From positions 42,507,023 to 42,571,022 of the forward strand of contig NC_054878.1 of the NCBI RefSeq assembly GCF_018320785.1: a DNA stretch of 64,000 nt. The letters run 5' to 3'. A program made the position numbers and the translations under genes. The notes below the pieces were generated by a model. That model was given only the letters and a program-made list of their open reading frames with translations. It was not told the origin of the DNA and ran no database searches. The stretch comes from Cheilinus undulatus. Taxonomy: Eukaryota; Chordata; Actinopteri; Labriformes; Labridae. Positions 1 to 64,000 of the stretch are shown in pieces. The stretch's first letter is position 1. Each line of letters starts with the position of its first letter.

Positions 1-399
1 CCACATTTTGTAAGCCACCATACCCTGGAGCCCACCTTAAGTTCTAGGTTAAGGTTAGGTGTTTAGTCTAGAGCCCTGAAGGGGGGTTAGGTTGAGGCTT
101 AAGAAAGTTTCTTCCTCTAAATTACAAACCATTCAGCCAGGGCGTATGATTTAAGGTGTGCATATGCTTCATCATGAAAGCTACAAAAACTCTCTTGGAC
201 CCCTACACAAATCCCTAGAGGAAGTCCACCTGCTTCATTTCAGCTTCAAAATAAGGCTTTGTTGGCTGTTTTGGTTGCAGGAAAAGCACTAGGCTTGAAA
301 AGAGGATCGGTCAAAATACATTTATGGTTGTTAAAAATGTCTAACTTCTGATATAAAGCATCACGACTTCCCATTGTTGATCTGAGGCAGACGTGTCGG

Positions 400-3300
400 T
401 CAGTCCTCTGCAGGAGATCTGATGTTTTCATAGCTCACTGTGTCATCTTCATCGCCGTCCTCCACCTGTGGAAATCAACAACACAAACAAATGACTGATT
501 AGAGAAGCAAATGAATGAATGTTTTGTTTGGATTCAGAGTTAAAAACTAATGATATTTGAATAGAAAATTTAAACATAGAAAAAGTTGCATTAAAATTCA
601 TGGTTGTAGCCTCTATACCCTGTCAAGATGTGAATGAACAGGCCTTTTCCCTCTCTGTCCTCCAGTTATTTTAAATTCTGAATAGAAAATTAAACATTTC
701 AAGCTGCTGTTCATCTGTTTTCAACCACACAAAATAAATCTTGTATTTCAACACAAATGTCAAACAGGTGGTAGTCTCACAGCCTGATATTCAATGATCA
801 AAAGCTTTCAGGCTTCATTAATAAACACTTTTAATCAAAAACATTACTGACAAAATAAGTCTGATGGAGATTTTTCTACATTTTTCATAATTTCTTTTAA
901 TCAATGCCATTCTAAAGGCCTATATAGACCATATTTTGATGGTCTTTCTCACATTTGCCCAGATTTCTTTTAGCCAGTCCTCCTCTTTTGTCTAAAACCC
1001 TTCAACACATGAATTCAGACTTCTTTTCTCTCTGTGTTCATACTTTTGTGATTCAATAACTCTAAATCTCACAAACTCTGGTTATGAAAACTCACCACGC
1101 TTTCCCTCCTCTGAGTTTGTTTCCCTAAAAGAAGAGAGAAAAAGTTGACTTTTGTCTTCTTAGAGAATATGCACGTTTATTAAATCTTCTTACATGGAAG
1201 TCTGATGTGTGAATGCTCTCACCTTTAGCTCTTGTCCATATGCTTCCTGCCACAGCAGTTAGAATGAGAACTGATAAAGCTGGAGCGACTACAACATACC
1301 TCCCCCAGGCTGCAAAGACATAAAAAAGTCAAATGTTTATGTTCCTTAACCCCTGGGCATCCCTCTAAATGACTACACACGTGTCCCTATGGGACATTTT
1401 CTGCGCCTACTTTAACTGCTAATATTTATCATTTCTATACATATTTTTTAAATGTTTCGTTTTGTTTTTGTTATCACTTCCAGCTCTGATCATGACATAG
1501 TAAATTTTTGGCCTTTTTTTTTGAATTTATGTGTTTTTAACCCTTTAAATGCCAGTTTATTTAATTTTCAATTCAGCAGAATGAGATATTTTCATATAAA
1601 AAAATGCTAGATTTTTTTTTTAAATTATGATCAAAAATAGTCACAAGTCATCCATTACCACCAACATCAAGTTTTATGCATATTTACTTTATGTGCAGTG
1701 TCCAGAAATTGGTGGAAATTATGCAAAAGATGGACCACTAGGAAACATTTTGACCCCATCTTTATATGGTTATATTCGTAATTCGTTTTTGTTTTTTTAA
1801 TTAATTGTTTTATTTTCTTTTTTGTAATCACCTCCACCATTTTCAGTATTTTGATAAATAATCAATAATTTAATAAATTTTCTGATCAACAGGTATTTAT
1901 GTGCTGAATACACTGAACATAGACCTGCAGAGTATCCCCAACAAAACGCATTGAAGTGGTGCTTCAGAGATGCAATTTCTCAAATCTAACATGCAAAACC
2001 CAAGTTTATATTCCTATCAACACCCACAGACTTTTTATTTCATTTCTTTATGCCTTTATTTCACAGAGCTATAGAAAATCCCATTGTAAGTGTGTCTTTT
2101 AAGTGCCCTACGGATACACGATGGCCCAAAAAGAGTAATGGCGCTGTTGAGTGGTTAGTTGTAAAAATTGCAAGGTCACCCTTCAAAATTGCATCACACA
2201 TCATGGGGGTAACAGTGGTACATGGTATTGCAAATTTTCAATCAAAATAATCAATTATAATGGGTTTAAATAGGCGAGTTTTGTCCCCAAGGGACACCAA
2301 CGTGAGTATTTTTTCTTCACACCATACCAAACAGGTCAGTGTAATGATTTGGCTTAAAAAAACAATTAAATGAGCAAAAATACACATCTTTGTGCAATTT
2401 CATGTCAATTGCATCAACAGAGCACAAATTAGGTCAAGAACTCCAAAACAAATTGCCAAGCATGTGCCTATGTATACCTAAGGGTTAAAGAAAAGGAGAA
2501 AGTGTTTTTCATGTAACATAGAAATATTAAACCATGCATTGCTTTATTTCATTTCAAGATACATTTGAGTGGGAAGGCTTTGTTGAGTTATTAAGATACA
2601 GATATCCGTACAACGGAGGCTACTAATGGGCAAAATTAGGTACAGCCAAAGCAGTTCAGGGCTGTTGACAATGTACAGATTTTTTATTTATTTATTTAAT
2701 TTTTTTGCAACGCCCAGGACGTCAGTTAGTCAGCCTTTCTCATAGTGTTTGAAACTTGGCTGTTAAATTCACTGTTTAACATCGTAATACATTGAGAAAT
2801 ACGCAGCAGTGTAGGTACAAAATGACACACTGATATCCAATGATCCAGTGATTAACTTGCAGAACTTCAGCTTCTCTTTGTGGAAGAGTCTTTTTTATTT
2901 TTAAAGGGCAATGTTAAGGGAGTTCCTCTTTTTTTTTTACAACCTCTAAAATAGTTTGATGGACAAGGCCAACAACAAAAATGATTGTAGTGATTAGAGA
3001 GTGGAGTGACGCAGTGAAGGATTAGACCCTCATTACCTGATGCTGTGTTTGTCTCAGCTGCTGTCCTTGATTCAGTCAGTCCTCTTGTTGTTTTTGTTGT
3101 CCATTCTGTTGTTGTTGCTGTTGTTTTTGTTGTTGTTGTTGTGTCTTCTTCTGAAACAAAAAAATTAAAACTTTACAAACAGTTAAGCTCAGAATTTAAG
3201 TTGAAATCTGTCAGTGAAACTCAAAACCTGTTCTCTGGTTTTCTTGGTATTAACAAATAAAAAATACAACTTCAGGTGTAATACAAAATAAAGCTATATG

Positions 3301-6300
3301 GTGTTTCTAGGCATTTATTCCTTCTCTGGCTGATGTGGGTTGAAATTCAAATTCATTAAAGTGGGGATGTTACATGGTACAACATCATTTCATTCATATG
3401 TCAAACAATAACGTTGATAAGAATGTTTTTCTGTGGTGTCAAGAGTCAAACTCTCCATGGGCTGCAGGGCTTCAGGCTCTTTCTACTGAAGCCAAATCTA
3501 CATGTTTACAGACAAAGTTTACCATGCAGAACTGGAGCGCATGTACAAAATGACTCACTGATGTCCAGTCATCCCTGGTTAATGTGACAGCATTTACACT
3601 TTTTAGAAATTTACATTTAGATATTCTTTCTCTGTAAGTTAACCAGGTACAGACTTTGAGAGGCAAAAACACGTGTTTTTGCCTGCTAACCGTGCCTAGT
3701 TACAGCAGCAAGAGTCCTTGACATTTGGTTAGTTACCTGGCTACACGTAATGCTAGAGCTAAATGTGCTATTGACTAGACTCAGCCTGACCTGTGTGTCA
3801 CAACTCACTCTCTCCAACACCCACCTCTACGTTGCACCATTTTTTTTTAACCAGCTCTGCCTGCTCTGTGGTCTCTGTGCTTGAAGCCATTGTCACACTG
3901 AGGCAGATACAATGACGTCATCAACAAGTGTTATCGCGATTGGTCGGTAGAGTCCAAATTTCTACCGTAGGCCAAATTTATATCATTTATACCGTCTACC
4001 TCATATACCGCGCACCCCTAGTATGAATCATGCTTGTTACCCACGGCAATGAAATCAGGAGGGGGTTATGTAAAGGGTTCTGTATCTTTCTATCTTTCTT
4101 TCTTTCTTTGTTCGTTTGTTAGTATGTGTACAAGATAACTACAGAACAGAAAGTTGGATCTTCACCAAACTTTCAGGGAATGTTGGGATAGTGACAGGGA
4201 AGAATCGATTAGATTTTGGTGATGATCTGCGCACCCGTTTGGTTTTTCTCTGACTTCGAAATTTTGAACACCATAGTAATCAATGGGAGCGTGAGTTCCT
4301 CGGTGGCGCTGCTTAGGCGTGGGTCTGCCGCCTCAGACAGCCATTCTAGTTTTTAATGCAGTAACACCCGAAGGCCCGAAGATCACCAGCAAACCAATAC
4401 TGACCCTCAGCCTTGTCCTTTGCTCACAGACATTTTTCCAGATTCTCTGAATCTTTAGGTTATATCATGGACTGTAGATGGTGGCATATTCAAAGTCTAT
4501 TTTACATAAATAGCTATTTTCTTGAAATTGTTACACAACTTTAAAACAGATTTTTTTCAGAGATTGAACCTCTGCCCATCTTTACTTTTGAGAGACTCTA
4601 CTGCTCTAAAATGCTCCTTTTATACCGATTTATGTTACTGACCTGTTGCTTATTAAGCTAATACTTCCACTTTACTTTTCCAGCCTTTTGTTGCCCTGTC
4701 CCTACTTTTTTGAGATGCGTTGCTGCCATTGAATTCAACATGAGCTAATATTTTCATGAAACATCCGTTGTTTATGTTCTAATATGAATAAAATATGGGT
4801 TTATGAGATTCACATTGCATTATGATTGTTTTATGCAGCACCGCAACTTTTTTTTAGAATAGGCGTTGTAAGAAGACACACTTTAACTTTTCTTACCTGA
4901 GGGTTGCAGTCTGAAGGGAAACAGGTGTCCTCCATCAGTGTCAGTCACTTCACAGCTCACTGAGTCAGTTATTGATCTAACTACGTTTGGAAAGGTGACG
5001 GCAGCGTTGCACAAAAGCTTGGATGACGTCGCAGGTAGGACACGTTCGTCCTTATTTTCACCCTTAAATAGCAGCCTCACGTTGTATCTGCATTCTTCAG
5101 GTGTCGACACAGAGCAGTTAAAAGTCACGGAGTTACCGTTCCAACGTTGGGTCACTAAATATGGAGATATCGAGAAAGAGAAGCTCCAACATTTCAGTCA
5201 CAGATCCTCTTTTAGTGTGAGTTTCTATGGTCTGAAATCACGACATTAATACTCACTGCTAAGAACCGTCAGATAATTATGAGCATAAGGACCGTGTCTT
5301 TCTCCTGATATGTACTGCTCACAGTAGTACCGCCCAGCGTCCTCCTCAGTGACCTTCTCTATCACCAGAGAGCAGTCTTCTCCAAGGCTCAGTCTGTCTG
5401 ATGCTGCTGATGTTTTTATCCGGCCCAGTGAAACCAGCTCCACCGTTGTGTGCTTCGACCTGCTGTAGGCCCATGTGGTTCCGTCACAGTTACACTGATT
5501 TTCCGTCACATTTTGACAAGACAGTATGACTGTAGCTCCAGCTTTGACAGTGTCGTGGATGGTAAGCTGTCCTAACGCTGTTGCTGCAAACATACCAGAG
5601 AAAAAAACAAAGGTAGACAAAATTAGGACTGTTAGTGTTAACATGTAAGTCAGAAGTCATCTGCTCCTTACATCAAACTCAAGTCAAACATCTCTGAGTG
5701 TTAATTCAAGGCATTCTGCTGCAGCTAACCAGATGGTGGGCAGCATCGCCAAAACTGGCAGAACACTAGTTTTTTTTTAAACTTGTGGATAAAACCTGAG
5801 GAAAAACCTGCTGAGCCAAATATCTGGGGTTTTGTCCAACCTCAGGAGGGTCCAGGGGAGCGCTTTCTCAGGATTTTGTTGCAGATCAGGCAGTTGTGTG
5901 CTCACTACTTTCAAGCAATTTCATACCATCATTTAAATGTGAAATATTAACAAATCTATTCATCATTCTGACAAAAATGATACAGTGGACGATCAGTAAT
6001 TTCAAGTTAACTTTTCTTTGTCAGTGGCCCCGTAGTGGCTCTGTGATCAACCAGTGGACTGGCCCATTTTAATGCAAGGGCTTATGGGGCCTGAACCCCG
6101 GGATCCATCCATGGGAAGGGGCCCCATAAGGCCATGAGAATAACTAAAATCATGCCTGTTGGTTCGACTGCATGTCCATGTGTGTCAGTTATTGTAATGT
6201 GCCCTGAGGGGGTCAGGGAGAAATGGATAACTTAAATAAACAAAAGTCATTGTGACTGGTTAATAGGAAGTAGGCCTACCTATTGTCTAAGTGTTTTTGC

Positions 6301-9146
6301 CTCAACACTTTTCCCACTTTTTCCACATTATCTCCATTTTTGCCAGTCTTTTACCACTTTTAACCCCTTCTGTTTGTGGGCCTTCTATGCCACTTCTTTT
6401 TCACTTTTAACTAATTTTTGCCACTTGCCACTTTTGCCCTTTGATGCCATTGTTTACAACTTTAAACCACTTTCTGCTGTTTTTTTTTTGCCCAAAATAT
6501 TTAGTCACTGCCCATTTTTGCCACCTTTATATCAAATTTGCCACATTTTGGCACTTTGAACCCATTTGCCTTTCCCCCATCTCTGCCTTCTTTTAACCCA
6601 TTTTTGTCACCTCTTTTAGGCACTTCTATCCTACTTTTGCCACTTTCAACTATTTTGCTGCCTTTCTCCGATTTTTGCCTTCTTTTAAATCATTTTTGCT
6701 GCTTTTTAATCCAGTCATGCAAATGGTTTGCCACTGTTTTATAACTTGAAACCCATCTTTGTTATTTTGCTCCCCTTTTCACCCATTTTTGCTACTTCTT
6801 TTGGACACCTTTATCCTATTTTTGCCACTTTTAACCAACTTTTGTTGCTTTTCCCTCATTTCTGCCCTCTTTTAAACATTTTTTGCTGCATTTTCATCCT
6901 TTTGTGCAACTTTTTTAACACTTTAAAGACATTTTTGCTGTTTTATGCCCCTTTTCACCCTTTTAGCCACATCTTTTGGACACTTCTATGCTACTTTTGC
7001 CACTTTCAGCCCATTTCTGCCATCTTTAAACCTTTTTTTTGCCTTTAAATCCTTTCTTGACTTTGTTTTGCCATGTATAACCATTTCGTGCTGTTTGTGG
7101 CCTTTCTTTGCAACCATTTTTCCCCTTTTTTTAATTTGGATGAAACACAAGATACTTTTGTCCTATAAAGAGGATCAGCGCTCAGTGAAGAAATCCCTAA
7201 TCATTACTATCTGCCTCCACAAGTCAACCATGCAGACCCATGGGTAGTAAGAAACCCACACCTCACAGGGGTTTTCAAGTGGGAACCCTCCTTCATCAGT
7301 GTCTCATCCAGTTAGTCCCAAGACACCTCCAGAGGGCTGAATGGTGATCTCCAGCATCCAGAGCCACCCCCCTCCATGTCGGCTCCCACCACCCACCATG
7401 CCAACTCGCAGACATCCTCTTACCTATCTTACCACATGGCCCACACAGCCTCAACAGCACACCACCTTCAACAGACCCAGGCTCCGCAAATGCAAGCTCC
7501 AGGTAGTGACGATACTGGTACTACCTTCCTTAACACCTCTCATGATTACAGTGCCACTTTACGCCCATTTATGCCACAATTTTGCCACGTTTTCATCACT
7601 TGAAACCTATTTTTGCTCATTTTTTTGCCACTTTAACCCATTTTTGTGACTTTTCCATGTCCACCATCTTTAAATGATTTGCCACTTTCAGCCCATTTCT
7701 GCCATCTTTAAACCTGTTTTTTTGCCTTTTCATCCATGCTTGTCTTTGTTATGGTAGGTATAACCCCTTTGTGCTGTTTGTGGCACTTCTTTGTAACTTC
7801 TTTGCCATTTTAAGTTAATTTGTACCACTTTATGCCCATTTATGCCACAATTTTGCCACATTTTTATCACTTGAAACCTATTTTTGCTCATTTTTTTGCC
7901 ACTTTTAACCCATTTTTTTGGCTTGTCCACAAGTTTGCCTTCTTTAAAATGATTTTTGCTGCTTTTTCATACTTTTTTGCTGCTTTTTTAACACCTTGAA
8001 CCAATTTTTACCACTTGTTTTGGACACTTTATGCTATTTTTGCTACTTTCAGCCCATTTCTGCCCTCTTTTAAACCTTTTTTTTGCCTATTCATCCATTC
8101 TTGTCTTTGTTTTGCTAGATATAACCCCTTTGTGCTGTTTGTTGCCCTTTTTTGCAACTTCTTTGCCATTTTAAGTTGATTTATGCCACAATTTTGCAAC
8201 TTTTTTAACACTTCAAACCTCTTTTTGCTGTTTTTTGCCATTTTTAACTTTTAGATATTTGCTGCTATTACCTTATGTCTGCCCTCTTTAAACCATTTTT
8301 GCTGTGTTTTTATCCATCTTTGCCACTGTTTGTCCATGTTTGCTCCTTATTTAGGCCACTTCTAACCCCATTTTTCCACCTTTCATAAATATGTAATTAT
8401 TTTCCTTTAAAGTTGTCTCAGTTTCTTTTACTTTGTTTTTGGCGATCCTGACATTCGTGGACATTATGGCCAAGCTCTGAATTTTGGCATTACTCTCCCA
8501 GTGGTTTATTTCAGTGTGATCTACATTGTTAACATCACCAATAAAAGGTAATTGTGTTTTAAGAAAAGGGTTAACATTTATAGCTATTTTCCTGTATAAT
8601 TTGTTTCTGTATAATTTTTTCTGTAATTTTTTTCTGCACAGTTTTTTTTTCCTGTATTAATTTTTTCTGTATAATTTTTTTTCTGCAGAATTTTTTTCCT
8701 GTATAGTTTTTCTGTAATTTCTTTTCCATATAGCTTTTTTCTGTATAATTTTTTTCTGTATCATTTTTTTTGTACATTTTTTTCTGTATAGTTTTTCTGA
8801 ACATTTTTTTCTGTTTTATATTTTCTATATAAAATTTTCTTCTGTATATTTTTTTCTGTACATTTTTCCTGTATAGATTTTTAATCTCTAAAAACTGCTG
8901 AGATGCTTCCAAAAATCACATATTTCTGACTTTCAAAATCCTTGTAAGTGACGACGTGCTCTTTTGTTGAAATAATTAATAAACGGTGTACAGTTATGGT
9001 TCATCATTTTGTCAAAAAGATGCCTTAAAATCAGGACAAACCCATAGATCTTCATATATGTTATTGGTATATTTTATATAGACATATTAATATTCATCCT
9101 TACCTTCAAACTGAAGCAGCAGCATGAGAAACAGAAACATTTTCAT
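400..9146 (-). CDS. Ig-superfamily single-pass receptor, 7 exons (V-like + C-like, ITIM-like tail)
   Basis: Exons on the minus strand: 9146-9104 (signal peptide starting MKMFLFLMLLLQF), 5583-5257 (V-like domain), 5154-4897 (second Ig-like domain), 3150-3037 (Thr-rich stalk), 1309-1223 (membrane helix ending IWTRAK), 1124-1096, and 465-400 (tail and stop). Every junction is GT-AG and all phases agree, giving 307 residues. The V-like domain has the canonical Cys pair (LSCQN and RYYCEQY) plus an extra pair (NCDGTTW and GEDCSLVI). The second domain has four Cys, including FNCSV and SCEVTD. The tail contains VSYENI, which fits the ITIM pattern (V-x-Y-x-x-I) and a Y-x-N Grb2-type site. The likely role is an inhibitory or signalling receptor on leukocytes. 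The Cys pattern and layout recall teleost DICP receptors, but that is inference and no name is given. The gene is intact. No AATAAA was seen between the stop and the window edge. Confidence 0.82.
1350..2484. mobile_element. piggyBac-like non-autonomous element
   Basis: The 1135-bp segment is flanked on both sides by TTAA (1346-1349 and 2485-2488), the piggyBac target site. It starts CCCCTGGGCATCC and ends GTATACCTAAGGG, imperfect inverted ends. A second inverted pair lies inside (GTGTCCCTATGGGACA near 1381 and GTCCCCAAGGGACAC near 2283). There is no transposase frame. It sits in an intron of the minus-strand Ig receptor, between the stalk and membrane exons. Confidence 0.6.
2489..3036. other. 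Intron sequence without recognised features
   Basis: AT-rich intron of the minus-strand Ig receptor, between the piggyBac-like element and the stalk exon. It has short T runs and no repeat family or reading frame that could be identified. Confidence 0.4.
3850..4130. repeat. hAT-like terminal remnant and TTTC microsatellite
   Basis: The stretch up to about 4020 ends in CCGCGCACCCCTA, which read backwards resembles the TAGGGGTGCGCGG start of fish hAT-like elements. Just after it, at about 4088-4110, is a short TTTC tract. Both lie in the intron between the second Ig domain and the stalk exon of the minus-strand receptor. The other end of the element was not found, so only a remnant is claimed. 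Confidence 0.3.
4640..4860. mobile_element. Tc1/mariner-like 3' terminal fragment (copy 1)
   Basis: The segment contains CCTGTCCCTACTTTTTTGAG and a GAATAAAATATGGG stretch ending in a GCAACTTTTTTT terminus. It aligns by eye with the better preserved copy at 10310-10665, whose outer end is intact. The left part of the element is missing. It lies just outside the second Ig-domain exon (4897-5154) of the minus-strand receptor. Confidence 0.5.
6296..8375 (+). repeat. Degenerate GCCACTTTTAACCCATTTTT minisatellite (two blocks)
   Basis: Two blocks (6296-7135 and 7550-8375) are built from many diverged copies of a roughly 20-30 base unit close to TTTTGCCACTTTTAACCCAT. They are separated by about 400 bases of unrelated sequence. 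Long open frames here (Phe/Leu-rich) come from the repeat and are not genes. The same unit occurs at 13880-13985, 45886-46355 and 49405-50275. The blocks fill much of the leader-to-V intron of the minus-strand receptor. Confidence 0.75.
7145..7295. repeat. Dispersed repeat shared with 31319-31475
   Basis: This stretch splits the minisatellite. It reads ACACAAGATACTTTTG, then an AAGAAATCCCTAA stretch, CTGCCTCC and AAGTCAACC, and later TTCAAGTGG and CCTTCATCAG. The same blocks recur in the same order at 31319-31475. No coding capacity is evident and the family was not recognised. Confidence 0.45.
8585..8890 (+). repeat. T-rich CTGTATAATTTTTT tandem repeat
   Basis: About twenty degenerate copies of a 12-16 base unit close to CTGTATAATTTTTT. 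The Lys-rich frame on the opposite strand is a by-product. It lies within the leader intron of the minus-strand Ig receptor. Confidence 0.7.
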
Positions 9147-9330
9147 CCCTCTGAACCTGCGACTCTTCCTCTCTTCTACAACAGCCACCTCTGTTAACTG
9201 TTTTCTGACCAGCTGTTAGTCGCCGTCTCATGGTGATCGTCTTCACCAGCCTCCATTAAAGAGGGTGACCACATCTGCTTTTAACTTCCTCTTTTCTTAC
9301 AGCTGGTGTTAGACCTCAGAGTATCTGCAA
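9147..9330 (-). promoter_or_regulatory. Upstream region of the minus-strand Ig receptor
   Basis: Read on the minus strand, the 150 bases before the start codon hold GAGGAAGT (9291-9284), which matches the PU.1/ETS core, and TGTGGT (9273-9268), a RUNX core, 11 bases apart. A second GAGGAAG lies near the start codon. No TATA box was seen. The same two motif types sit upstream of the other two receptor genes in the window, which fits myeloid or lymphoid expression. The motifs are seen directly; use by these factors is inferred. Confidence 0.45.
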
Positions 9331-10309
9331 CACCCGTGAGAATTCAAACACTGATGTGTTTCCATGGATTCTCCACATAACCGAGGTGATTGATTTAAAC
9401 AGAATAAGACCTGCACTCTGTAGGTGCCCTCTCTGTCATTTACACCCTCATGTCTCATCTGAGAATCCTAGAAAGAGTTGTGACGTCCATCTTGGACTGA
9501 TGGGGTAAAGCCTCAGCAGAAAACTTCTCATGGATGGCAATAGTGGACTACTGTTTTTATCAGTAATTCTACACAAAAGGCCAGTGTACGTCAGCTCCTG
9601 GACTATCTGGGTGCCAAGAATGTACAGAGCTGCAGAGCTTCACTTAACATTCCCGGTGAAGAGCAGAGCCGTCAGACAGCGTAGCCTAACAACCGAACAC
9701 CAAACAAACAGAGCTGGAGGGCGACGGGGATGGAGGCAGGCATTGCCAGGATTTAGGATGAATTACTTTTCCAAAATACCAAAATCTACAACAACACACA
9801 ACTATGAAAGGGAATACACTCTTGATGTTTAGTTTTATGTTACAGATATAAATGTGACTGGTCTCATAGATGTCAGTCTAAACACAGAAAGTCTTTGATT
9901 AAGATTGGTATGAACCCTCCAATAACGTGGAGAATATTTAGTATAGTAAGAAGGTTAATCCTCCTTGAAGAGTTGGAATTTAGATGACAAAGCTGTTGAC
10001 AAAAATGGTCTTCTTTGCAGGAAAACAGGCACCATCATCCCTAAGCAGCTGGATAATTAACTGAATTTAGTTTATTTTGATGGACAACAGAGTTAAACAG
10101 AGAGGCATGGCTGCATGCCCTCTTATGGCTTCCATACCGGGCCATCGAAATTTGACCACCCCGTCAGCATACTCCACCAGCACCGAGCTTCCTGTGTTTG
10201 GAGTGATACATCCATTCATTTTCTTCCACTTATCTGGGACGCACTCTGGATAAGTGGATGTGTGAAACACATCCGTCTGATGTGTCAGGTTAGACAGACC
10301 CAGGACTGT
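9331..10309. other. Intergenic spacer
   Basis: Spacer between the divergent minus-strand Ig receptor and crip2. The short frames (for example 9530-9832) have no recognisable motif. The stretch near 10200-10250 (CCATTCATTTTCTTCCACTT) resembles a common fish interspersed repeat tail read backwards, but no boundaries could be set. Confidence 0.35.
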
Positions 10310-10665
10310 TAAGCGACTTGAATCCTACATCAGACAAGAATGGGACAAAATTCCTCCTCTCAAAACTCCAGAAATTGGTCTCCTCACTTCCCAGACGTTT
10401 ACAGACTGTTGTTAAAAGAAGAGGAGATGCCACACAATGGTAAACATGGCCCTGTCCCTACTTTTTTGAGATGTGATGCTGGCATCAAATTCAAAATGAG
10501 CTGATTTTTCACAATATGGTAAACTGTCTCAGTTTCAACATCTGATGCTATTTATGTTCTATAGTTAATAAAATATGGGTTTATTAGATTTAACAATCAT
10601 TGACTTCTGTTTTTAATACAATTTTCCCAGCGCCCCAACTTTTTTTGGAATTGGGTTTGTATACA
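10310..10665. mobile_element. Tc1/mariner-like 3' terminal fragment (copy 2)
   Basis: Contains the end of a degraded transposase region (CCCAGACGTTTACAGACTGT), CCCTGTCCCTACTTTTTTGA, AATAAAATATGGG, and the outer terminus CCAACTTTTTTTGGAATTGG followed by GTTTGTA. This matches the end of a common fish element whose terminus reads TACAACCCCAATTCC on the other strand. Only the 3' part is present; copy 1 is at 4640-4860. Confidence 0.6.
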
Positions 10666-10970
10666 AGAATTATGACACCACACTGAAAAAATAAACTTAA
10701 AGTATAAAAAGTGTAAAAGAAAATAAAGTGCTTGGATCCAACCAATCGTATATGGTTCTTATGTATTTTGTAATTCATTATTCCTCCACCAAAATTCACA
10801 GCTAAACACATCAGAGCTGTATACAAAAAAACAACAGCACATCAAACAAAAGAATAAAAAATATAGAGAAAATATACAGAAAATATTTAGCCATAATATA
10901 GTGCAAATATTTTTTTAAAGATTCACGATTAAATAAAATAAAGGAAATTAAAGAGAGCAGATGTCACTGA
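10666..10970. other. AT-rich intergenic stretch upstream of crip2
   Basis: A/T-rich sequence with short A runs and no recognisable gene, repeat family or RNA. It separates the mariner-like fragment from the crip2 promoter. Confidence 0.35.
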
Positions 10971-11194
10971 CCGGAGGGTGTGTGACGTCATGTGTGGGCG
11001 TGTTTATGTAAAGTAGGAAGGAGCAGCAGGGAGAGGGCGTGAGCGTGTCTCCATCATCAGCTCCATCCTCTCTCAGCTCTGAGGTGTGTCTGCGCCGCTG
11101 CAGCCGCAGTCGAACCCACAGACACGGACACAGACACGGACACGGAGCCGGTGGACCGAATTACATCGACCTCTTCTCTTTGTTCCCCCGGAAA
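10971..11194 (+). promoter_or_regulatory. crip2: crip2 promoter and 5' UTR
   Basis: A perfect palindromic CRE (TGACGTCA, 10983-10990) is followed by GTGTGGGCGTG (10992-11002), a CACCC/KLF-type box read backwards. From about 11030 the sequence becomes GC-richer than its surroundings and runs into the crip2 start codon at 11195. No CArG box was seen. The motifs are read directly; activity is inferred. Confidence 0.5.
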
Positions 11195-14100
11195 ATGGCG
11201 TCAAAATGTCCAAAATGCGACAAGACGGTGTATTTCGGTGAGTGCATGTTGTCTGACTAAGCCGAGTCTGTCATTATGTGAATACTGAAACAGCTTAAAC
11301 GTCATTTTTCATGAAAATACGCTCCACTATTTATGTTTTCCCTTGTATTTAACTCGTTCGTATTCCCACGGGGGATTTGGGGTTAAACCGGATTAGCTAG
11401 CCAGTGCAACCCACCAAGCAGGCAGAGGTCATATGATCAGAACTGAAGCAAACCCACTGACAAAAGGGGGTTCATTTTGGAGAATTACTTCAAACTCAGC
11501 CAAAATTCTTCATTTCAGTCTTTTACTAGTAAACTTCTAAATCAACCTTAAACTCAGTACCAAATGGATTCTTTAGTGACTCATAACTTCATTATATATC
11601 GCTGCATTATTACAATAGAGGCTATAAAAGGGGAAAATATTAATACGTGAATAGAGGAGCTGAAGCTCTCACAGCCAGGTAGTGAAAAGAGTGTTGTTTA
11701 AATATTTCACCTGGTCAGAAATGATTTTAAACTCATTTTGGTGAATATTTCAGTGAAACTGAAAAAAATTATCTCTTGTTTTATTACCAGATTATTAAAA
11801 ATAATTATCTAATGGTGCATTAAACAAAAGTAGACAATGTAGGATTCACTTTATGTGATAGTATAAGGCAGTGGTTCTCAGCTGGTGGGTCCGGACCCAA
11901 AAGTGGGTCGCAGAAATGTTACAGTGGGGGCCTCAAAAAAAAAAAAGTCTTTGACAGGGTTATTATAGTTAACGAAAACTAAAATAAGTCTTTTTGAGTA
12001 AACTGAAACTAACTAAAAAATAAGATTTACTAAAAACAATGACTGAAACTTAGTCCTACACATATAAAACCAACTAAATGAAATCAGGGACAAAATCTTA
12101 GTTTTAGTCCAAACCTGGAGGGTATAAAATCACCGTATTTGATTGAAGAAGACGGTAAGTTATTTATAATATCACATTAGAATAAATAAAATGAAAAGTG
12201 AAGAGTATCCTGTTTGAATATTTTTATTTTTATTATTTTACATTGTTAACTAGATCTGACAAGCAGGGCTTCAAATTGGGGGTGGTTCTGGGGGGCCCAG
12301 CCAGATTTGGCCCGTCTGTAACAAGAGGTCTGTAAAATCACAGTCAATTGTAAAGTTAAAGTTAAGCTGTGATAACCATTATTATAGTTGATACCTGAAT
12401 AATGACCACTCATAACGGACAGATATTTTTAATCATTCATGCTTTAATAACCTTCTTCAAAATGTAAACATCTTTCCTTAAAATGGATGAAAAGTGCGCC
12501 ATTTTTGCCCCTTTAAAGGCGAAATAAAAACGCCATACATTAGCAACAGAGTTGAACCCCTGACTCAAGAGTCCATAGAGATTTGGCTGTAGAAGGGCCA
12601 AGAATAGACAGAAAGGGTGGTTAAAGAGGATTAAAAAGTAGTACATATTGGATTAAAGTTTCAAAAATGGGTTTGGGCCAGCCACACAACAGACGATTTT
12701 CAAATCTTAAATGATTTTAAAAATGTTTAAGACCACAAACATCTTAAAATCCTCTGAGCGTACACATTGAAAGACTCAGCCAGACTGTCAGAGACAACAC
12801 ACCTGCCGATCTGCCAGTGACCTGGTGTGATCGTGTGACTTCAGAAGAATAAGAAACGTGAATGTCTATCGATACTGTCGGCTCGCCGTCCCTCTCACTG
12901 GCTGTCCTGGCATGTGTTGCAGGTGCAGTAAAAATCATAAAACAAGAAAATTAATCAGGACAAAATCCTGGCCGGAATGAAGGTGCAGCTGTGTTTATGC
13001 TGTTGAGCGGTGATAGTACGTATGATCCGGCTGGTGACGCTTCCTGGTCCGCTCGCTCTCATTAGTTGTCATCGGGAAGGTTATAATAGTTTGGGGTTTT
13101 TTATTAGTTATTATTTCTATTTAGTTTTTACCTTGTCTTTATCTTCAGTTTAATTTAAATTAGTTTTTTTCTGCTAAGTTGCTAGTTTAGTTTTTATTTT
13201 GCAGAAATGCTTCAGTTTAGTTTTTATTAGTTTTAGTTTTAGTATTAATTTTAGTTTTTTCGGCAATATTGCATACCTGTCAGAGGTGAGACCCAAAACG
13301 GCTCATCACATTTCATTTATTTATTCAAATTAAATGTTTGTATACAATTTAAGGCCAAAATTTACCGTAGTGTGAAGTCCTCTCCAATCAAATCAGGGGG
13401 TTTTACTCTCCAGGCTTGGGCATACATGTCAGTCATTATGCTGCTATTAAAACCAAAACTAAGGAGATTTTGTCTTTCATTTTATTTTATTGTAGTTAGC
13501 TTTCTAGGCACATAATTTAGTGTTTTTATTTAGTTTCAGTTAACTATGATTTTTACATTTTAGTTTGTTATTTAGTTAGTTTTAGTTAACTATGATAACC
13601 TTGGTTGGGGGTTTTCCGTCGAAGGCACTACGACCTTGACCTGTAAATATCAAATGTGTTTGCAATGAGGCTTCACTTGGGATAGGCCCTCACGATTCTC
13701 AGGGGAGGCAAATCTTACCACAAATCAGGCTTTGAGAGACAAAAATTGGCAGAAAATATGATGAAATAGATTTTAAATGTGGCTAAAACAGGTCATCATT
13801 TCCCAACATGGAATAAGGGACACAAAACAGGCAGAAAGTGGCAAAAAGCAGCAGAAAGGGAGGTGGCTAAATGGCAGAAATGGGGATAAAAGGTGATGAA
13901 ATAGGATTTAAAAAAGTGATAAAAATGGGTTTAAGTGGGGAAATGGGTAGGGGTAAAAATGGGGAAAGAAGTGCACAAAACTGATGAAAAGTGGCATCAT
14001 GATTTCTATCAGTGCTACTGATCCAAGCACACCCATCGATCCTATCAACAAATCACAACTAGAGACGACCTGTTCTCTGGGTTCATCAGGGGCCCAGGTG

Positions 14101-17100
14101 GTTCTGCGGGCAGGCCTGCTGACATGCATCCCTTATTGCTGAAAAAACTAAAACTAATAGAAACTAAGCAAGTTGGACGGTGTGCATAAGTTTTCTTTTA
14201 ACTTTTTTCTCATTATGCCTTCATGCCACTCAAAGTGCAATATTTCAGCCCTTTTTGTTTCAATCTTGGCTATTACAGCTAATGAAAGACCACAATACTG
14301 TGCGTCAGAATATTAGAATATTGCATAAGACCCATTAGATGAAGGGCTTTAAACACAGAAATGTCCACCTACCTGAAAGTATGCTCATTATGCTCTCTGT
14401 GGGTTGCTGAGTGACAGGCCGTTGCCATGCCATCTGCTGGTGTTGGTCCTCTGTGTTTCATCAAGTGCAGAGTCAAAGCAGCCAGGAGATTTTAAAGCTC
14501 TTCATGCTTCCGTCTGCTGTCGAGCTTTTAGGGAGACGCTGGTTTCCTTTTTCAGTACCGGCCTTCAGTGAAGCCAGGACTACTAATAACTGGTTTCCTG
14601 ACATTTACGCTTGTTTGGCAAGCTGACTGGTCTGACCTGAAGCTCATAGAGAATCAATGGAGTATTGTCAAGAGAGGCAGCAGCGCCAACAATACAGACA
14701 AGCTGAAGGCTGCTATCAGAGCGACCTGGGCTTCAGCAGTGACTTTTATGCCACGTTATGTTGATGCAGTGAGGGCCTGTGTCCTCAGACACCGGTTTTT
14801 CCTCTGGTAGCGCCACTGATGTAGTTACCCTAAGTTGGGGGTGAGCAATATTAATATTTTTAGGGCTGATACAGATAGCAAATGCTAAAAATTCATGAGA
14901 CAGAACCAATATGCATTTAAAGTGAAATGAACCTATAGTACGCTTCAGTAATTTCAAGTAGGGATGTTCTGATAGCTGTTTTCAGACCAAATACAAGTAC
15001 AAGTCCTTAATGCCTTTACTATTCTTTAATTATTTTGAAAGGTTGTGTTGTTTTTATCAGGTACAGCTGCAGATATTTCTCAAAACTCACCTTCCTTCTC
15101 AAATAATGAGAGGCAAACATCATTCTTATAGGGGACATATTATGCAAAAAATCATTTTTTCACGTTTTCCTAACAAAAATATGTGTCCCTGGCCTGCCCA
15201 TAATCCCCTCAAATACTAGAAAATCCCCCACCCCCCTTCACCACCTTTCAGAACATGCATGCTGAAACAATCCATTCTCAGATTTTCCCCTCATGATGTC
15301 ACATGGGGAGGTAGCCCCGCTCCAAGGTTCGGTTGGCCCTCCCTGCCTGGAAGAAGTTCTGCCCTCCTCTCAAACGGGATCCGGCTCTTCTCGTTCACAT
15401 AAAAGAGCCGGCTCTTTGAACCGGCTCGATTACGAACGACCCATCACTAGAAAATGCAGCAACAGACAGCTACAACAAAGCAGCTGGGCGGAGGAGTTGT
15501 AGGGGTGGACTAACATTATAATGCTACTTTTTCTAACTAGATGTAAATGTACGGAGTGTTTCCAGAGTCAAACTGGGGACCACTGTGTTTAAACTCAGCT
15601 CATATTAGGCTATAAATGGTCCACTATCTCTAAAAAAGATAACAGGAAGCCGTTACTGGTCCTCTGATCTTCAGACTCTCTGTCCACCAGTCACCCTCCT
15701 CATATTAACATGTATGTCTACTTTCACAGGGAAAAAGGGGTGACATGATCTCTCTTAGGAGTGAGTTGTTGTCTTTTAGCTTCCTTTCATCGTGGATCCT
15801 CACCACATGGTGGAGTAAATAATTTATTAATTGCACATGCATCAGGGATCAATTTTCTTTTTGTTCTCTCCTCTTCATCTCTCTGGTGAACCCCGCCCCG
15901 AATGTTCAGCCAAACATGCTCATGTTTCTTCAAAGCTGGAATTGCTGCTGAAATTATAACATGTTTGGCTGAAATTATAACATGTTTGGCTGAATGTTCA
16001 GCCAAACATGCTCATGTCTCTTCAACACTGAAATTGCTGCTGAAATTATAACACTAAAAAGGTAAAACATGTTCCCTGTGGCAGAGTGAGAGCGTGATTC
16101 ATATCTGCATTGGGAAATTGATCTGTTTGAAATACCTGCTCATGAGTTTCAGGCTCAGAAATCTTAGATCTATTTTAGGACCTTGAGCTTCAAAGACGTC
16201 ACGTTCAAATGAGACTTTCTCTGTGTAATATGCATTTATGGAATATATTTATTTAGTATGTCAGTAATACAGAGCTTTAAGATAGAAATGGGTGAAAAGG
16301 AGCAAAGGCAACAAGAAAAAAATGAGCTTGATTGCTTTTTTTTAAAGCAATAGGAGTGATGCTGATACAATTGCTGTTCTGATTATCAGTCTTTGAAAAG
16401 GTAATAGATTCCAACACACCACGGTGCTTTTGTAACAACGTGGAAGCCCATTTCTTTCAGTAAAAATTTTAAAACGTTAAATAATAAAGAAAAAAACTGA
16501 TTTAAAGTCATACTTATGAGACAAAAGGTCAAAATGATGAGATTATGAAGCATTCTGAGAGGAAAGAGATTAACGTAATATTTTTGAGACAGTAAGGCAA
16601 AGTCTGACACTACATTGCTTAATTATGAAATAAAAAGTCAAAAAGAAGGATTAAAAAGTCCAATTAAGAAAAAAAAGTGAAAGTGAAAAAAACTTAAAAG
16701 TATGAGATAATAAAAAACAAATTAAGAGAAAGTAAGTCATATTTATGACAAAGACACACAATAATGTCAAAAAATTTAAAATACAAGACAAGAGGCCTGA
16801 ATTAAGAGTTATAACATTAAAATTGTGAGATTAAAAGTCAAAATTTCCCATTCAAATATCAAAATTGTGAGAAAGTAAAGCAGTGAGCTAAAAAATCAAA
16901 ATAATCATAAGAGAAAGCAAAATTACAAAGTGTAAATATGCACATTAAAGTCAAATAATAAGATTAAAATTTAAAATGAGGAGAAAGTATGTCAGGTTTC
17001 AATGAGAAAAGAGAAGACAATTTATCACAATAATACAAAAAAATGGTAGAACACCAAAAATTTAAGTAAATTCATAAGATTATCAGATCAAAAGTCAAGC

Positions 17101-20100
17101 TTTTGAGATAAAATGTCAAAATGATGATTTAGTATTTAGTAATATTTATGAGACAATAAGGCAAAATTTTGAAATTATATCACATGATTATAGAAAAAAA
17201 GTAAAAAAAAAACAAAAAAAAGTAAAAAAAAAAAAGAAAGAAAAACAACCCACCACAATTATGAGGTAAAATTCAAATTATGAAAAAGACAGATCATATA
17301 TATGAGACATAAAGTCAGCATTATGGAAAAAAAATAGAAATAGCCTATGTCATCAAAGACTAAAATTAAGCGCAAAATAGTCAAAATTCTGACATGAAAA
17401 GTGTACTTTTTATTGAAATGCCAAAAGTTTGAGATAATAAACACTGTGGCTTAGTGTAGTAAATTCTCTTACCTCATATGTGTTTGCACACATTAATGTA
17501 AACAATCTTATATTATCTACCTCATGTAAATGTGCCCAGATTCTTGCATATTTTATACTCTGATCATGTTTAGTCAGCATCCTTGCACCCTTTACACATC
17601 TTCTAACCACATTATCAGTGCACACTGACTTTAATATACTAGAAATAATACTAACAAGAGATTGTCCGGATTTAAATCTTGATTTTTATTATTCTTAATT
17701 CAGTTTGATTTTTTTTTGTATTTAAAGTTAAATTCCTGTGCATTGAAAGCAAAGCTAACCAGAGTCAAAAAACTAAAAATGAGAGTAAATCAAATCAATT
17801 AATAATAATTATGATCCGTATGTAATAAGGAAAAATCACACCTACATTATGAAATTGAATGTCTGAATTTTGAGTTCAATGTCAAAATCATGAGAGGATT
17901 TTACATGAGAAAAAAATCAAGACAAAACTGTTCAAAATATAAGGTTAAAAGCTGAAAAAATGAGTTAAAAACAGATGTTTTGAGATTATAAGTCATTACT
18001 CTATTTTCCATCCATTTTAGATACTGCTTATCCCATTTGGGGTCGTGAAGTTGTTTGTAATTATGGCAAAAAAAATCAACAGTTGAGAGAAAAAGCCAAA
18101 TTTAACATACCATATATTGTAGGAAGTAATATCTATGAGATATCAAGTCAAAATCACGGCCCTAAAAAGGATATAAAGCCAAAAGTATGTGTAAAAATTG
18201 TGAGATAGTAAGTCATAATCATTCAATGAAAAGTCAAAATCCTGGCTTTAGTCATGATATAATCAAATTGATATAAATGATGTATTTTCTCTATTGTACT
18301 GGTAGTACTGGGCCTCCATAGTTACATACTGTATTTGCTCCAGCATTAATTTAAAGTTCCCTCTGAGTATGAAGGTGACTCTGTCTCATATCACAGCGAC
18401 AGGCTGCCAGCTGAGCGTCATGTTGTAAAAGGGCGTCAGTTTATCTAGTGGGATATTCTGGGAGGAGGACAAGCCGATAAATGGCTGTTACTCTTTCTAT
18501 GCCTTTATCAGTTCCTGTTTACTCAGAGGAACACACTTGAAACTTAGAGTTACTTCATTAAAGAGACGTTTGAAGGGATTATCCTAAAATTGTTGCTTTA
18601 GCACTGAGTACTTGAGCAAGTCATGGATAATGCACTACGCAGAGAACAGAAATCCTGTCTGTGCATCTTAGCTTTATATTAACATCTACTTAATTTAGCA
18701 GCTAATGATTCCTGAGAACCTTCAGGTTGATAGAAACCAACATACTGCTGTCTCTTCTTCTTTTGCAGCGGAGAAAGTGTCGTCTTTAGGGAAGGACTGG
18801 CACAAGTTCTGTCTGAAGTGTGAGCGCTGCAACAAGACGCTGAATCCAGGAGGACATGCTGAGGTAAGAAAGCAGAAAAATAGTAGCAGTCCTCAAACTG
18901 CTAGTATTTTATCTGAAGGTTCACCAGAGCTTATTATTGTGTGGCAGCACAGGATGGTTCTTTATTATTTCATTGATTGTACTTTCAGTACATCTTTTTC
19001 AACCCTCACTGATCATGATGGACATACAGCGCCCATAAAAAGTATAGCCTAGGTAAATAAACAATAAACCCTTGTTTATCTTTTCATGTAAGGTATTTGC
19101 CCTTTGTGTATTTCTTTGTTTAATTTTGTCCAATTTTTAAACGCTTTAATCCTATTATTTTTAGCATGATTATTTTTCTCTGCATAAAACGCTGCATACT
19201 GACCATAACACTCTAACGTCACAACAGTTGTCCCTCTGAAAATCTTTGCTATAGGCCTCCAGTAGTCTGTATTGCTGTCAGGTTTGCGGGGAAAAACTCA
19301 AAAGGGAGGACCCAAATGCAGATAAAACAAAAGACTGATTTAATTAACAAACAAAAGAACTTACTAGAACAAAAAACCAGGAATCAAAATCAACTAAACA
19401 AAAGCCAAGGAGGCACGAGGAAGATCACAGGGAGTAGCACAGGGAGTAACTGGCATGAGGAAGACATCAAATGAACTGACACAGATACAGGGAGACAGAG
19501 AGCTTAAATGCACAGGGAGTGAGTAACAACGGAGGACAGGTGTGGACAATCAGACACAGGTGAAACTGGTGAAGGTAATCACAGTGGAGGGAAACTGAAG
19601 CAGGAAGCAAAACTAGAATCACACACAAGGGAAGGCAAACTACAGAATAAAACAGGAAACATGGAGCACTTCACAATACACAACACTGGACCAGGAGGAG
19701 AATCAAACATGAGACACTAGGAGGGAGCAAGGAAGCAAAATACAAACAGGGAATAAAACAAAACATGAAACACAGGGAATGTAAAACTAAACATGAAACA
19801 CAGGAAGAGTAAAACTAAACATGAAACAGGGGATTACTAAACAAGAAACACGAGGAGTAAAACTAGACATGAAATACAAGGAGTTACTAAACATAAAGCA
19901 CAAGGAATTAACTAAACATGAAACAGGAAATGTAAAACTAACAAGAAACAGGGAATACTAAACAGGGATCACAGGGGAAGTAAAACTAACAAGAATCAGG
20001 GAATTACAACACATGAAAGAGAATCAGCACCTCCAAATCTGAGGTCATGGTCCTCAGTCGGAAAAGGGTGGAATGCCCTCTCCAGGTTGGGAATGAGATC

Positions 20101-23100
20101 CTGCCCCAAGTGGAGAAGTTCAAGTATCTCAGGGTCTTGTTCACGAGTGAGGGAAGAATGGAGCGAGAGATCGACAGGCGGATCGGCGTGGCGTCTGCAG
20201 TGATGCAGTCTCTGCACCGGTCCGTCATGGTGAAGAAAGAGCTGAGTCGAAAGGCGAAGCTCTCGATTTACCAGTCGATCTACGTTCCCACCCTCACCTA
20301 TGGTCATGAGCTGTGGGTCGTGACCAAAAGAACAAGATCACGGATACAGGCAGCTGAAATGAGTTTCCTTCGCAGGGTGTCTGGGCTCTCCCTTAGAGAT
20401 AGGGTGAGAAGCTCGGCCAGAGAGAGACTCGGAGTAGAGCCGCTGCTCCTCCGCGTTGAGAGGAGCCAGATGAGGCGGCTCGGGCATCTGGTCCGGATGC
20501 CTCCTGGACGCCTCCCGGGTGAGGTGTTCTGGGCAAGTCCCACTGGGAGGAGACCCCGGGGAAGACCTAGGACACGCTGGAGATACTATGTCGTTCGGCT
20601 GGCCTGGGAACGCCTTGGGATCCCCCAGGAAGAGCTGGACAAAGTGGCTGGGGAGAGGGATGTCTGGGTCTCCCTGCTTAGGCTGCTGCCCCCGCAACCC
20701 GATCTCGGATAAACGGAAGAAGATGGATGGATGGATGAAACACGAGGAGTAAAACTAGACAAGAAATACAGGGAAAAACCTAATTACAAAATGAAACTAG
20801 AAACAAGGAATACAACAGTAAAACCCAAGAAATTAGAACAGGGGTCATGATAACAATGTGTTCCTTGTATATTTTATATTTTATTTTTGTATTATTATTT
20901 GTTTTTTTTATTATTATACATTTTTACTATTATATTCTAATATTATGAATATATATTAATAGATAAACATTTTTAATTTTATTTTTTTCTTTTCCTCCCC
21001 TCTTCATCTCTCACTGTCCTTCATTTACCATTTGAATATCACTCTTCTGTCTTGTTATTTCTCACCAATAAAAAACCCCAAAACAAAACAATAAACGCCT
21101 CTTTAATGTCAAAGTGAAAACAGATTTCTACAAAGTAATGTCAGTTCAATAAAATATGTAATGTAATTTAAGTGACTGCATTAATATTCACCCCGATCAT
21201 TTCAGTATATAGGAGAGTCACCTTTGTCTGCAGTCACAGCTCTGAGTCTGTGTGAATAGGTCTCAGTCAGGCTTGCACATCCAGACACTGCAATTTTACT
21301 CCATTCTTCTTCAAAACTGCTCAAGCTCTGTCAGGTTGCACATGAACAGCCCTTTTCAAATCCAGCCACAAAATCTCTTGGATTGAGATCTGGTATTTAG
21401 CTCAGCCCCTCCAGAACATTCCCCTTGTTGTTTTTAAACCATTTCTATGTAGCTTTCAGTAAGATAAGATTGTCAATAAGATTGTCCTCCTGGATTTTCC
21501 TGTGTTTTACTGCATTCATTTTATACTCTACCATAACAAGCCTTCAAGGCTGGCTGCCAAGAAGCATCCCCACAGCATGATGCTGCCACCACCGTGATTC
21601 ACAGTGTGATGGTGTGTTTGTTGTGATGTGCAGTGTTTGGAGTCTGCCAGAAAGCTCCATTTTGGTCTCATCAGACCAAATAATTTTCTTCCACTTGACC
21701 ATGGAGTCTCCCACATGCCTTATGGTGAACTCTAGTTGAGATTTAATCTGAGTTTTCTTCAACAGTGTCTTTCTCTTTGCCACTCTCTCATAAAGCTCTG
21801 ACTGGTGAAGAAACCAGCCAGCAGTTGTTGTCTGCAGAGTCTCTCCCATCTCAGCTGCTGAAGCTTGGAACTCCTTCAGAGTAGTCATAGGTGTCTTGGT
21901 GGACTCTCTCACTAGTCTCCTTCTTGCACGCTCACTCAGTTTGTGAGGACAGCCTGATCTAGGCAGATTTACAAATGTGCCATACTACTTCCATTTCTTG
22001 ATTTAACTCTGAGGGATGTTCAGTGCCTTGGAATTTGTTTGTATCCATCCTTTTCTCAGAGTTGCTTGGTGTTCTTTTGTCTTCCTGGTGTAATGGTACC
22101 AGGAATACTGACTAACCAGTGACTGAACCTTCCACACACAGGTGTCTTTATATTAGAATCACTTGAGACACATTCACTGCACTCAGGTGATCCCAGTTTC
22201 ACTAATTGTGAGACGGCAAGCACCAATAGGCTGGGCCTCTGTTGAATTAGGTCTGTCACTTTAAAGGGGGTGAATACAGACTATTTATGTAGTCACTTAT
22301 ACTACCTTACATATTTTTGTTAAACTGACATTAGTTTGAAGAAATCTGTTTTCACTTTGACACTAAAGAGTTTTACTTGTATTTTCTATCAAAAAGACAA
22401 ATTATATTGATCATGATTGATTTATGAAATCAATAAAAGGGTGAAACATCCAAGGGGGTGAATATGACTTAAAGACACTACGTAAAAGTGGATTCAAATT
22501 AAGCTGGGGTTAATGTAGAAACAAGGAAGTGATACAGCCTTTGTTTCCTTTGATAAAAGGAACCAAACCTCAGCAGGAAGTGCATGTGGTTTCATTGTGG
22601 TCTAATTTGTACAGTCATTTTGCTGACTTTCTCCCCAAACAGGAAGTGCGCAGTAAAGTTATTACTAACAGAAGTTCAAGTTTGACCACAGAGAAACCTC
22701 ATGCACTTATTGTTGAGGTTGTGTTATCTGATTATCAAAAACCAGTGAGGTTAACAAGCTGCCCTGTGTTTTGGATTTGTGTGCATTAAGTGCATTCAGA
22801 AGAGATAAATCCCCTTTCCCAGTCAGATTCTTTCTTTGTTGCTTTTCTGCATTAATCTATCAAAGCCATTGTAAGGAGGGATCATCAAACACAAGGTTTA
22901 AATGGTAAAGACACATTAATTTGGACATCTAACATGTCTCTACTGCCCCCTTTTAACTCAAAGCTTTGTTTTAAAATGTGTTTTTACTTGTCATTTTACT
23001 GTCTGAAGGAGCTCCAGCTCATTTCACACAAAAGCTGGAAGAGCAGTTGCTAAAAAGAAAGCAGGATCAAGAGCAGTATAAAAAAATCACATTAACATCA

Positions 23101-26100
23101 CTCGCTTGGGGATAACTTGGACAAATAGTAGGTTTGGATAAGTCTTGAATAGAGCCACAGATGGAAGGGGAAAACTGGGGCCAGAATTGTCTAACGTGTG
23201 GCCAGCTCAAAGCGTCCTTTTACACAAAAATTGTCATTAATTATGCCTGTATCTGTAAACATTGTGTTTAAAAAGCCAACCTTGATAAAACTTTAGAGAG
23301 AAGAGACAGTACAATTATTCTATGAAATTGTTTGTGAGTCATTTTTAAGAGTTAAGGTACATACCATGCCTTTTACTTTTCAATATCATTGCACAGCTAT
23401 TATGCCAGAAACTGCAGCTCCATGGATGGCCACTAGAGACTGATTTCAAGAGTGAGTCAGTGCCCATAGAGTCCCATAACAGATGTCCTGATGTTACCTC
23501 AGAATTAAACCATGAATTTTTTATTTATTGATGACAGGGTTTATCAACTATATTAGCTTAGCAAATAATTTATCATGTATTGTTTTAAATAATTTAGTAT
23601 AATGCAAAATACTTTGATTTATTAAAATTAATTTAGATAAATAAATATTGTGGTACTGTATATTTGGTATCATATCCTATAAGAAGACCTATATCATCAT
23701 ACTGACTCGCATCATATCAACCTGTAACGTATTATATCAACACCAAAAAAACTGACATACGCCAATAACAGCTGCTGATGTATATCAAACATGGAAAATA
23801 GACAAACTATTTTTTAAATGACCTTTTATAGCTAAATACACAGTCATTAGAGATACGCATGAAAAATCTTGCATGAAAATATCTTAACTATGCTTCAAGG
23901 GTAGAAAACATTTGCTGATTTTTTTCACAGTATGCAGTTTTTAATTTTTTAAATTTTATTTTATTTTTTCCTTACATGATAAAAGCAAATTCATAATATC
24001 TGTGGACACACAACTGTAAGTGCCAAAGTAAGAACATGGTCTAATTTTAGCCTCTGAGTGGTTGGTGAGATATCCCGCAGCACTTCCCTGGTTAAGTGAA
24101 TGCATCATCATTCAAATGTACCAGTCAGTGAACTCACCACTGCTCATTAGGCTGAAGGTTTCTAAGTACTCCGGGGCTTTTGTGGTCCAAGTGGTCACAT
24201 TGGGCTCAGTAGCAGGGACTGCACTACTGAATAACTTGTGATCCTATTATTCACAGTGAGTGAGAGAGAGTTTTAACAGCTTTTGTAGGCTTTAGTTAAC
24301 TTTAAACTAGGAAGAAAGGTCCTGAAAATCACAGCTTAGCAAATAAACAACAGGTTTAAATACTATTTAGTATTTAAACTGTTTGATTAAGATTGTTCCA
24401 TTTATTTACAGTAGGATTGCTTTAAAAGCAGGCTGTTATTTATTTATCTATTCTTTCTTTTTTTACACAGCTGAGGGCCGGGAGAACAGCATTTGTCCTT
24501 TTTATATGTGCACATAGATCAAGAAAATAAGACATAAAACACTTTTTTTTTTGTTTGTTTGTTTTTTTTTTATCCTGAGGCCAGTGTCCAGGATCATGGG
24601 GCTGCTACTTTCAACATTACTGCATTATCTTCTCCTGAAATGGGTATCTCATTAAAGGTCACACTATTGGAAAAACAAGGATCGGATAAAATAGACCACA
24701 GAATGGATGTTTTGAACTGATGAAATATCAAATAATAACATCTCAGCATTTTTTTCAAAACTTCCTGAGTCATATGGATCCAAACAGATGAAATGCTTTT
24801 AACTAAACCTCTCCTCTGTTAGCTGATGAAGCCTCTGCTTACATGTGCTTTTGTATTTTTGCAGCATGATGGGAAGCCTTTCTGCCACAGGCCTTGCTAC
24901 GCCACTCTATTTGGACCAAAAGGTGCAATTTCCTCTTGTTTGCACCCAAAATGTTTTACCAGCTCTGTTGTTGTTGGTAAATTATGCAACATTTGGCTCT
25001 GCTTTAGGCGTGAACATCGGCGGAGCCGGCTCTTACATTTATGAAAATCCTGCCAACGAAGCTCCTGCTGCAGTGTCAATGGAAACCAACGCCAAACCAG
25101 AAGAGAAAAAAGCCCCCGCACGAGGACCCGTGAAGGGTGAGAAATATGAGGAGAAAGTGTTGGGAAGGGAAACTCAGCTAGAAAATATCTGCTGAAGTGG
25201 GATGTGGAGGTGTTTGATTTAGCTGGGCTAACTTTTTGTTGAATAGATGGACAAGATAGTGGAAAAAACAGAGGACAAAAAGGAAGAAAATACTCATCAA
25301 ACTCATAACAAATCAAGAAACATGGATTGAGTTTGTTTAAAGGAAGATGTTAAAATCAAAACATTTGTGTGTAGCTGAGAGCACCAGCTGGGCGTATGCC
25401 TGGATGTAATATTACATTTGATTTAGAGTTTAAAGTTAACCAATTTAAAGCTACAGTGTGTGCACCAGCTGGATTTAATCCCTGTTAAAGTTACAGCTGG
25501 GTAGGACTTTCCCTCACTGGATGGATTGGGCAAAAATTTGAAAGGCTTTTCTAGTGTAATATGAATGAAAAATGTAAAAACTTATAGTAAAACACAATTG
25601 ACGCACATCTTGTTTACAGATTGCTTATTGAAAAGGCATGAAGAGTTATATAGTGCATTACTCAGTACCTCATCATTGAAATTTTTTAAATAAAAAACTG
25701 AAATATCAGTATACAGACCTGCAATTATCTCAGGTTCCTCCTATTTCTCTCAATCTTTGCTGAAGCATGATATAATGATATGATGTAATCCTCTGAAATG
25801 AACACAGAATTCACTCCTTTGTATTTTTCCAGCTGCAAGCTTCTCATCTTTCTCTGGAGGACCAAACATCTGCCCTCGATGCAATAAGACAGTTTATTTT
25901 GGTACACAGAACGCCATCTTTATATCTCTCTGTATCTTGTTTTACTATATATATGTGCTGGAATGTTCCTGAGTGACTGGTTGTCATGGTAACTATCTCC
26001 ACTGTTGTGTATGTAGCTGAGAAGGTGTCGTCTCTGGGGAAGAACTGGCACCGGCCTTGTCTGCGCTGTGAGAGGTGCAGTAAGACTCTGGCTCCTGGCA

Positions 26101-29100
26101 GCCATGCAGAGGTGACGGAAGTATCAACACGGTCACAGTCAAACAGATAGATGCTTTTTTATAAATGTTATTTTATATTAATTGTGTTGTTTCTGTTGCA
26201 GCATGATGGGCAGCCGTACTGCCACAAACCTTGCTATGCTGTTCTGTTTGGACCCAAAGGTAAGAAGAAAAGAAACACCAAAAGTATCATACATTTATTA
26301 TACAACAGTCTGGAGGAGATTTCTCAGATCTATGCACATTTAGCAGAGGAAGAGTTGAACTTGTAGATTTAAACTTCTGTAGGTTATAAGGCAAATAACT
26401 GCTGGGTTTAAGGCCCGAAAAATTCATAAAGAGGCTCTGTAAAAAGAGCAAAAGATTCCTAAAGACAGACAGAAACTACATTGATGTACTGTAATATGTG
26501 TACTTGCCAAGCAGCAGCCTCCGTTGTTGAAAAATGAAGCCAATGCTAAAGTACAAAAATCTGCAGTTCTCCTAGTGTCCACTAAAAGCCAGAGATCTCA
26601 AGATCACAACATCTCGTAAAAGACTGTAAACAGCATGGACGTGGTCTTAGTGACATCCTTCAATGGTTGTTGAAGAGGAATTTTGAAGTCCAATGATGGC
26701 AGTCACTTTACAGTTTTTCTTGATTGCTTTGATGCAGCAGTCAACTCAAACTCCACATTTTTCAAAACAGTTAACACACAGGCCAAAACAGTGGCACTCA
26801 TGTTGGAAATGACACATTTTGTTTGCAAAAGGCTCTGACCGTGCCAAAATATTTAGAATATGCAACAAAGCAAATTTTGCCTTCAAACACCACAACTTGC
26901 AAACAAGTGTATGAGCTCTTCCAATCAACCATTACACAGTGGACAACAAAATACAAAATACAGCACTCAGTGCGAATCAGTCCACCATTGCTTGTCATTG
27001 TAGCCTATTACTGTACGTAGCTTTCATGCCAGTGCCATTTGTTGTCAAATTTGCCTTCTTGCAAAGAATTGGATCCAGAATCAGAAATGCTTTGGTGCAA
27101 ATTTTATTGATTCCATTGATTTTTTTAATTTAAACTGTGGCTGAAAACTGAAATACTGTAAATATTACACAAAATACTTGTAAACCAAAATACAATCTAT
27201 TACAGTAAAGTATAAAAATCTATTACTGTAGAGTATAAGAAATAGCCACTATTGATACTCAGTCTCTTCTGTCTTGACGATGGGGCCACATGGCCTCATC
27301 CACATCACATTCAATATCCTCTCTTGCAGTGCACCGAGGGAAAAATCTTCTTTCATGCCTTATCCAGCCTTGACATTCCTCTGCACCTATTTCTTGGGCA
27401 GCAGCAGTCATTGCATTCAGCAAGGGCATATGCTCCTAGGGACGGTGATCATAAACCTTCCACTTCCAAGCGCTGAAGAACTCCTCTATTGGATTCAAAA
27501 ATGGGGAATATGCTGGAAGGAACTGCATCATCATTCGAGGGTGTACTACAAAACACTCATTGACAAGGCGAGAGTGGTGGAACGCCACATTGTCCCAGAT
27601 AATGACAAAGAGTGGCATGCCAGGCCTCAACAGCCCTCTCTCCTCAGGTGGGATCAGCCTGTCATGAAGTGCATTCAGGAATGTTATGAGGCGCTCAGTG
27701 TTGTATGGGCCAATGGGGATGGGGATATGGCATAGGACACCATCATTGGAGATGGCAGCACACATGGTTATGTTGGCATTACAGTATACTGTAGTAATGT
27801 TTCCTTACCTCCACATATTGGCATCTGGCCTCCTTCGTCAGAGTTCCTTTGAAATGGAACTTTATAGAGCTGCTTCATGGCCATATGGTTCCTTCTTAGA
27901 ATGCAGTCAATGGTGGTCACACTCACGTTGTTGATGTTCTTAAACATGCCCTGATCTGCGATCACTGCTGCCCTGATTTCATGCAGCCTTATGGCATTGT
28001 TTGCCACAGCCATGTTCACAATGGCTTCCTCCTGCTTAGCACTACAAATTCTCCCTCTACCACCAGAGGATGGTAGCCTTTGGATTCTGTAAAGAATACA
28101 TGTAATAGGAATGAGGAAACAATTACATAAAGTATATCACTGAAGTTATTTCTGTATATACTGTACAGCAAAATTACCTGTTTTCCTGTTGAAAAATTCG
28201 GACAATGGATGCAACAGTGTTTCTGTTTAGAACAGGTTGGACTCTTTGTCCAGCCTCTCTAAATGAAAGGCCATGATTGATAACGTGATCAATAACAGTT
28301 GCCCGAATTTCATCAGAAACCTGAGCCCTTCCAATTATACCTCCACCTCGCACTCGGACTCCTCTTCCTCGGACCCCTCTACCTCTTACTCTCACTCTCA
28401 TGTGCCTTAGACCTCTTCCATCCATGTTGGCAAAGAACAACACAGACGCTGCACCTTTTAAGGCCTGCAGACTGATTGCTAATTGAAGATTTGTGTGAAG
28501 GAGTGTCAAACAGGTGCTTCAGTGATTTCATACTGATGTAGGTAGTCTCTAATGGTTAGGAACAGATGGTTTCTGTTTGGTTACCATAGCTGAAACAATG
28601 GAGTTTGGACTGCTTGAATGACATCCGTGTTAACTGTTCTGCAAAAGGGTGGGTAAAATGTGTCAATCCAATGAGAAAAGGTTAACACATTTGCAAAGAC
28701 GTGTCTTGTGCTCTGCTAAGACAGTGATGATGAAAACCGAGTGGATCCAAGTTTCTTTAAGCAGGTCAAAGCAATCAAGAAAAACTGTAATGTCTCACAC
28801 TAGCTTTCAGTCAGTCACTCTCCTAATTACCTGTAATGATTATCTTTCTGTAAAATCAAAACAGATGAGTTACTAACTAATTAATTGTGTGCCCATAAAC
28901 AATATTGCAACTAAATTGTCTTTTACCTGGTTGAAAAAATGTTTATCTTTGTTCACTTTACATCAGTGGAGGCGGCCCCTTGGGTCCTTTATAGAAATGG
29001 GAAATATTTCTGCAGAAATAAACATGTTCACATTCCAGAACACTCCAGAGTGGTGCGCAGACGGTCTAGCAGTCTAAGGCACGACCCATGTACGCAGGCA

Positions 29101-30608
29101 GCCTGGGTTTGAAGCCGGCCTGTGGTCCTTTGCTGCATGTCTCTCCCCACTCTCATCCCATTTCCAACTCTATCCACTGTCCTCCTCTGTCAAATAAAGG
29201 CACTAAAAAGCCCAAAGATAAATCTTAAAAAAACAAAAAAAGAAAAGAAAAAAAAAATAACACTCCAGAGCATTCACCTTGTTGTCTTTGAACTATTTCT
29301 GATTTCTCCATATGCTTTGGGTCTTTGTTGTGCTGAAAAATAAATCTTCTCCCTAGCTGTAGTTCTCTTACAGATTGAATAAGATTGGCCATCAGGATTT
29401 TCCGCCACGTTCATTTTACCCTCTACCTTTAGAAGCCTTCCATGGCCGGCCACAGAGAAGCATCCCCACAGCATGATGCTGTGGGATGGTGTTTTTATGG
29501 TAATACTGTGTTTGGAGTCTTGTCTGATGGTCAAAAAGCTCCATTTTGGTTTCATCAGACCAAAGAACTTTCTTCCACCTGACCATGGAGTCTCACACAT
29601 GCCTTTTGAGGAACTCTTGTCAGGATTTAATCTGAGTATCTTCAACAGTGGCTTTCTCTTTCCCACTCTCCCATAAAGCTTTGACTGGTGAAGAACCAGG
29701 CCAACAGTTGTTGTCTGCAGAGTCTCTCTCATCTCCGCTGTTGAAGCTTGTAACTCCTTCAGAGTAGTCATAGGTGTCTTGGTGGCCTCTCTCACTAGTC
29801 TCCTTCTTGCACGCTCACTCAGTTTGTGAGGATGGTCTGATCTAGACAGATTTACACATGTGCCATATTCCTTCCATTACTTGATGATGGATTTAACTGA
29901 ACTCCGGGGGATGTCCAGTGCCTCTGAACTTTTTTAGACTTGGACTTTTCAACAGCCTTTTCTCTGAGTTGCATTGGGTGTTCTTTTGTCTATGTAGTGT
30001 AATGGTAGCCGGGAATACTGATTAACCAGTGACTGGACCTTCCAGACACAGCTGTGTTTATACTACAATCACTTGGCATACATTTACTGCACTCAGGGCA
30101 TCCCCATTTCATTTCAATTGGCTGGACCTCTGTTGAATTAGATAAAAGGGGATGAATATTTATGCAGTTATTTTACCTAACATGTTTTTGTTTGATTGAC
30201 ATTACTTTTGACATTAAAGAGTTGTTTTTTTGTTGGTTTTTTTTTTGTCAAAAAGCCAAATTATATTGACCAAGGTTGATTTAGAAAATCAGTAAAATGG
30301 TAAAAAAAAAAAAAAGAAATCCAAGGGGGTGAATTATTTTTATAGGCAATGTACTTCTTTAAATGCAAAGTGTTTTGGGCCTTTTAAATGTTTTTCATGA
30401 CAAGAAAAAAAGCAGCAGATACTCTGAAGAAAAAGGTTCACAGAGGATCCAAAACTGTCTGAGTGGTTGTAAAAAAGTTGGTTTGATGTAGAAATGTTGA
30501 CCTGCTCCTTTAAAGTTAACCCCTGTGTTCTGCTCTCCTTCAGGTGTGAACACTGGAGGTGTTGGCAGCTACATCTATGATGATCCTGAAGCTGAGGCTG
30601 AACAGTAA
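11195..30608 (+). CDS. crip2: Cysteine-rich protein 2 (two LIM domains), 8 exons
   Basis: Coding exons: 11195-11237, 18769-18863, 24865-24922, 25008-25136, 25833-25901, 26017-26111, 26202-26259, 30544-30608. All junctions are GT-AG and in phase, giving 203 residues. LIM 1 zinc ligands are C5, C8, H26, C29, C32, C35, C53 and C57; LIM 2 ligands are C122, C125, H143, C146, C149, C152, C170 and C174. Each LIM is followed by the glycine-rich element typical of CRP proteins ([11 protein letters not shown] and [11 protein letters not shown]). Exons 1-3 and 5-7 repeat the same lengths (95 and 58 nt), a trace of LIM duplication. CRIP2 is a cytoplasmic and nuclear adaptor of vascular and cardiac cells. 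The starting [14 protein letters not shown] and the overall match favour CRIP2 over CRIP3. No coding damage is seen. Confidence 0.97.
11870..11945. mobile_element. hAT-like terminal sequence
   Basis: CAGTGGTTCTCAGCTGGTGG followed by a GGTCCGGACC stretch and GTGGGTCGCAG. This is the hAT/Charlie-type terminus and resembles end B of the 45546-46460 element. It is probably one end of an older copy later split by the element at 11958-13600. The matching outer end was not found. Confidence 0.4.
11958..13600. mobile_element. Element with GGTTATNATAGTTAAC inverted ends
   Basis: The left end reads GGTTATTATAGTTAACGAAA and the right end, on the opposite strand, reads GGTTATCATAGTTAACTAAA. The flanks just inside both ends are rich in AAACTAA or TTAGTTT units. 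There is no transposase frame. Its centre (about 12260-12540) resembles the body of the hAT-like minisatellite family, so it may contain a nested copy. It lies in crip2 intron 1. Confidence 0.5.
13601..14150. repeat. Short minisatellite block in crip2 intron 1
   Basis: About 13740-13985 carries several diverged copies of the AAATGGGTTTAAAAGTGGCA unit, the reverse complement of the repeat at 6296-8375. The rest is unrecognised intron sequence. Confidence 0.45.
14290..14815 (+). pseudogene. Tc1-like transposase 3' fragment
   Basis: At 14630-14790 the plus strand encodes [14 protein letters not shown] and, further on, [13 protein letters not shown] and MPRYVDAV. These match the region around the catalytic Glu of Tc1-type transposases (usual form DLNPIENLWSIVKR). 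An ATTAGAATATT terminal-type stretch lies at about 14310. The N-terminal half and the first two catalytic Asp are absent, so it is dead. It lies in crip2 intron 1. Confidence 0.65.
15355..15455. mobile_element. hAT-like terminal remnant with GAGCCGGCTC palindrome
   Basis: Contains AAAGAGCCGGCTCTTTGAAC and CGAACGACCCATCACTAG. Read on the opposite strand it begins CTAGTGATGGGTCGTTCG, a known type of hAT end in fish. No partner end was identified. It lies in crip2 intron 1. Confidence 0.4.
15901..16052. repeat. Local direct and inverted repeat with AACATGTTTGGCTGA units
   Basis: Two 60-base copies starting AATGTTCAGCCAAACATGCT (15901 and about 15993) are separated by two 21-base units (ATGTTTGGCTGAAATTATAA plus C). 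The inner units are the inverse of the GTTCAGCCAAACAT at the start of each copy, so the whole can fold into a stem. It lies in crip2 intron 1. Confidence 0.6.
16490..18250. repeat. Degenerate AT-rich minisatellite (GAGATAAAAAGTCAAAAT type)
   Basis: About 1.7 kb made of heavily diverged 20-30 base units built on ATTATGAGATAAAAAGTCAA. No long frame survives. The reverse complement of the same motif fills 35280-35730 in the pnrc1 intron. It lies in crip2 intron 1. Confidence 0.65.
18864..19025. other. Start of crip2 intron 2
   Basis: Unique intron sequence. The frame reading through from exon 2 (18705-19052) is simply exon 2 extended into the intron. Confidence 0.35.
19275..20851. mobile_element. 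Non-autonomous DNA element with internal minisatellite
   Basis: It begins TGTCAGGTTTGCGGGG and GGAGGACCCAAATGCAG and ends AACAGGGGTCATGATA, which read backwards starts TATCATGACCCC; this fits imperfect inverted ends. The interior (19690-20018 and 20741-20840) is a degenerate repeat of ACTAAACATGAAACACAGG. A Rex3-like LINE is inserted in that repeat. The superfamily was not determined and no transposase is present. Confidence 0.5.
20019..20734 (+). mobile_element. 5'-truncated Rex3-like (RTE-clade) LINE
   Basis: The plus strand encodes the C-terminal part of an RTE-type reverse transcriptase (20047-20712, 221 residues, including [11 protein letters not shown] and [15 protein letters not shown]). 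It ends in a GATG/GGAT tandem tail (20721-20734), as known for Rex3. A 6-base target duplication ATGAAA flanks it (20013-20018 and 20735-20740). The endonuclease and polymerase core are missing, so it cannot move by itself. Confidence 0.75.
22481..24864. other. Remainder of crip2 intron 2
   Basis: AT-rich intron sequence with T runs near 24550-24570. No gene, RNA or repeat family was recognised. The frame at 22529-22789 has no recognisable motif. Confidence 0.35.
26711..28787 (-). mobile_element. Tc1/mariner-superfamily element with 22-base inverted ends
   Basis: The left end reads CAGTTTTTCTTGATTGCTTT and the right end is its exact inverse (AAAGCAATCAAGAAAAACTG); TA lies at both outer edges. 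The element is 2.1 kb and sits in crip2 intron 7. It contains a rearranged transposase gene on the minus strand, described separately. The sharp ends suggest it is younger than the other Tc1-like copies in the window. Confidence 0.8.
27436..28425 (-). pseudogene. Intron-containing DDE transposase with internal deletion
   Basis: Exon 1 (28425-28178) starts [15 protein letters not shown] and has a helix-turn-helix ([24 protein letters not shown]). A 91-base GT-AG intron (28177-28087) follows. Exon 2 continues in frame with [12 protein letters not shown], and then [13 protein letters not shown]. The gene then breaks at about 27780: the segment expected to carry the first catalytic Asp is absent and the frame reopens at [11 protein letters not shown]. 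The second Asp ([11 protein letters not shown]) and the Glu ([12 protein letters not shown]) are present, with 35 residues between Asp and the first Glu. Loss of the first Asp makes it inactive. Comparison with relatives is from memory of the family pattern. Confidence 0.7.
29030..30352 (-). mobile_element. Tc1-like element, second copy of the 19027-22480 family
   Basis: The minus strand (29795-29274) encodes a broken transposase piece aligned with the first copy ([25 protein letters not shown] type start). The right end is well kept (CCAAGGGGGTGAATT followed by ATTTTTATAGGCAATG). The left end is truncated near 29030. A SINE is inserted near that left edge. It lies in crip2 intron 7. Confidence 0.65.
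29051..29258 (+). mobile_element. tRNA-derived SINE with 12-base target duplication
   Basis: A 208-bp insert flanked by AACACTCCAGAG (29039-29050 and 29259-29270). It has a tRNA-like head with an A-box-like TAGCAGTCTAAGG and a B-box-like GGTTTGAAGCC, then CTCTCCCCACTCTCATCCC and an A-rich tail. The perfect duplication and clear boxes point to a fairly recent insertion. It is not a working tRNA gene, since no cloverleaf closes at its ends. Confidence 0.85.
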
Positions 30609-31072
30609 ACCCAACGTCTCACCTTCAGGACCCTTGATGTCTCTGATCCGCCTTCTGACGTGACTCGATATTTGCTACCCTCACTGGGATGGATTCGTAG
30701 ATGTTCTGTTGTATTTGTATATTGTTTATATATATATTTTTTGTACCAAAAGAAACCTTAAACACGTCCTCCCAAGTGAGCTTCAGATTTGCCTTTCAGT
30801 TTTTTTGGTTCTCTCTGCCAAATAATTATTAACGTATTATGTAGTGAATTAAAGCGCCTGAGATTTTTCACTCATTATTAAAAGTTTTTCAGACTTTTGT
30901 GCACTTGAAATAATGTACTGTATGAGAACGTAACAATTCCACCAAATTACCATAAGTGTTTTTTGGAGAGTTAAATCCTGATTCTAAAAAATGTAGATGT
31001 AGATAATGTACTGTAGGCACTTTAACGTGCATTTTACTGAATGTTTTGAAGCTGATTTTGAGGTCTGTTGTG
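30609..31072 (+). other. crip2: crip2 3' untranslated region
   Basis: Runs from the stop codon to the AATAAA at 31073. It contains a TATATATAT stretch near 30730 and an ATTAAAG near 30848. No further reading frame is supported. Confidence 0.5.
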
Positions 31073-31078
31073 AATAAA
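31073..31078 (+). terminator. crip2: Probable crip2 polyadenylation signal
   Basis: AATAAA lies 465 bases after the crip2 stop codon, inside TGTTGTGAATAAAAAAAG. It is the first canonical hexamer after the stop; an ATTAAA variant lies earlier, near 30849. Confidence 0.55.
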
Positions 31079-31318
31079 AAAAGCACATCAGATTTTCTAA
31101 ACAAAAACGTGTTTATTGTCTTGGGAAACATGTTTTCATGGTTTATTCAATACTAAATAGCAACAATTCTGAGAGGTTATATTTTATAAGAGGATAACAG
31201 TTAGAGTTATATGATCCCTCCTGTCAGCTGTCGTCCCAAGCAGTCACATGATCTTTCCCTAGTTTCCAGCTGCCCTTTCACAGCAGGCTCTAGCAATGCT
31301 AGTTCTAGATTTAATGCA

Positions 31319-31475
31319 AACACAAGATAATTTTGCTCTACAGAAAGCATGAGCACTCAACAAAGAAGTCCCTAAAAACAGTTAAATCCTTATGTTTTGC
31401 CTCCTTGAGTCAACTGTGCTGACAGACAGGCAGCAAGAAGCTAAAACTTCACCAAGGCTGTCAAGTGGTAATCCC
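31319..31475. repeat. Dispersed repeat shared with 7145-7295
   Basis: Begins ACACAAGATAATTTTGC, then AAGAAGTCCCTAA, TGCCTCCTTGAGTCAAC and TCAAGTGGTAATCCCCC. The block order matches 7145-7295. It directly precedes a Tc1-like terminal fragment, so it may be a part of a larger element. Confidence 0.45.
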
Positions 31476-31479
31476 CCTT

Positions 31480-31820
31480 CACAAAAACAGAGGTGTCTCC
31501 TATTTCAAATCAAGTCCAATCAATTAAATTAACCACAGGTGGACTCCAATGAAGGTGTAGAAACATCTCAGCAAAGATCAGAAAAATGGGAGCAACCTGT
31601 GCTGAATTTCAAGTGTTTTTGCAATGTTTCTGAATACTTAAATTATGACATTTCAGTTTTGCATTTTTAAGATGTGCAAAACATCTAAATTTCTGTTTTC
31701 ACTTTGTCATAATGGTGTACTGAGTGTAGATTAATGAGAATAAAAATGAATTTAATCGGCTGCAACATAAAATTGAAAACAGTGAAGGGGTCTGAATACT
31801 TTCTGAATACACTGCATAAT
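31480..31820. mobile_element. Tc1-like terminal fragment (other family)
   Basis: Contains TTTCACTTTGTCATAATGG, GTGTAGATTAATGAGAATAA and the terminus GAAGGGGTCTGAATACTTTC followed by TGAATACACTG. This is the end of a widespread fish Tc1 family different from the one at 29030-30352. The transposase is missing. It lies between crip2 and pnrc1. Confidence 0.6.
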
Positions 31821-32279
31821 TTCTCATATTTACTGTCAAGTCCCGCCCTAGAAGACAGTAAACCAATAAGAGGGTAAAACGTCACTGACTGTTGAGCGTA
31901 TGAGCACGCCCCTAACTGGAAACACGTTCCCCGGAAGAGGAGGTTTGTCAAGTTATCACATTGTACAGGAAAAGGGAGAGCAAGTTTACAACATAAAAGT
32001 ATACAAATGCCAAAAATACACCAAAATGCGGAGCAATTCACCAAAAGATAAACAAATAAGGACAAAAGAGGACTAAATATATGAAGGTTAAAGCCTTGGC
32101 TAATTACACTGGTCATTTTACATCTTTTTTTTTTTTTTTTTTTTTTACTTAGCTCCCATTATTTATAGATAGAGCATTAAAGAAAGTAAATAGAACTAAA
32201 CATATATAGACCTCTTGTCCATCTGAAATCTTAAACAGATAATGTGAACTCAAATGTTTATACTACAGCTTTGAATTTG

Positions 32280-32760
32280 ATTGAGACCTATCCACACAGA
32301 ATAAGTGCTCTGATTGCAGCCAAAGGTGCATCTACTAAATACTGTCTTGAAAGGGTGAAGATTTATGCATTTATTTTACATAACACATTTTTATTTATCT
32401 GGTATTAATTTGTAAAGATCTGTTTTCACTTTTGTTCAGTGCCTTTGAAATTAATTTACATCCATTCCCTTACTTATACTTGTCAATAACCTTTTATCTA
32501 ATTCAATTGGAGTGTTCTTTTGTCTTCATGGTGTAATGGTAGTCAGGAATACTGATTAACCAGTGAATGGACCTTCTACACACAGGTGTCTTTATACTAC
32601 AATCACTTGAGGCACATTCACTGCACTCAGATTATCTCAATTTCATTAATTGTGGGACTACTTTTTGTTTATAAAAGCCTGATTTTATTTACCATGATTG
32701 ATTTATAAAATTAATAAAAGGGTTGAACCTCCAAGGGGGAGAATGCTTTCTATAGGTTCT
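32280..32760. mobile_element. Tc1-like fragment, third copy of the 19027-22480 family
   Basis: The right-end region aligns with 22020-22480 and 29930-30350: GTGTTCTTTTGTCTTCATGG, TAATGGTAGTCAGGAATACT, ACACAGGTGTCTTTATACTA and a GAACCTCCAAGGGGG terminus. There is no transposase frame. It lies in the crip2-pnrc1 spacer. Confidence 0.6.
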
Positions 32761-33184
32761 GAATATGTCATGCATTTAAATGTAGAAAATCGTTTGTTTG
32801 GACCTAATTTTTGGTTCTTTAAATAAAATTACCATAAGGTTTCCAGTTTAATCTGTGATCGATGGCAAATCCTACTTATACTTTCTATTTCAATATTAGC
32901 TAGTATAATGTGTACCTTATTATTATTCACTCGCCGCCGAAGGCCATTCAAAAAACATTCGCCTTGTGAGCTTTTTTTTTTTTTTTAAATTAGCTGTCTT
33001 ATTTTTTAAAATACTATCACCGGAAGTTGTACGTGTAAGTCTTGCTAACTTGAAGCTAACGCTACTTCTGCTTTTACAATCTCGTCGATACCGACGCCAT
33101 CTCGGCTAAAGGCACTTCAGTTGTTATTTTAACAACTACACAAATTAAACTAGCTAAAGAATACATCCAAAGGCATCTAACCGA

Positions 33185-33358
33185 CTATATTACGTCAAAT
33201 TAACGACGTCATTTCTAATACTCAGATAAAAGAGAGTATTATCCACCAGCGAAGAAGAAGCTACATTAGCTAACTGCTAGCTTGTGACGTTGTTAGCTAA
33301 ACGAACTTCGCCGCGCAGGAATTTCACAGCCTGTTTATGTTTTCGTCGGTTCGCAGAC
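33185..33358 (+). promoter_or_regulatory. pnrc1: pnrc1 proximal promoter / 5' UTR
   Basis: Two CRE-like half-sites, TTACGTCA (33190-33197) and CGACGTCA (33204-33211), lie about 150 bases before the start codon. Several GCTAGC/TTAGCTA stretches surround them. Activity is inferred only. The in-frame GTG at 33284 is not a credible start; the first ATG is at 33359. Confidence 0.4.
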
Positions 33359-36300
33359 ATGTTGGACGGATCCTCAGCTCACGTCGATGATTCTAACATC
33401 GGCAACGTCGAAAACAACAACCCGATATCGCTGATTTCCGGCGATGGGGTGAACAAAACGAGGCAGGCGCTGCTGAAGAAAGGAGGGAGGAAGCTGCGGT
33501 CGACGGCGCCGCTGCATCACCCGAAGCCTCCGAGAAACAGCCCCAACATCCGGCTTTCTGATCACAACAACAACAGCAACACCCTGGCAGCTCCGTGCGC
33601 TCATAAACCGGCAGCTCAGCCCGGTACCGAGCTCTCTGCAGGTACACAGACGGTACTGAACCTCCATCATCTCAAACAGGGAGCCAAGAAAGAGGTAAAA
33701 CCCTACATTACGAACCACACTGTCTAACACAGTGAAGCTTATTAAATGTTTATTAAACGCTTTACACATCCACTTCTGCCAATGATGAACATAAAGTAGT
33801 TTAATCCACAAAATGTACGTGCCTGAACTCTATTTTTCACAGTCAGTACATTAAGTACTGCACAAATTGCAACTGTGTTTACTTGCTGTTATGCCTTCAG
33901 CCCATATTTTTAGCGAAAATAGTGGTCTCTGTCCCTTAAATCCATATTTTGGCTTTCACAAGTGGTCCTATATTCCATTATATTGCATTTTAGGAGTTAT
34001 TGTAACTTGGAAAGATGACAAAAAATGTCAGAAGCTGCCAACATCCTCTCTGCTCATGTGATGAACACTTCACATGTGATCTCCTCCATATAACAAACAA
34101 AAGTATAAACTGTGAACATTGCTTAACTTCCTCAACAATGAAAAATAAAGAAACTAGAACCAAGCAACCCTGTGTATTGCACTTTCCACATATTTTGAAG
34201 CTGTGATGCTAATTAAGAGGAATTAAAAATCATATAAATGCCTGCATGTCTGTCTACTAGTGAATATAGGTGTTGATTTTTCTTGTCTGTTGTGTCCTAA
34301 GGCATCTAGAAATGACGCAGTTACTAATACCTGTTATGAAGAAATGAAAGTAGACTATTGTTCCTCTTTCAACTTGTAGCCTCAGGAGGATGACTGCACT
34401 GGCTTGCACTTTACTGGCACACATTTCTGAAGAAATAGTTGGGAGAGGAAGTGGTTTTATATGACAGAACAAGCTTCACTACAATCTGAAGTAGAGCTGT
34501 GAAAAAATATTGATACGGCAATATATCGTGATACTTTGACATTCTATACAATATCGATACTTCAACTCTTAATATCGATTTTTTTGGTAAAAATAAAAAT
34601 TCATATTTTAGCCGAGTTGTTAGTAAAATACGACTTGTTCACATAATTGTGTGAGCACAAACAGCAAGTTAAAGAAAGGAAATGCCGTTTGCAAGCTCTG
34701 TCTGGTTGCCATGAAATATAGCAGGAACACCACCAACATATTGTGTGATTTACATATACATCATCTCTATATTTTTCTTAGTTAACACTGTAGACTATCG
34801 CAATATATCACAATATCATGATATCCTGATATATTGTGATACTGTCGTATCGTGACCCAAGTATCTTGATGTGTATTGTATCGTGAGGTTCTTGCCAATA
34901 CTCACCCCTAACCTGAAGATGTTTTTAATGTGGAAATGATGGCTGTCATGACACCAGAATTTTTAACAGGAATTTGATCCTAGTTAACGTTTAATAAAAT
35001 TTCTGTTTATGTTTTAATGCTTCAGCACACAGGTGTCAAACTCAAGGCCCAGGACCAGTTAAATGCAGCCCACAAGATCATATATTTCTGATCTAACCGG
35101 CCCATCGGTATGAGGTCTGCAGATTTCCTCTAGTATAAATATGTGAACTTATCCTTGATGATTTAAGATACTCTTGTTAAGTTACAAAATCTGAAAAATA
35201 AGGCATAAGAATAATTACGAAAGAAGTCAGGAATGTGGGAAAGTAAATTCATTTGTGTTTTAAGCTCATATTTTCAATTTTGCATCTCACAATTAAGACT
35301 CAAATTTAGGATTAAGACTTTTAATTTCATACTTTGAGCATTTCAACTCATAATTTTGCCTTCTCTTATATTATTTTGAACTTTAAGATTAATAATTCTA
35401 ATTTTTAAGTGATATTTTGACTTTTTTAACTAATTATTTTGTATTTTACCTCTATTTCAACTCCAAACTTTGACTTCATAATCCCATAGTTTGACCTTTT
35501 AGACTCACAATTTAAAATTTTGAATCATATTTTGACTTTTAATTTCATGATTACAATTTTTATTTCATAATTTGACCTTTAAAACTCATGATTTTGACTT
35601 TCTTTCTAATATATCTTCCTTTTTCAGTTTAAATATCATGTTTTGACCTTTTTGAACTAATAAATTTACTTTTCTCAGATTGTCAGCCTTTAAACTTATC
35701 TTTTTTATTTTTTAAATGTCAAAATCATTTATCATCAGTGCAGAGTTTTTTCATATTTTATTCCTGGTGAAAATGAGGTTGACAGTTTATGGTTAAAAAG
35801 GTGACCCTGTTAGGCCCTCAGGTTAGACCTGAATCCAGAATCCGGCCCTTGCTGTGATTGAGTTTGACACCCCTTCTTTAGCAAGACACATAGAGGTCTG
35901 AAGGGACCAATGTTGAGATAGTCCTTGTTGTCAATTGACAAAAGTTGCAAGCAAAGTTCTGCACATTGTCTAAATCGCACAAACCTTTTGGCAATATGCC
36001 GGTACCAAAACACTGCCAATGTGTTTGTGCAATTTAGAAAATTGTTAGAAGTTTGCCTGTTGTTTGTGGGAATAGTATATCTTCTCTCACACACTTATCT
36101 AATGGAATATATATGTACCTTTTGAACGCCTCAGCACTGTCTGTGGTGTCAGCATTCCTGTCAAAAACATAAAAAAAAAATTAACATTTTACATCTTTAT
36201 GACTTCCAAGATTTTATGTACTGATGGAATTAATAGCATAAATCTCTAAAGCACTCCTGCAAAACTATTTAAATGCATTGGATGAAATGCACTGCGTTCA

Positions 36301-39300
36301 TTTCCACCTTAAAAACACACTTTGATGCATTTCTCACTCCATGAACACTTGGCAAACAGAAAAAAGAACTACATGGTCCCTACATTGATGTAATTGCAGG
36401 AGAATATGGGACAGTGTTAATTATTAGGGAAATGATAGCTAATGATCTGCGTATTCATGATAATTCTTGGTGTATAAAGCTTCATATAAAGCATTTTGAG
36501 GGCACCCCTGATGATTCCAGAAGGCTCTCTTCGGTAGTTAAAAAGGACAGTTTCTAATCCTTGTCTCAAAGAATAATAAAAAGACTCATCTTCCTCTTTC
36601 AGCTTACAGCTTCAGGAGCATGATTGCAACAGCTTTCAAAACACTAGCACACTTTTCTATAAACAGGAAAGCAGAGGAAGTGGCTGTGAACAGATTAGAG
36701 AAAGGCTTGATGAAATCTTTTGTTGTTTACTAAGATTGAAAACAAGATTGTCATGGTGCCAGAAATTTAGACTTAAGGCTTATTCTATCAAAAATCAAAC
36801 AGTATCCATATTGTTGTCACCAAATATTCACAGCTTTCTTGTTTTCACTTGAGAAAAACTGCAAGCTTAAACATATAGAATGTATTTGAGAAATGTCAAT
36901 AGGTTATGGTGCAATACACTACCTCTATACTATTTTCAATAACTGGTGGCTTCATGTTTTGAAAACCATCACATTTGTTTTATATATATTATGCACTGAC
37001 TCCTAACCTTTTTGGAAACTGGTTAATACTTAAAATTAAGTGCTGAACAAATAAGCATTGGCCCAATTAGTTAGTGTATAGTAAAATTACATACTATAAT
37101 TATGAGAAGGGATGTTCCTAGATGTCTGTTTCCCCATTTGGTGAAACGCCAAGTCACTGAACTGCCTAGTCTAAGGATGAGAAAATACTTCGAAAACAAT
37201 CAGATTCATCACAGAGTCATTGTGTTAGTGGGTGTGATGTGAGCCTGATACACTATGTAGAGCGTAGCTAAGATTAGCAGTTAACTTCACCAGCCTTCGT
37301 TCGTCTTTGCAGATTAATATCGTGCTTTATGTGGCCTGTTTTCACTTCAGTTGAGTAGTTAGATGTGAGTTCAACTCTGCATACCACTTTGTATCTGTCT
37401 GGTGAAGTGCCAGGAGAAAGCTCAGACAAGAAGCCAGCGACCATTGATGAAGCTACAGCAGCTTTTCGTGGCAGGAGGTTCATTACAGTTTCAAAGAATA
37501 CCATAGACTGTGATTTCAAGCCGGTATTTATAAAAAAAGAACACAGGTCGTTTGTTTAACTGACTCGTACATCTCGCGCCGGGTAATTGTAACAGTTTTT
37601 CGCACATTCCTAATAACAAGTTACTGGTTCAGAAAGCTTCCCTTGAGATGATACATTTCCCTCAGGTTCAGAAAAAGTGACATTACTTTTTTATGCAAAA
37701 GCGTGGTATGAATATTTGCTATAATGGGTCTTTGCCCCACATAATTTCTGACATTTTACAGGCAGACTTATTCTACAAAGAAAAATGAACAAGGTTTTTA
37801 TAATCTTATCTTTTGGCATGTTCAGGAAGTTGTGAATCTTTTTTTTTCCAACAACCCCTTTAACCCTCTGAGACAGACGTATGTGAAAGAAAAGAGACGC
37901 AAGTTACATAAAGCTAAATAAATTTTGAACCCATAAGTTGTACCCACTTATATTTTCCCTCTTGAAGCCTTTGGTTTACCTTTGTAATGACGCTAACCAT
38001 GCATTCATAGCCCTTACAAAAGCTTTTTTCCAGTGAACCTGAATGTCTTTTTATACATTTTCAATCAATTTCCGATTGTTTCTATTTTAGTATTAGCCAC
38101 CACATTGAGTTCCCAAAACAGATGTCACATGGGCTGTGACAGCCAGTGGTTCCATCATCACATCATACGTTGCCAAATAACGCATGTATAAACACTTTTA
38201 AGCTGAAGGAGATGGCCTGAATAGCTCATAACAGAGGGACAGAGAGCCTGAGATGTGGCCCTCTGTGTCACTGCAGACAGGAATGGTTTGCAGCTTTAGG
38301 AAGTCAGTTGCAGCATCTTTCACATTAATGGCGCACTTTAAAGATAAACAGAAAAGTGATTGTAAACAGAACTGAAGAAGGTTCAATGCAGTCATTGGCT
38401 GTTTCTTATGATGTAGCAGGCCTGCAAGAGGTGATGTTATTAAATATGAAATGTAGGCAAGCTTTAAAATGAGTATGAGTGGTTCTGATGTTACTCTGTG
38501 TTTCCAAATTGTAGAATCCCTTTTCTTTTCAACTCTAGGCCTTCTACAACCATGTTGTTCTCACTATTTCTCCTTTATTAGCCATAGTGTTTGGGGATCT
38601 CATTATCTCCACAAAGACTTGTATGTCCCTCCCATACTGTTGTTGACAGATGCAGATTTAATACTGTACACACGTGGCTGCTACACAGCAACACTTTTAG
38701 TATAGGTTAGGGTAAGGAGAGGATTGAATCAAGGTAAAACGGGTAGATTTTCTTGGCTCACAAATAATGGAATTGAATAAATGCAAACAGAGTCTATCTG
38801 CTGATAGCCTGTCTATTAATTTAGGCTGTAACACTGGGATTGTGATACTAATGTGTAAAGAAAAATGTTTCCAACTTGATTGAGGAAAATAAAAATTTGT
38901 TTTGTTTCTTAGCTGCTGAAATCCAAAGGAGGCAGACTGGAACGAGGGACCATGCAGCCAGGTAGCCAGCCAGCCCGCAGCCTGCCTAAACACGATCAAA
39001 TCACTCAGAATGGGATCGCACGGAGCCACAAGCCCAAGCAGGCCCAAAGCCCCGGCACTCCTCATCCAACAAAGAAGAAAGACAACCTCACCCCGAATAA
39101 ATCCTCCCCCCTTCACCCGTCTCCACTCCGAGAGCAGAAAAAGCCACTCCATGCCTCCAACAACGTGAAAATCGTGAGTGAACCACCTGCTGAAGCTTCA
39201 CCAGAATCCCTTAAAGATGGCGAGAAAGTTTACGCTGGACCTAAATTCAGCGAGCCGCCATCACCGAGTGTCTTACCCAAACCACCCAGCCACTGGGTCG

Positions 39301-39389
39301 GAGAAAACGAGCCTCAACAGAGCAACCAAAGCAGGGAGCAAATGACCGTTCACTTAAAGTCGCTGCTGAAGGTTCAGGATCAATCATGA
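33359..39389 (+). CDS. pnrc1: Proline-rich nuclear receptor coactivator 1, 2 exons
   Basis: Exon 1 is 33359-33694 (112 codons, phase 0, donor GTAAAA) and exon 2 is 38913-39389, giving 270 residues. The diagnostic block is YAGPKFSEPPSPS and VLPKPPSHW (residues 219-240), the SH3-binding, decapping-complex-binding proline motif of PNRC proteins. It is followed by the NR box LKSLL (260-264) near the C-terminus. The two-exon layout with the KKE/LLKSK junction and the SNQSREQMTVHLKSLL ending fit PNRC1, not the single-coding-exon PNRC2. PNRC1 binds nuclear receptors through the LxxLL-like box and links to the decapping factors DCP1A/DCP2. The N-terminal region is short and divergent compared with the mammalian protein of about 327 residues. 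The 5.2-kb intron carries repeats. Confidence 0.93.
34490..34915. repeat. ATATCG/CGATAT-rich interspersed element
   Basis: The left part has GCAATATATCGTGATAC and CAATATCGATAC; the right part has CTATCGCAATATATCACA and GATATATTGTGATACTG, largely inverse to the left. It ends near ACTCACCCCTAAC. This is the pattern of a common fish non-autonomous element. Precise borders are not certain. It lies in the pnrc1 intron. Confidence 0.45.
35028..35876. mobile_element. hAT-like element with internal AT minisatellite
   Basis: The left end has GGTGTCAAACTCAAGGCCC and the right end has GAGTTTGACACCCC, inverse to each other; GGCCC and GGCCC-type blocks lie just inside both. Between 35280 and 35730 it carries a degenerate TTTTGACTTTTTATCTCATA repeat, the reverse complement of the array at 16490-18250. 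No transposase frame and no clear target duplication were found. It lies in the pnrc1 intron. Confidence 0.55.
35877..38912. other. Remainder of pnrc1 intron
   Basis: AT-rich intron sequence. Frames such as 37274-37519 show no recognisable motif. No RNA gene, repeat family or enhancer-type motif cluster could be supported. Confidence 0.35.
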
Positions 39390-42068
39390 CCGAAGTCTGA
39401 AGATTCAAGTATGATCCATCTTTAACCCCTAAATAACACTGAATGCATTGGATGATAAGCATCAGGTAAATTGAGATTGGCTTTTAACACACTGCAGTAT
39501 AGTATTGAAAGCTTTTAATAACAGTAATGCAATTTCCCATTATTCAACCATGCTGCCTGGATTTGTGAACATTTTTGAGCCGTCGTGTTTGTGCTGGAGA
39601 TCTGACTGAATGTGCCTGCCTTCGTGTTGGCAGAGTTTTAAAGAAAAGATGTCAATACGTGAGCAAACAATGTTTTTTTTTCTACAAGATGTGAGTAGAG
39701 AGAAAGTGTTGGAGCAGGGGATCAAAGTCATCTCCAGCAGCAACACGATCAGAGTCTCACGTTTACAGTTTGAAAAGAGATTAAGGCACTTTCTTTGTAA
39801 GTGCTTCTGAAAAGGCAGCCTTGTGTTGATGGACTTTTTAAAGAAAAGCTAGTTTAAATGTACATAATATATTGTAAGCATATATTTGTGTATATTTTTC
39901 CTTGTTGTTTTAACTGAGATTCTAGTTTTGTTACTGATGTTTTCCAAGAAAAGAAAAACAGACAAAAAGTCCCCTGCGAACTGAGGCACTTTGTTAAAGC
40001 TCCTTTAGTGGATGGAAGAAAAGAAAGACTTTTCTCTTTGATTTGCACTGAAAACTTTCAACAGGGAAGGGCAGGAAACCTCATTTTGATGCTCCAAAGC
40101 TTGACCAGCCACTTTGATGTATTCACCAGCCAGCACAGGAGAGGACTGGACAGGATCATGGCTGGTTTTCCTTTCAAAATGGCTCAGAGTGGACAAATCA
40201 AAAGCCAGTGGCTGAAGTTTTTTCCCTCCCTGATAACGGGTCCAGCCAGTGGAAATCGGAGAGTTGAATCACAAGACTGTGAGGTGGGTTAAGCCTCGTG
40301 AACGGAAGAGAAGATGACAATGTGAAAAGTCTCATAGCCAGCTGCTGCAGGAGGCTACATCCAGCATCCAGACCCAGTGCTTTTTTTCTTCTTGAACTTT
40401 ATTGCACTGATGTAGAGTACGTTCACATTGAGCCAGCTACGTTTAAAATGGCCTTGTTCATTTTTGCCTCCTGTCCACATTGGGCCTTGGTTTTCACGCT
40501 TCAAAACACAGCATTTCCACCTGTAAGGAACCTGAATTTTAAATTCCACTGATACTGAGGGAAAAAAATCCTTATAGAAATAACGCCAAATCTGGAGTAC
40601 AAGTAGCACTGGTGTAGATGTCAGGCTGCACAATCAATTGCATTTTAGTTGCGATTTTGGCCTTCTAGCATCAAAGTAACAAGGGATGCACAGTATTATT
40701 GGCACAATATCAGTATCTGCAGGTTAATTATCAGTATTGGCAGACATGAAAATAAATGCAACTGTCTGCTTAAATATTGGCTGCATTTACAAGAAAGTTT
40801 GTCACGTTTTGGGCTTGGTTAACAGGCGTACGCTAGATGAAACCTTTCCTCTTTTTTTATCCTCATTCCATGAACTTTAAAGTGCATTTAAAAAGCAGAA
40901 GTTTAAGGTCTGATCTGTGTTTATAAATTGGATAAATGTGTAAATATATGTGTTTCGGATGTCTGCAAAGTCCAGTATCATGCATCCCCAAAAGACTCAT
41001 GATCGATGGTGGATTTTTACATGTTAAATGCATTCCAAAAGCTGTCATGTTCAGCTTTGTTACTGTGTACCATTTGATAAAATGAGGATAAACACTGACC
41101 TTTTTGATATTCACATTTACATACAGTGTTTTTGAGTATGGATAATGTGGAACAGCAGGCGAATTTAGGGTAGAGGCTGCTGGGTCATACTTGGCTAATT
41201 GTTAGAGGCAGATGTGAGGCAAAAATTCTTGGTCAGATTTTTTGTCCCAGTCCAGCTCTGTTGACAGATGTGTAACAGGAAATTGAAGCTGTCAGTTTTG
41301 GAGGGGGCTCTGTGACAAACAAAATGCTTTACCTTTCATTGTGCTTGACAGTTTCACTGAGTTTACCCCAGTTTACACTGTCGTTTCTGGGAAGTTTGTG
41401 TTTCTAACTTCTAGCTCTCTGTTTAAAGTGATTATAGTGAAGTACAGACCCACAGCCTGCAAGCTGTACCACCCACCTCCGTTGATCATTCATTGTCTTT
41501 AATTGAGGATTCTGTTCAGACAAAGAGCTCCTAAAGGTTTATTTACAAAACAGTACACCTCTGTTTTACTTAAATGCAAGGTTGTGATTGAAAGAGGGAG
41601 AAAAGATGTTGAAAAGTGGCAGTAGCAGCCTGGTCTGTGCACTATGTATCGCATGTTTGTGCAGCAAAGCAGCTGCTTGTTATACATGATAAAGGGGTGT
41701 GCAACCACATCAAGTCACATACAACGTGTGATGGTGGCAGCTACGCTATGTTGATTGCAGCAGTATATTAATGAAAAAAATCTTTTTTGGAAGTGCGACT
41801 TATACCCCAGATTTCACTTTAGTTTTTCTTTTCCATCCTGACAGCTTCCTAAATAAAAATAAATGAATAAATGCCAGGACTTTGCTTAAAATGTTGAGTT
41901 TTTTAGGCACTATTGTTGGATTTCCTAAAATTAGATGCATGGAGAAGCATATAAAAGCATCCTCTTATCATACATATCCCTTATGACCCACCAAGACTGT
42001 GAACAAAATCATTGTGAAACTACTAGAAATAATGTTTTAACAATTGCTGCTTCCTCCTGTTGGACTGA

Positions 42069-42105
<37 letters not shown>

Positions 42106-42751
42106 TCGAGGCTTGTGTCCATCAACGCTGTTTCTTTGCTCTGATGTTTCCTTTTTAATGTAAAATCAGCGCAGTTTAGTATTTTCATTGCTCAGTGTCG
42201 TGAACACAAAACACCCCTGGTATCAAATGCTTTTTGTGGATGCACTCATATCACTCCCAGTTTAAAATAGTTCAGTTTTCAACTGTTCTCCCTCATCATC
42301 TAATCAAAATTAAGAAAGGGGCAGGGACCCACACCAACAATGCCAGAGAAACTAACCTGACTCGTCTTTTCAAGGGTACCATTTCAAGGCATAGAGCTGC
42401 TGATAGCGTCAGCAGGATTAGAAATTAAGTTTTATAATCGAGCAACAGTAAACACTGGTAAGAAGTGCACTAAAACTGAGGTTGCTATCACTGCCAGTGC
42501 ATATAAAGCAGTTGCTGGACACATGCCTTCATTGAGAATGTAAAAACAACACTGCATCTTTAGAGCAGTGATACTTGTATTGCTATCGTGGTTTGAGGGT
42601 GTTTTGCGGTTAAATTAAGAAGGCTGTCCTGGTATTTTTAAGCCTTTTTTCTTTTTTCTTATGTCAGTGTGGAAGATCAACAGATTTGTTGTTTAGCATT
42701 TTTTGGTGGGTTTCCTCATGAGAGTTTAGAAAATACTTTAAGATTAATAAT
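39390..42751. other. pnrc1 3' UTR and downstream spacer
   Basis: The pnrc1 3' UTR starts here. AATAAA hexamers occur near 40753 and in a cluster at 41851-41873, so its end is unclear. A run of about 32 T lies at 42069-42100. Frames at 40008-40292 and 40298-40552 are not convincing. Confidence 0.35.
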
Positions 42752-42911
42752 AGGGCTGGATGATTAATCCAATTTTTAAAATATACACAATATGTCCTAC
42801 AATTTTTAAATCGCTGAAGCTGCAAAATAATATTTTGTTCGTATAATATCTAATGATATATTGCTGTTATGGTGGGGTGCAGTCAGATTGAATTCCCAAA
42901 TCGTTCAGCCC
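42752..42911. mobile_element. Short inverted-repeat element (AGGGCTGGATGATT type)
   Basis: Begins AGGGCTGGATGATTAAT and ends AAATCGTTCAGCCCT, which inverted reads AGGGCTGAACGATTT. About 160 bases without coding capacity. Its ends resemble those at 61365-62378. It lies in the pnrc1-to-Ig-receptor spacer. Confidence 0.55.
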
Positions 42912-42954
42912 TACATGTCTGGTGGAAAAATGTATGCAAACTTTTTGTTGTATC

Positions 42955-44065
42955 ATGACTACTTTAAAACAGCAGTTTTCCACCCTGAAATTTCCCTGCC
43001 AGCCCCCTTGCATTCCCCTCTCCCCAGTTCTCCTTTAAGTGACAGGCAAACAGCTGTGAGGGCCACCTGGAGAAAATAGTCAATAGTCAAATAGTCAATA
43101 GTCAATTGACATGTTCTCAGTAGCTTAAATAACCAGAAAATTTTCAGGATTGCATTGCATCTATGAAAAGGGCTATTCTTGCACAAAAATCCCTGAAAAT
43201 TTCCATAAAATACCTGGGTGGGCTGCATGTGTGAATGCATACAGCATTTTTTTTCACCCTGAAAGTTCCTTGCCACCCTTTCTGTATTTCCTCCTCCCTA
43301 GTCCTTGTTTATCCATCAGGCAAACTGCAGTGAGGGTCAACTGCGGGAAAAAAAATTCAGGACATTTTCTTTAAAGGCCACCCTAATATTCCCCTGCCAG
43401 CTCCCTTGCATTTCCCCCTCCCCAGTCCAGCTTCAAATGACAGGCAAACTGCTGTTAGAGTAAACTGTGTGGGGGGAAAAAGTCAGGAAATGTTCTCAGT
43501 AGCCTAGATACCCTGACATGTCCAGGAAATTTTCTATGCTGTATTGCATCTATGAAAAGGGCTATTCTTGCTTAAAACATCATCCTGAATTTCCAGCCCT
43601 CTTGTATTCCTTCCTCCATGATCCACATTTATCTGACAGGCAAGCTGCTGAAAGGGCACTGCGGAGAAAAAATTTATAAGTTCTTTTGATAGGCTACCTG
43701 GACATTTCCAGGAAATTGTCAGTGTTGCGTTGCAGGTGTGAAAAGAGCTATTCTGACTCAGAACTCCTGAAAAATCCCAGGTATTGAACTGCATATGTGA
43801 ATGCAAATAACTCTGAAATTTCCCTGGATTTCAACCCTGAAAATACCTGGATCAACAGAATGCCACCTGAAAGGACAATTAAGGGCAAAGTTGGGGTTAA
43901 ATGATTTCCCTGTTTGTATTCACACATGCAGCTCACCCTGATAGATTTGAGACATTTTCAGGATTTGGTACATGTGTGAATAAGGGTTATTTGCCGCTTC
44001 CTCCATCCCTTCACTGACTGGGAAACTGCAGGAAGTTCTTTAAGGAGAGGTCATGTGTGAAAAGG
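42955..44065. repeat. Imperfect long tandem repeat
   Basis: Four or more diverged units share CCCTGCCAGC, then CCTCCCCAGT, then GACAGGCAAACTGCTGT and a GGAAAA block; units start near 42982, 43269, 43393 and 43586. A second motif, CATCTATGAAAAGGGCTATT, recurs near 43156 and 43548 with weaker forms at 43730 and 44050. Spacing is uneven, so units have been lost or shortened. Confidence 0.55.
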
Positions 44066-45537
44066 GCTTTTAGGTTGTGTCTTGTACAAATCTCTGCATC
44101 TGTTTAGTTTGGATTTTCAGGTACAGCTGCTTTGTGCACACTTATTCTCAATGATGATTTAAAAAATGTTAATGATGAACTTTATATGGGTCATCAAAAT
44201 ATCCAGATATCGCAGTCAGCAAATAGAAGTTCTTGTTTGATATGCTAATATTTACATTTGAGGAGTTTCCCTCTTTGCAGGCAGCCCTTTAGGAAAAATT
44301 TGCAAAACTGGGTTTACCGTATATTTGCCGGCATGTCAACAAGTTCATGGTGTCAACAGTCTCTTTTAATAACCGTGTAAGCATCCATTTTTTCACTGTA
44401 AGGACCAAGACAACACTTATTTTTGCAAATTAGATGATCAAGCCTCACTTTGAAAGCAAACCGTGTACATGCACATAGCTTTGGGAAGCAACAGAAGATT
44501 TTCCAGTTCTGTTAATATTTTTTTCCTTTTTCTGTGTTCTCCAACCAGTGAGTTTCCAATAGAGTTGCTGCAGCTAAAGCTGAGCTGTGTTTGTCTTTTC
44601 ATTTTGTTCTTCTTTAACTGCAAGTTAGTGAGACAATATGAATAGCAACTCCGCTCGATCAGCATTTAATTTAGCATCATAATTATCAACCAGACAACTC
44701 TAAGAGGTATTTAATGCACTTCAATTGTGTCAAAAGATTAATCTGAATTCATTGATGGCTTAATTATCACAGAGCAAGAGCAGCCAGGAAATGTCAATAG
44801 AAACTGAAAAGAAAAAAATAAGTGAGGGGGCGTTAAAACTATAAAGAGTTGATCAATTGAAACAGAAGGGGACAAAGGCCAGTTTCATATTGCACTCCTC
44901 AACAGATGTTGATCCCCTGATTTTGCTGAATGAAAAGGGAATTGATAATGCTGTTTGCAGGTCTATCCATACAGCATGTGGACATGTTTTTAAACGGCTT
45001 TTTAAAGAAATATGGCTTCATGTGAACGTAGTCTTACTCTGTTTGTGTATTGTGTTTTTAAAGGGGACTTCTTTCGACTTTATTTCACATACCTCTTCCT
45101 TCACCTTTCCATTTGTTGAGGATGCTCTGAAGCACGGCATTAATGTTTTCAAGAGTACAGTATGTGTTGAATTTGGCATACATGATCTTGTGATGACAGA
45201 ATGTACCACGTATGTGTTTTTGGTTTTTTTTTATTATTTGAATGGTTTCTGTGGACGCAGGCAGCTGCTGGATCTTGTTTTTTGACCTCTGTGACGTCAT
45301 GTGAATGGAAAATTGTATTACTGTAGCAAAAGCTGTCAATTTTATTGCAGTGTTTCAAAAATAATTTCATTCCAGCTGTGGGAAAATGATTGACGGATCA
45401 CCTCCAAGATACAATTTGGAAATAAAAATGTTTATTTTATGAAGAATTTCATAGCTAAATTTAAAATGATATTAAAATATTGGTTACCCCTACTCAAGCT
45501 TCTGTTTGTATTTATTTATTTCAATAAACATTATCCT
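44066..45537. other. Intergenic spacer without supported genes
   Basis: Contains a 142-codon frame at 44857-45285 that has no ATG start and no recognisable motif. AATAAA occurs at 45421. No repeat family was identified. Confidence 0.35.
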
Positions 45538-45545
45538 ATTTAGAT

Positions 45546-46460
45546 CAGGGGTTTCAAACATTTCAGCCTGCAACCTCCAAAATAAAGGTGCCAGAGACCG
45601 GGGACCCCCACTGTATCTGAAGGTGGTTAAACAGCCGTGCACATTTTAGAATAGTCATGTGCAGACAGGGCTAGCCATAAGGGAAGGCTTTCTGGGACCC
45701 AGCAACACTGGGGGCCCGTTGTAAAGTTAGCTAGATATCCATATTCATATTTTTTATTTAACCTGAATAATAATTCTTAATATAGCAACAGATATGTTTT
45801 TAAGTAATTTGTGCCATAGTATATAGTCATCTTAAAAATGTAAACCTCTTTTCTTAAAAACAGAATTACAATAGTAAAATGTCCAAAAAAATGTGGTGGG
45901 AAAGGTGGTTAAATGGGATTTTGGAAGTAGCAGAAATGGGTTGGAAGTGGCATAAATTTGATAATGTGGCAAAAAGAGCAAAAAAGGGCTGGTCGAGGTG
46001 GTAAAAACAGGCACAAAAAGTGGCAGAAATAGGTTCAAAGTGGCAAAAATTGGTGAAAGGGGATTTAAAACGTGCTTTAAACTGACAGGCATGGGTTAAC
46101 TGGGGTAGAGAAATGGGCTGAACTGGTCCAAATAGGCATATCAAACAGTAAAATGTGGTTGAAATGGGCGTGAAATGCGAAAAGGGGTTTAAAAGGGGTT
46201 GATAGTGCCGATAATGGGTCAACAGAGGCAACAATATATGGAAAGTGGCAAGAATTGATTTAGAAGTGGCAAAACAAGGGTTAAAATTTGGCAAAAATGG
46301 AGTAAAATGGGTCCAAATTGTGCAAAATTGATGAAAAGTGGCAAAAATTGGGTGAGAAAAAATCATTTCAAAAGTTTTCTCTGTTTTTTAAGGCGTCTGG
46401 CGACCCCCTCTTTGTGTTTTGTGACCAATGGGGTCCTGACCCCAAGGTTGAGAACCGCTG
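45546..46460. mobile_element. hAT-like non-autonomous element with internal minisatellite, complete copy
   Basis: The 915-bp element is flanked by an exact 8-base duplication ATTTAGAT (45538-45545 and 46461-46468), the length expected for hAT. End A reads CAGGGGTTTCAAACATTTC and end B, inverted, reads CAGCGGTTCTCAACCTTGGG. Inside, 45886-46355 is an array of diverged units near AAATGGGTTAAAAGTGGCAA (reverse of the array at 6296-8375). There is no transposase. Long frames on either strand are due to the repeat. Confidence 0.8.
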
Positions 46461-46468
46461 ATTTAGAT

Positions 46469-47640
46469 AACTGACATAATGTTCAAATGATCATAAAATA
46501 GTAGATTACATGTTTATAGTTTTAAAACTCCAGGAACAGGGAATAATAAGATTTAATTTACACGCCACCGCCAACCCCGTGGTCAGCCCGACACATGGGT
46601 CTGTCTGTGACTGAGTGACGTTCCTTAAGAGCCCTACATACAGAGTCACTCTATGGGCGGGGATTATTTGAACTCAAAGCTGTTGGTAATGGCTGTCTCC
46701 AGTGTGGCGATTACTTCGGATGTAGCTTTGACATTGCGTATGTTTTACTAGAACTGGACCACGTTCCTGTTTGATATAAATAATAAAAACAACCCTAAAA
46801 ATTTTTCATGATGTGAAACATGTTTTCCCTCTTCTGCCAACCTGCTTCGGCCTGAGTTTGTGATAGATAAAGGGTTGCTTCTTGAGTGATTAGTTATATA
46901 CGATGGCTGCTAATGGAGTGATTAGCCCGGACTTAGCCACAGCAGCACTTTTGTCAGCTCGGATGTAGCTGTAGGAAAGCAGTTTAATCAGACCGTTTCT
47001 TCTTTAAAACAAGCACATAGAGCCACGTTGAAAGCTTGTCTTGGCAAAGAAGATGCTATGGGGCATCCCCTGACCGGCCTTGAAAATGATTTTTATTGAC
47101 CCAGAGCTCCACCATTAACAATCTAAGGCAGCGGTAGCTTGTCAGCAGTAGTGCATACGCATGTCATTTGTCCCTGTGATTACATCTTATTATAAAACTG
47201 ACCAAGTTTGTATAGAAACAAGACCACGTGACCTCAAACTATCATGGGGTTAAACTAGTTTCCACAATGTTGAACGTCTGTCTCGTGTCCTTGTAAAGTG
47301 TTAAATCTTGTCCTGAGAACCTTGTGTGTAAATATCTACCAGACCACAGTTAGGTGGTGAAGATGTGGTGTTGTTGTACCCACATTCTCAGCAAAGCACT
47401 TCCTCTAAAAATCAGAAAAAAATGACTTTGGGGTTAAAAAGAGGAAGAAACATCTTTTATTATTATTTATTACACTATTATTATTAGAGAGCCCTAGACT
47501 GGTGTACTAAGAAATCTCACGTCTTTCAATTTCAAGTATTTGCCGTGCAAAAATTGGTACTTTTTTTTTCTCAGTTTGAGTTGTAAATAGGTCTTAACAA
47601 TATTAGATTTTATTGTTAAAAGTGTGTAGGAGCCCTGAGG
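46469..47640. other. Spacer upstream of the second Ig receptor
   Basis: No gene or repeat was recognised in most of it. From about 47330 the sequence (for example TTCTCAGCAAAGCACTTCCT) matches 58180-58270 upstream of the third receptor, showing that the tandem duplication begins well before the promoter. Confidence 0.45.
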
Positions 47641-47779
47641 ACAGACCCAAAGCCACTTTGAGGAAGTGGCATCACAATAACCACAGCGGGCGGTAGCAGC
47701 ATCTCTCTAAAACAGCTCCACAGTAGAAGATCAGACTGTTGGGAGTGTGAGAGCTGAAGAAGAGAGACGGAGAATCACC
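47641..47779 (+). promoter_or_regulatory. Proximal promoter of the second Ig receptor
   Basis: GAGGAAGTG (47660-47668, PU.1/ETS core) and AACCACA (47679-47685, RUNX core inverted) precede a stretch nearly identical to 58690-58826, including CTCTCTAAAACAGCTCCACA and the bases around the start codon (ATCACCATGG). No TATA box was seen. Confidence 0.5.
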
Positions 47780-50700
47780 ATGGATGAGCTCAGATGGATT
47801 CACATTTCTGTCATTCTGACAGCGCTGCTTCACTTTACAGGTGAGAAAACTTTCACACAAAAATATAACAGAAATGACTAAATATATCTTTATATGATTA
47901 AAGAAACTTAATGAAATTTTAGATAAAACAGTAAAACCTCATGTGTTCTGAGTTTAGTGATTTTATTTGTTCTTTAAGATTGATGAAAAGAGGGGTAGCC
48001 ACTGAGTAGTATAAAGTATAACTACATTTCCTCAGGCTAGAGTTGTGTGTGCTATTAATGGTTATATTTTATGCTTCAGAGTGTTACATCCATACAACAG
48101 GCAATAAAGCTCAGACTCCCCTACAGTGTAACTAACAGTATGACAGAGCCTACCTGTGCTGTTAGCAGCTTAAAGGGCGGGCCGGCTTGGCTTTAAACTT
48201 ATCCAATTATTTCTTCAGGGTCCAACATCTCTGAGTTTTTGTGAGAGTTTAAGAAACAGACCTGCAGTAAGTGTTATATCCAAAAATTTTGGGGACAGTC
48301 AGGCCAGTGACTCTCCAAATAAAGGCAAAAAAGATCCAAAATAAAACTTAAAAAATAAACCAGAATATGAAATAAATAAATTAAAAATAAAACAATAAAA
48401 ATGGTATCAGAAAAAATGACAAATATAAGTAAAATCAAAATATATAAAATATTAAATTATGCATTTATACACACACAAAAAAGTGTCTGGTTAGTTTTTT
48501 TTTTATAGTGGTACAGTGCCATGGTTCCCTGGGGTAGCGGTTCTCAACATGGGGGTTCGGACCCTTTTTCTGTTTGTGAGACACTGAGAGGGGGTCACCA
48601 GATGCTTTAAAAAAAGCAATGAATATTTTTAACATGATTTCAAATTGTATATCCAACACTTTTTGGAAAAATATATGCATCAGTTAGCTGAATGTATAAC
48701 AAAAACATGGTCATGTGGTGAGATTAATGCTGAAATAAAAGTAATGTTTATAAAATCCCTACAAGTAAGTCTGCACACAGAGCTGTCTGGACCCCTGACA
48801 GACCCAGAGAATGGGCCCTCACTAGTTATGGTTTACCCTTTAGATCAAAGCATTTTGAAATTAGAAATAAAAATCCTTCAAATAACATATTGACCCTTCA
48901 CCTTTCTTGCTAGAAAAGGCGCAGGGGCCTGAATGTTGGCACACTGATCCCACATGATGACATGATAAACATCTGAAAACTTCAGCCCTGTAGCTCAAAC
49001 CGTTTTCAAATGATCACCAAAAAGGTGTCATGATTTTACCTGTGCATTCAGACGACAACTGAGAGCACTGACTTTTCTTACAAATTAGGCTTGAATTTCC
49101 TATTTAGCGAGGTCACAGCTGCCTGTAGCTCGGCACACTTATTCTACATGACGACAGGATGAACATATCAATATTTCAGAACTCTGGCTCAAAGAATTTT
49201 GAATAAAAGAAAAACATATATGGTTTTGAAAATGCATCACTGCGTGTGTTTTATCACTAGCATCCTGGCTAACATTTCTCTCATTTTAGAGCTGAAAGTC
49301 TATCAAACTATTATTCAGTTCTAAAGTTAAAGGTATTTATTTGTGCCTGTTTTGAACAACTTATCCCGCGAAATTTTTGCAGCTCTTATTTTCCAGTTTT
49401 TTCAGTTTTTCACGATTCTTCCCACTATTTTTTGCAACTTTTAATACATTTTTGCCACTTTAAATCGATTTCTTCAATTTTTAATCCCATCTCACCACCT
49501 TTTTGCCCTTTTCCTCAATTTTTAAGCCATTCTTGTCATTTTTTAACCCCTCCCACAACTTTTCTGCCCATTTTTGACACTTCCAAACCACTGCTTGCCA
49601 TTTTCCTGCTACTCGTGCCTCTATTGACTGATAACTTCCATTATTAACCCATTTTCACCACTTTTTCCACCCATTTTTTCCACCTATTTCTGCTACTTTT
49701 TTCTGCCCTTTTTTTCTGCCTATTTCTGTCACTTCTAAGCCAATATTGCCACTGTTAACCCTTTTACCACTTTTTAATGCCTGTGCTTTACCCCTTTAAC
49801 CCATTTTTGCTACTTTTCATCTATATTTTGCCACTTTGATCTTGTTTTTGCCATTTTTAACCCATTTCTGCTACTTTTAAAATCCCATTTGACTAGTTTT
49901 CTGCCCATTGTTGCCATTTTTAAACCATTTTAGCAACTGTAGACCAATTTTATCCACATTTGAATTCATTTTCGTTGCTTTTTCCCACTATTTCTTGAAA
50001 CTTTTAACACAATTTTGCCACTTTAAATTGATTTCTTTTTATTTTTAATCCCATCTCACCATCTTTTTGCCCTTTTCCCCAGTTTTTAAGCCATTCTTGT
50101 CATTTTTAACCCCTTCCACAACTATTTTGCTTGTTTTTGACACTTCTAACCTAAATCCTGCCACTTTGATCTAGTTTTTGCCACTTTTAACCCATTTCTG
50201 CTACTTTTAAAATCTAATTTGACTCATTTTCTACTCATTTTTGCCATTTTAACCCATTTTAGCAACTTTCACCCACTCTAATTGTGTTTTAGAAAACAGA
50301 TTTACATCTTTAAGAAGGTTATTGCACAAACGAAAGATATTTGTTGCTAAGAGAGGTTATTATTCAGGTTAAAGATAAAATAGGGATATCACAGCTTAAC
50401 GTTACAATGGATCATGATTTTACTGACTCCATGGGCCCCCAGTTTGGCTCGGCCCCAGGAAGCTCCACCCTTTATCCCCTCTTATGGGTGGCCTTGTCTA
50501 ACTATTCTTGAATGAGCATGGTGGTGTTCAACCAACTTGTTACAATGTTACAATGTCATTTAGCAGACGCTTTTCTCCAAAGCGACGTACATTTGAGAGC
50601 AAGAACAACACAAGCAATGATCTAGACAAGAAGAAACAACATTAGTAAGTGCCATCAAGTGCTTCAGGTCCAATTGGACGCAAGTGCTGCCGTGTAGAGT

Positions 50701-53700
50701 TTAAGGCAGAGTACCTAAAATATACGTTGTTTATGTAGTTTTTTTTTTGTTTTGTTTTTTTGTTTTTTTGTTTTTTTTTTTGGGGGGGGGGGGGGTTTGT
50801 TATTAGACAGCAACAATGAATCAAGGAAAATGTGGGATCACTAATCGCCATTCATTAGACTTCACAACAACTATTTACCAAGTACCAAGTGCTGGATCAT
50901 TCCCAAAGAGCTGGGCAAAGAAATCCCAGAAGTGGAGCAGGACAGTGCAAGCTAACTATAGTTGGGAAACTCATTCAACCACTGGGGGCAGCAGTGGAGA
51001 ATAGTCTGGCTGAGACTCAATCTACTACTGGGGACAACAGTAGAGAATTGCCTAGCTAAGTGCAAAGTGTTCTCTGAAGAGCTGGGTCTTTAGCCTTCTC
51101 TTGAAAGTAGACAGGGAGTCTGTAGATCGAATGGAGTTGGGTAATTCATTCCACCATTTAGGGACAACAGAGGAGAAGAGTTAGTGACTTAGGAGCATGA
51201 TGTGCTGGAAGTACCAGGCGCCTTTCGCTGGCTGAGCGTAGTGGGCGAGAAGGGGTGTAGACCTGGATGAGGGACTCCAGGTAAACAGGAGCAGTTTTAG
51301 TTACTGCTTTGTAAGCAATGATTAGAGTTTTGAATTTAATGCGAGCTGCAACTGGAAGCCAGTGTAGAGAGATTAAAAGAGGCGTGACATGAGCTCTCTT
51401 GGGTTGATTGAAGACCAGACGTGCTGCAGGGTTCTGGATCAACTGCAGAGGTATAACTGTGCATGCAGGTAGGCCTGCCAGTAATGAGTTACAATAGTCA
51501 ATACGTGATATTATAAGAGCCTGTACCAGGAGTGGTGTAGCATGGTCTGTCAAGTAGGGTCTGATCCTCTTGATGTTGTAGAGGGCAAATAAGCAGGACC
51601 GAGCAACCGAGGCCACATGGACCTTGAAGGTTAGCTGGTCATCAATCATGACACCCAGATTCCGGGCTGACTTAGTGGGCAAGAGATTATTTGATCCAAG
51701 CTGGATACTGATCTGTGTTTCCACAGTGGGACTGGCTGGGATGATAATGAGCTCAGTTTTGGGCAGGTTGAGCTGAAGGTGACGTTCCCTCATCCATTTA
51801 GAAATATCAGCAAGGCAGGATGAGATCCGAGCTGAGACAGTTGTGTCATCTGGTGGAAAGGACAGGAATAGCTGTGTGTCGTCTGCATAGCAGTGATAAG
51901 AAAAGCCATGGGAGCGGATGATTGCACCAAGTGAGGTGGTGTATATTGAGAAAAGTAGGGGACCAAGCACAGACCCTTGAGGCACCCCTGTTGATAAGCC
52001 ATGCAGTTTAGACACTCCTCCCTTCCATGATACTCTAAAAGATCTCCCTGTGAGGTAGGACTTAAACCACTGTAGGGCAGATCCTGAGATACCAAGTGAA
52101 GAGAGTGTGGAGAGGAGGATTTGGTGGTTTACTGTGTCAAAGGCAGCAGACAGATCCAGCAGTAAGAGAACTGAGGACTGACCAGCTGCTCTGGCCAAGC
52201 GAAGTGATTCCGTTACCGACAAAGTGCAGTTTCAGTAGAGTGGCCCGTCTAAAGCCAGACTGATTCTGATCAAGTAGATCATTGTTCTGCAAGTGTTCTG
52301 AGAGCTGGTTGAAGACTGTGCGCTCCAGTATTTTTGATAGGAATGGGAGAAGTGAGACCGGCCTGTAATTTTCAACCAGGGCTGGGTTGAGAGTGGGTTT
52401 TTTGAGCAGTGGTGTAACCCGCGCTTGCTTGAAAGCAGCTGGGAAAACACCTGTGGACAGAGAGGAGTTAATGATACAACTCACAGCAGGGCTGATTGTG
52501 GGCTCAATCGCCTGCAAGAGATGTGATGGTATCGGATCGAGCGGACAGGTTGTGGGCTTAGAGTCAAGCAGAAGCCTGGTGACCTCGCTCTCACTTAGTG
52601 GAGAGAATGAGCTAAGTGATGCATCACTAGCTGGTGGCAGAAAACTGAGTTGGACAGGCTCAGAGAATTGGTTGCTGATGGTAGAAACCTTGTCAGTGAA
52701 GTAGGAGGCGAACATGTCTGGAGTCAACATACTGGAGGGTTGTGGGTTTGAAGGAGAGAGGAGCGAGTTAAAAGCAGAGAAGAGTTTGCGTGCATCAGTG
52801 GCAGCACAGATCTTTGATTGATAGAACGCCTTCTTAGCAGATTTTAGAGCAGAGGTAAAACAGGACAGTTTTTGCTGATAGGCACTCAAGTCAGTGGTTT
52901 GTTTGGATTTACGCCATTTTCTCTCTGCCGCCCTGAGCCCTGCCCTTTGGGTTCTGATGACCTCAGTGAGCCAGGGACAAGGTGGAGTATTTCGAATAGG
53001 CTTAGACACCAGAGGGCAGAGTTTGTCCAGAGAGGAGGTCAGTGAGGAGCAGAATGTGTCTGTGGCCTCGTTAACAGTGGTACAGTGGGGAACTTGAGGT
53101 ACAGTGGGGGTCCCCAGTCTCTGGCAGCTTTATTTTGGGGTCGCGGGCTGAAAAGTTTGACAACCCCTGCTCTACAGTGTCCAGCAACACGAATGGAAAA
53201 GGATGCTTATCCTGTTATCCTGCTGTTAGGCTGTTTTTTGGATGTTTTGCTAAAGGGAAATGTGGAAAAAATAAATGGTACAACCACTGCACCACTTAGT
53301 GTTAACCTCTGACTATCTTTAAACACAACAGTTTCTGATTTGAGTTTCTCATTTTGTTACAGCGCGTATGAATCAACCACACTGCTCACTATAAAACAAG
53401 GAGAAGATGTGACTTTGCCTTGTGAGAATGTGGTCAGCAGTCAGCGGGGATGTGGTGGTACTACATGGTTCTTTACTGCTTTAACTCACGCAGGATCAGT
53501 TGTGCTGATTGAATGTGGGCGGGTTGGTGGAAATGCTGGAGTTAAATCAGACAGACTGAGTGTTAGAGAGGATTGTTCTCTGGTGATGAAGAAGGTCACA
53601 CAAGAGGATGCTGGGCGTTATGACTGTGGACAGTACAAATCAGGAGAACTAAGAGGTCCTCACACTCATCTGTCTGTCGTTAGCAGTAAGTATTTATACT

Positions 53701-56327
53701 GTGATTTCAGCTTCAGCTAACATTTTCCAAATAGTCTTCTTCAACAAAAGTGATGAAGCCAGGTTATCTCTTCTCTCTTTATCTCTACATCCTCATCTTC
53801 ACAGTTACTGAACACATGAACGACAGTTATCTGTCAGTCACCTGTGATGTGAGGACACCTGGAGGTTGTAGACACACAGTGAAGTGGCTGAATGAGAGAC
53901 CAGACCAACATGTGCCAACATCACCATCGGACTCTGGATGCTGGACCACCGCCCTAATCCAAAAAGCTCATGCATCCAGAGATGTCTTATTGAAGTGTGA
54001 AGTCACAGATCAAACTGGAAGAGTTCAACATTTCCCCTTCAGTTGTCAGACAACAGGTAAGTGTTTGATGATCTGCAAATCTAGATTAAAAAAAAAAACA
54101 AATATAGAAAAGAAAACCTCCTCACCCTCTTTCAAATGATTAATGTTTGCTATTTTAATTTACATTTGTTGTCCCCTGTGAAAACCTAAAATTCCACAAA
54201 TTTCTTCACAGTACAATGATCACACTTACGTTTACCTGAAATATCTAATGTTTTTATTCCTTGTCCAAGGCATTACACTATTGGAGGCTTTTCAGCTGCA
54301 GAGAGATCCTTTTTCTTTCCTATATTGCTGAAACCTGTGGCCTGCTTGATAATGTGGAACGTCCTTCTTAAGTAGTTTTCCTTTAATTGGGCTCACCTGG
54401 GATACTAATCATCACAGGTGTCTGAGACTGATTTCAGTGACCCAAAGAGCCCTGAGACACAACACCATCCATGAGTTTAACTGAAAAACAAGAAGTTGAA
54501 TGTTTATGACACTAAAATACAATATGCATACTAATTTGGAACACGGTGTAACCAGTCCCCTCCTCCACCCTCAGGAGTGCTGCAGCCCACAGGTAGAGAG
54601 AGGAGGGAGACCAGAAAGCCAAGGAGAGAGAGGGCATGCAGCACTTGAGGCTGCACGTAACAATTATATATACTTCATAATAAATAAGTCAAAACTTGCA
54701 TGTCAAATATTTCAATTTGCAAATATTGAAAATAAATATTGTTTAAAATGTTTCCTTTTCAACCCAAAATATCTCGCTCCATGACCTCCACTTTAAACAG
54801 AGCAAGCTTTATACCCTAACTGAGATAAACTCTTTCATTCTAACATGAAGTCATACCTCTGTTTCTCTTAATATTTCAAAATTCTCTCTTATCCCAGCAG
54901 TAACCACACCACCTACCCTCTACTACAATGTCAGAGATGGAGATGACGTCTCATTGTCTTGTCTACACGTGATAAAAGATCAACAGAACTGTGACAGTAA
55001 TATATGGACATTCAATAGACACAGATCAAGAATAGCAGAAGAGCTGATCTTCTTTGGACATATACTTAGAAACTCTGGAGACAGACTGAGTGTCAGAGAG
55101 GACTGTTCTCTGGTTATAAAGACAGTCAGAGTGGAGGATGTTGGTCTTTATGTCTGTCGACAATTCAAATCAGACAGACATAAAGATGCTCCTGTTCATC
55201 TGTCTGTTATTTCCAGTGAGTATTTACATTCGCATGTTTAAACTGTCTTTAAAACAATCAGCTAAATATCTGATCAATTTAATTTTTGCAGTGTTGAAGT
55301 TTGGTTTAAATCTTTTTCCTCTCACTAATCTCCATCTTCACCAGTGACTGAGAATGTGTACAGGAATGAGGCGACAGTAACCTGCTCTGTGTCATCATAT
55401 GAACCATGTAAACACTCGGTGAGGTGGCTGTATGAGGGTAAAGATGTGAGAGAACATTATCAAGGTGGGGAGACACAGTTTCCCTGCTTCACCATGGTGA
55501 CTTTCAAGACTTCTGAACCAAAACCAAACTCTCTGGATTGTGAAGTTACTGCTGATAACAAAGTGGAGCTCTTTACCCTCAGACTTCAGCCCTCAGCTGA
55601 GAAACCAGGTCAGAATATCTTAAAGTAAACCTTTTAGTATTTAATCAAAACAGATGGTTTTAAATTATGTTTGTGGACTGAACAGTTTGATAAGTTGGGC
55701 TCATTTGTTCAGGTGAGGACACAAAAGAAACAACAGCAGGACCACCTGAAAAGACCACAACATCAGGAACCAAAACATCTGGAATCAATGACTCTTCAAC
55801 TCTAGACAGTATAGTGATGCACATTTTTCTAGTATTCTTTTGTTTTTGTGAACAAAAAATGTTTTATTATTTTAATTAACAACAAAGATTTGATTTGCTC
55901 TCATTCTCTCTGCAGCCAGGTTCATCGTTGTCTCTGCGGGTTTATCAGCTCTCATCATAACTGTTGTGACCGTCAACATATGGACAAGAACTAAAGGTGA
56001 GAACGTTCACAGATTCAATTTACACTCAAGAAGATTATATAAACATGTATTTTCTCTGTGGAAGCAAATATTAACTTTCTCTAATCTTATTTTAGGGAAA
56101 CAAAGACAGAGGGATGATAATGTGGTGAGTTTTTACAACCAGTGAAAGTGGAGTTTAGGTACTGCTCAGCTGATTTTAGACAGTCTAGTCTCTATTAGAA
56201 TATGGACTGGAATCAGTCTGAGTGTTTCAGAGTGTTGGTTTGATTGTGTTGATTTTCACAGGTGGATGAAGATGATGAAGATGAGACAGTGAACTATGAC
56301 AACATCAGATCTTTTGCAGAGGATTGA
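47780..56327 (+). CDS. Ig-superfamily single-pass receptor with two V+C exon pairs
   Basis: Leader exon 47780-47840 ([20 protein letters not shown]). Best in-frame exon set: 54901-55215 (V2), 55345-55608 (C2), 55713-55808 (Thr-rich stalk), 55916-55996 (membrane helix, [16 protein letters not shown]), 56096-56124, 56262-56327 (tail, stop). Joined to the leader it gives 303 residues, close to the minus-strand paralogue (307). The V2 domain keeps the extra Cys pair (NCDSNIW and REDCSLVI). The tail is VNYDNI, an ITIM-type and Y-x-N motif, preceded by an acidic run. An extra upstream pair (V1+C1, 53363-54056) does not fit the leader's frame and is listed separately. Intron 1 is filled by a hAT-like element and a LINE. 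An AATAAA at 56442-56447 follows the stop. Likely a leukocyte surface receptor; ligand unknown. Confidence 0.78.
49405..50275 (+). repeat. GCCACTTTTAACCCATTTTT minisatellite, third large array
   Basis: About 870 bases of diverged units close to TTTTGCCACTTTTAACCCAT, the same unit and orientation as 6296-8375. It is contained in the hAT-like copy at 48535-53169. The small Phe-rich frames are by-products. Confidence 0.75.
50540..53090 (-). mobile_element. L2-like LINE, 5'-truncated, with target duplication
   Basis: The minus strand encodes a reverse transcriptase. 53009-52137 carries the fingers region ([28 protein letters not shown]) and 52222-51158 carries [26 protein letters not shown] and the catalytic YADD. 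One frameshift near 52200 separates the two. The endonuclease is missing, so the copy is truncated near 53090. The 3' tail has CAATGTCATTTAGCAGACGC and CAAAGCGACGTACA, a signature of fish L2-type tails, then TTACAATG repeats at the end. A 6-base duplication AACTTG flanks it (50534-50539 and 53091-53096). It cannot move by itself. The clade call comes from the tail and protein pattern. Confidence 0.8.
53363..54056 (+). CDS. Extra V1+C1 exon pair, out of frame with the leader
   Basis: V1 exon 53363-53685 ([34 protein letters not shown]) and C1 exon 53805-54056 ([21 protein letters not shown]) are open throughout and have proper donors (GTAAG after each). V1 is 323 nt, while V2 and V3 are 315 and the minus-strand V is 327, so V1 is not a multiple of three. 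The leader ends in phase 1 but V1 needs phase 2 at its only good acceptor (TTGTTACAG). A one-base loss near the acceptor, a different leader exon, or exon skipping would each explain this. Skipping both exons restores a full receptor. Whether the pair is used is unknown. Confidence 0.6.
54057..54900. other. Intron between C1 and V2 with a possible transposon fragment
   Basis: Between about 54280 and 54500 the sequence (TAATTGGGCTCACCTGG, ATCATCACAGGTGTCTGAG, CATCCATGAGTTTAACTG) resembles the 5' region of a fish DNA transposon, but no ends were found. The rest is unrecognised. Confidence 0.3.
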
Positions 56328-56441
56328 CCCAAAAGGAAACCTCCACAAATCCGTTTGAACCTAAGGATGAACATAAGCCTGTCAAATTTCCTTCAGAGAA
56401 ATGAATGTACGTGTTTCATATTCAACCACATCCTGTAGGTG

Positions 56442-56447
56442 AATAAA
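56442..56447 (+). terminator. Polyadenylation signal of the second Ig receptor
   Basis: AATAAA in GGTGAATAAAGCAATCAC, 115 bases after the stop codon at 56325-56327. It is the first canonical hexamer after the stop. Confidence 0.6.
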
Positions 56448-56638
56448 GCAATCACACTGTTCAGTTTAGTTTATTTGTGTCAGGCTGTATAATAGTGTAT
56501 TTACATGTAAATACATGTCAAAGGAAATGTGAGTGTACACAAAGTATACAACTAAGCTGTAATCATATGTAAGATTTCATCTTTTACCGTATTCCCTAAT
56601 AAGCATTATTATAATCTGTCAGCTATCTGTCTGTCTGT

Positions 56639-56778
56639 CTGATGCCCCAATAGGTAGATAAGCATTTTAAAGTGCATGACCTGATGCCTCAAATGTAGAT
56701 AAGCATCATAAAGTGCCCTCTCTGATTCCCCTATAGATAGATAAACATGGTAAAGTGCCTGACCTGATACCCCCATAG
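56639..56778 (+). repeat. Tandem repeat of about 42 bases, 3.4 copies
   Basis: Units start CTGATGCCCCAATAGGTAGA, CTGATGCCTCAAATGTAGAT, CTGATTCCCCTATAGATAGA and a partial CTGATACCCCCATAGATA, each followed by AAGCAT and AAAGTGC blocks. The partial last unit runs into the Tc1 element. Confidence 0.7.
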
Positions 56779-56781
56779 ATA

Positions 56782-58029
56782 CACTTTATTGCCAGAAGTA
56801 ATCACTCACCTGCCCTGACTCTCATATGAACTTAAGTGACAACCCATTCTTAATCCATAGGGTTTAATATGATGGCGGTCCACCCTTTGCAGCTATAACA
56901 GCTTCAACTCTTCTGGGAAGGCTCTCCACAAGGTTTAGGAGTATGTTTATGGGAATTTTTGACCATTCTTCTAGAAGCGTATTTGTGAGGTCACACACTG
57001 ATGTTGGACGAGAAGGCCTGGCTCTCAGTCTCTGCTCTAATTCATCCCAAAGGTGTTCTATCAGGTTGAGGTCAGGACTCTGTGCAGGTCAGTCAAGTTC
57101 ATTCACACCAAACTCTCTCATCCATGCCTTTATGGCCCTTGCTTTGTGCACTGGTGCACAGTCATGTTGGAACAGGAAGGGGCCATCACCAAACTGTTCC
57201 CACAAAGTTGAGAGCATGGAATTGTCCAAAGTCTCTTGGTATGCTGAAGCATTCAGAGTTCCTTTCACTGGAACTAAGGGGCCAAGCCCAGCTCCTGAAA
57301 AACAAGCCCACACCATAAACCCCTCTCCAGCAAACTTTACACTTGGCACAATGTAGTCAGACAAGTACCATTCTCCTGGCAACCACCAAACCCAGACTCG
57401 TCCATCAGATTGCCAGATGGAGAAGCGCGATTTGTCACTCCAGAGAACGCGTCTCCACTGCTCTAGAGTCCAGTGGTGGCGTGCTTTACACCACTGCATC
57501 CGACGCTTTGCATTGCACTTGGTGATGTACAGCTTGGATGCAGCTGCTCGGCCATGGAAACCCATTCCATGAAGTCCTCTATGCACTGTTCTTGAGCTAA
57601 TCTGAAGGCCACAAGTAGTTTGGAGGTCTCTAGCAATTTACTCTGCAGAAAGTTGGCGACCTCTGCACACTATGCGTCTCAGCATCTGCTGAACCTGCTC
57701 CGTCATTTTACGTGGCCTACCACTTCATGGCTGAGTTGCTGTCGTTCCCAATCGCTTCCACTTTGTTATAATACCACTGACAGTTGACTGTGGAATATTT
57801 AGGAGCGAGGAAATTTCACCACTGGACTTGTTGCACAGCTGGCATCCTATCACAGTACCACGCTGGAATTCACTGAGCTCCTGAGAGTGATCCATTCTTT
57901 CACAAATGTTTGCAGAAACAGTCTGCATGCCTAGGTGCTTGATTTTATACACCTGTGGCCATGGAGGTGATTGGAACACCTGATTTCAATTATTTGGATG
58001 GGTGAGTGAATACTTTTGGCAATATAGTG
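56782..58029 (-). mobile_element. Complete-length Tc1-like element
   Basis: A 1248-bp element flanked by TA on both sides (56780-56781 and 58030-58031). The inverted ends are CACTTTATTGCCAGAAGTAA (left) and CACTATATTGCCAAAAGTAT (right, opposite strand). It carries a full-length but interrupted transposase on the minus strand (separate entry). It lies between the second and third Ig receptors. A degraded relative is at 59750-60012. Confidence 0.85.
56864..57895 (-). pseudogene. Tc1 transposase with three nonsense codons
   Basis: From MDHSQELSEFQRG (ATG at 57895) to the TAA at 56864-56866 there is one continuous frame of 343 codons, interrupted only by stops at 57727-57725, 57640-57638 and 57091-57089. 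No frameshift is needed. Helix-turn-helix sequence (SGEISSLLNIPQSTVSGIITKW) lies near the start. The catalytic triad is visible: Asp in WSDKSRF, Asp in FQHDCAP, Glu in LNLIEHLW, with 34 residues between the last two (DD34E). Two of the stops (TGA at 57727-57725 and 57091-57089) can be single transitions from CGA and TGG. It is inactive as it stands. Confidence 0.85.
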
Positions 58030-58689
58030 TAGTTATAATACTCAACATTTTTCTGGACAGATTTCCATCTTTCATCGTTTCCCTGTTTTCACAGACAAGT
58101 GTTGGTCTGTCTCATGTCCTCATAAAGCATTAAATCTTTTTCTGAGAACCGTCTTGTTTTTCTGATGTTTATCCGACCACAGTTAAGAGGTCAAGATGTG
58201 GTGTTGTGGTACCAGCATTCTCAGCAAAGCACTTCCTCTAAAACATGGAAAAACAAAACAACTTTTATGTTTAAAAGAGGACACAGCAGATCTTTAAATG
58301 TCATCTTAGTCTTGTTCTTACTCATTGTGGGCAATAAAAGTTTAATTCTTGTGGGTTTGATTCTTCAGCTGTCTCTCCATGAACAGTCAAACATCACTGT
58401 CAATCCTGTTCTTGTCTTTTTGTTAATACACTTGTTTTCAAAGTAAAAGGTGCATGTTTGAAGACATATATCTGAATTTACAGCCACTGTCACACATACA
58501 TCATTACAGTGAACTTCAGACTGTTTCTGAGCTTTAATACCATCTAATGTCACTGATTTATAACTTCAGATTCATGTCTGTCACTGTGGGCAGAAAACTT
58601 TATTTAAAACAGTCAGACTCCAAATGTTTACATTGTTTTCATCCTTAACACTTTTACGAGAAATTCACTGAGATTATTTAGCAAAGGAC
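58030..58689. other. Spacer upstream of the third Ig receptor
   Basis: The part from about 58180 (CGACCACAGTTAAGAGGTCA and AAAGCACTTCCTCTAAAA) repeats 47330-47440. The rest is unrecognised. The frame at 58165-58446 has no recognised motif. Confidence 0.4.
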
Positions 58690-58826
58690 AGAGTCAATGC
58701 CACTTTGAGGAAGTGACCTCATATGAACCACAGCGAGCGGTTGCAACATCTCTCTAAAACAGCTCCACAGTAGAAGATCAGACTGTTGGGAGTGCGAGAG
58801 CTGAAGAAGAGAGACGGAGAATCACC
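58690..58826 (+). promoter_or_regulatory. Proximal promoter of the third Ig receptor
   Basis: GAGGAAGTG (58707-58715) and AACCACA (58726-58732) have almost the same spacing as in the second receptor. The bases from CTCTCTAAAACAGCTCCACA to the start codon are nearly identical to 47700-47779. The motifs fit PU.1/ETS and RUNX cores; use is inferred. Confidence 0.5.
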
Positions 58827-61800
58827 ATGGATGAGCTCAGATGGATTCACATTTCTGTCATTCTGACAGCGCTGCTTCAGTTTACAGGTGAGAAAACTTT
58901 CACAGAGAAATTAATATAGATATCTAAAACAATATAATTAAAGAAACTTCACATTTTATATTTTCAGCTAAAACAGTCAGTGTGTTGTTCTCTGAGTAAA
59001 GTTATTTTGTTTATTCTAATGGTCAAAAGGGGCTACATACCGTATAAAAGTGGCTTTAGCACTAAAAAGAGGTAGGAGAGGGGCTTGTGCACCAAGTTGC
59101 CTCTAAAATCACTTTCATTGATTTAGAATCTGCTATTTAAATGTGAGTATGGGAAAATAGGAACATTTTGGCTGTCTAAAACAGTTCCTGTAGAAGACCC
59201 TGGCCCCAACAGTGAGGTTTAAGCCGCTCAGCAAACAGCCCAGGCTGACCAAACACGATGACTTCTGTTTTACTGTCCAGATTTAAAAAGTTTAAGGGAA
59301 TCCATGTTTTAACATATGCAAGAAAATCAAATAGAGGCAGCAGGGTAACCCTGTTTTCAAATTTCAGGGGCATATAACAGGCTTGAAGTTGCCCATCGCA
59401 CGGGCCCTATCCAGATCAGTCAAACGTGGCATGCAGATTCTTGGAGCAGACTACTGACCACTGTAGCAGGGCCCATGCCCACAGGTGCTGCCAGTCAGGT
59501 CATGTGACCAAAATATCAAACATGCCAGAAATCTTTCCGACCAGTTGGGAGCAGGTCGTTAGTTGGGCCGTGGTCAGCTGTCGTACGCCCTGTACACTGC
59601 ACGACAAACAATGCCAGATCAGACTGAAAGTCGGCCCGACTTCAGAGTGAGTTGTGCGACTCTGTATTTGTGGCCCAATCGGAGGAAAATCGCACAGTGT
59701 ACACCCGCTTTATCAGTCATTGACCCCGCTCTGTGGTTTGATGTGGTCGTCCGCTTCATGGCTGAGTTGCTGTTGTTCCTAAACACTCCCACTTTGACAA
59801 TAGAATATCCAGCAAGGATGAAATTTAACAAACCCTCTTATTGCAAAGGTGGCATCTATCACAGTACCAAGCTTGAAGTCACTGAGCTCCTCAGAACGAC
59901 CCATTTAGTATCACCAGTGTTTGCAGATGAAGACTGCATGGCTAGATGATTGATTGACAGGTCTCATTGAAACACCTGAATTCAATAATTAAAAGATGTG
60001 GCTAAATACTTTTTCATCATCCAGCAAAGAATCAACCGCTTGACTCCCAGTAAGAAGGATTATTTGTCATATTTGCATTTCTCTAAATGTGTTAAACTTC
60101 TCTCTTATCCCTGCAGCAGCAGCCATACCGTCTACCCTTCATGTCAAAAATGAAGATGTCTTACTGACTTGCCAAAATGTGATAAAAGGTCAACAGAACT
60201 GTGACAGCACGACATGGACATTCACTAGACCCAGATCAACAACAACAGTAGAGCTGGTCAGACTTGGACAGATCATTGAGAACTCTGGAGTCAGCCTGAG
60301 TGTTAGAGAGGACTGTTCTCTGGTTATAAAGAAGGTCAGAGAGGGGGATGCTGGTCGTTATGACTGTCTGCAGTACAAATATGGCATAAAACTAGCTCCA
60401 GATGCTCCTGTTTATCTGTCTGTTGTTGCCAGTGAGTATTTAACATTCACATGTTTATACTGTCTTTTAAACAATCAGCTAAACATCTGATCAGATTTAT
60501 CATTAATGTGTCGAAGTTTAGTTTAAATCTTGTTTCCTCTCTCTAATCTCCTTTTTTCCTAGTGGCTGAGCTTGTGAAAAATGATGTGGTGTTTGTTACC
60601 TGCTCTGTGTCCCCATATGATCGGTGTAAACACATCGTGACGTGGCTGTATGAGGGTAAAGATATGAGACAACATAATCAAGGGGTGAGGTCAAAGATCC
60701 CCTGCTCCTCCAGTGTGTTCTTTACAGCTTCTGATTTCATCTACAAATCAAAACCAAACTCTCTGGATTGTGAAGTTACTTCTGATAACAAAGTGGAGCT
60801 CTTTACCCTCAGACTTCAGCCCTCAGCTGAGAAACCAGGTCAGAATTATGATTATTATGCCTTTATAAAGACTATAAACACTGAGCAGTGAAAGTCACAC
60901 TTGTTGAGTTCATTTGTTCAGGCGAGGACACAAAAACAGACCCAAAAGAAACCATGATGAGACCAGCTGACGAGAGAGCAGCAGGAACTGGCACAACGTC
61001 TGCCGTCAGTGACTATCCAGAGCTCAAAGGTAGAGACAAAACTTTTTTTGGTCATTTTTACTTTAAAGCTCAAAGTTTGCTAAAGACATGCAACTGTTCC
61101 ATTCCCTGTAGTTTAAAGGCTGCTGTAGACAGTAGTAGTTAAGTCCCAGTATAATTCACGACAGCAGGAAGCAAACATGGAAAATCAATGACTCTTCAAC
61201 AATCAGTACAAGTGATGAACATTGTTCTGATTTTGTGTATAATAATGCATTATTATTAGGGCTATGATTGATTAAGAGTGTGATTAGCACACTATTTCTT
61301 TTTTTATATGATTAATCTCATGCTTTACACGCTCCATATACGTCTTCTGGGTGGCCTCTTTAGTATGGCTGGACAGTTAATTGCAAATTAGATTAAATCG
61401 CAATATAGCATGCTGCAATTTTCAAATCACGGACAGTACAATATTTTTTTATCCTGAAAAGTGTAAAAAAATACCAGTTTGATACAATCTTTTTTCTTTT
61501 TTAAGAACTTTAGAACTTTCAAGTGTCTTTCTTCTTTTTTTTCTACAAAAATCCTTCTTTTCTTTTTCATGTATTTATTTTTCTTTATCAAAATGAGAAC
61601 AATATGAGAATTGATCATCCCCTTTAATATAGCAATTGACATCAAATTGGCTATACGAGCCAAAGTCACACTAATATACATTACTGTGCAGAAATTTTTG
61701 GCACGTTTGGGCAGAAATTTGAGGCTGAAGTAAGGCGTGTAATGGCGAGTACGCCCACCTGAGGGCGGGAAGGAGGATTGACATAACCCAGGTCATGCTC

Positions 61801-63954
61801 TGGATGTCTTTGTACATTACCAACGGCATGGGAAAATAATCTGATGAAAACAAAACAAAAACCACAGCTTTAGGGCAGAGTTATGGGTAGATGTGGAGCT
61901 TAAACATAGCCTAGGGTACTGTTAGGGCCGGTAGGAGGGTTGTCGTGTGTGTGTGTTCTAAGCACCTGAAAACTGTTGGTGGTTGCTGGGCGTATTACCA
62001 GGGGTGCAAAAGCCCGGACAAAAGAAATGCTGTTAAGCTTGACCTTGACTGCTGAGCGACATGCGTACAAATGTGTCGACACTGACTCTGGCCGCCCTCC
62101 CTCCTCTCTCCAGCCTGGGGTTGTGGAACCTGGACCTGTGAAGAACTGTTCGCGCTCTACATGCCTAAAACTACAGCACAGGACTGTATATATATTTCAA
62201 ATTGTTTATCTCTAGTTTAACTTATCTTATTTTGTGCTTGTTATAATAAAGAATGACTCCTTGCTTTTGTTTGTTGAACAACACATTAAAAGAGGAACCT
62301 TAATAATCGCATATTAAATCGCAATACTGTGGAAAAAAATTTCAATCAGATTATTTTCGTAAATCGTTCAGCCCGACTATTTACAATGAGGGTTTTTATG
62401 ATTTATTGAGTGATTTTATTTGCATTTCACTTGATTTTGTGAATTAAACTGATCGATTGATTGTGATTTAAAATGAGTCCACTGCTCCTTAATGTCTCAT
62501 TATACTTTAAAAAATTCACAGACAGCTCAGTGGACAAGCCAGAAGTCACCTGAGCTTCATGTTATCAAACATTTTCCTTTCACTGTCTCTTTATTTCCTT
62601 TTCAATCCATAACAAGTTCCTTTTTACATTGTTAAACTCATTATTTAATCTCCGTGTTAATTAGAAAAGCAGATCTGTATCTTGAGCTTTCACATAAACC
62701 AAATATGTTTTAAAAATGGTCTAGTTAAAATATTTTTATCCAAATATTTTAATTTCATTTCAAATGCATTTCATTGTTGGGCTCTAACATTGAGATCAGT
62801 CTGTATATCACAGCCAGCCACAAGGGGGCGATTGAGATATTTACGTAGAATATTTCTGTGACTGTCATGTTGTCTGTCACTGGGTTTGATGCTAAAATAC
62901 GATGTAGTGGTAAGTGAAAAAAACAAGCTGGAAAATTGCATCCCCAAAACACCTGTTTCCACAGACAACTGCAGTTTTTATCAATAAAGAATGGACTGAT
63001 AAATACGTGTTTAATATTTGCTAATAATAGCTGACAAGTGGATTTCTGAAAAAGTTGATAAACAAAAACATTCCTGATAAAATAGTTTGGATCTCATTTG
63101 TTTGGGAGTTGTTTTAATAGCTGTAGGGAATATTTTAAAAAATCCACTGCATGTTTTGAATTTGATAATTTTCTGGGGGCTGGATGGGAAGATGTGAGGC
63201 GCCTGATGTGGCCCCAGTCCCAGGCCGCCAGTCGATTATCCCTCCAGTAGAACAATCCAAAATGAAACAAAAACAGTTCGGATAGTAAATGAATTGTGAT
63301 AAAAAGAAAGATTAATCAGATTAAGACTCTCTACTGATGTCTGTGTGGTTTTAAATTATTTAGTCAAAATATGCCCATCAGATATGTATGAACTGAAACA
63401 AACAGCTGCTTAAGCACTCAGCTGGAAGTCACAAGTTTGCACAGTCACTGATTGACCTGAAACACCACTCTTATTTTAATCATGTTAAACTGACTTTAAG
63501 GACAGACTTTGTGTGTCATTAGCTGGTTTGATAGACATGTTTGTCTGTGTGCAGCGAAGAAAACATAAAGATGTGGAGAACTGGATATCAGTTTGTGTGT
63601 AAAACTCTCATCTATCATTGTCTCCTCTTCCTCTTCCAACAAATGTAGAAATTGAATCTCACGTTTGCAGCACGTTAATTTTTGAGGACTTGAAGAGAGC
63701 TAAAGGCAACCATAATGTAAAACATCAACGTACATGTAGGTAACAGCAGGTTTATTTCCAGCTGGTGGATTTATTTTACATCACTGTGGCTTAATGGCGT
63801 CGTCATGGAAACGTTAATGCTGACAGCCTTGTAGTATAGTATAATAGTTGATTTGCTCTCATTCTCTCTGCAGCCAGGTTCATCGTTGTCTCTGCGGGTT
63901 TATCAGCTCTCATCATAACTGTTGTGACCGTCAACATATGGACAAGAACTAAAG
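58827..63954 (+). CDS. Ig-superfamily single-pass receptor, cut by the window edge
   Basis: Exons: 58827-58887 (leader, [20 protein letters not shown]), 60117-60431 (V-like), 60563-60838 (second Ig-like domain), 60922-61029 (stalk), 63874-63954 (membrane helix). All junctions are GT-AG and in phase. The two cytoplasmic exons found in the sister genes should lie past the right edge. The V domain shows [24 protein letters not shown] and RYDCLQY; the second domain shows VTCSV, RCKHIVTWLYEG and LDCEVT. The leader and promoter are nearly identical to the second receptor, and the membrane exon is identical to it over 81 bases. The V and C exons are clearly more diverged. Likely a working leukocyte receptor gene; the tail motif is not visible here. 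Confidence 0.8.
59179..59370 (-). pseudogene. LINE reverse transcriptase fragment
   Basis: The minus strand encodes a short piece with LLPLFDFLAYVKTWIPLNFL followed by NLDSKTEVIVFG. The WM..NFL.LN.SKTE pattern is the thumb-side block of fish non-LTR reverse transcriptases. Only about 65 codons remain. It lies in intron 1 of the third receptor. Confidence 0.55.
59585..59710. repeat. Possible short inverted-repeat element
   Basis: CGCCCTGTACACTGCACGA near the left and AATCGCACAGTGTACACCCG near the right are inverse to each other around 100 bases of non-coding sequence. No target duplication was found. Confidence 0.35.
59750..60012 (-). mobile_element. Degraded Tc1 fragment related to 56782-58029
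   Basis: Matches 57722-58020 block by block: CGCTTCATGGCTGAGTTGCT, ATCACAGTACCA, TCACTGAGCTCCT, GTTTGCAGA, ACTGCATG, AACACCTGA and the terminus AATACTTTTT. Deletions have removed the rest. It lies in intron 1 of the third receptor. Confidence 0.6.
61365..62378. mobile_element. Element with TATGGCTGGACAGTTAAT and AAATCGTTCAGCCCGAC ends
   Basis: Both ends carry a GGCTG(G/A)ACNNTT-type terminus followed inwards by AAATCGCAATA or ATTTAATCGCAATAC blocks that are inverse to each other. The interior is non-coding and ends with AATAAAG at about 62248. An older terminus of the same sort (AGGGCTATGATTGATTAA) starts near 61258, so the region may be nested. It is in the stalk-to-membrane intron of the third receptor. 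Confidence 0.45.
62379..63873. other. Stalk-to-membrane intron of the third receptor, remainder
   Basis: AT-rich intron sequence with no recognised gene, RNA or repeat family. The 25 bases just before the membrane exon (TGATTTGCTCTCATTCTCTC and the acceptor) are identical to those before 55916. Confidence 0.35.
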
Positions 63955-64000
63955 GTGAGAACATGCACAGATTCAATTTACACACAAGAAGTTTATAGAA

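Follow-up and report, generated by a model that had tools for sequence, protein, structure and literature searches.

The diverse immunoglobulin domain-containing proteins (DICP) of zebrafish were reportedly described by Haire et al. in 2012, and recombinant DICP Ig domains are reported to bind lipid. CD300/pIgR-like and KIR-type paired receptors likewise form clusters of inhibitory and activating Ig receptors resembling the locus described below; the extra disulfide of CD300/pIgR is local, around the C strand. The ITIM pattern is [S/I/V/L]xYxx[I/V/L] in a cytoplasmic tail. Two reports treat DICP as a fish receptor family in its own right and use it as an NK-like cell marker (PMC7867084, PMC5340972). 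In medaka, nearly all NITRs bear a J or J-like motif, FGXGTXLXV, and the I domain contains six conserved cysteines (PMC2442602). NILTs have V-type Ig domains with extra cysteines spaced as CX3C, CX6C or CX7C, and inhibitory receptors where introns 1-4 are in phase 1 while intron 5 and the ITIM exon are in phase 0 (PMC3022915).

The stretch of Cheilinus undulatus DNA analysed here (64,000 nucleotides, hereafter the window) carries three receptor genes, one on the left and two on the right of crip2 and pnrc1. Gene 1 lies on the minus strand at 400-9146, and the outer coordinates proposed for it by the sequence-only reading proved exact, with AG/GT internal junctions and an open frame of 307 aa. 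Its signal-peptide exon (9104-9146, MKMFLFLMLLLQFE) starts with ATG and ends at a GT donor in phase 1. This is followed by the V exon V1 (5257-5583, 36.9 bits against the Pfam V-set cut-off of 26), the second Ig exon C1 (4897-5154, homologous to C2-C4) and a Thr-rich stalk exon (3037-3150), all three with AG/GT borders and phase 1-1. The transmembrane exon (1223-1309) is of type A, with an uncharged hydrophobic segment, and the cytoplasmic part is encoded by exon 1 (1096-1124, phase 1-0) and exon 2 (400-465), the latter reading VEDGDEDDTVSYENIRSPAED before the stop and bearing the ITIM-like VSYENI. The gene adjoining gene 1 on the left has a tail exon without an ITIM-like tyrosine motif.

Gene 2, on the plus strand, likewise has exactly the predicted outer coordinates, 47780-56327, and in the assembled model its internal junctions are AG/GT and its frame is open. 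The signal-peptide exon (47780-47840) encodes a 20-residue peptide that is identical in three other right-block genes and differs by one residue in two more; the exon listing behind this comparison covers V and C exons at E < 1e-3 and short exons at E < 0.5. Then come the first V exon V2 (53332-53685, open only from an upstream acceptor), three further Ig exons recognised by homology within the assembled model, namely C2 (53805-54056), V3 (54898-55215) and C3 (55345-55608), a stalk exon from the same model (55713-55808), a type A transmembrane exon (55916-55996), cytoplasmic exon 1 of the assembled model (56096-56124) and cytoplasmic exon 2 (56262-56327), which encodes 21 residues before the stop, including the ITIM-like VNYDNI. 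Contrary to what had been supposed, the exon order is not common to all three genes: gene 2 is V-C-V-C, whereas genes 1 and 3 are V-C.

The expected plus-strand gene from 58827, gene 3, was also recovered; it covers 58827-63954 within the window and continues past the window end, with AG/GT junctions and an open frame of 280 aa for the part inside. Its signal-peptide exon (58827-58887) and stalk exon (60922-61029) come from the assembled model, the V exon V4 (60117-60431) was assigned by homology, with 22.0 V-set bits, under the Pfam cut-off of 26, and the second Ig exon C4 (60563-60838) by homology and the assembled model. The transmembrane exon (63874-63954) encodes a peptide identical to that of gene 2. 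The tail exons lie beyond the window, and the last of them, VETVNYENIRASAED..., just past the window end, contains VNYENI. The two genes standing between the receptors are crip2 and pnrc1, as proposed. For crip2 (exons within 18699-25195, plus strand), the LIM exon in 18699-19052 matches PF00412 and, among solved structures, best matches cysteine-rich protein 2 (E 4e-17), and the C-terminal exon in 24830-25195 was recognised by reading alone, with no Pfam match. For pnrc1 (exons within 33281-39389, plus strand), the PNRC motif PF15365 lies in 38913-39389, and the exon at 33281, again without a Pfam match, was recognised by reading alone.

The V and C exons are related across the three genes (tblastn, E down to 4e-34), with 41-53% identity to the first alignment row for V exons and 29-65% for C exons, and the V-set profile exceeds its cut-off of 26 in genes 1 and 2. 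The extra V-domain cysteine pair noticed earlier is indeed present in all four window V exons; among all the exons read, it was found in 27 of 28 V exons and in 26 of 27 C exons, so that it characterizes the C domains too. In the V alignment, these cysteines are C27 and C65, about 37 residues apart, and the only C exon deviating from the four-cysteine pattern (the other 26 of 27 have it) is devoid of one of the four. We infer the pairing partner of each extra cysteine from the pattern alone, because the models of the V and C domains gave too little: AlphaFold reached a pLDDT of 46.5 for the V domain, too poor for use, and 75.8 for the C domain. The 50 matches listed by a structure search with the C domain are all antibody chains, none at E <= 0.001, and NCBIfam profiles run against four exons gave nothing useful.

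The window V exons are 4 of the 89 related V exons located over 1.5 Mb of one contig. V4 gave 68 genome matches and V1 gave 92, of which 66 and 89, respectively, are on the window's contig, with a union of 89; 62 V exons lie past 43.2 Mb of this contig. These V exons form seven strand-uniform runs compared with a shuffled mean of 45, and 0 of 100000 shuffles gave as few, the 89 exons not being independent in this test because many genes contribute two V exons on the same strand. crip2 and pnrc1 lie between the first two runs, so the earlier description of the receptors as wrapped around this gene pair holds for the two left-most runs; it does not extend to the five further runs, which sit 0.5 Mb beyond them. 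Besides crip2 and pnrc1, the cluster has as neighbours an acid-sphingomyelinase-domain gene and a brain fatty-acid-binding-protein-like gene.

The V tree, built from 27 of the 28 V exons (a partial exon at 42488529 was left out), separates left and right V exons into distinct local clades. Aligned stretches of right-block units show mostly 75-96% DNA identity, with a minimum of 67% and with cross-domain matches included in these figures, and exon losses and stop codons occur among the copies. Taken together, the 89 V exons over 1.5 Mb, the local clades, the copy identity and the losses bear out the proposal that a cluster of immune-type Ig receptors is expanding on either side of crip2-pnrc1; as judged from its exons, the cluster shows block-wise tandem expansion with domain gain and loss. 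Resolution is weak in the C tree, where 3 of 24 inner branches have good support, and this tree carries a warning of long-branch joining. In both trees, the gene 1 exons V1 and C1 each stand alone on a long branch, outside the left clade (seven V exons, support 100/99) as well as the right clades, and genes 2 and 3 do not have gene 1 as a close sister; because of these lone branches, the idea that a single gene was simply duplicated in inverted orientation across crip2-pnrc1 finds no support. Among the open-access papers listed, none on crip2 together with pnrc1 concerns fish receptors by its title, and no listed title on receptor families describes such a cluster. A search of bacterial and archaeal genomes with the V profile yielded no relative; its two matches in viral contigs, of 11 residues each, were judged to be chance and were not used.

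The 260 kb read contains three membrane/tail types, as counted with a transmembrane scan that may miss exons and that also scored alternative starts of the same exons: type A with a short tail and a single ITIM-like motif (six genes), type B with a long multi-tyrosine tail (five genes) and type C with a charged membrane segment (three genes, two of them with broken V exons). A scan match at 42370504 was excluded from the receptor count. The tail motif VxY[ED]NI is kept in five of the six type A genes seen, and VSYENI, VNYDNI and VNYENI of genes 1, 2 and 3 agree with the ITIM pattern and accompany an uncharged membrane segment. The lone tyrosine of a short tail fits this pattern easily.

From these features, we consider it probable that the three genes belong to a large, clustered family of immune Ig receptors of the paired-receptor kind, type I membrane proteins that are germline-diversified and mostly inhibitory. 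The extracellular unit consists of a V and then a C-like domain, each with an extra cysteine pair, and one or two such units are present per gene. The V loops may bind variable ligands, and binding would cause the one tyrosine of the tail, in VxY[E/D]NI of the window genes, to be phosphorylated; the phosphorylated tail might then recruit an SH2 phosphatase, or an adaptor such as Grb2, conceivable because the tail has a YxN core, and thereby damp the cell. Long-tailed relatives would damp the cell likewise, with more tyrosines, and relatives with a charged membrane segment would associate with an activating adaptor. The reading as a whole is tempered by the unusual acceptor that V2 of gene 2 needs and by the V-set score of gene 3, which is below the cut-off. 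The analysis charts, within one assembly, a large complex of germline-encoded immune-type receptors and supplies an exon grammar for annotation. Automatic gene models will probably err here over genes with four as against two Ig exons, over absent V exons and over a first V exon with a frame shift. Were the ligands to be MHC, lipids or pathogen proteins, the cluster would add a further independent counterpart, in fish, to the KIR-type variable receptor clusters.

The acceptor inferred from neighbouring copies would place the start of gene 2 V2 at 53363, out of frame and followed by stops, and a net difference of 2 nt from four paralogues lies just inside their inferred acceptor. Together with the long branch of V2 within its own clade (0.63) and a LINE inside intron 1, this would suit a decaying copy with a frame-shifted V2, either a pseudogene or a gene whose product, if any, skips exons. 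We nevertheless hold such decay to be unlikely: V2 opens solely from an upstream AG at 53330-53331, but this AG is in phase and gives a frame of 506 aa, and omission of the first V and C exons also keeps a frame, of 304 aa, with the other exons open. That the genes encode cell-adhesion Ig proteins (JAM/CEACAM-like) and not immune receptors seems very improbable, since a large cluster that includes tyrosine-motif and charged-membrane types is more in keeping with paired receptors; the solved-structure matches of the V profile do include Roundabout, JAM-like and CEACAM chains, but most of these top matches, the JAM-like one excepted, rest on a generic E-F strand stretch. Ig/TCR V segments were rejected as an identity: the window exons belong to membrane-receptor gene models, and all 150 scored genome V-set matches (of 1326 candidates) are on other contigs. 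Seven of these other-contig loci were tried, and three were in the right frame, looked TCR/light-chain V-like by eye and were without the extra pair.

Turning from these identities to the fish families, the receptors share with NITRs their clustering, a V domain accompanied by a further Ig domain, the occurrence of both inhibitory and activating forms, and genes built of leader, Ig and TM exons followed by two cytoplasmic ones (PMC2442602). As in NITRs, a V domain, a transmembrane segment and an ITIM tail are all present, the V-set score of gene 3 being below the cut-off. None of the 28 V exons, read by eye, shows the full FGXGTXLXV motif (ends are, e.g., LSVVSS, and two are cut early), and the second domain shows the four-cysteine pattern in 26 of the 27 C exons, not six cysteines. 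With NILTs, the locus shares a tandem cluster with pseudogenes, a connecting-peptide exon and the intron phases, introns 1-4 being in phase 1 and intron 5 and the ITIM exon in phase 0 in both genes 1 and 2; unlike NILTs, the second domain is C-like and the extra cysteines are separated by about 37 residues (PMC3022915). The extra pair of the V alignment is thus not spaced as CX3C, CX6C or CX7C. Solved pIgR chains match the V profile over a short stretch only, at positions of about 67-92.

DICP, suggested earlier as the nearest family, is a plausible one by its general layout. DICP features found here too are a V-type D1 with an Ig-like D2 after it, Ig domains in varying number, diverse transmembrane and signalling types and organisation as a clustered multigene family. 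The gene neighbours seem to differ: acid-sphingomyelinase-domain, brain fatty-acid-binding-protein-like, crip2 and pnrc1 genes are not known to lie beside zebrafish DICP. That the receptors are DICP, true homologues of the zebrafish genes, is a serious possibility, which we put short of an even chance. The distinct cysteine pair in both domains, the large cluster of their own and the absence of the NITR J-motif/six-cysteine and NILT cysteine-spacing hallmarks tentatively suggest a separate unnamed teleost family, DICP-like in layout only, but the likeness may be plain homology. It is doubtful whether the fuller proposal holds, namely a teleost paired-receptor family beyond DICP, NITR and NILT, with the extra pair in V and C, expanded outward to either side of crip2-pnrc1 and further into a 1.5-Mb complex, where V-C units are gained or lost and joined to one of three end types (single-ITIM, multi-tyrosine or charged-membrane), with loop selection on the outermost V.

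Selection on the V loops was estimated from non-independent pairwise dN/dS counts; of the nine V2 rows entered, one is truncated by the edge of its locus. Whole-exon dN/dS intervals span 1 in all six groups, the left-block V group being at 0.69. When the loop mask was shifted circularly (counts include the true position itself), 15 of 103 positions for the left-block V and 21 of 111 for the right-block second V gave a difference as large, so that the loop excess is not distinct in these groups. For the right-block first V (V2-type), loop dN/dS is 1.84 vs. 0.92 elsewhere, and the true mask alone among 108 positions gives so large a dN difference.

The window covers a real and apparently largely intact part of a large gene complex; the complex is of a known kind rather than a new kind of system, and its annotation is worthwhile. 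Gene models were obtained by three-frame reading around the Ig exons followed by exon joining, and the ends of the three receptor genes agree to the base with those proposed by the sequence-only reading. Gene 1 (9146-400, minus strand) encodes 307 residues, with a signal peptide, a V-type Ig exon (V), a second, C-like Ig exon (C), a threonine-rich stalk, a transmembrane segment and two tail exons. Gene 2 (47780-56327, plus) comprises nine exons, of which four encode Ig domains (V-C-V-C), and gene 3 (from 58827, plus) has its signal, V, C, stalk and transmembrane exons within the window and its tail exons just past the window end. In the joined models of all three genes, AG/GT is found at all internal splice junctions and the introns are in phase 1 as far as the first tail exon; phase 0 precedes the last tail exon in genes 1 and 2. 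The exon order previously described as common to the three genes thus holds for genes 1 and 3 and has to be amended for gene 2, which carries a second V-C unit. The extra cysteine pair noted earlier in the V domains is indeed there, and it extends to the C-like domains as well: across the 260 kb that we read closely (the window and 196 kb around it) and six outlying loci, it occurs in 27 of 28 V exons, the sole exception being truncated, and in 26 of 27 C exons, the exception having lost one of its four cysteines.

In gene 2, the first V exon differs by a net two bases from its counterparts in four neighbouring copies; the difference lies immediately within the acceptor position inferred for those copies, and read from that position the exon contains stops. 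With this exon included, the upstream AG at 53330-53331 is the only acceptor that gives gene 2 an open frame (506 residues); without the first V and C exons the frame is also open, with 304 residues.

The searched genome comprises 1.17 Gb in 46 contigs, the window lying on contig 14 (42507023-42571022); the genes present point to a bony fish. With the gene 3 V exon as a query, at least 68 matches were obtained at E up to 0.001, at least 66 of them on contig 14; the gene 1 V exon gave at least 92, with at least 89 on contig 14. The merged queries delineate at least 89 V exons on this contig between 42.397 and 43.886 Mb, all these counts being lower bounds. The weaker matches past 43.2 Mb (mostly 36-50% identity) may represent related families instead. 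Read along the contig, the V exons make up seven runs of one strand each (10 minus, 17 plus, 10 minus, 2 plus, 23 minus, 23 plus, 4 minus), while strand shuffling gave a mean of 45 runs and seven or fewer in 0 of 100000 trials, a statistic in which the exons are not independent because a single gene may contribute two of them. Such runs arise from tandem duplication by itself. The crip2 and pnrc1 genes occupy the 48-kb gap separating the first and second runs; left of the first run lie two other genes, one encoding an acid-sphingomyelinase C-terminal domain and one resembling that of brain-type fatty-acid-binding protein.

In the V-exon tree, seven left-block exons group together (100/99); a separate clade holds nine right-block first V exons (97/95), and a third unites the gene 3 V with five right-block second V exons (97/87). 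This indicates local expansion on each side of crip2-pnrc1. The C-exon tree resolves a left group (100/99) and a right first-C group (100/100) and is weak elsewhere. The V exons of gene 1 and of its left neighbour each stand alone on long branches, so that gene 1 appears to represent a distinct, diverged lineage rather than a mirrored duplicate of genes 2 and 3. Six signal exons were found right of pnrc1, four with an identical peptide and two that differ from it by a single residue, and DNA identity among stretches aligned unit to unit is mostly 75-96% (minimum 67%, cross-domain matches included). The exon search of the 260 kb found no second V exon in two right-hand copies and no first V-C unit in gene 3; another right-hand copy has a stop in the second V exon and a shortened accompanying C exon.

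A degenerate 20-base minisatellite, about CCATTTTTGCCACTTTTAA with up to 4 mismatches, was observed by near-match search in the first intron of both gene 1 and gene 2 and in the upstream region of gene 2 (window 6000-8900, plus; 45000-46999, minus; 49000-50999, plus), as well as at many left-block places. The window holds 43 near-matches vs. 0-1 in five mononucleotide shuffles; the repeat might favour unequal exchange. Intron 1 of gene 2 also contains a LINE with reverse-transcriptase frames and a UnaL2 3′ element (51158-53129 and 50550-50603, both minus). HTH_Tnp_Tc3_2 transposase remnants lie between genes 2 and 3 (57089-57637, minus) and between crip2 and pnrc1 (29274-29876, minus), the latter interval bearing a further remnant recognised by reading only (27436-28518, minus).

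Three transmembrane/tail types are present in the 260 kb. Type A (six genes, including genes 1, 2 and 3) combines an uncharged membrane segment with a short acidic tail, which bears the ITIM-like VxY[ED]NI in five of the six; the gene directly left of gene 1 (contig 14, 42.490-42.496 Mb) keeps the type A membrane exon, followed by a tail exon without this motif. Tail exons with several tyrosine motifs (e.g., ITYASI, VTYATV) characterize four of the five type B genes, the fifth lying at the edge of the stretch. All three type C genes have arginine and glutamate within the hydrophobic segment, where a charge is frequent in activating receptors that borrow an adaptor. The V exon contains stop codons in two of them, and no C exon was found for the third in the 260-kb exon search, whereas the V exons of the three left type B genes are open; an activating-like arm may be in decay here (contig 14, 42.403-42.488 Mb). 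On the left side, B and C ends alternate over five successive places. The predicted membrane and tail layout is that of paired inhibitory and activating receptors.

The nine right-block first V exons gave a pooled dN/dS of 1.35 (interval 0.94-2.15), with 1.84 in the loops predicted to make up the binding face vs. 0.92 in the rest, the pooled pairs in this and the following comparisons not being independent. Only the true one of 108 circular loop-mask positions attains the observed dN difference, and the same holds without gene 2 (1.69 vs. 1.03; 1 of 103). The loop excess is not distinct in the right-block second V exons with the gene 3 V (1.38 vs. 0.82; 21 of 111 positions) or in the left-block V exons (0.65 vs. 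0.71; 15 of 103; whole-exon dN/dS 0.69). Loop diversification, as judged from these ratios, is therefore supported for one domain class only, the right-block first V.

Layout, tails and loop pattern fit a role as inhibitory Ig receptors of immune cells that are diversified in the germline; ligand binding would then lead to tail phosphorylation and to the engagement of a phosphatase. Among fish families, the general features of DICP agree with those of the cluster genes, which may be DICP members, and comparable predicted proteins without a family name presumably occur in other percomorph fishes. NITR hallmarks are a J-like motif and a six-cysteine I domain (PMC2442602); both were looked for in the cluster exons and are absent. 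The CX3C/CX6C/CX7C cysteine spacing described for NILT was also checked and is absent, though the NILT intron phases are identical to those of genes 1 and 2 (PMC3022915). The complex is uncommon in its size, in having blocks of uniform strand around crip2-pnrc1, in the additional cysteine pair that V and C both carry, and in mixing three receptor ends.

Outlying single V-C units were found on contig 5 and on contig 12, where the C part was recognised by reading only, and contig 2 gave one weak V match to the gene 1 query. At the contig 5 locus (L045, 716-1399, minus), the open frame of the V exon extends upstream into VAASQ[QH]HPP-like repeat units, a stretch that may be an intron. A second large V-set cluster, in which numerous open frames run to about 200-280 aa, lies on contig 22 (3.60-4.09 Mb) and could be NITR-like, with V and the second domain in one exon.
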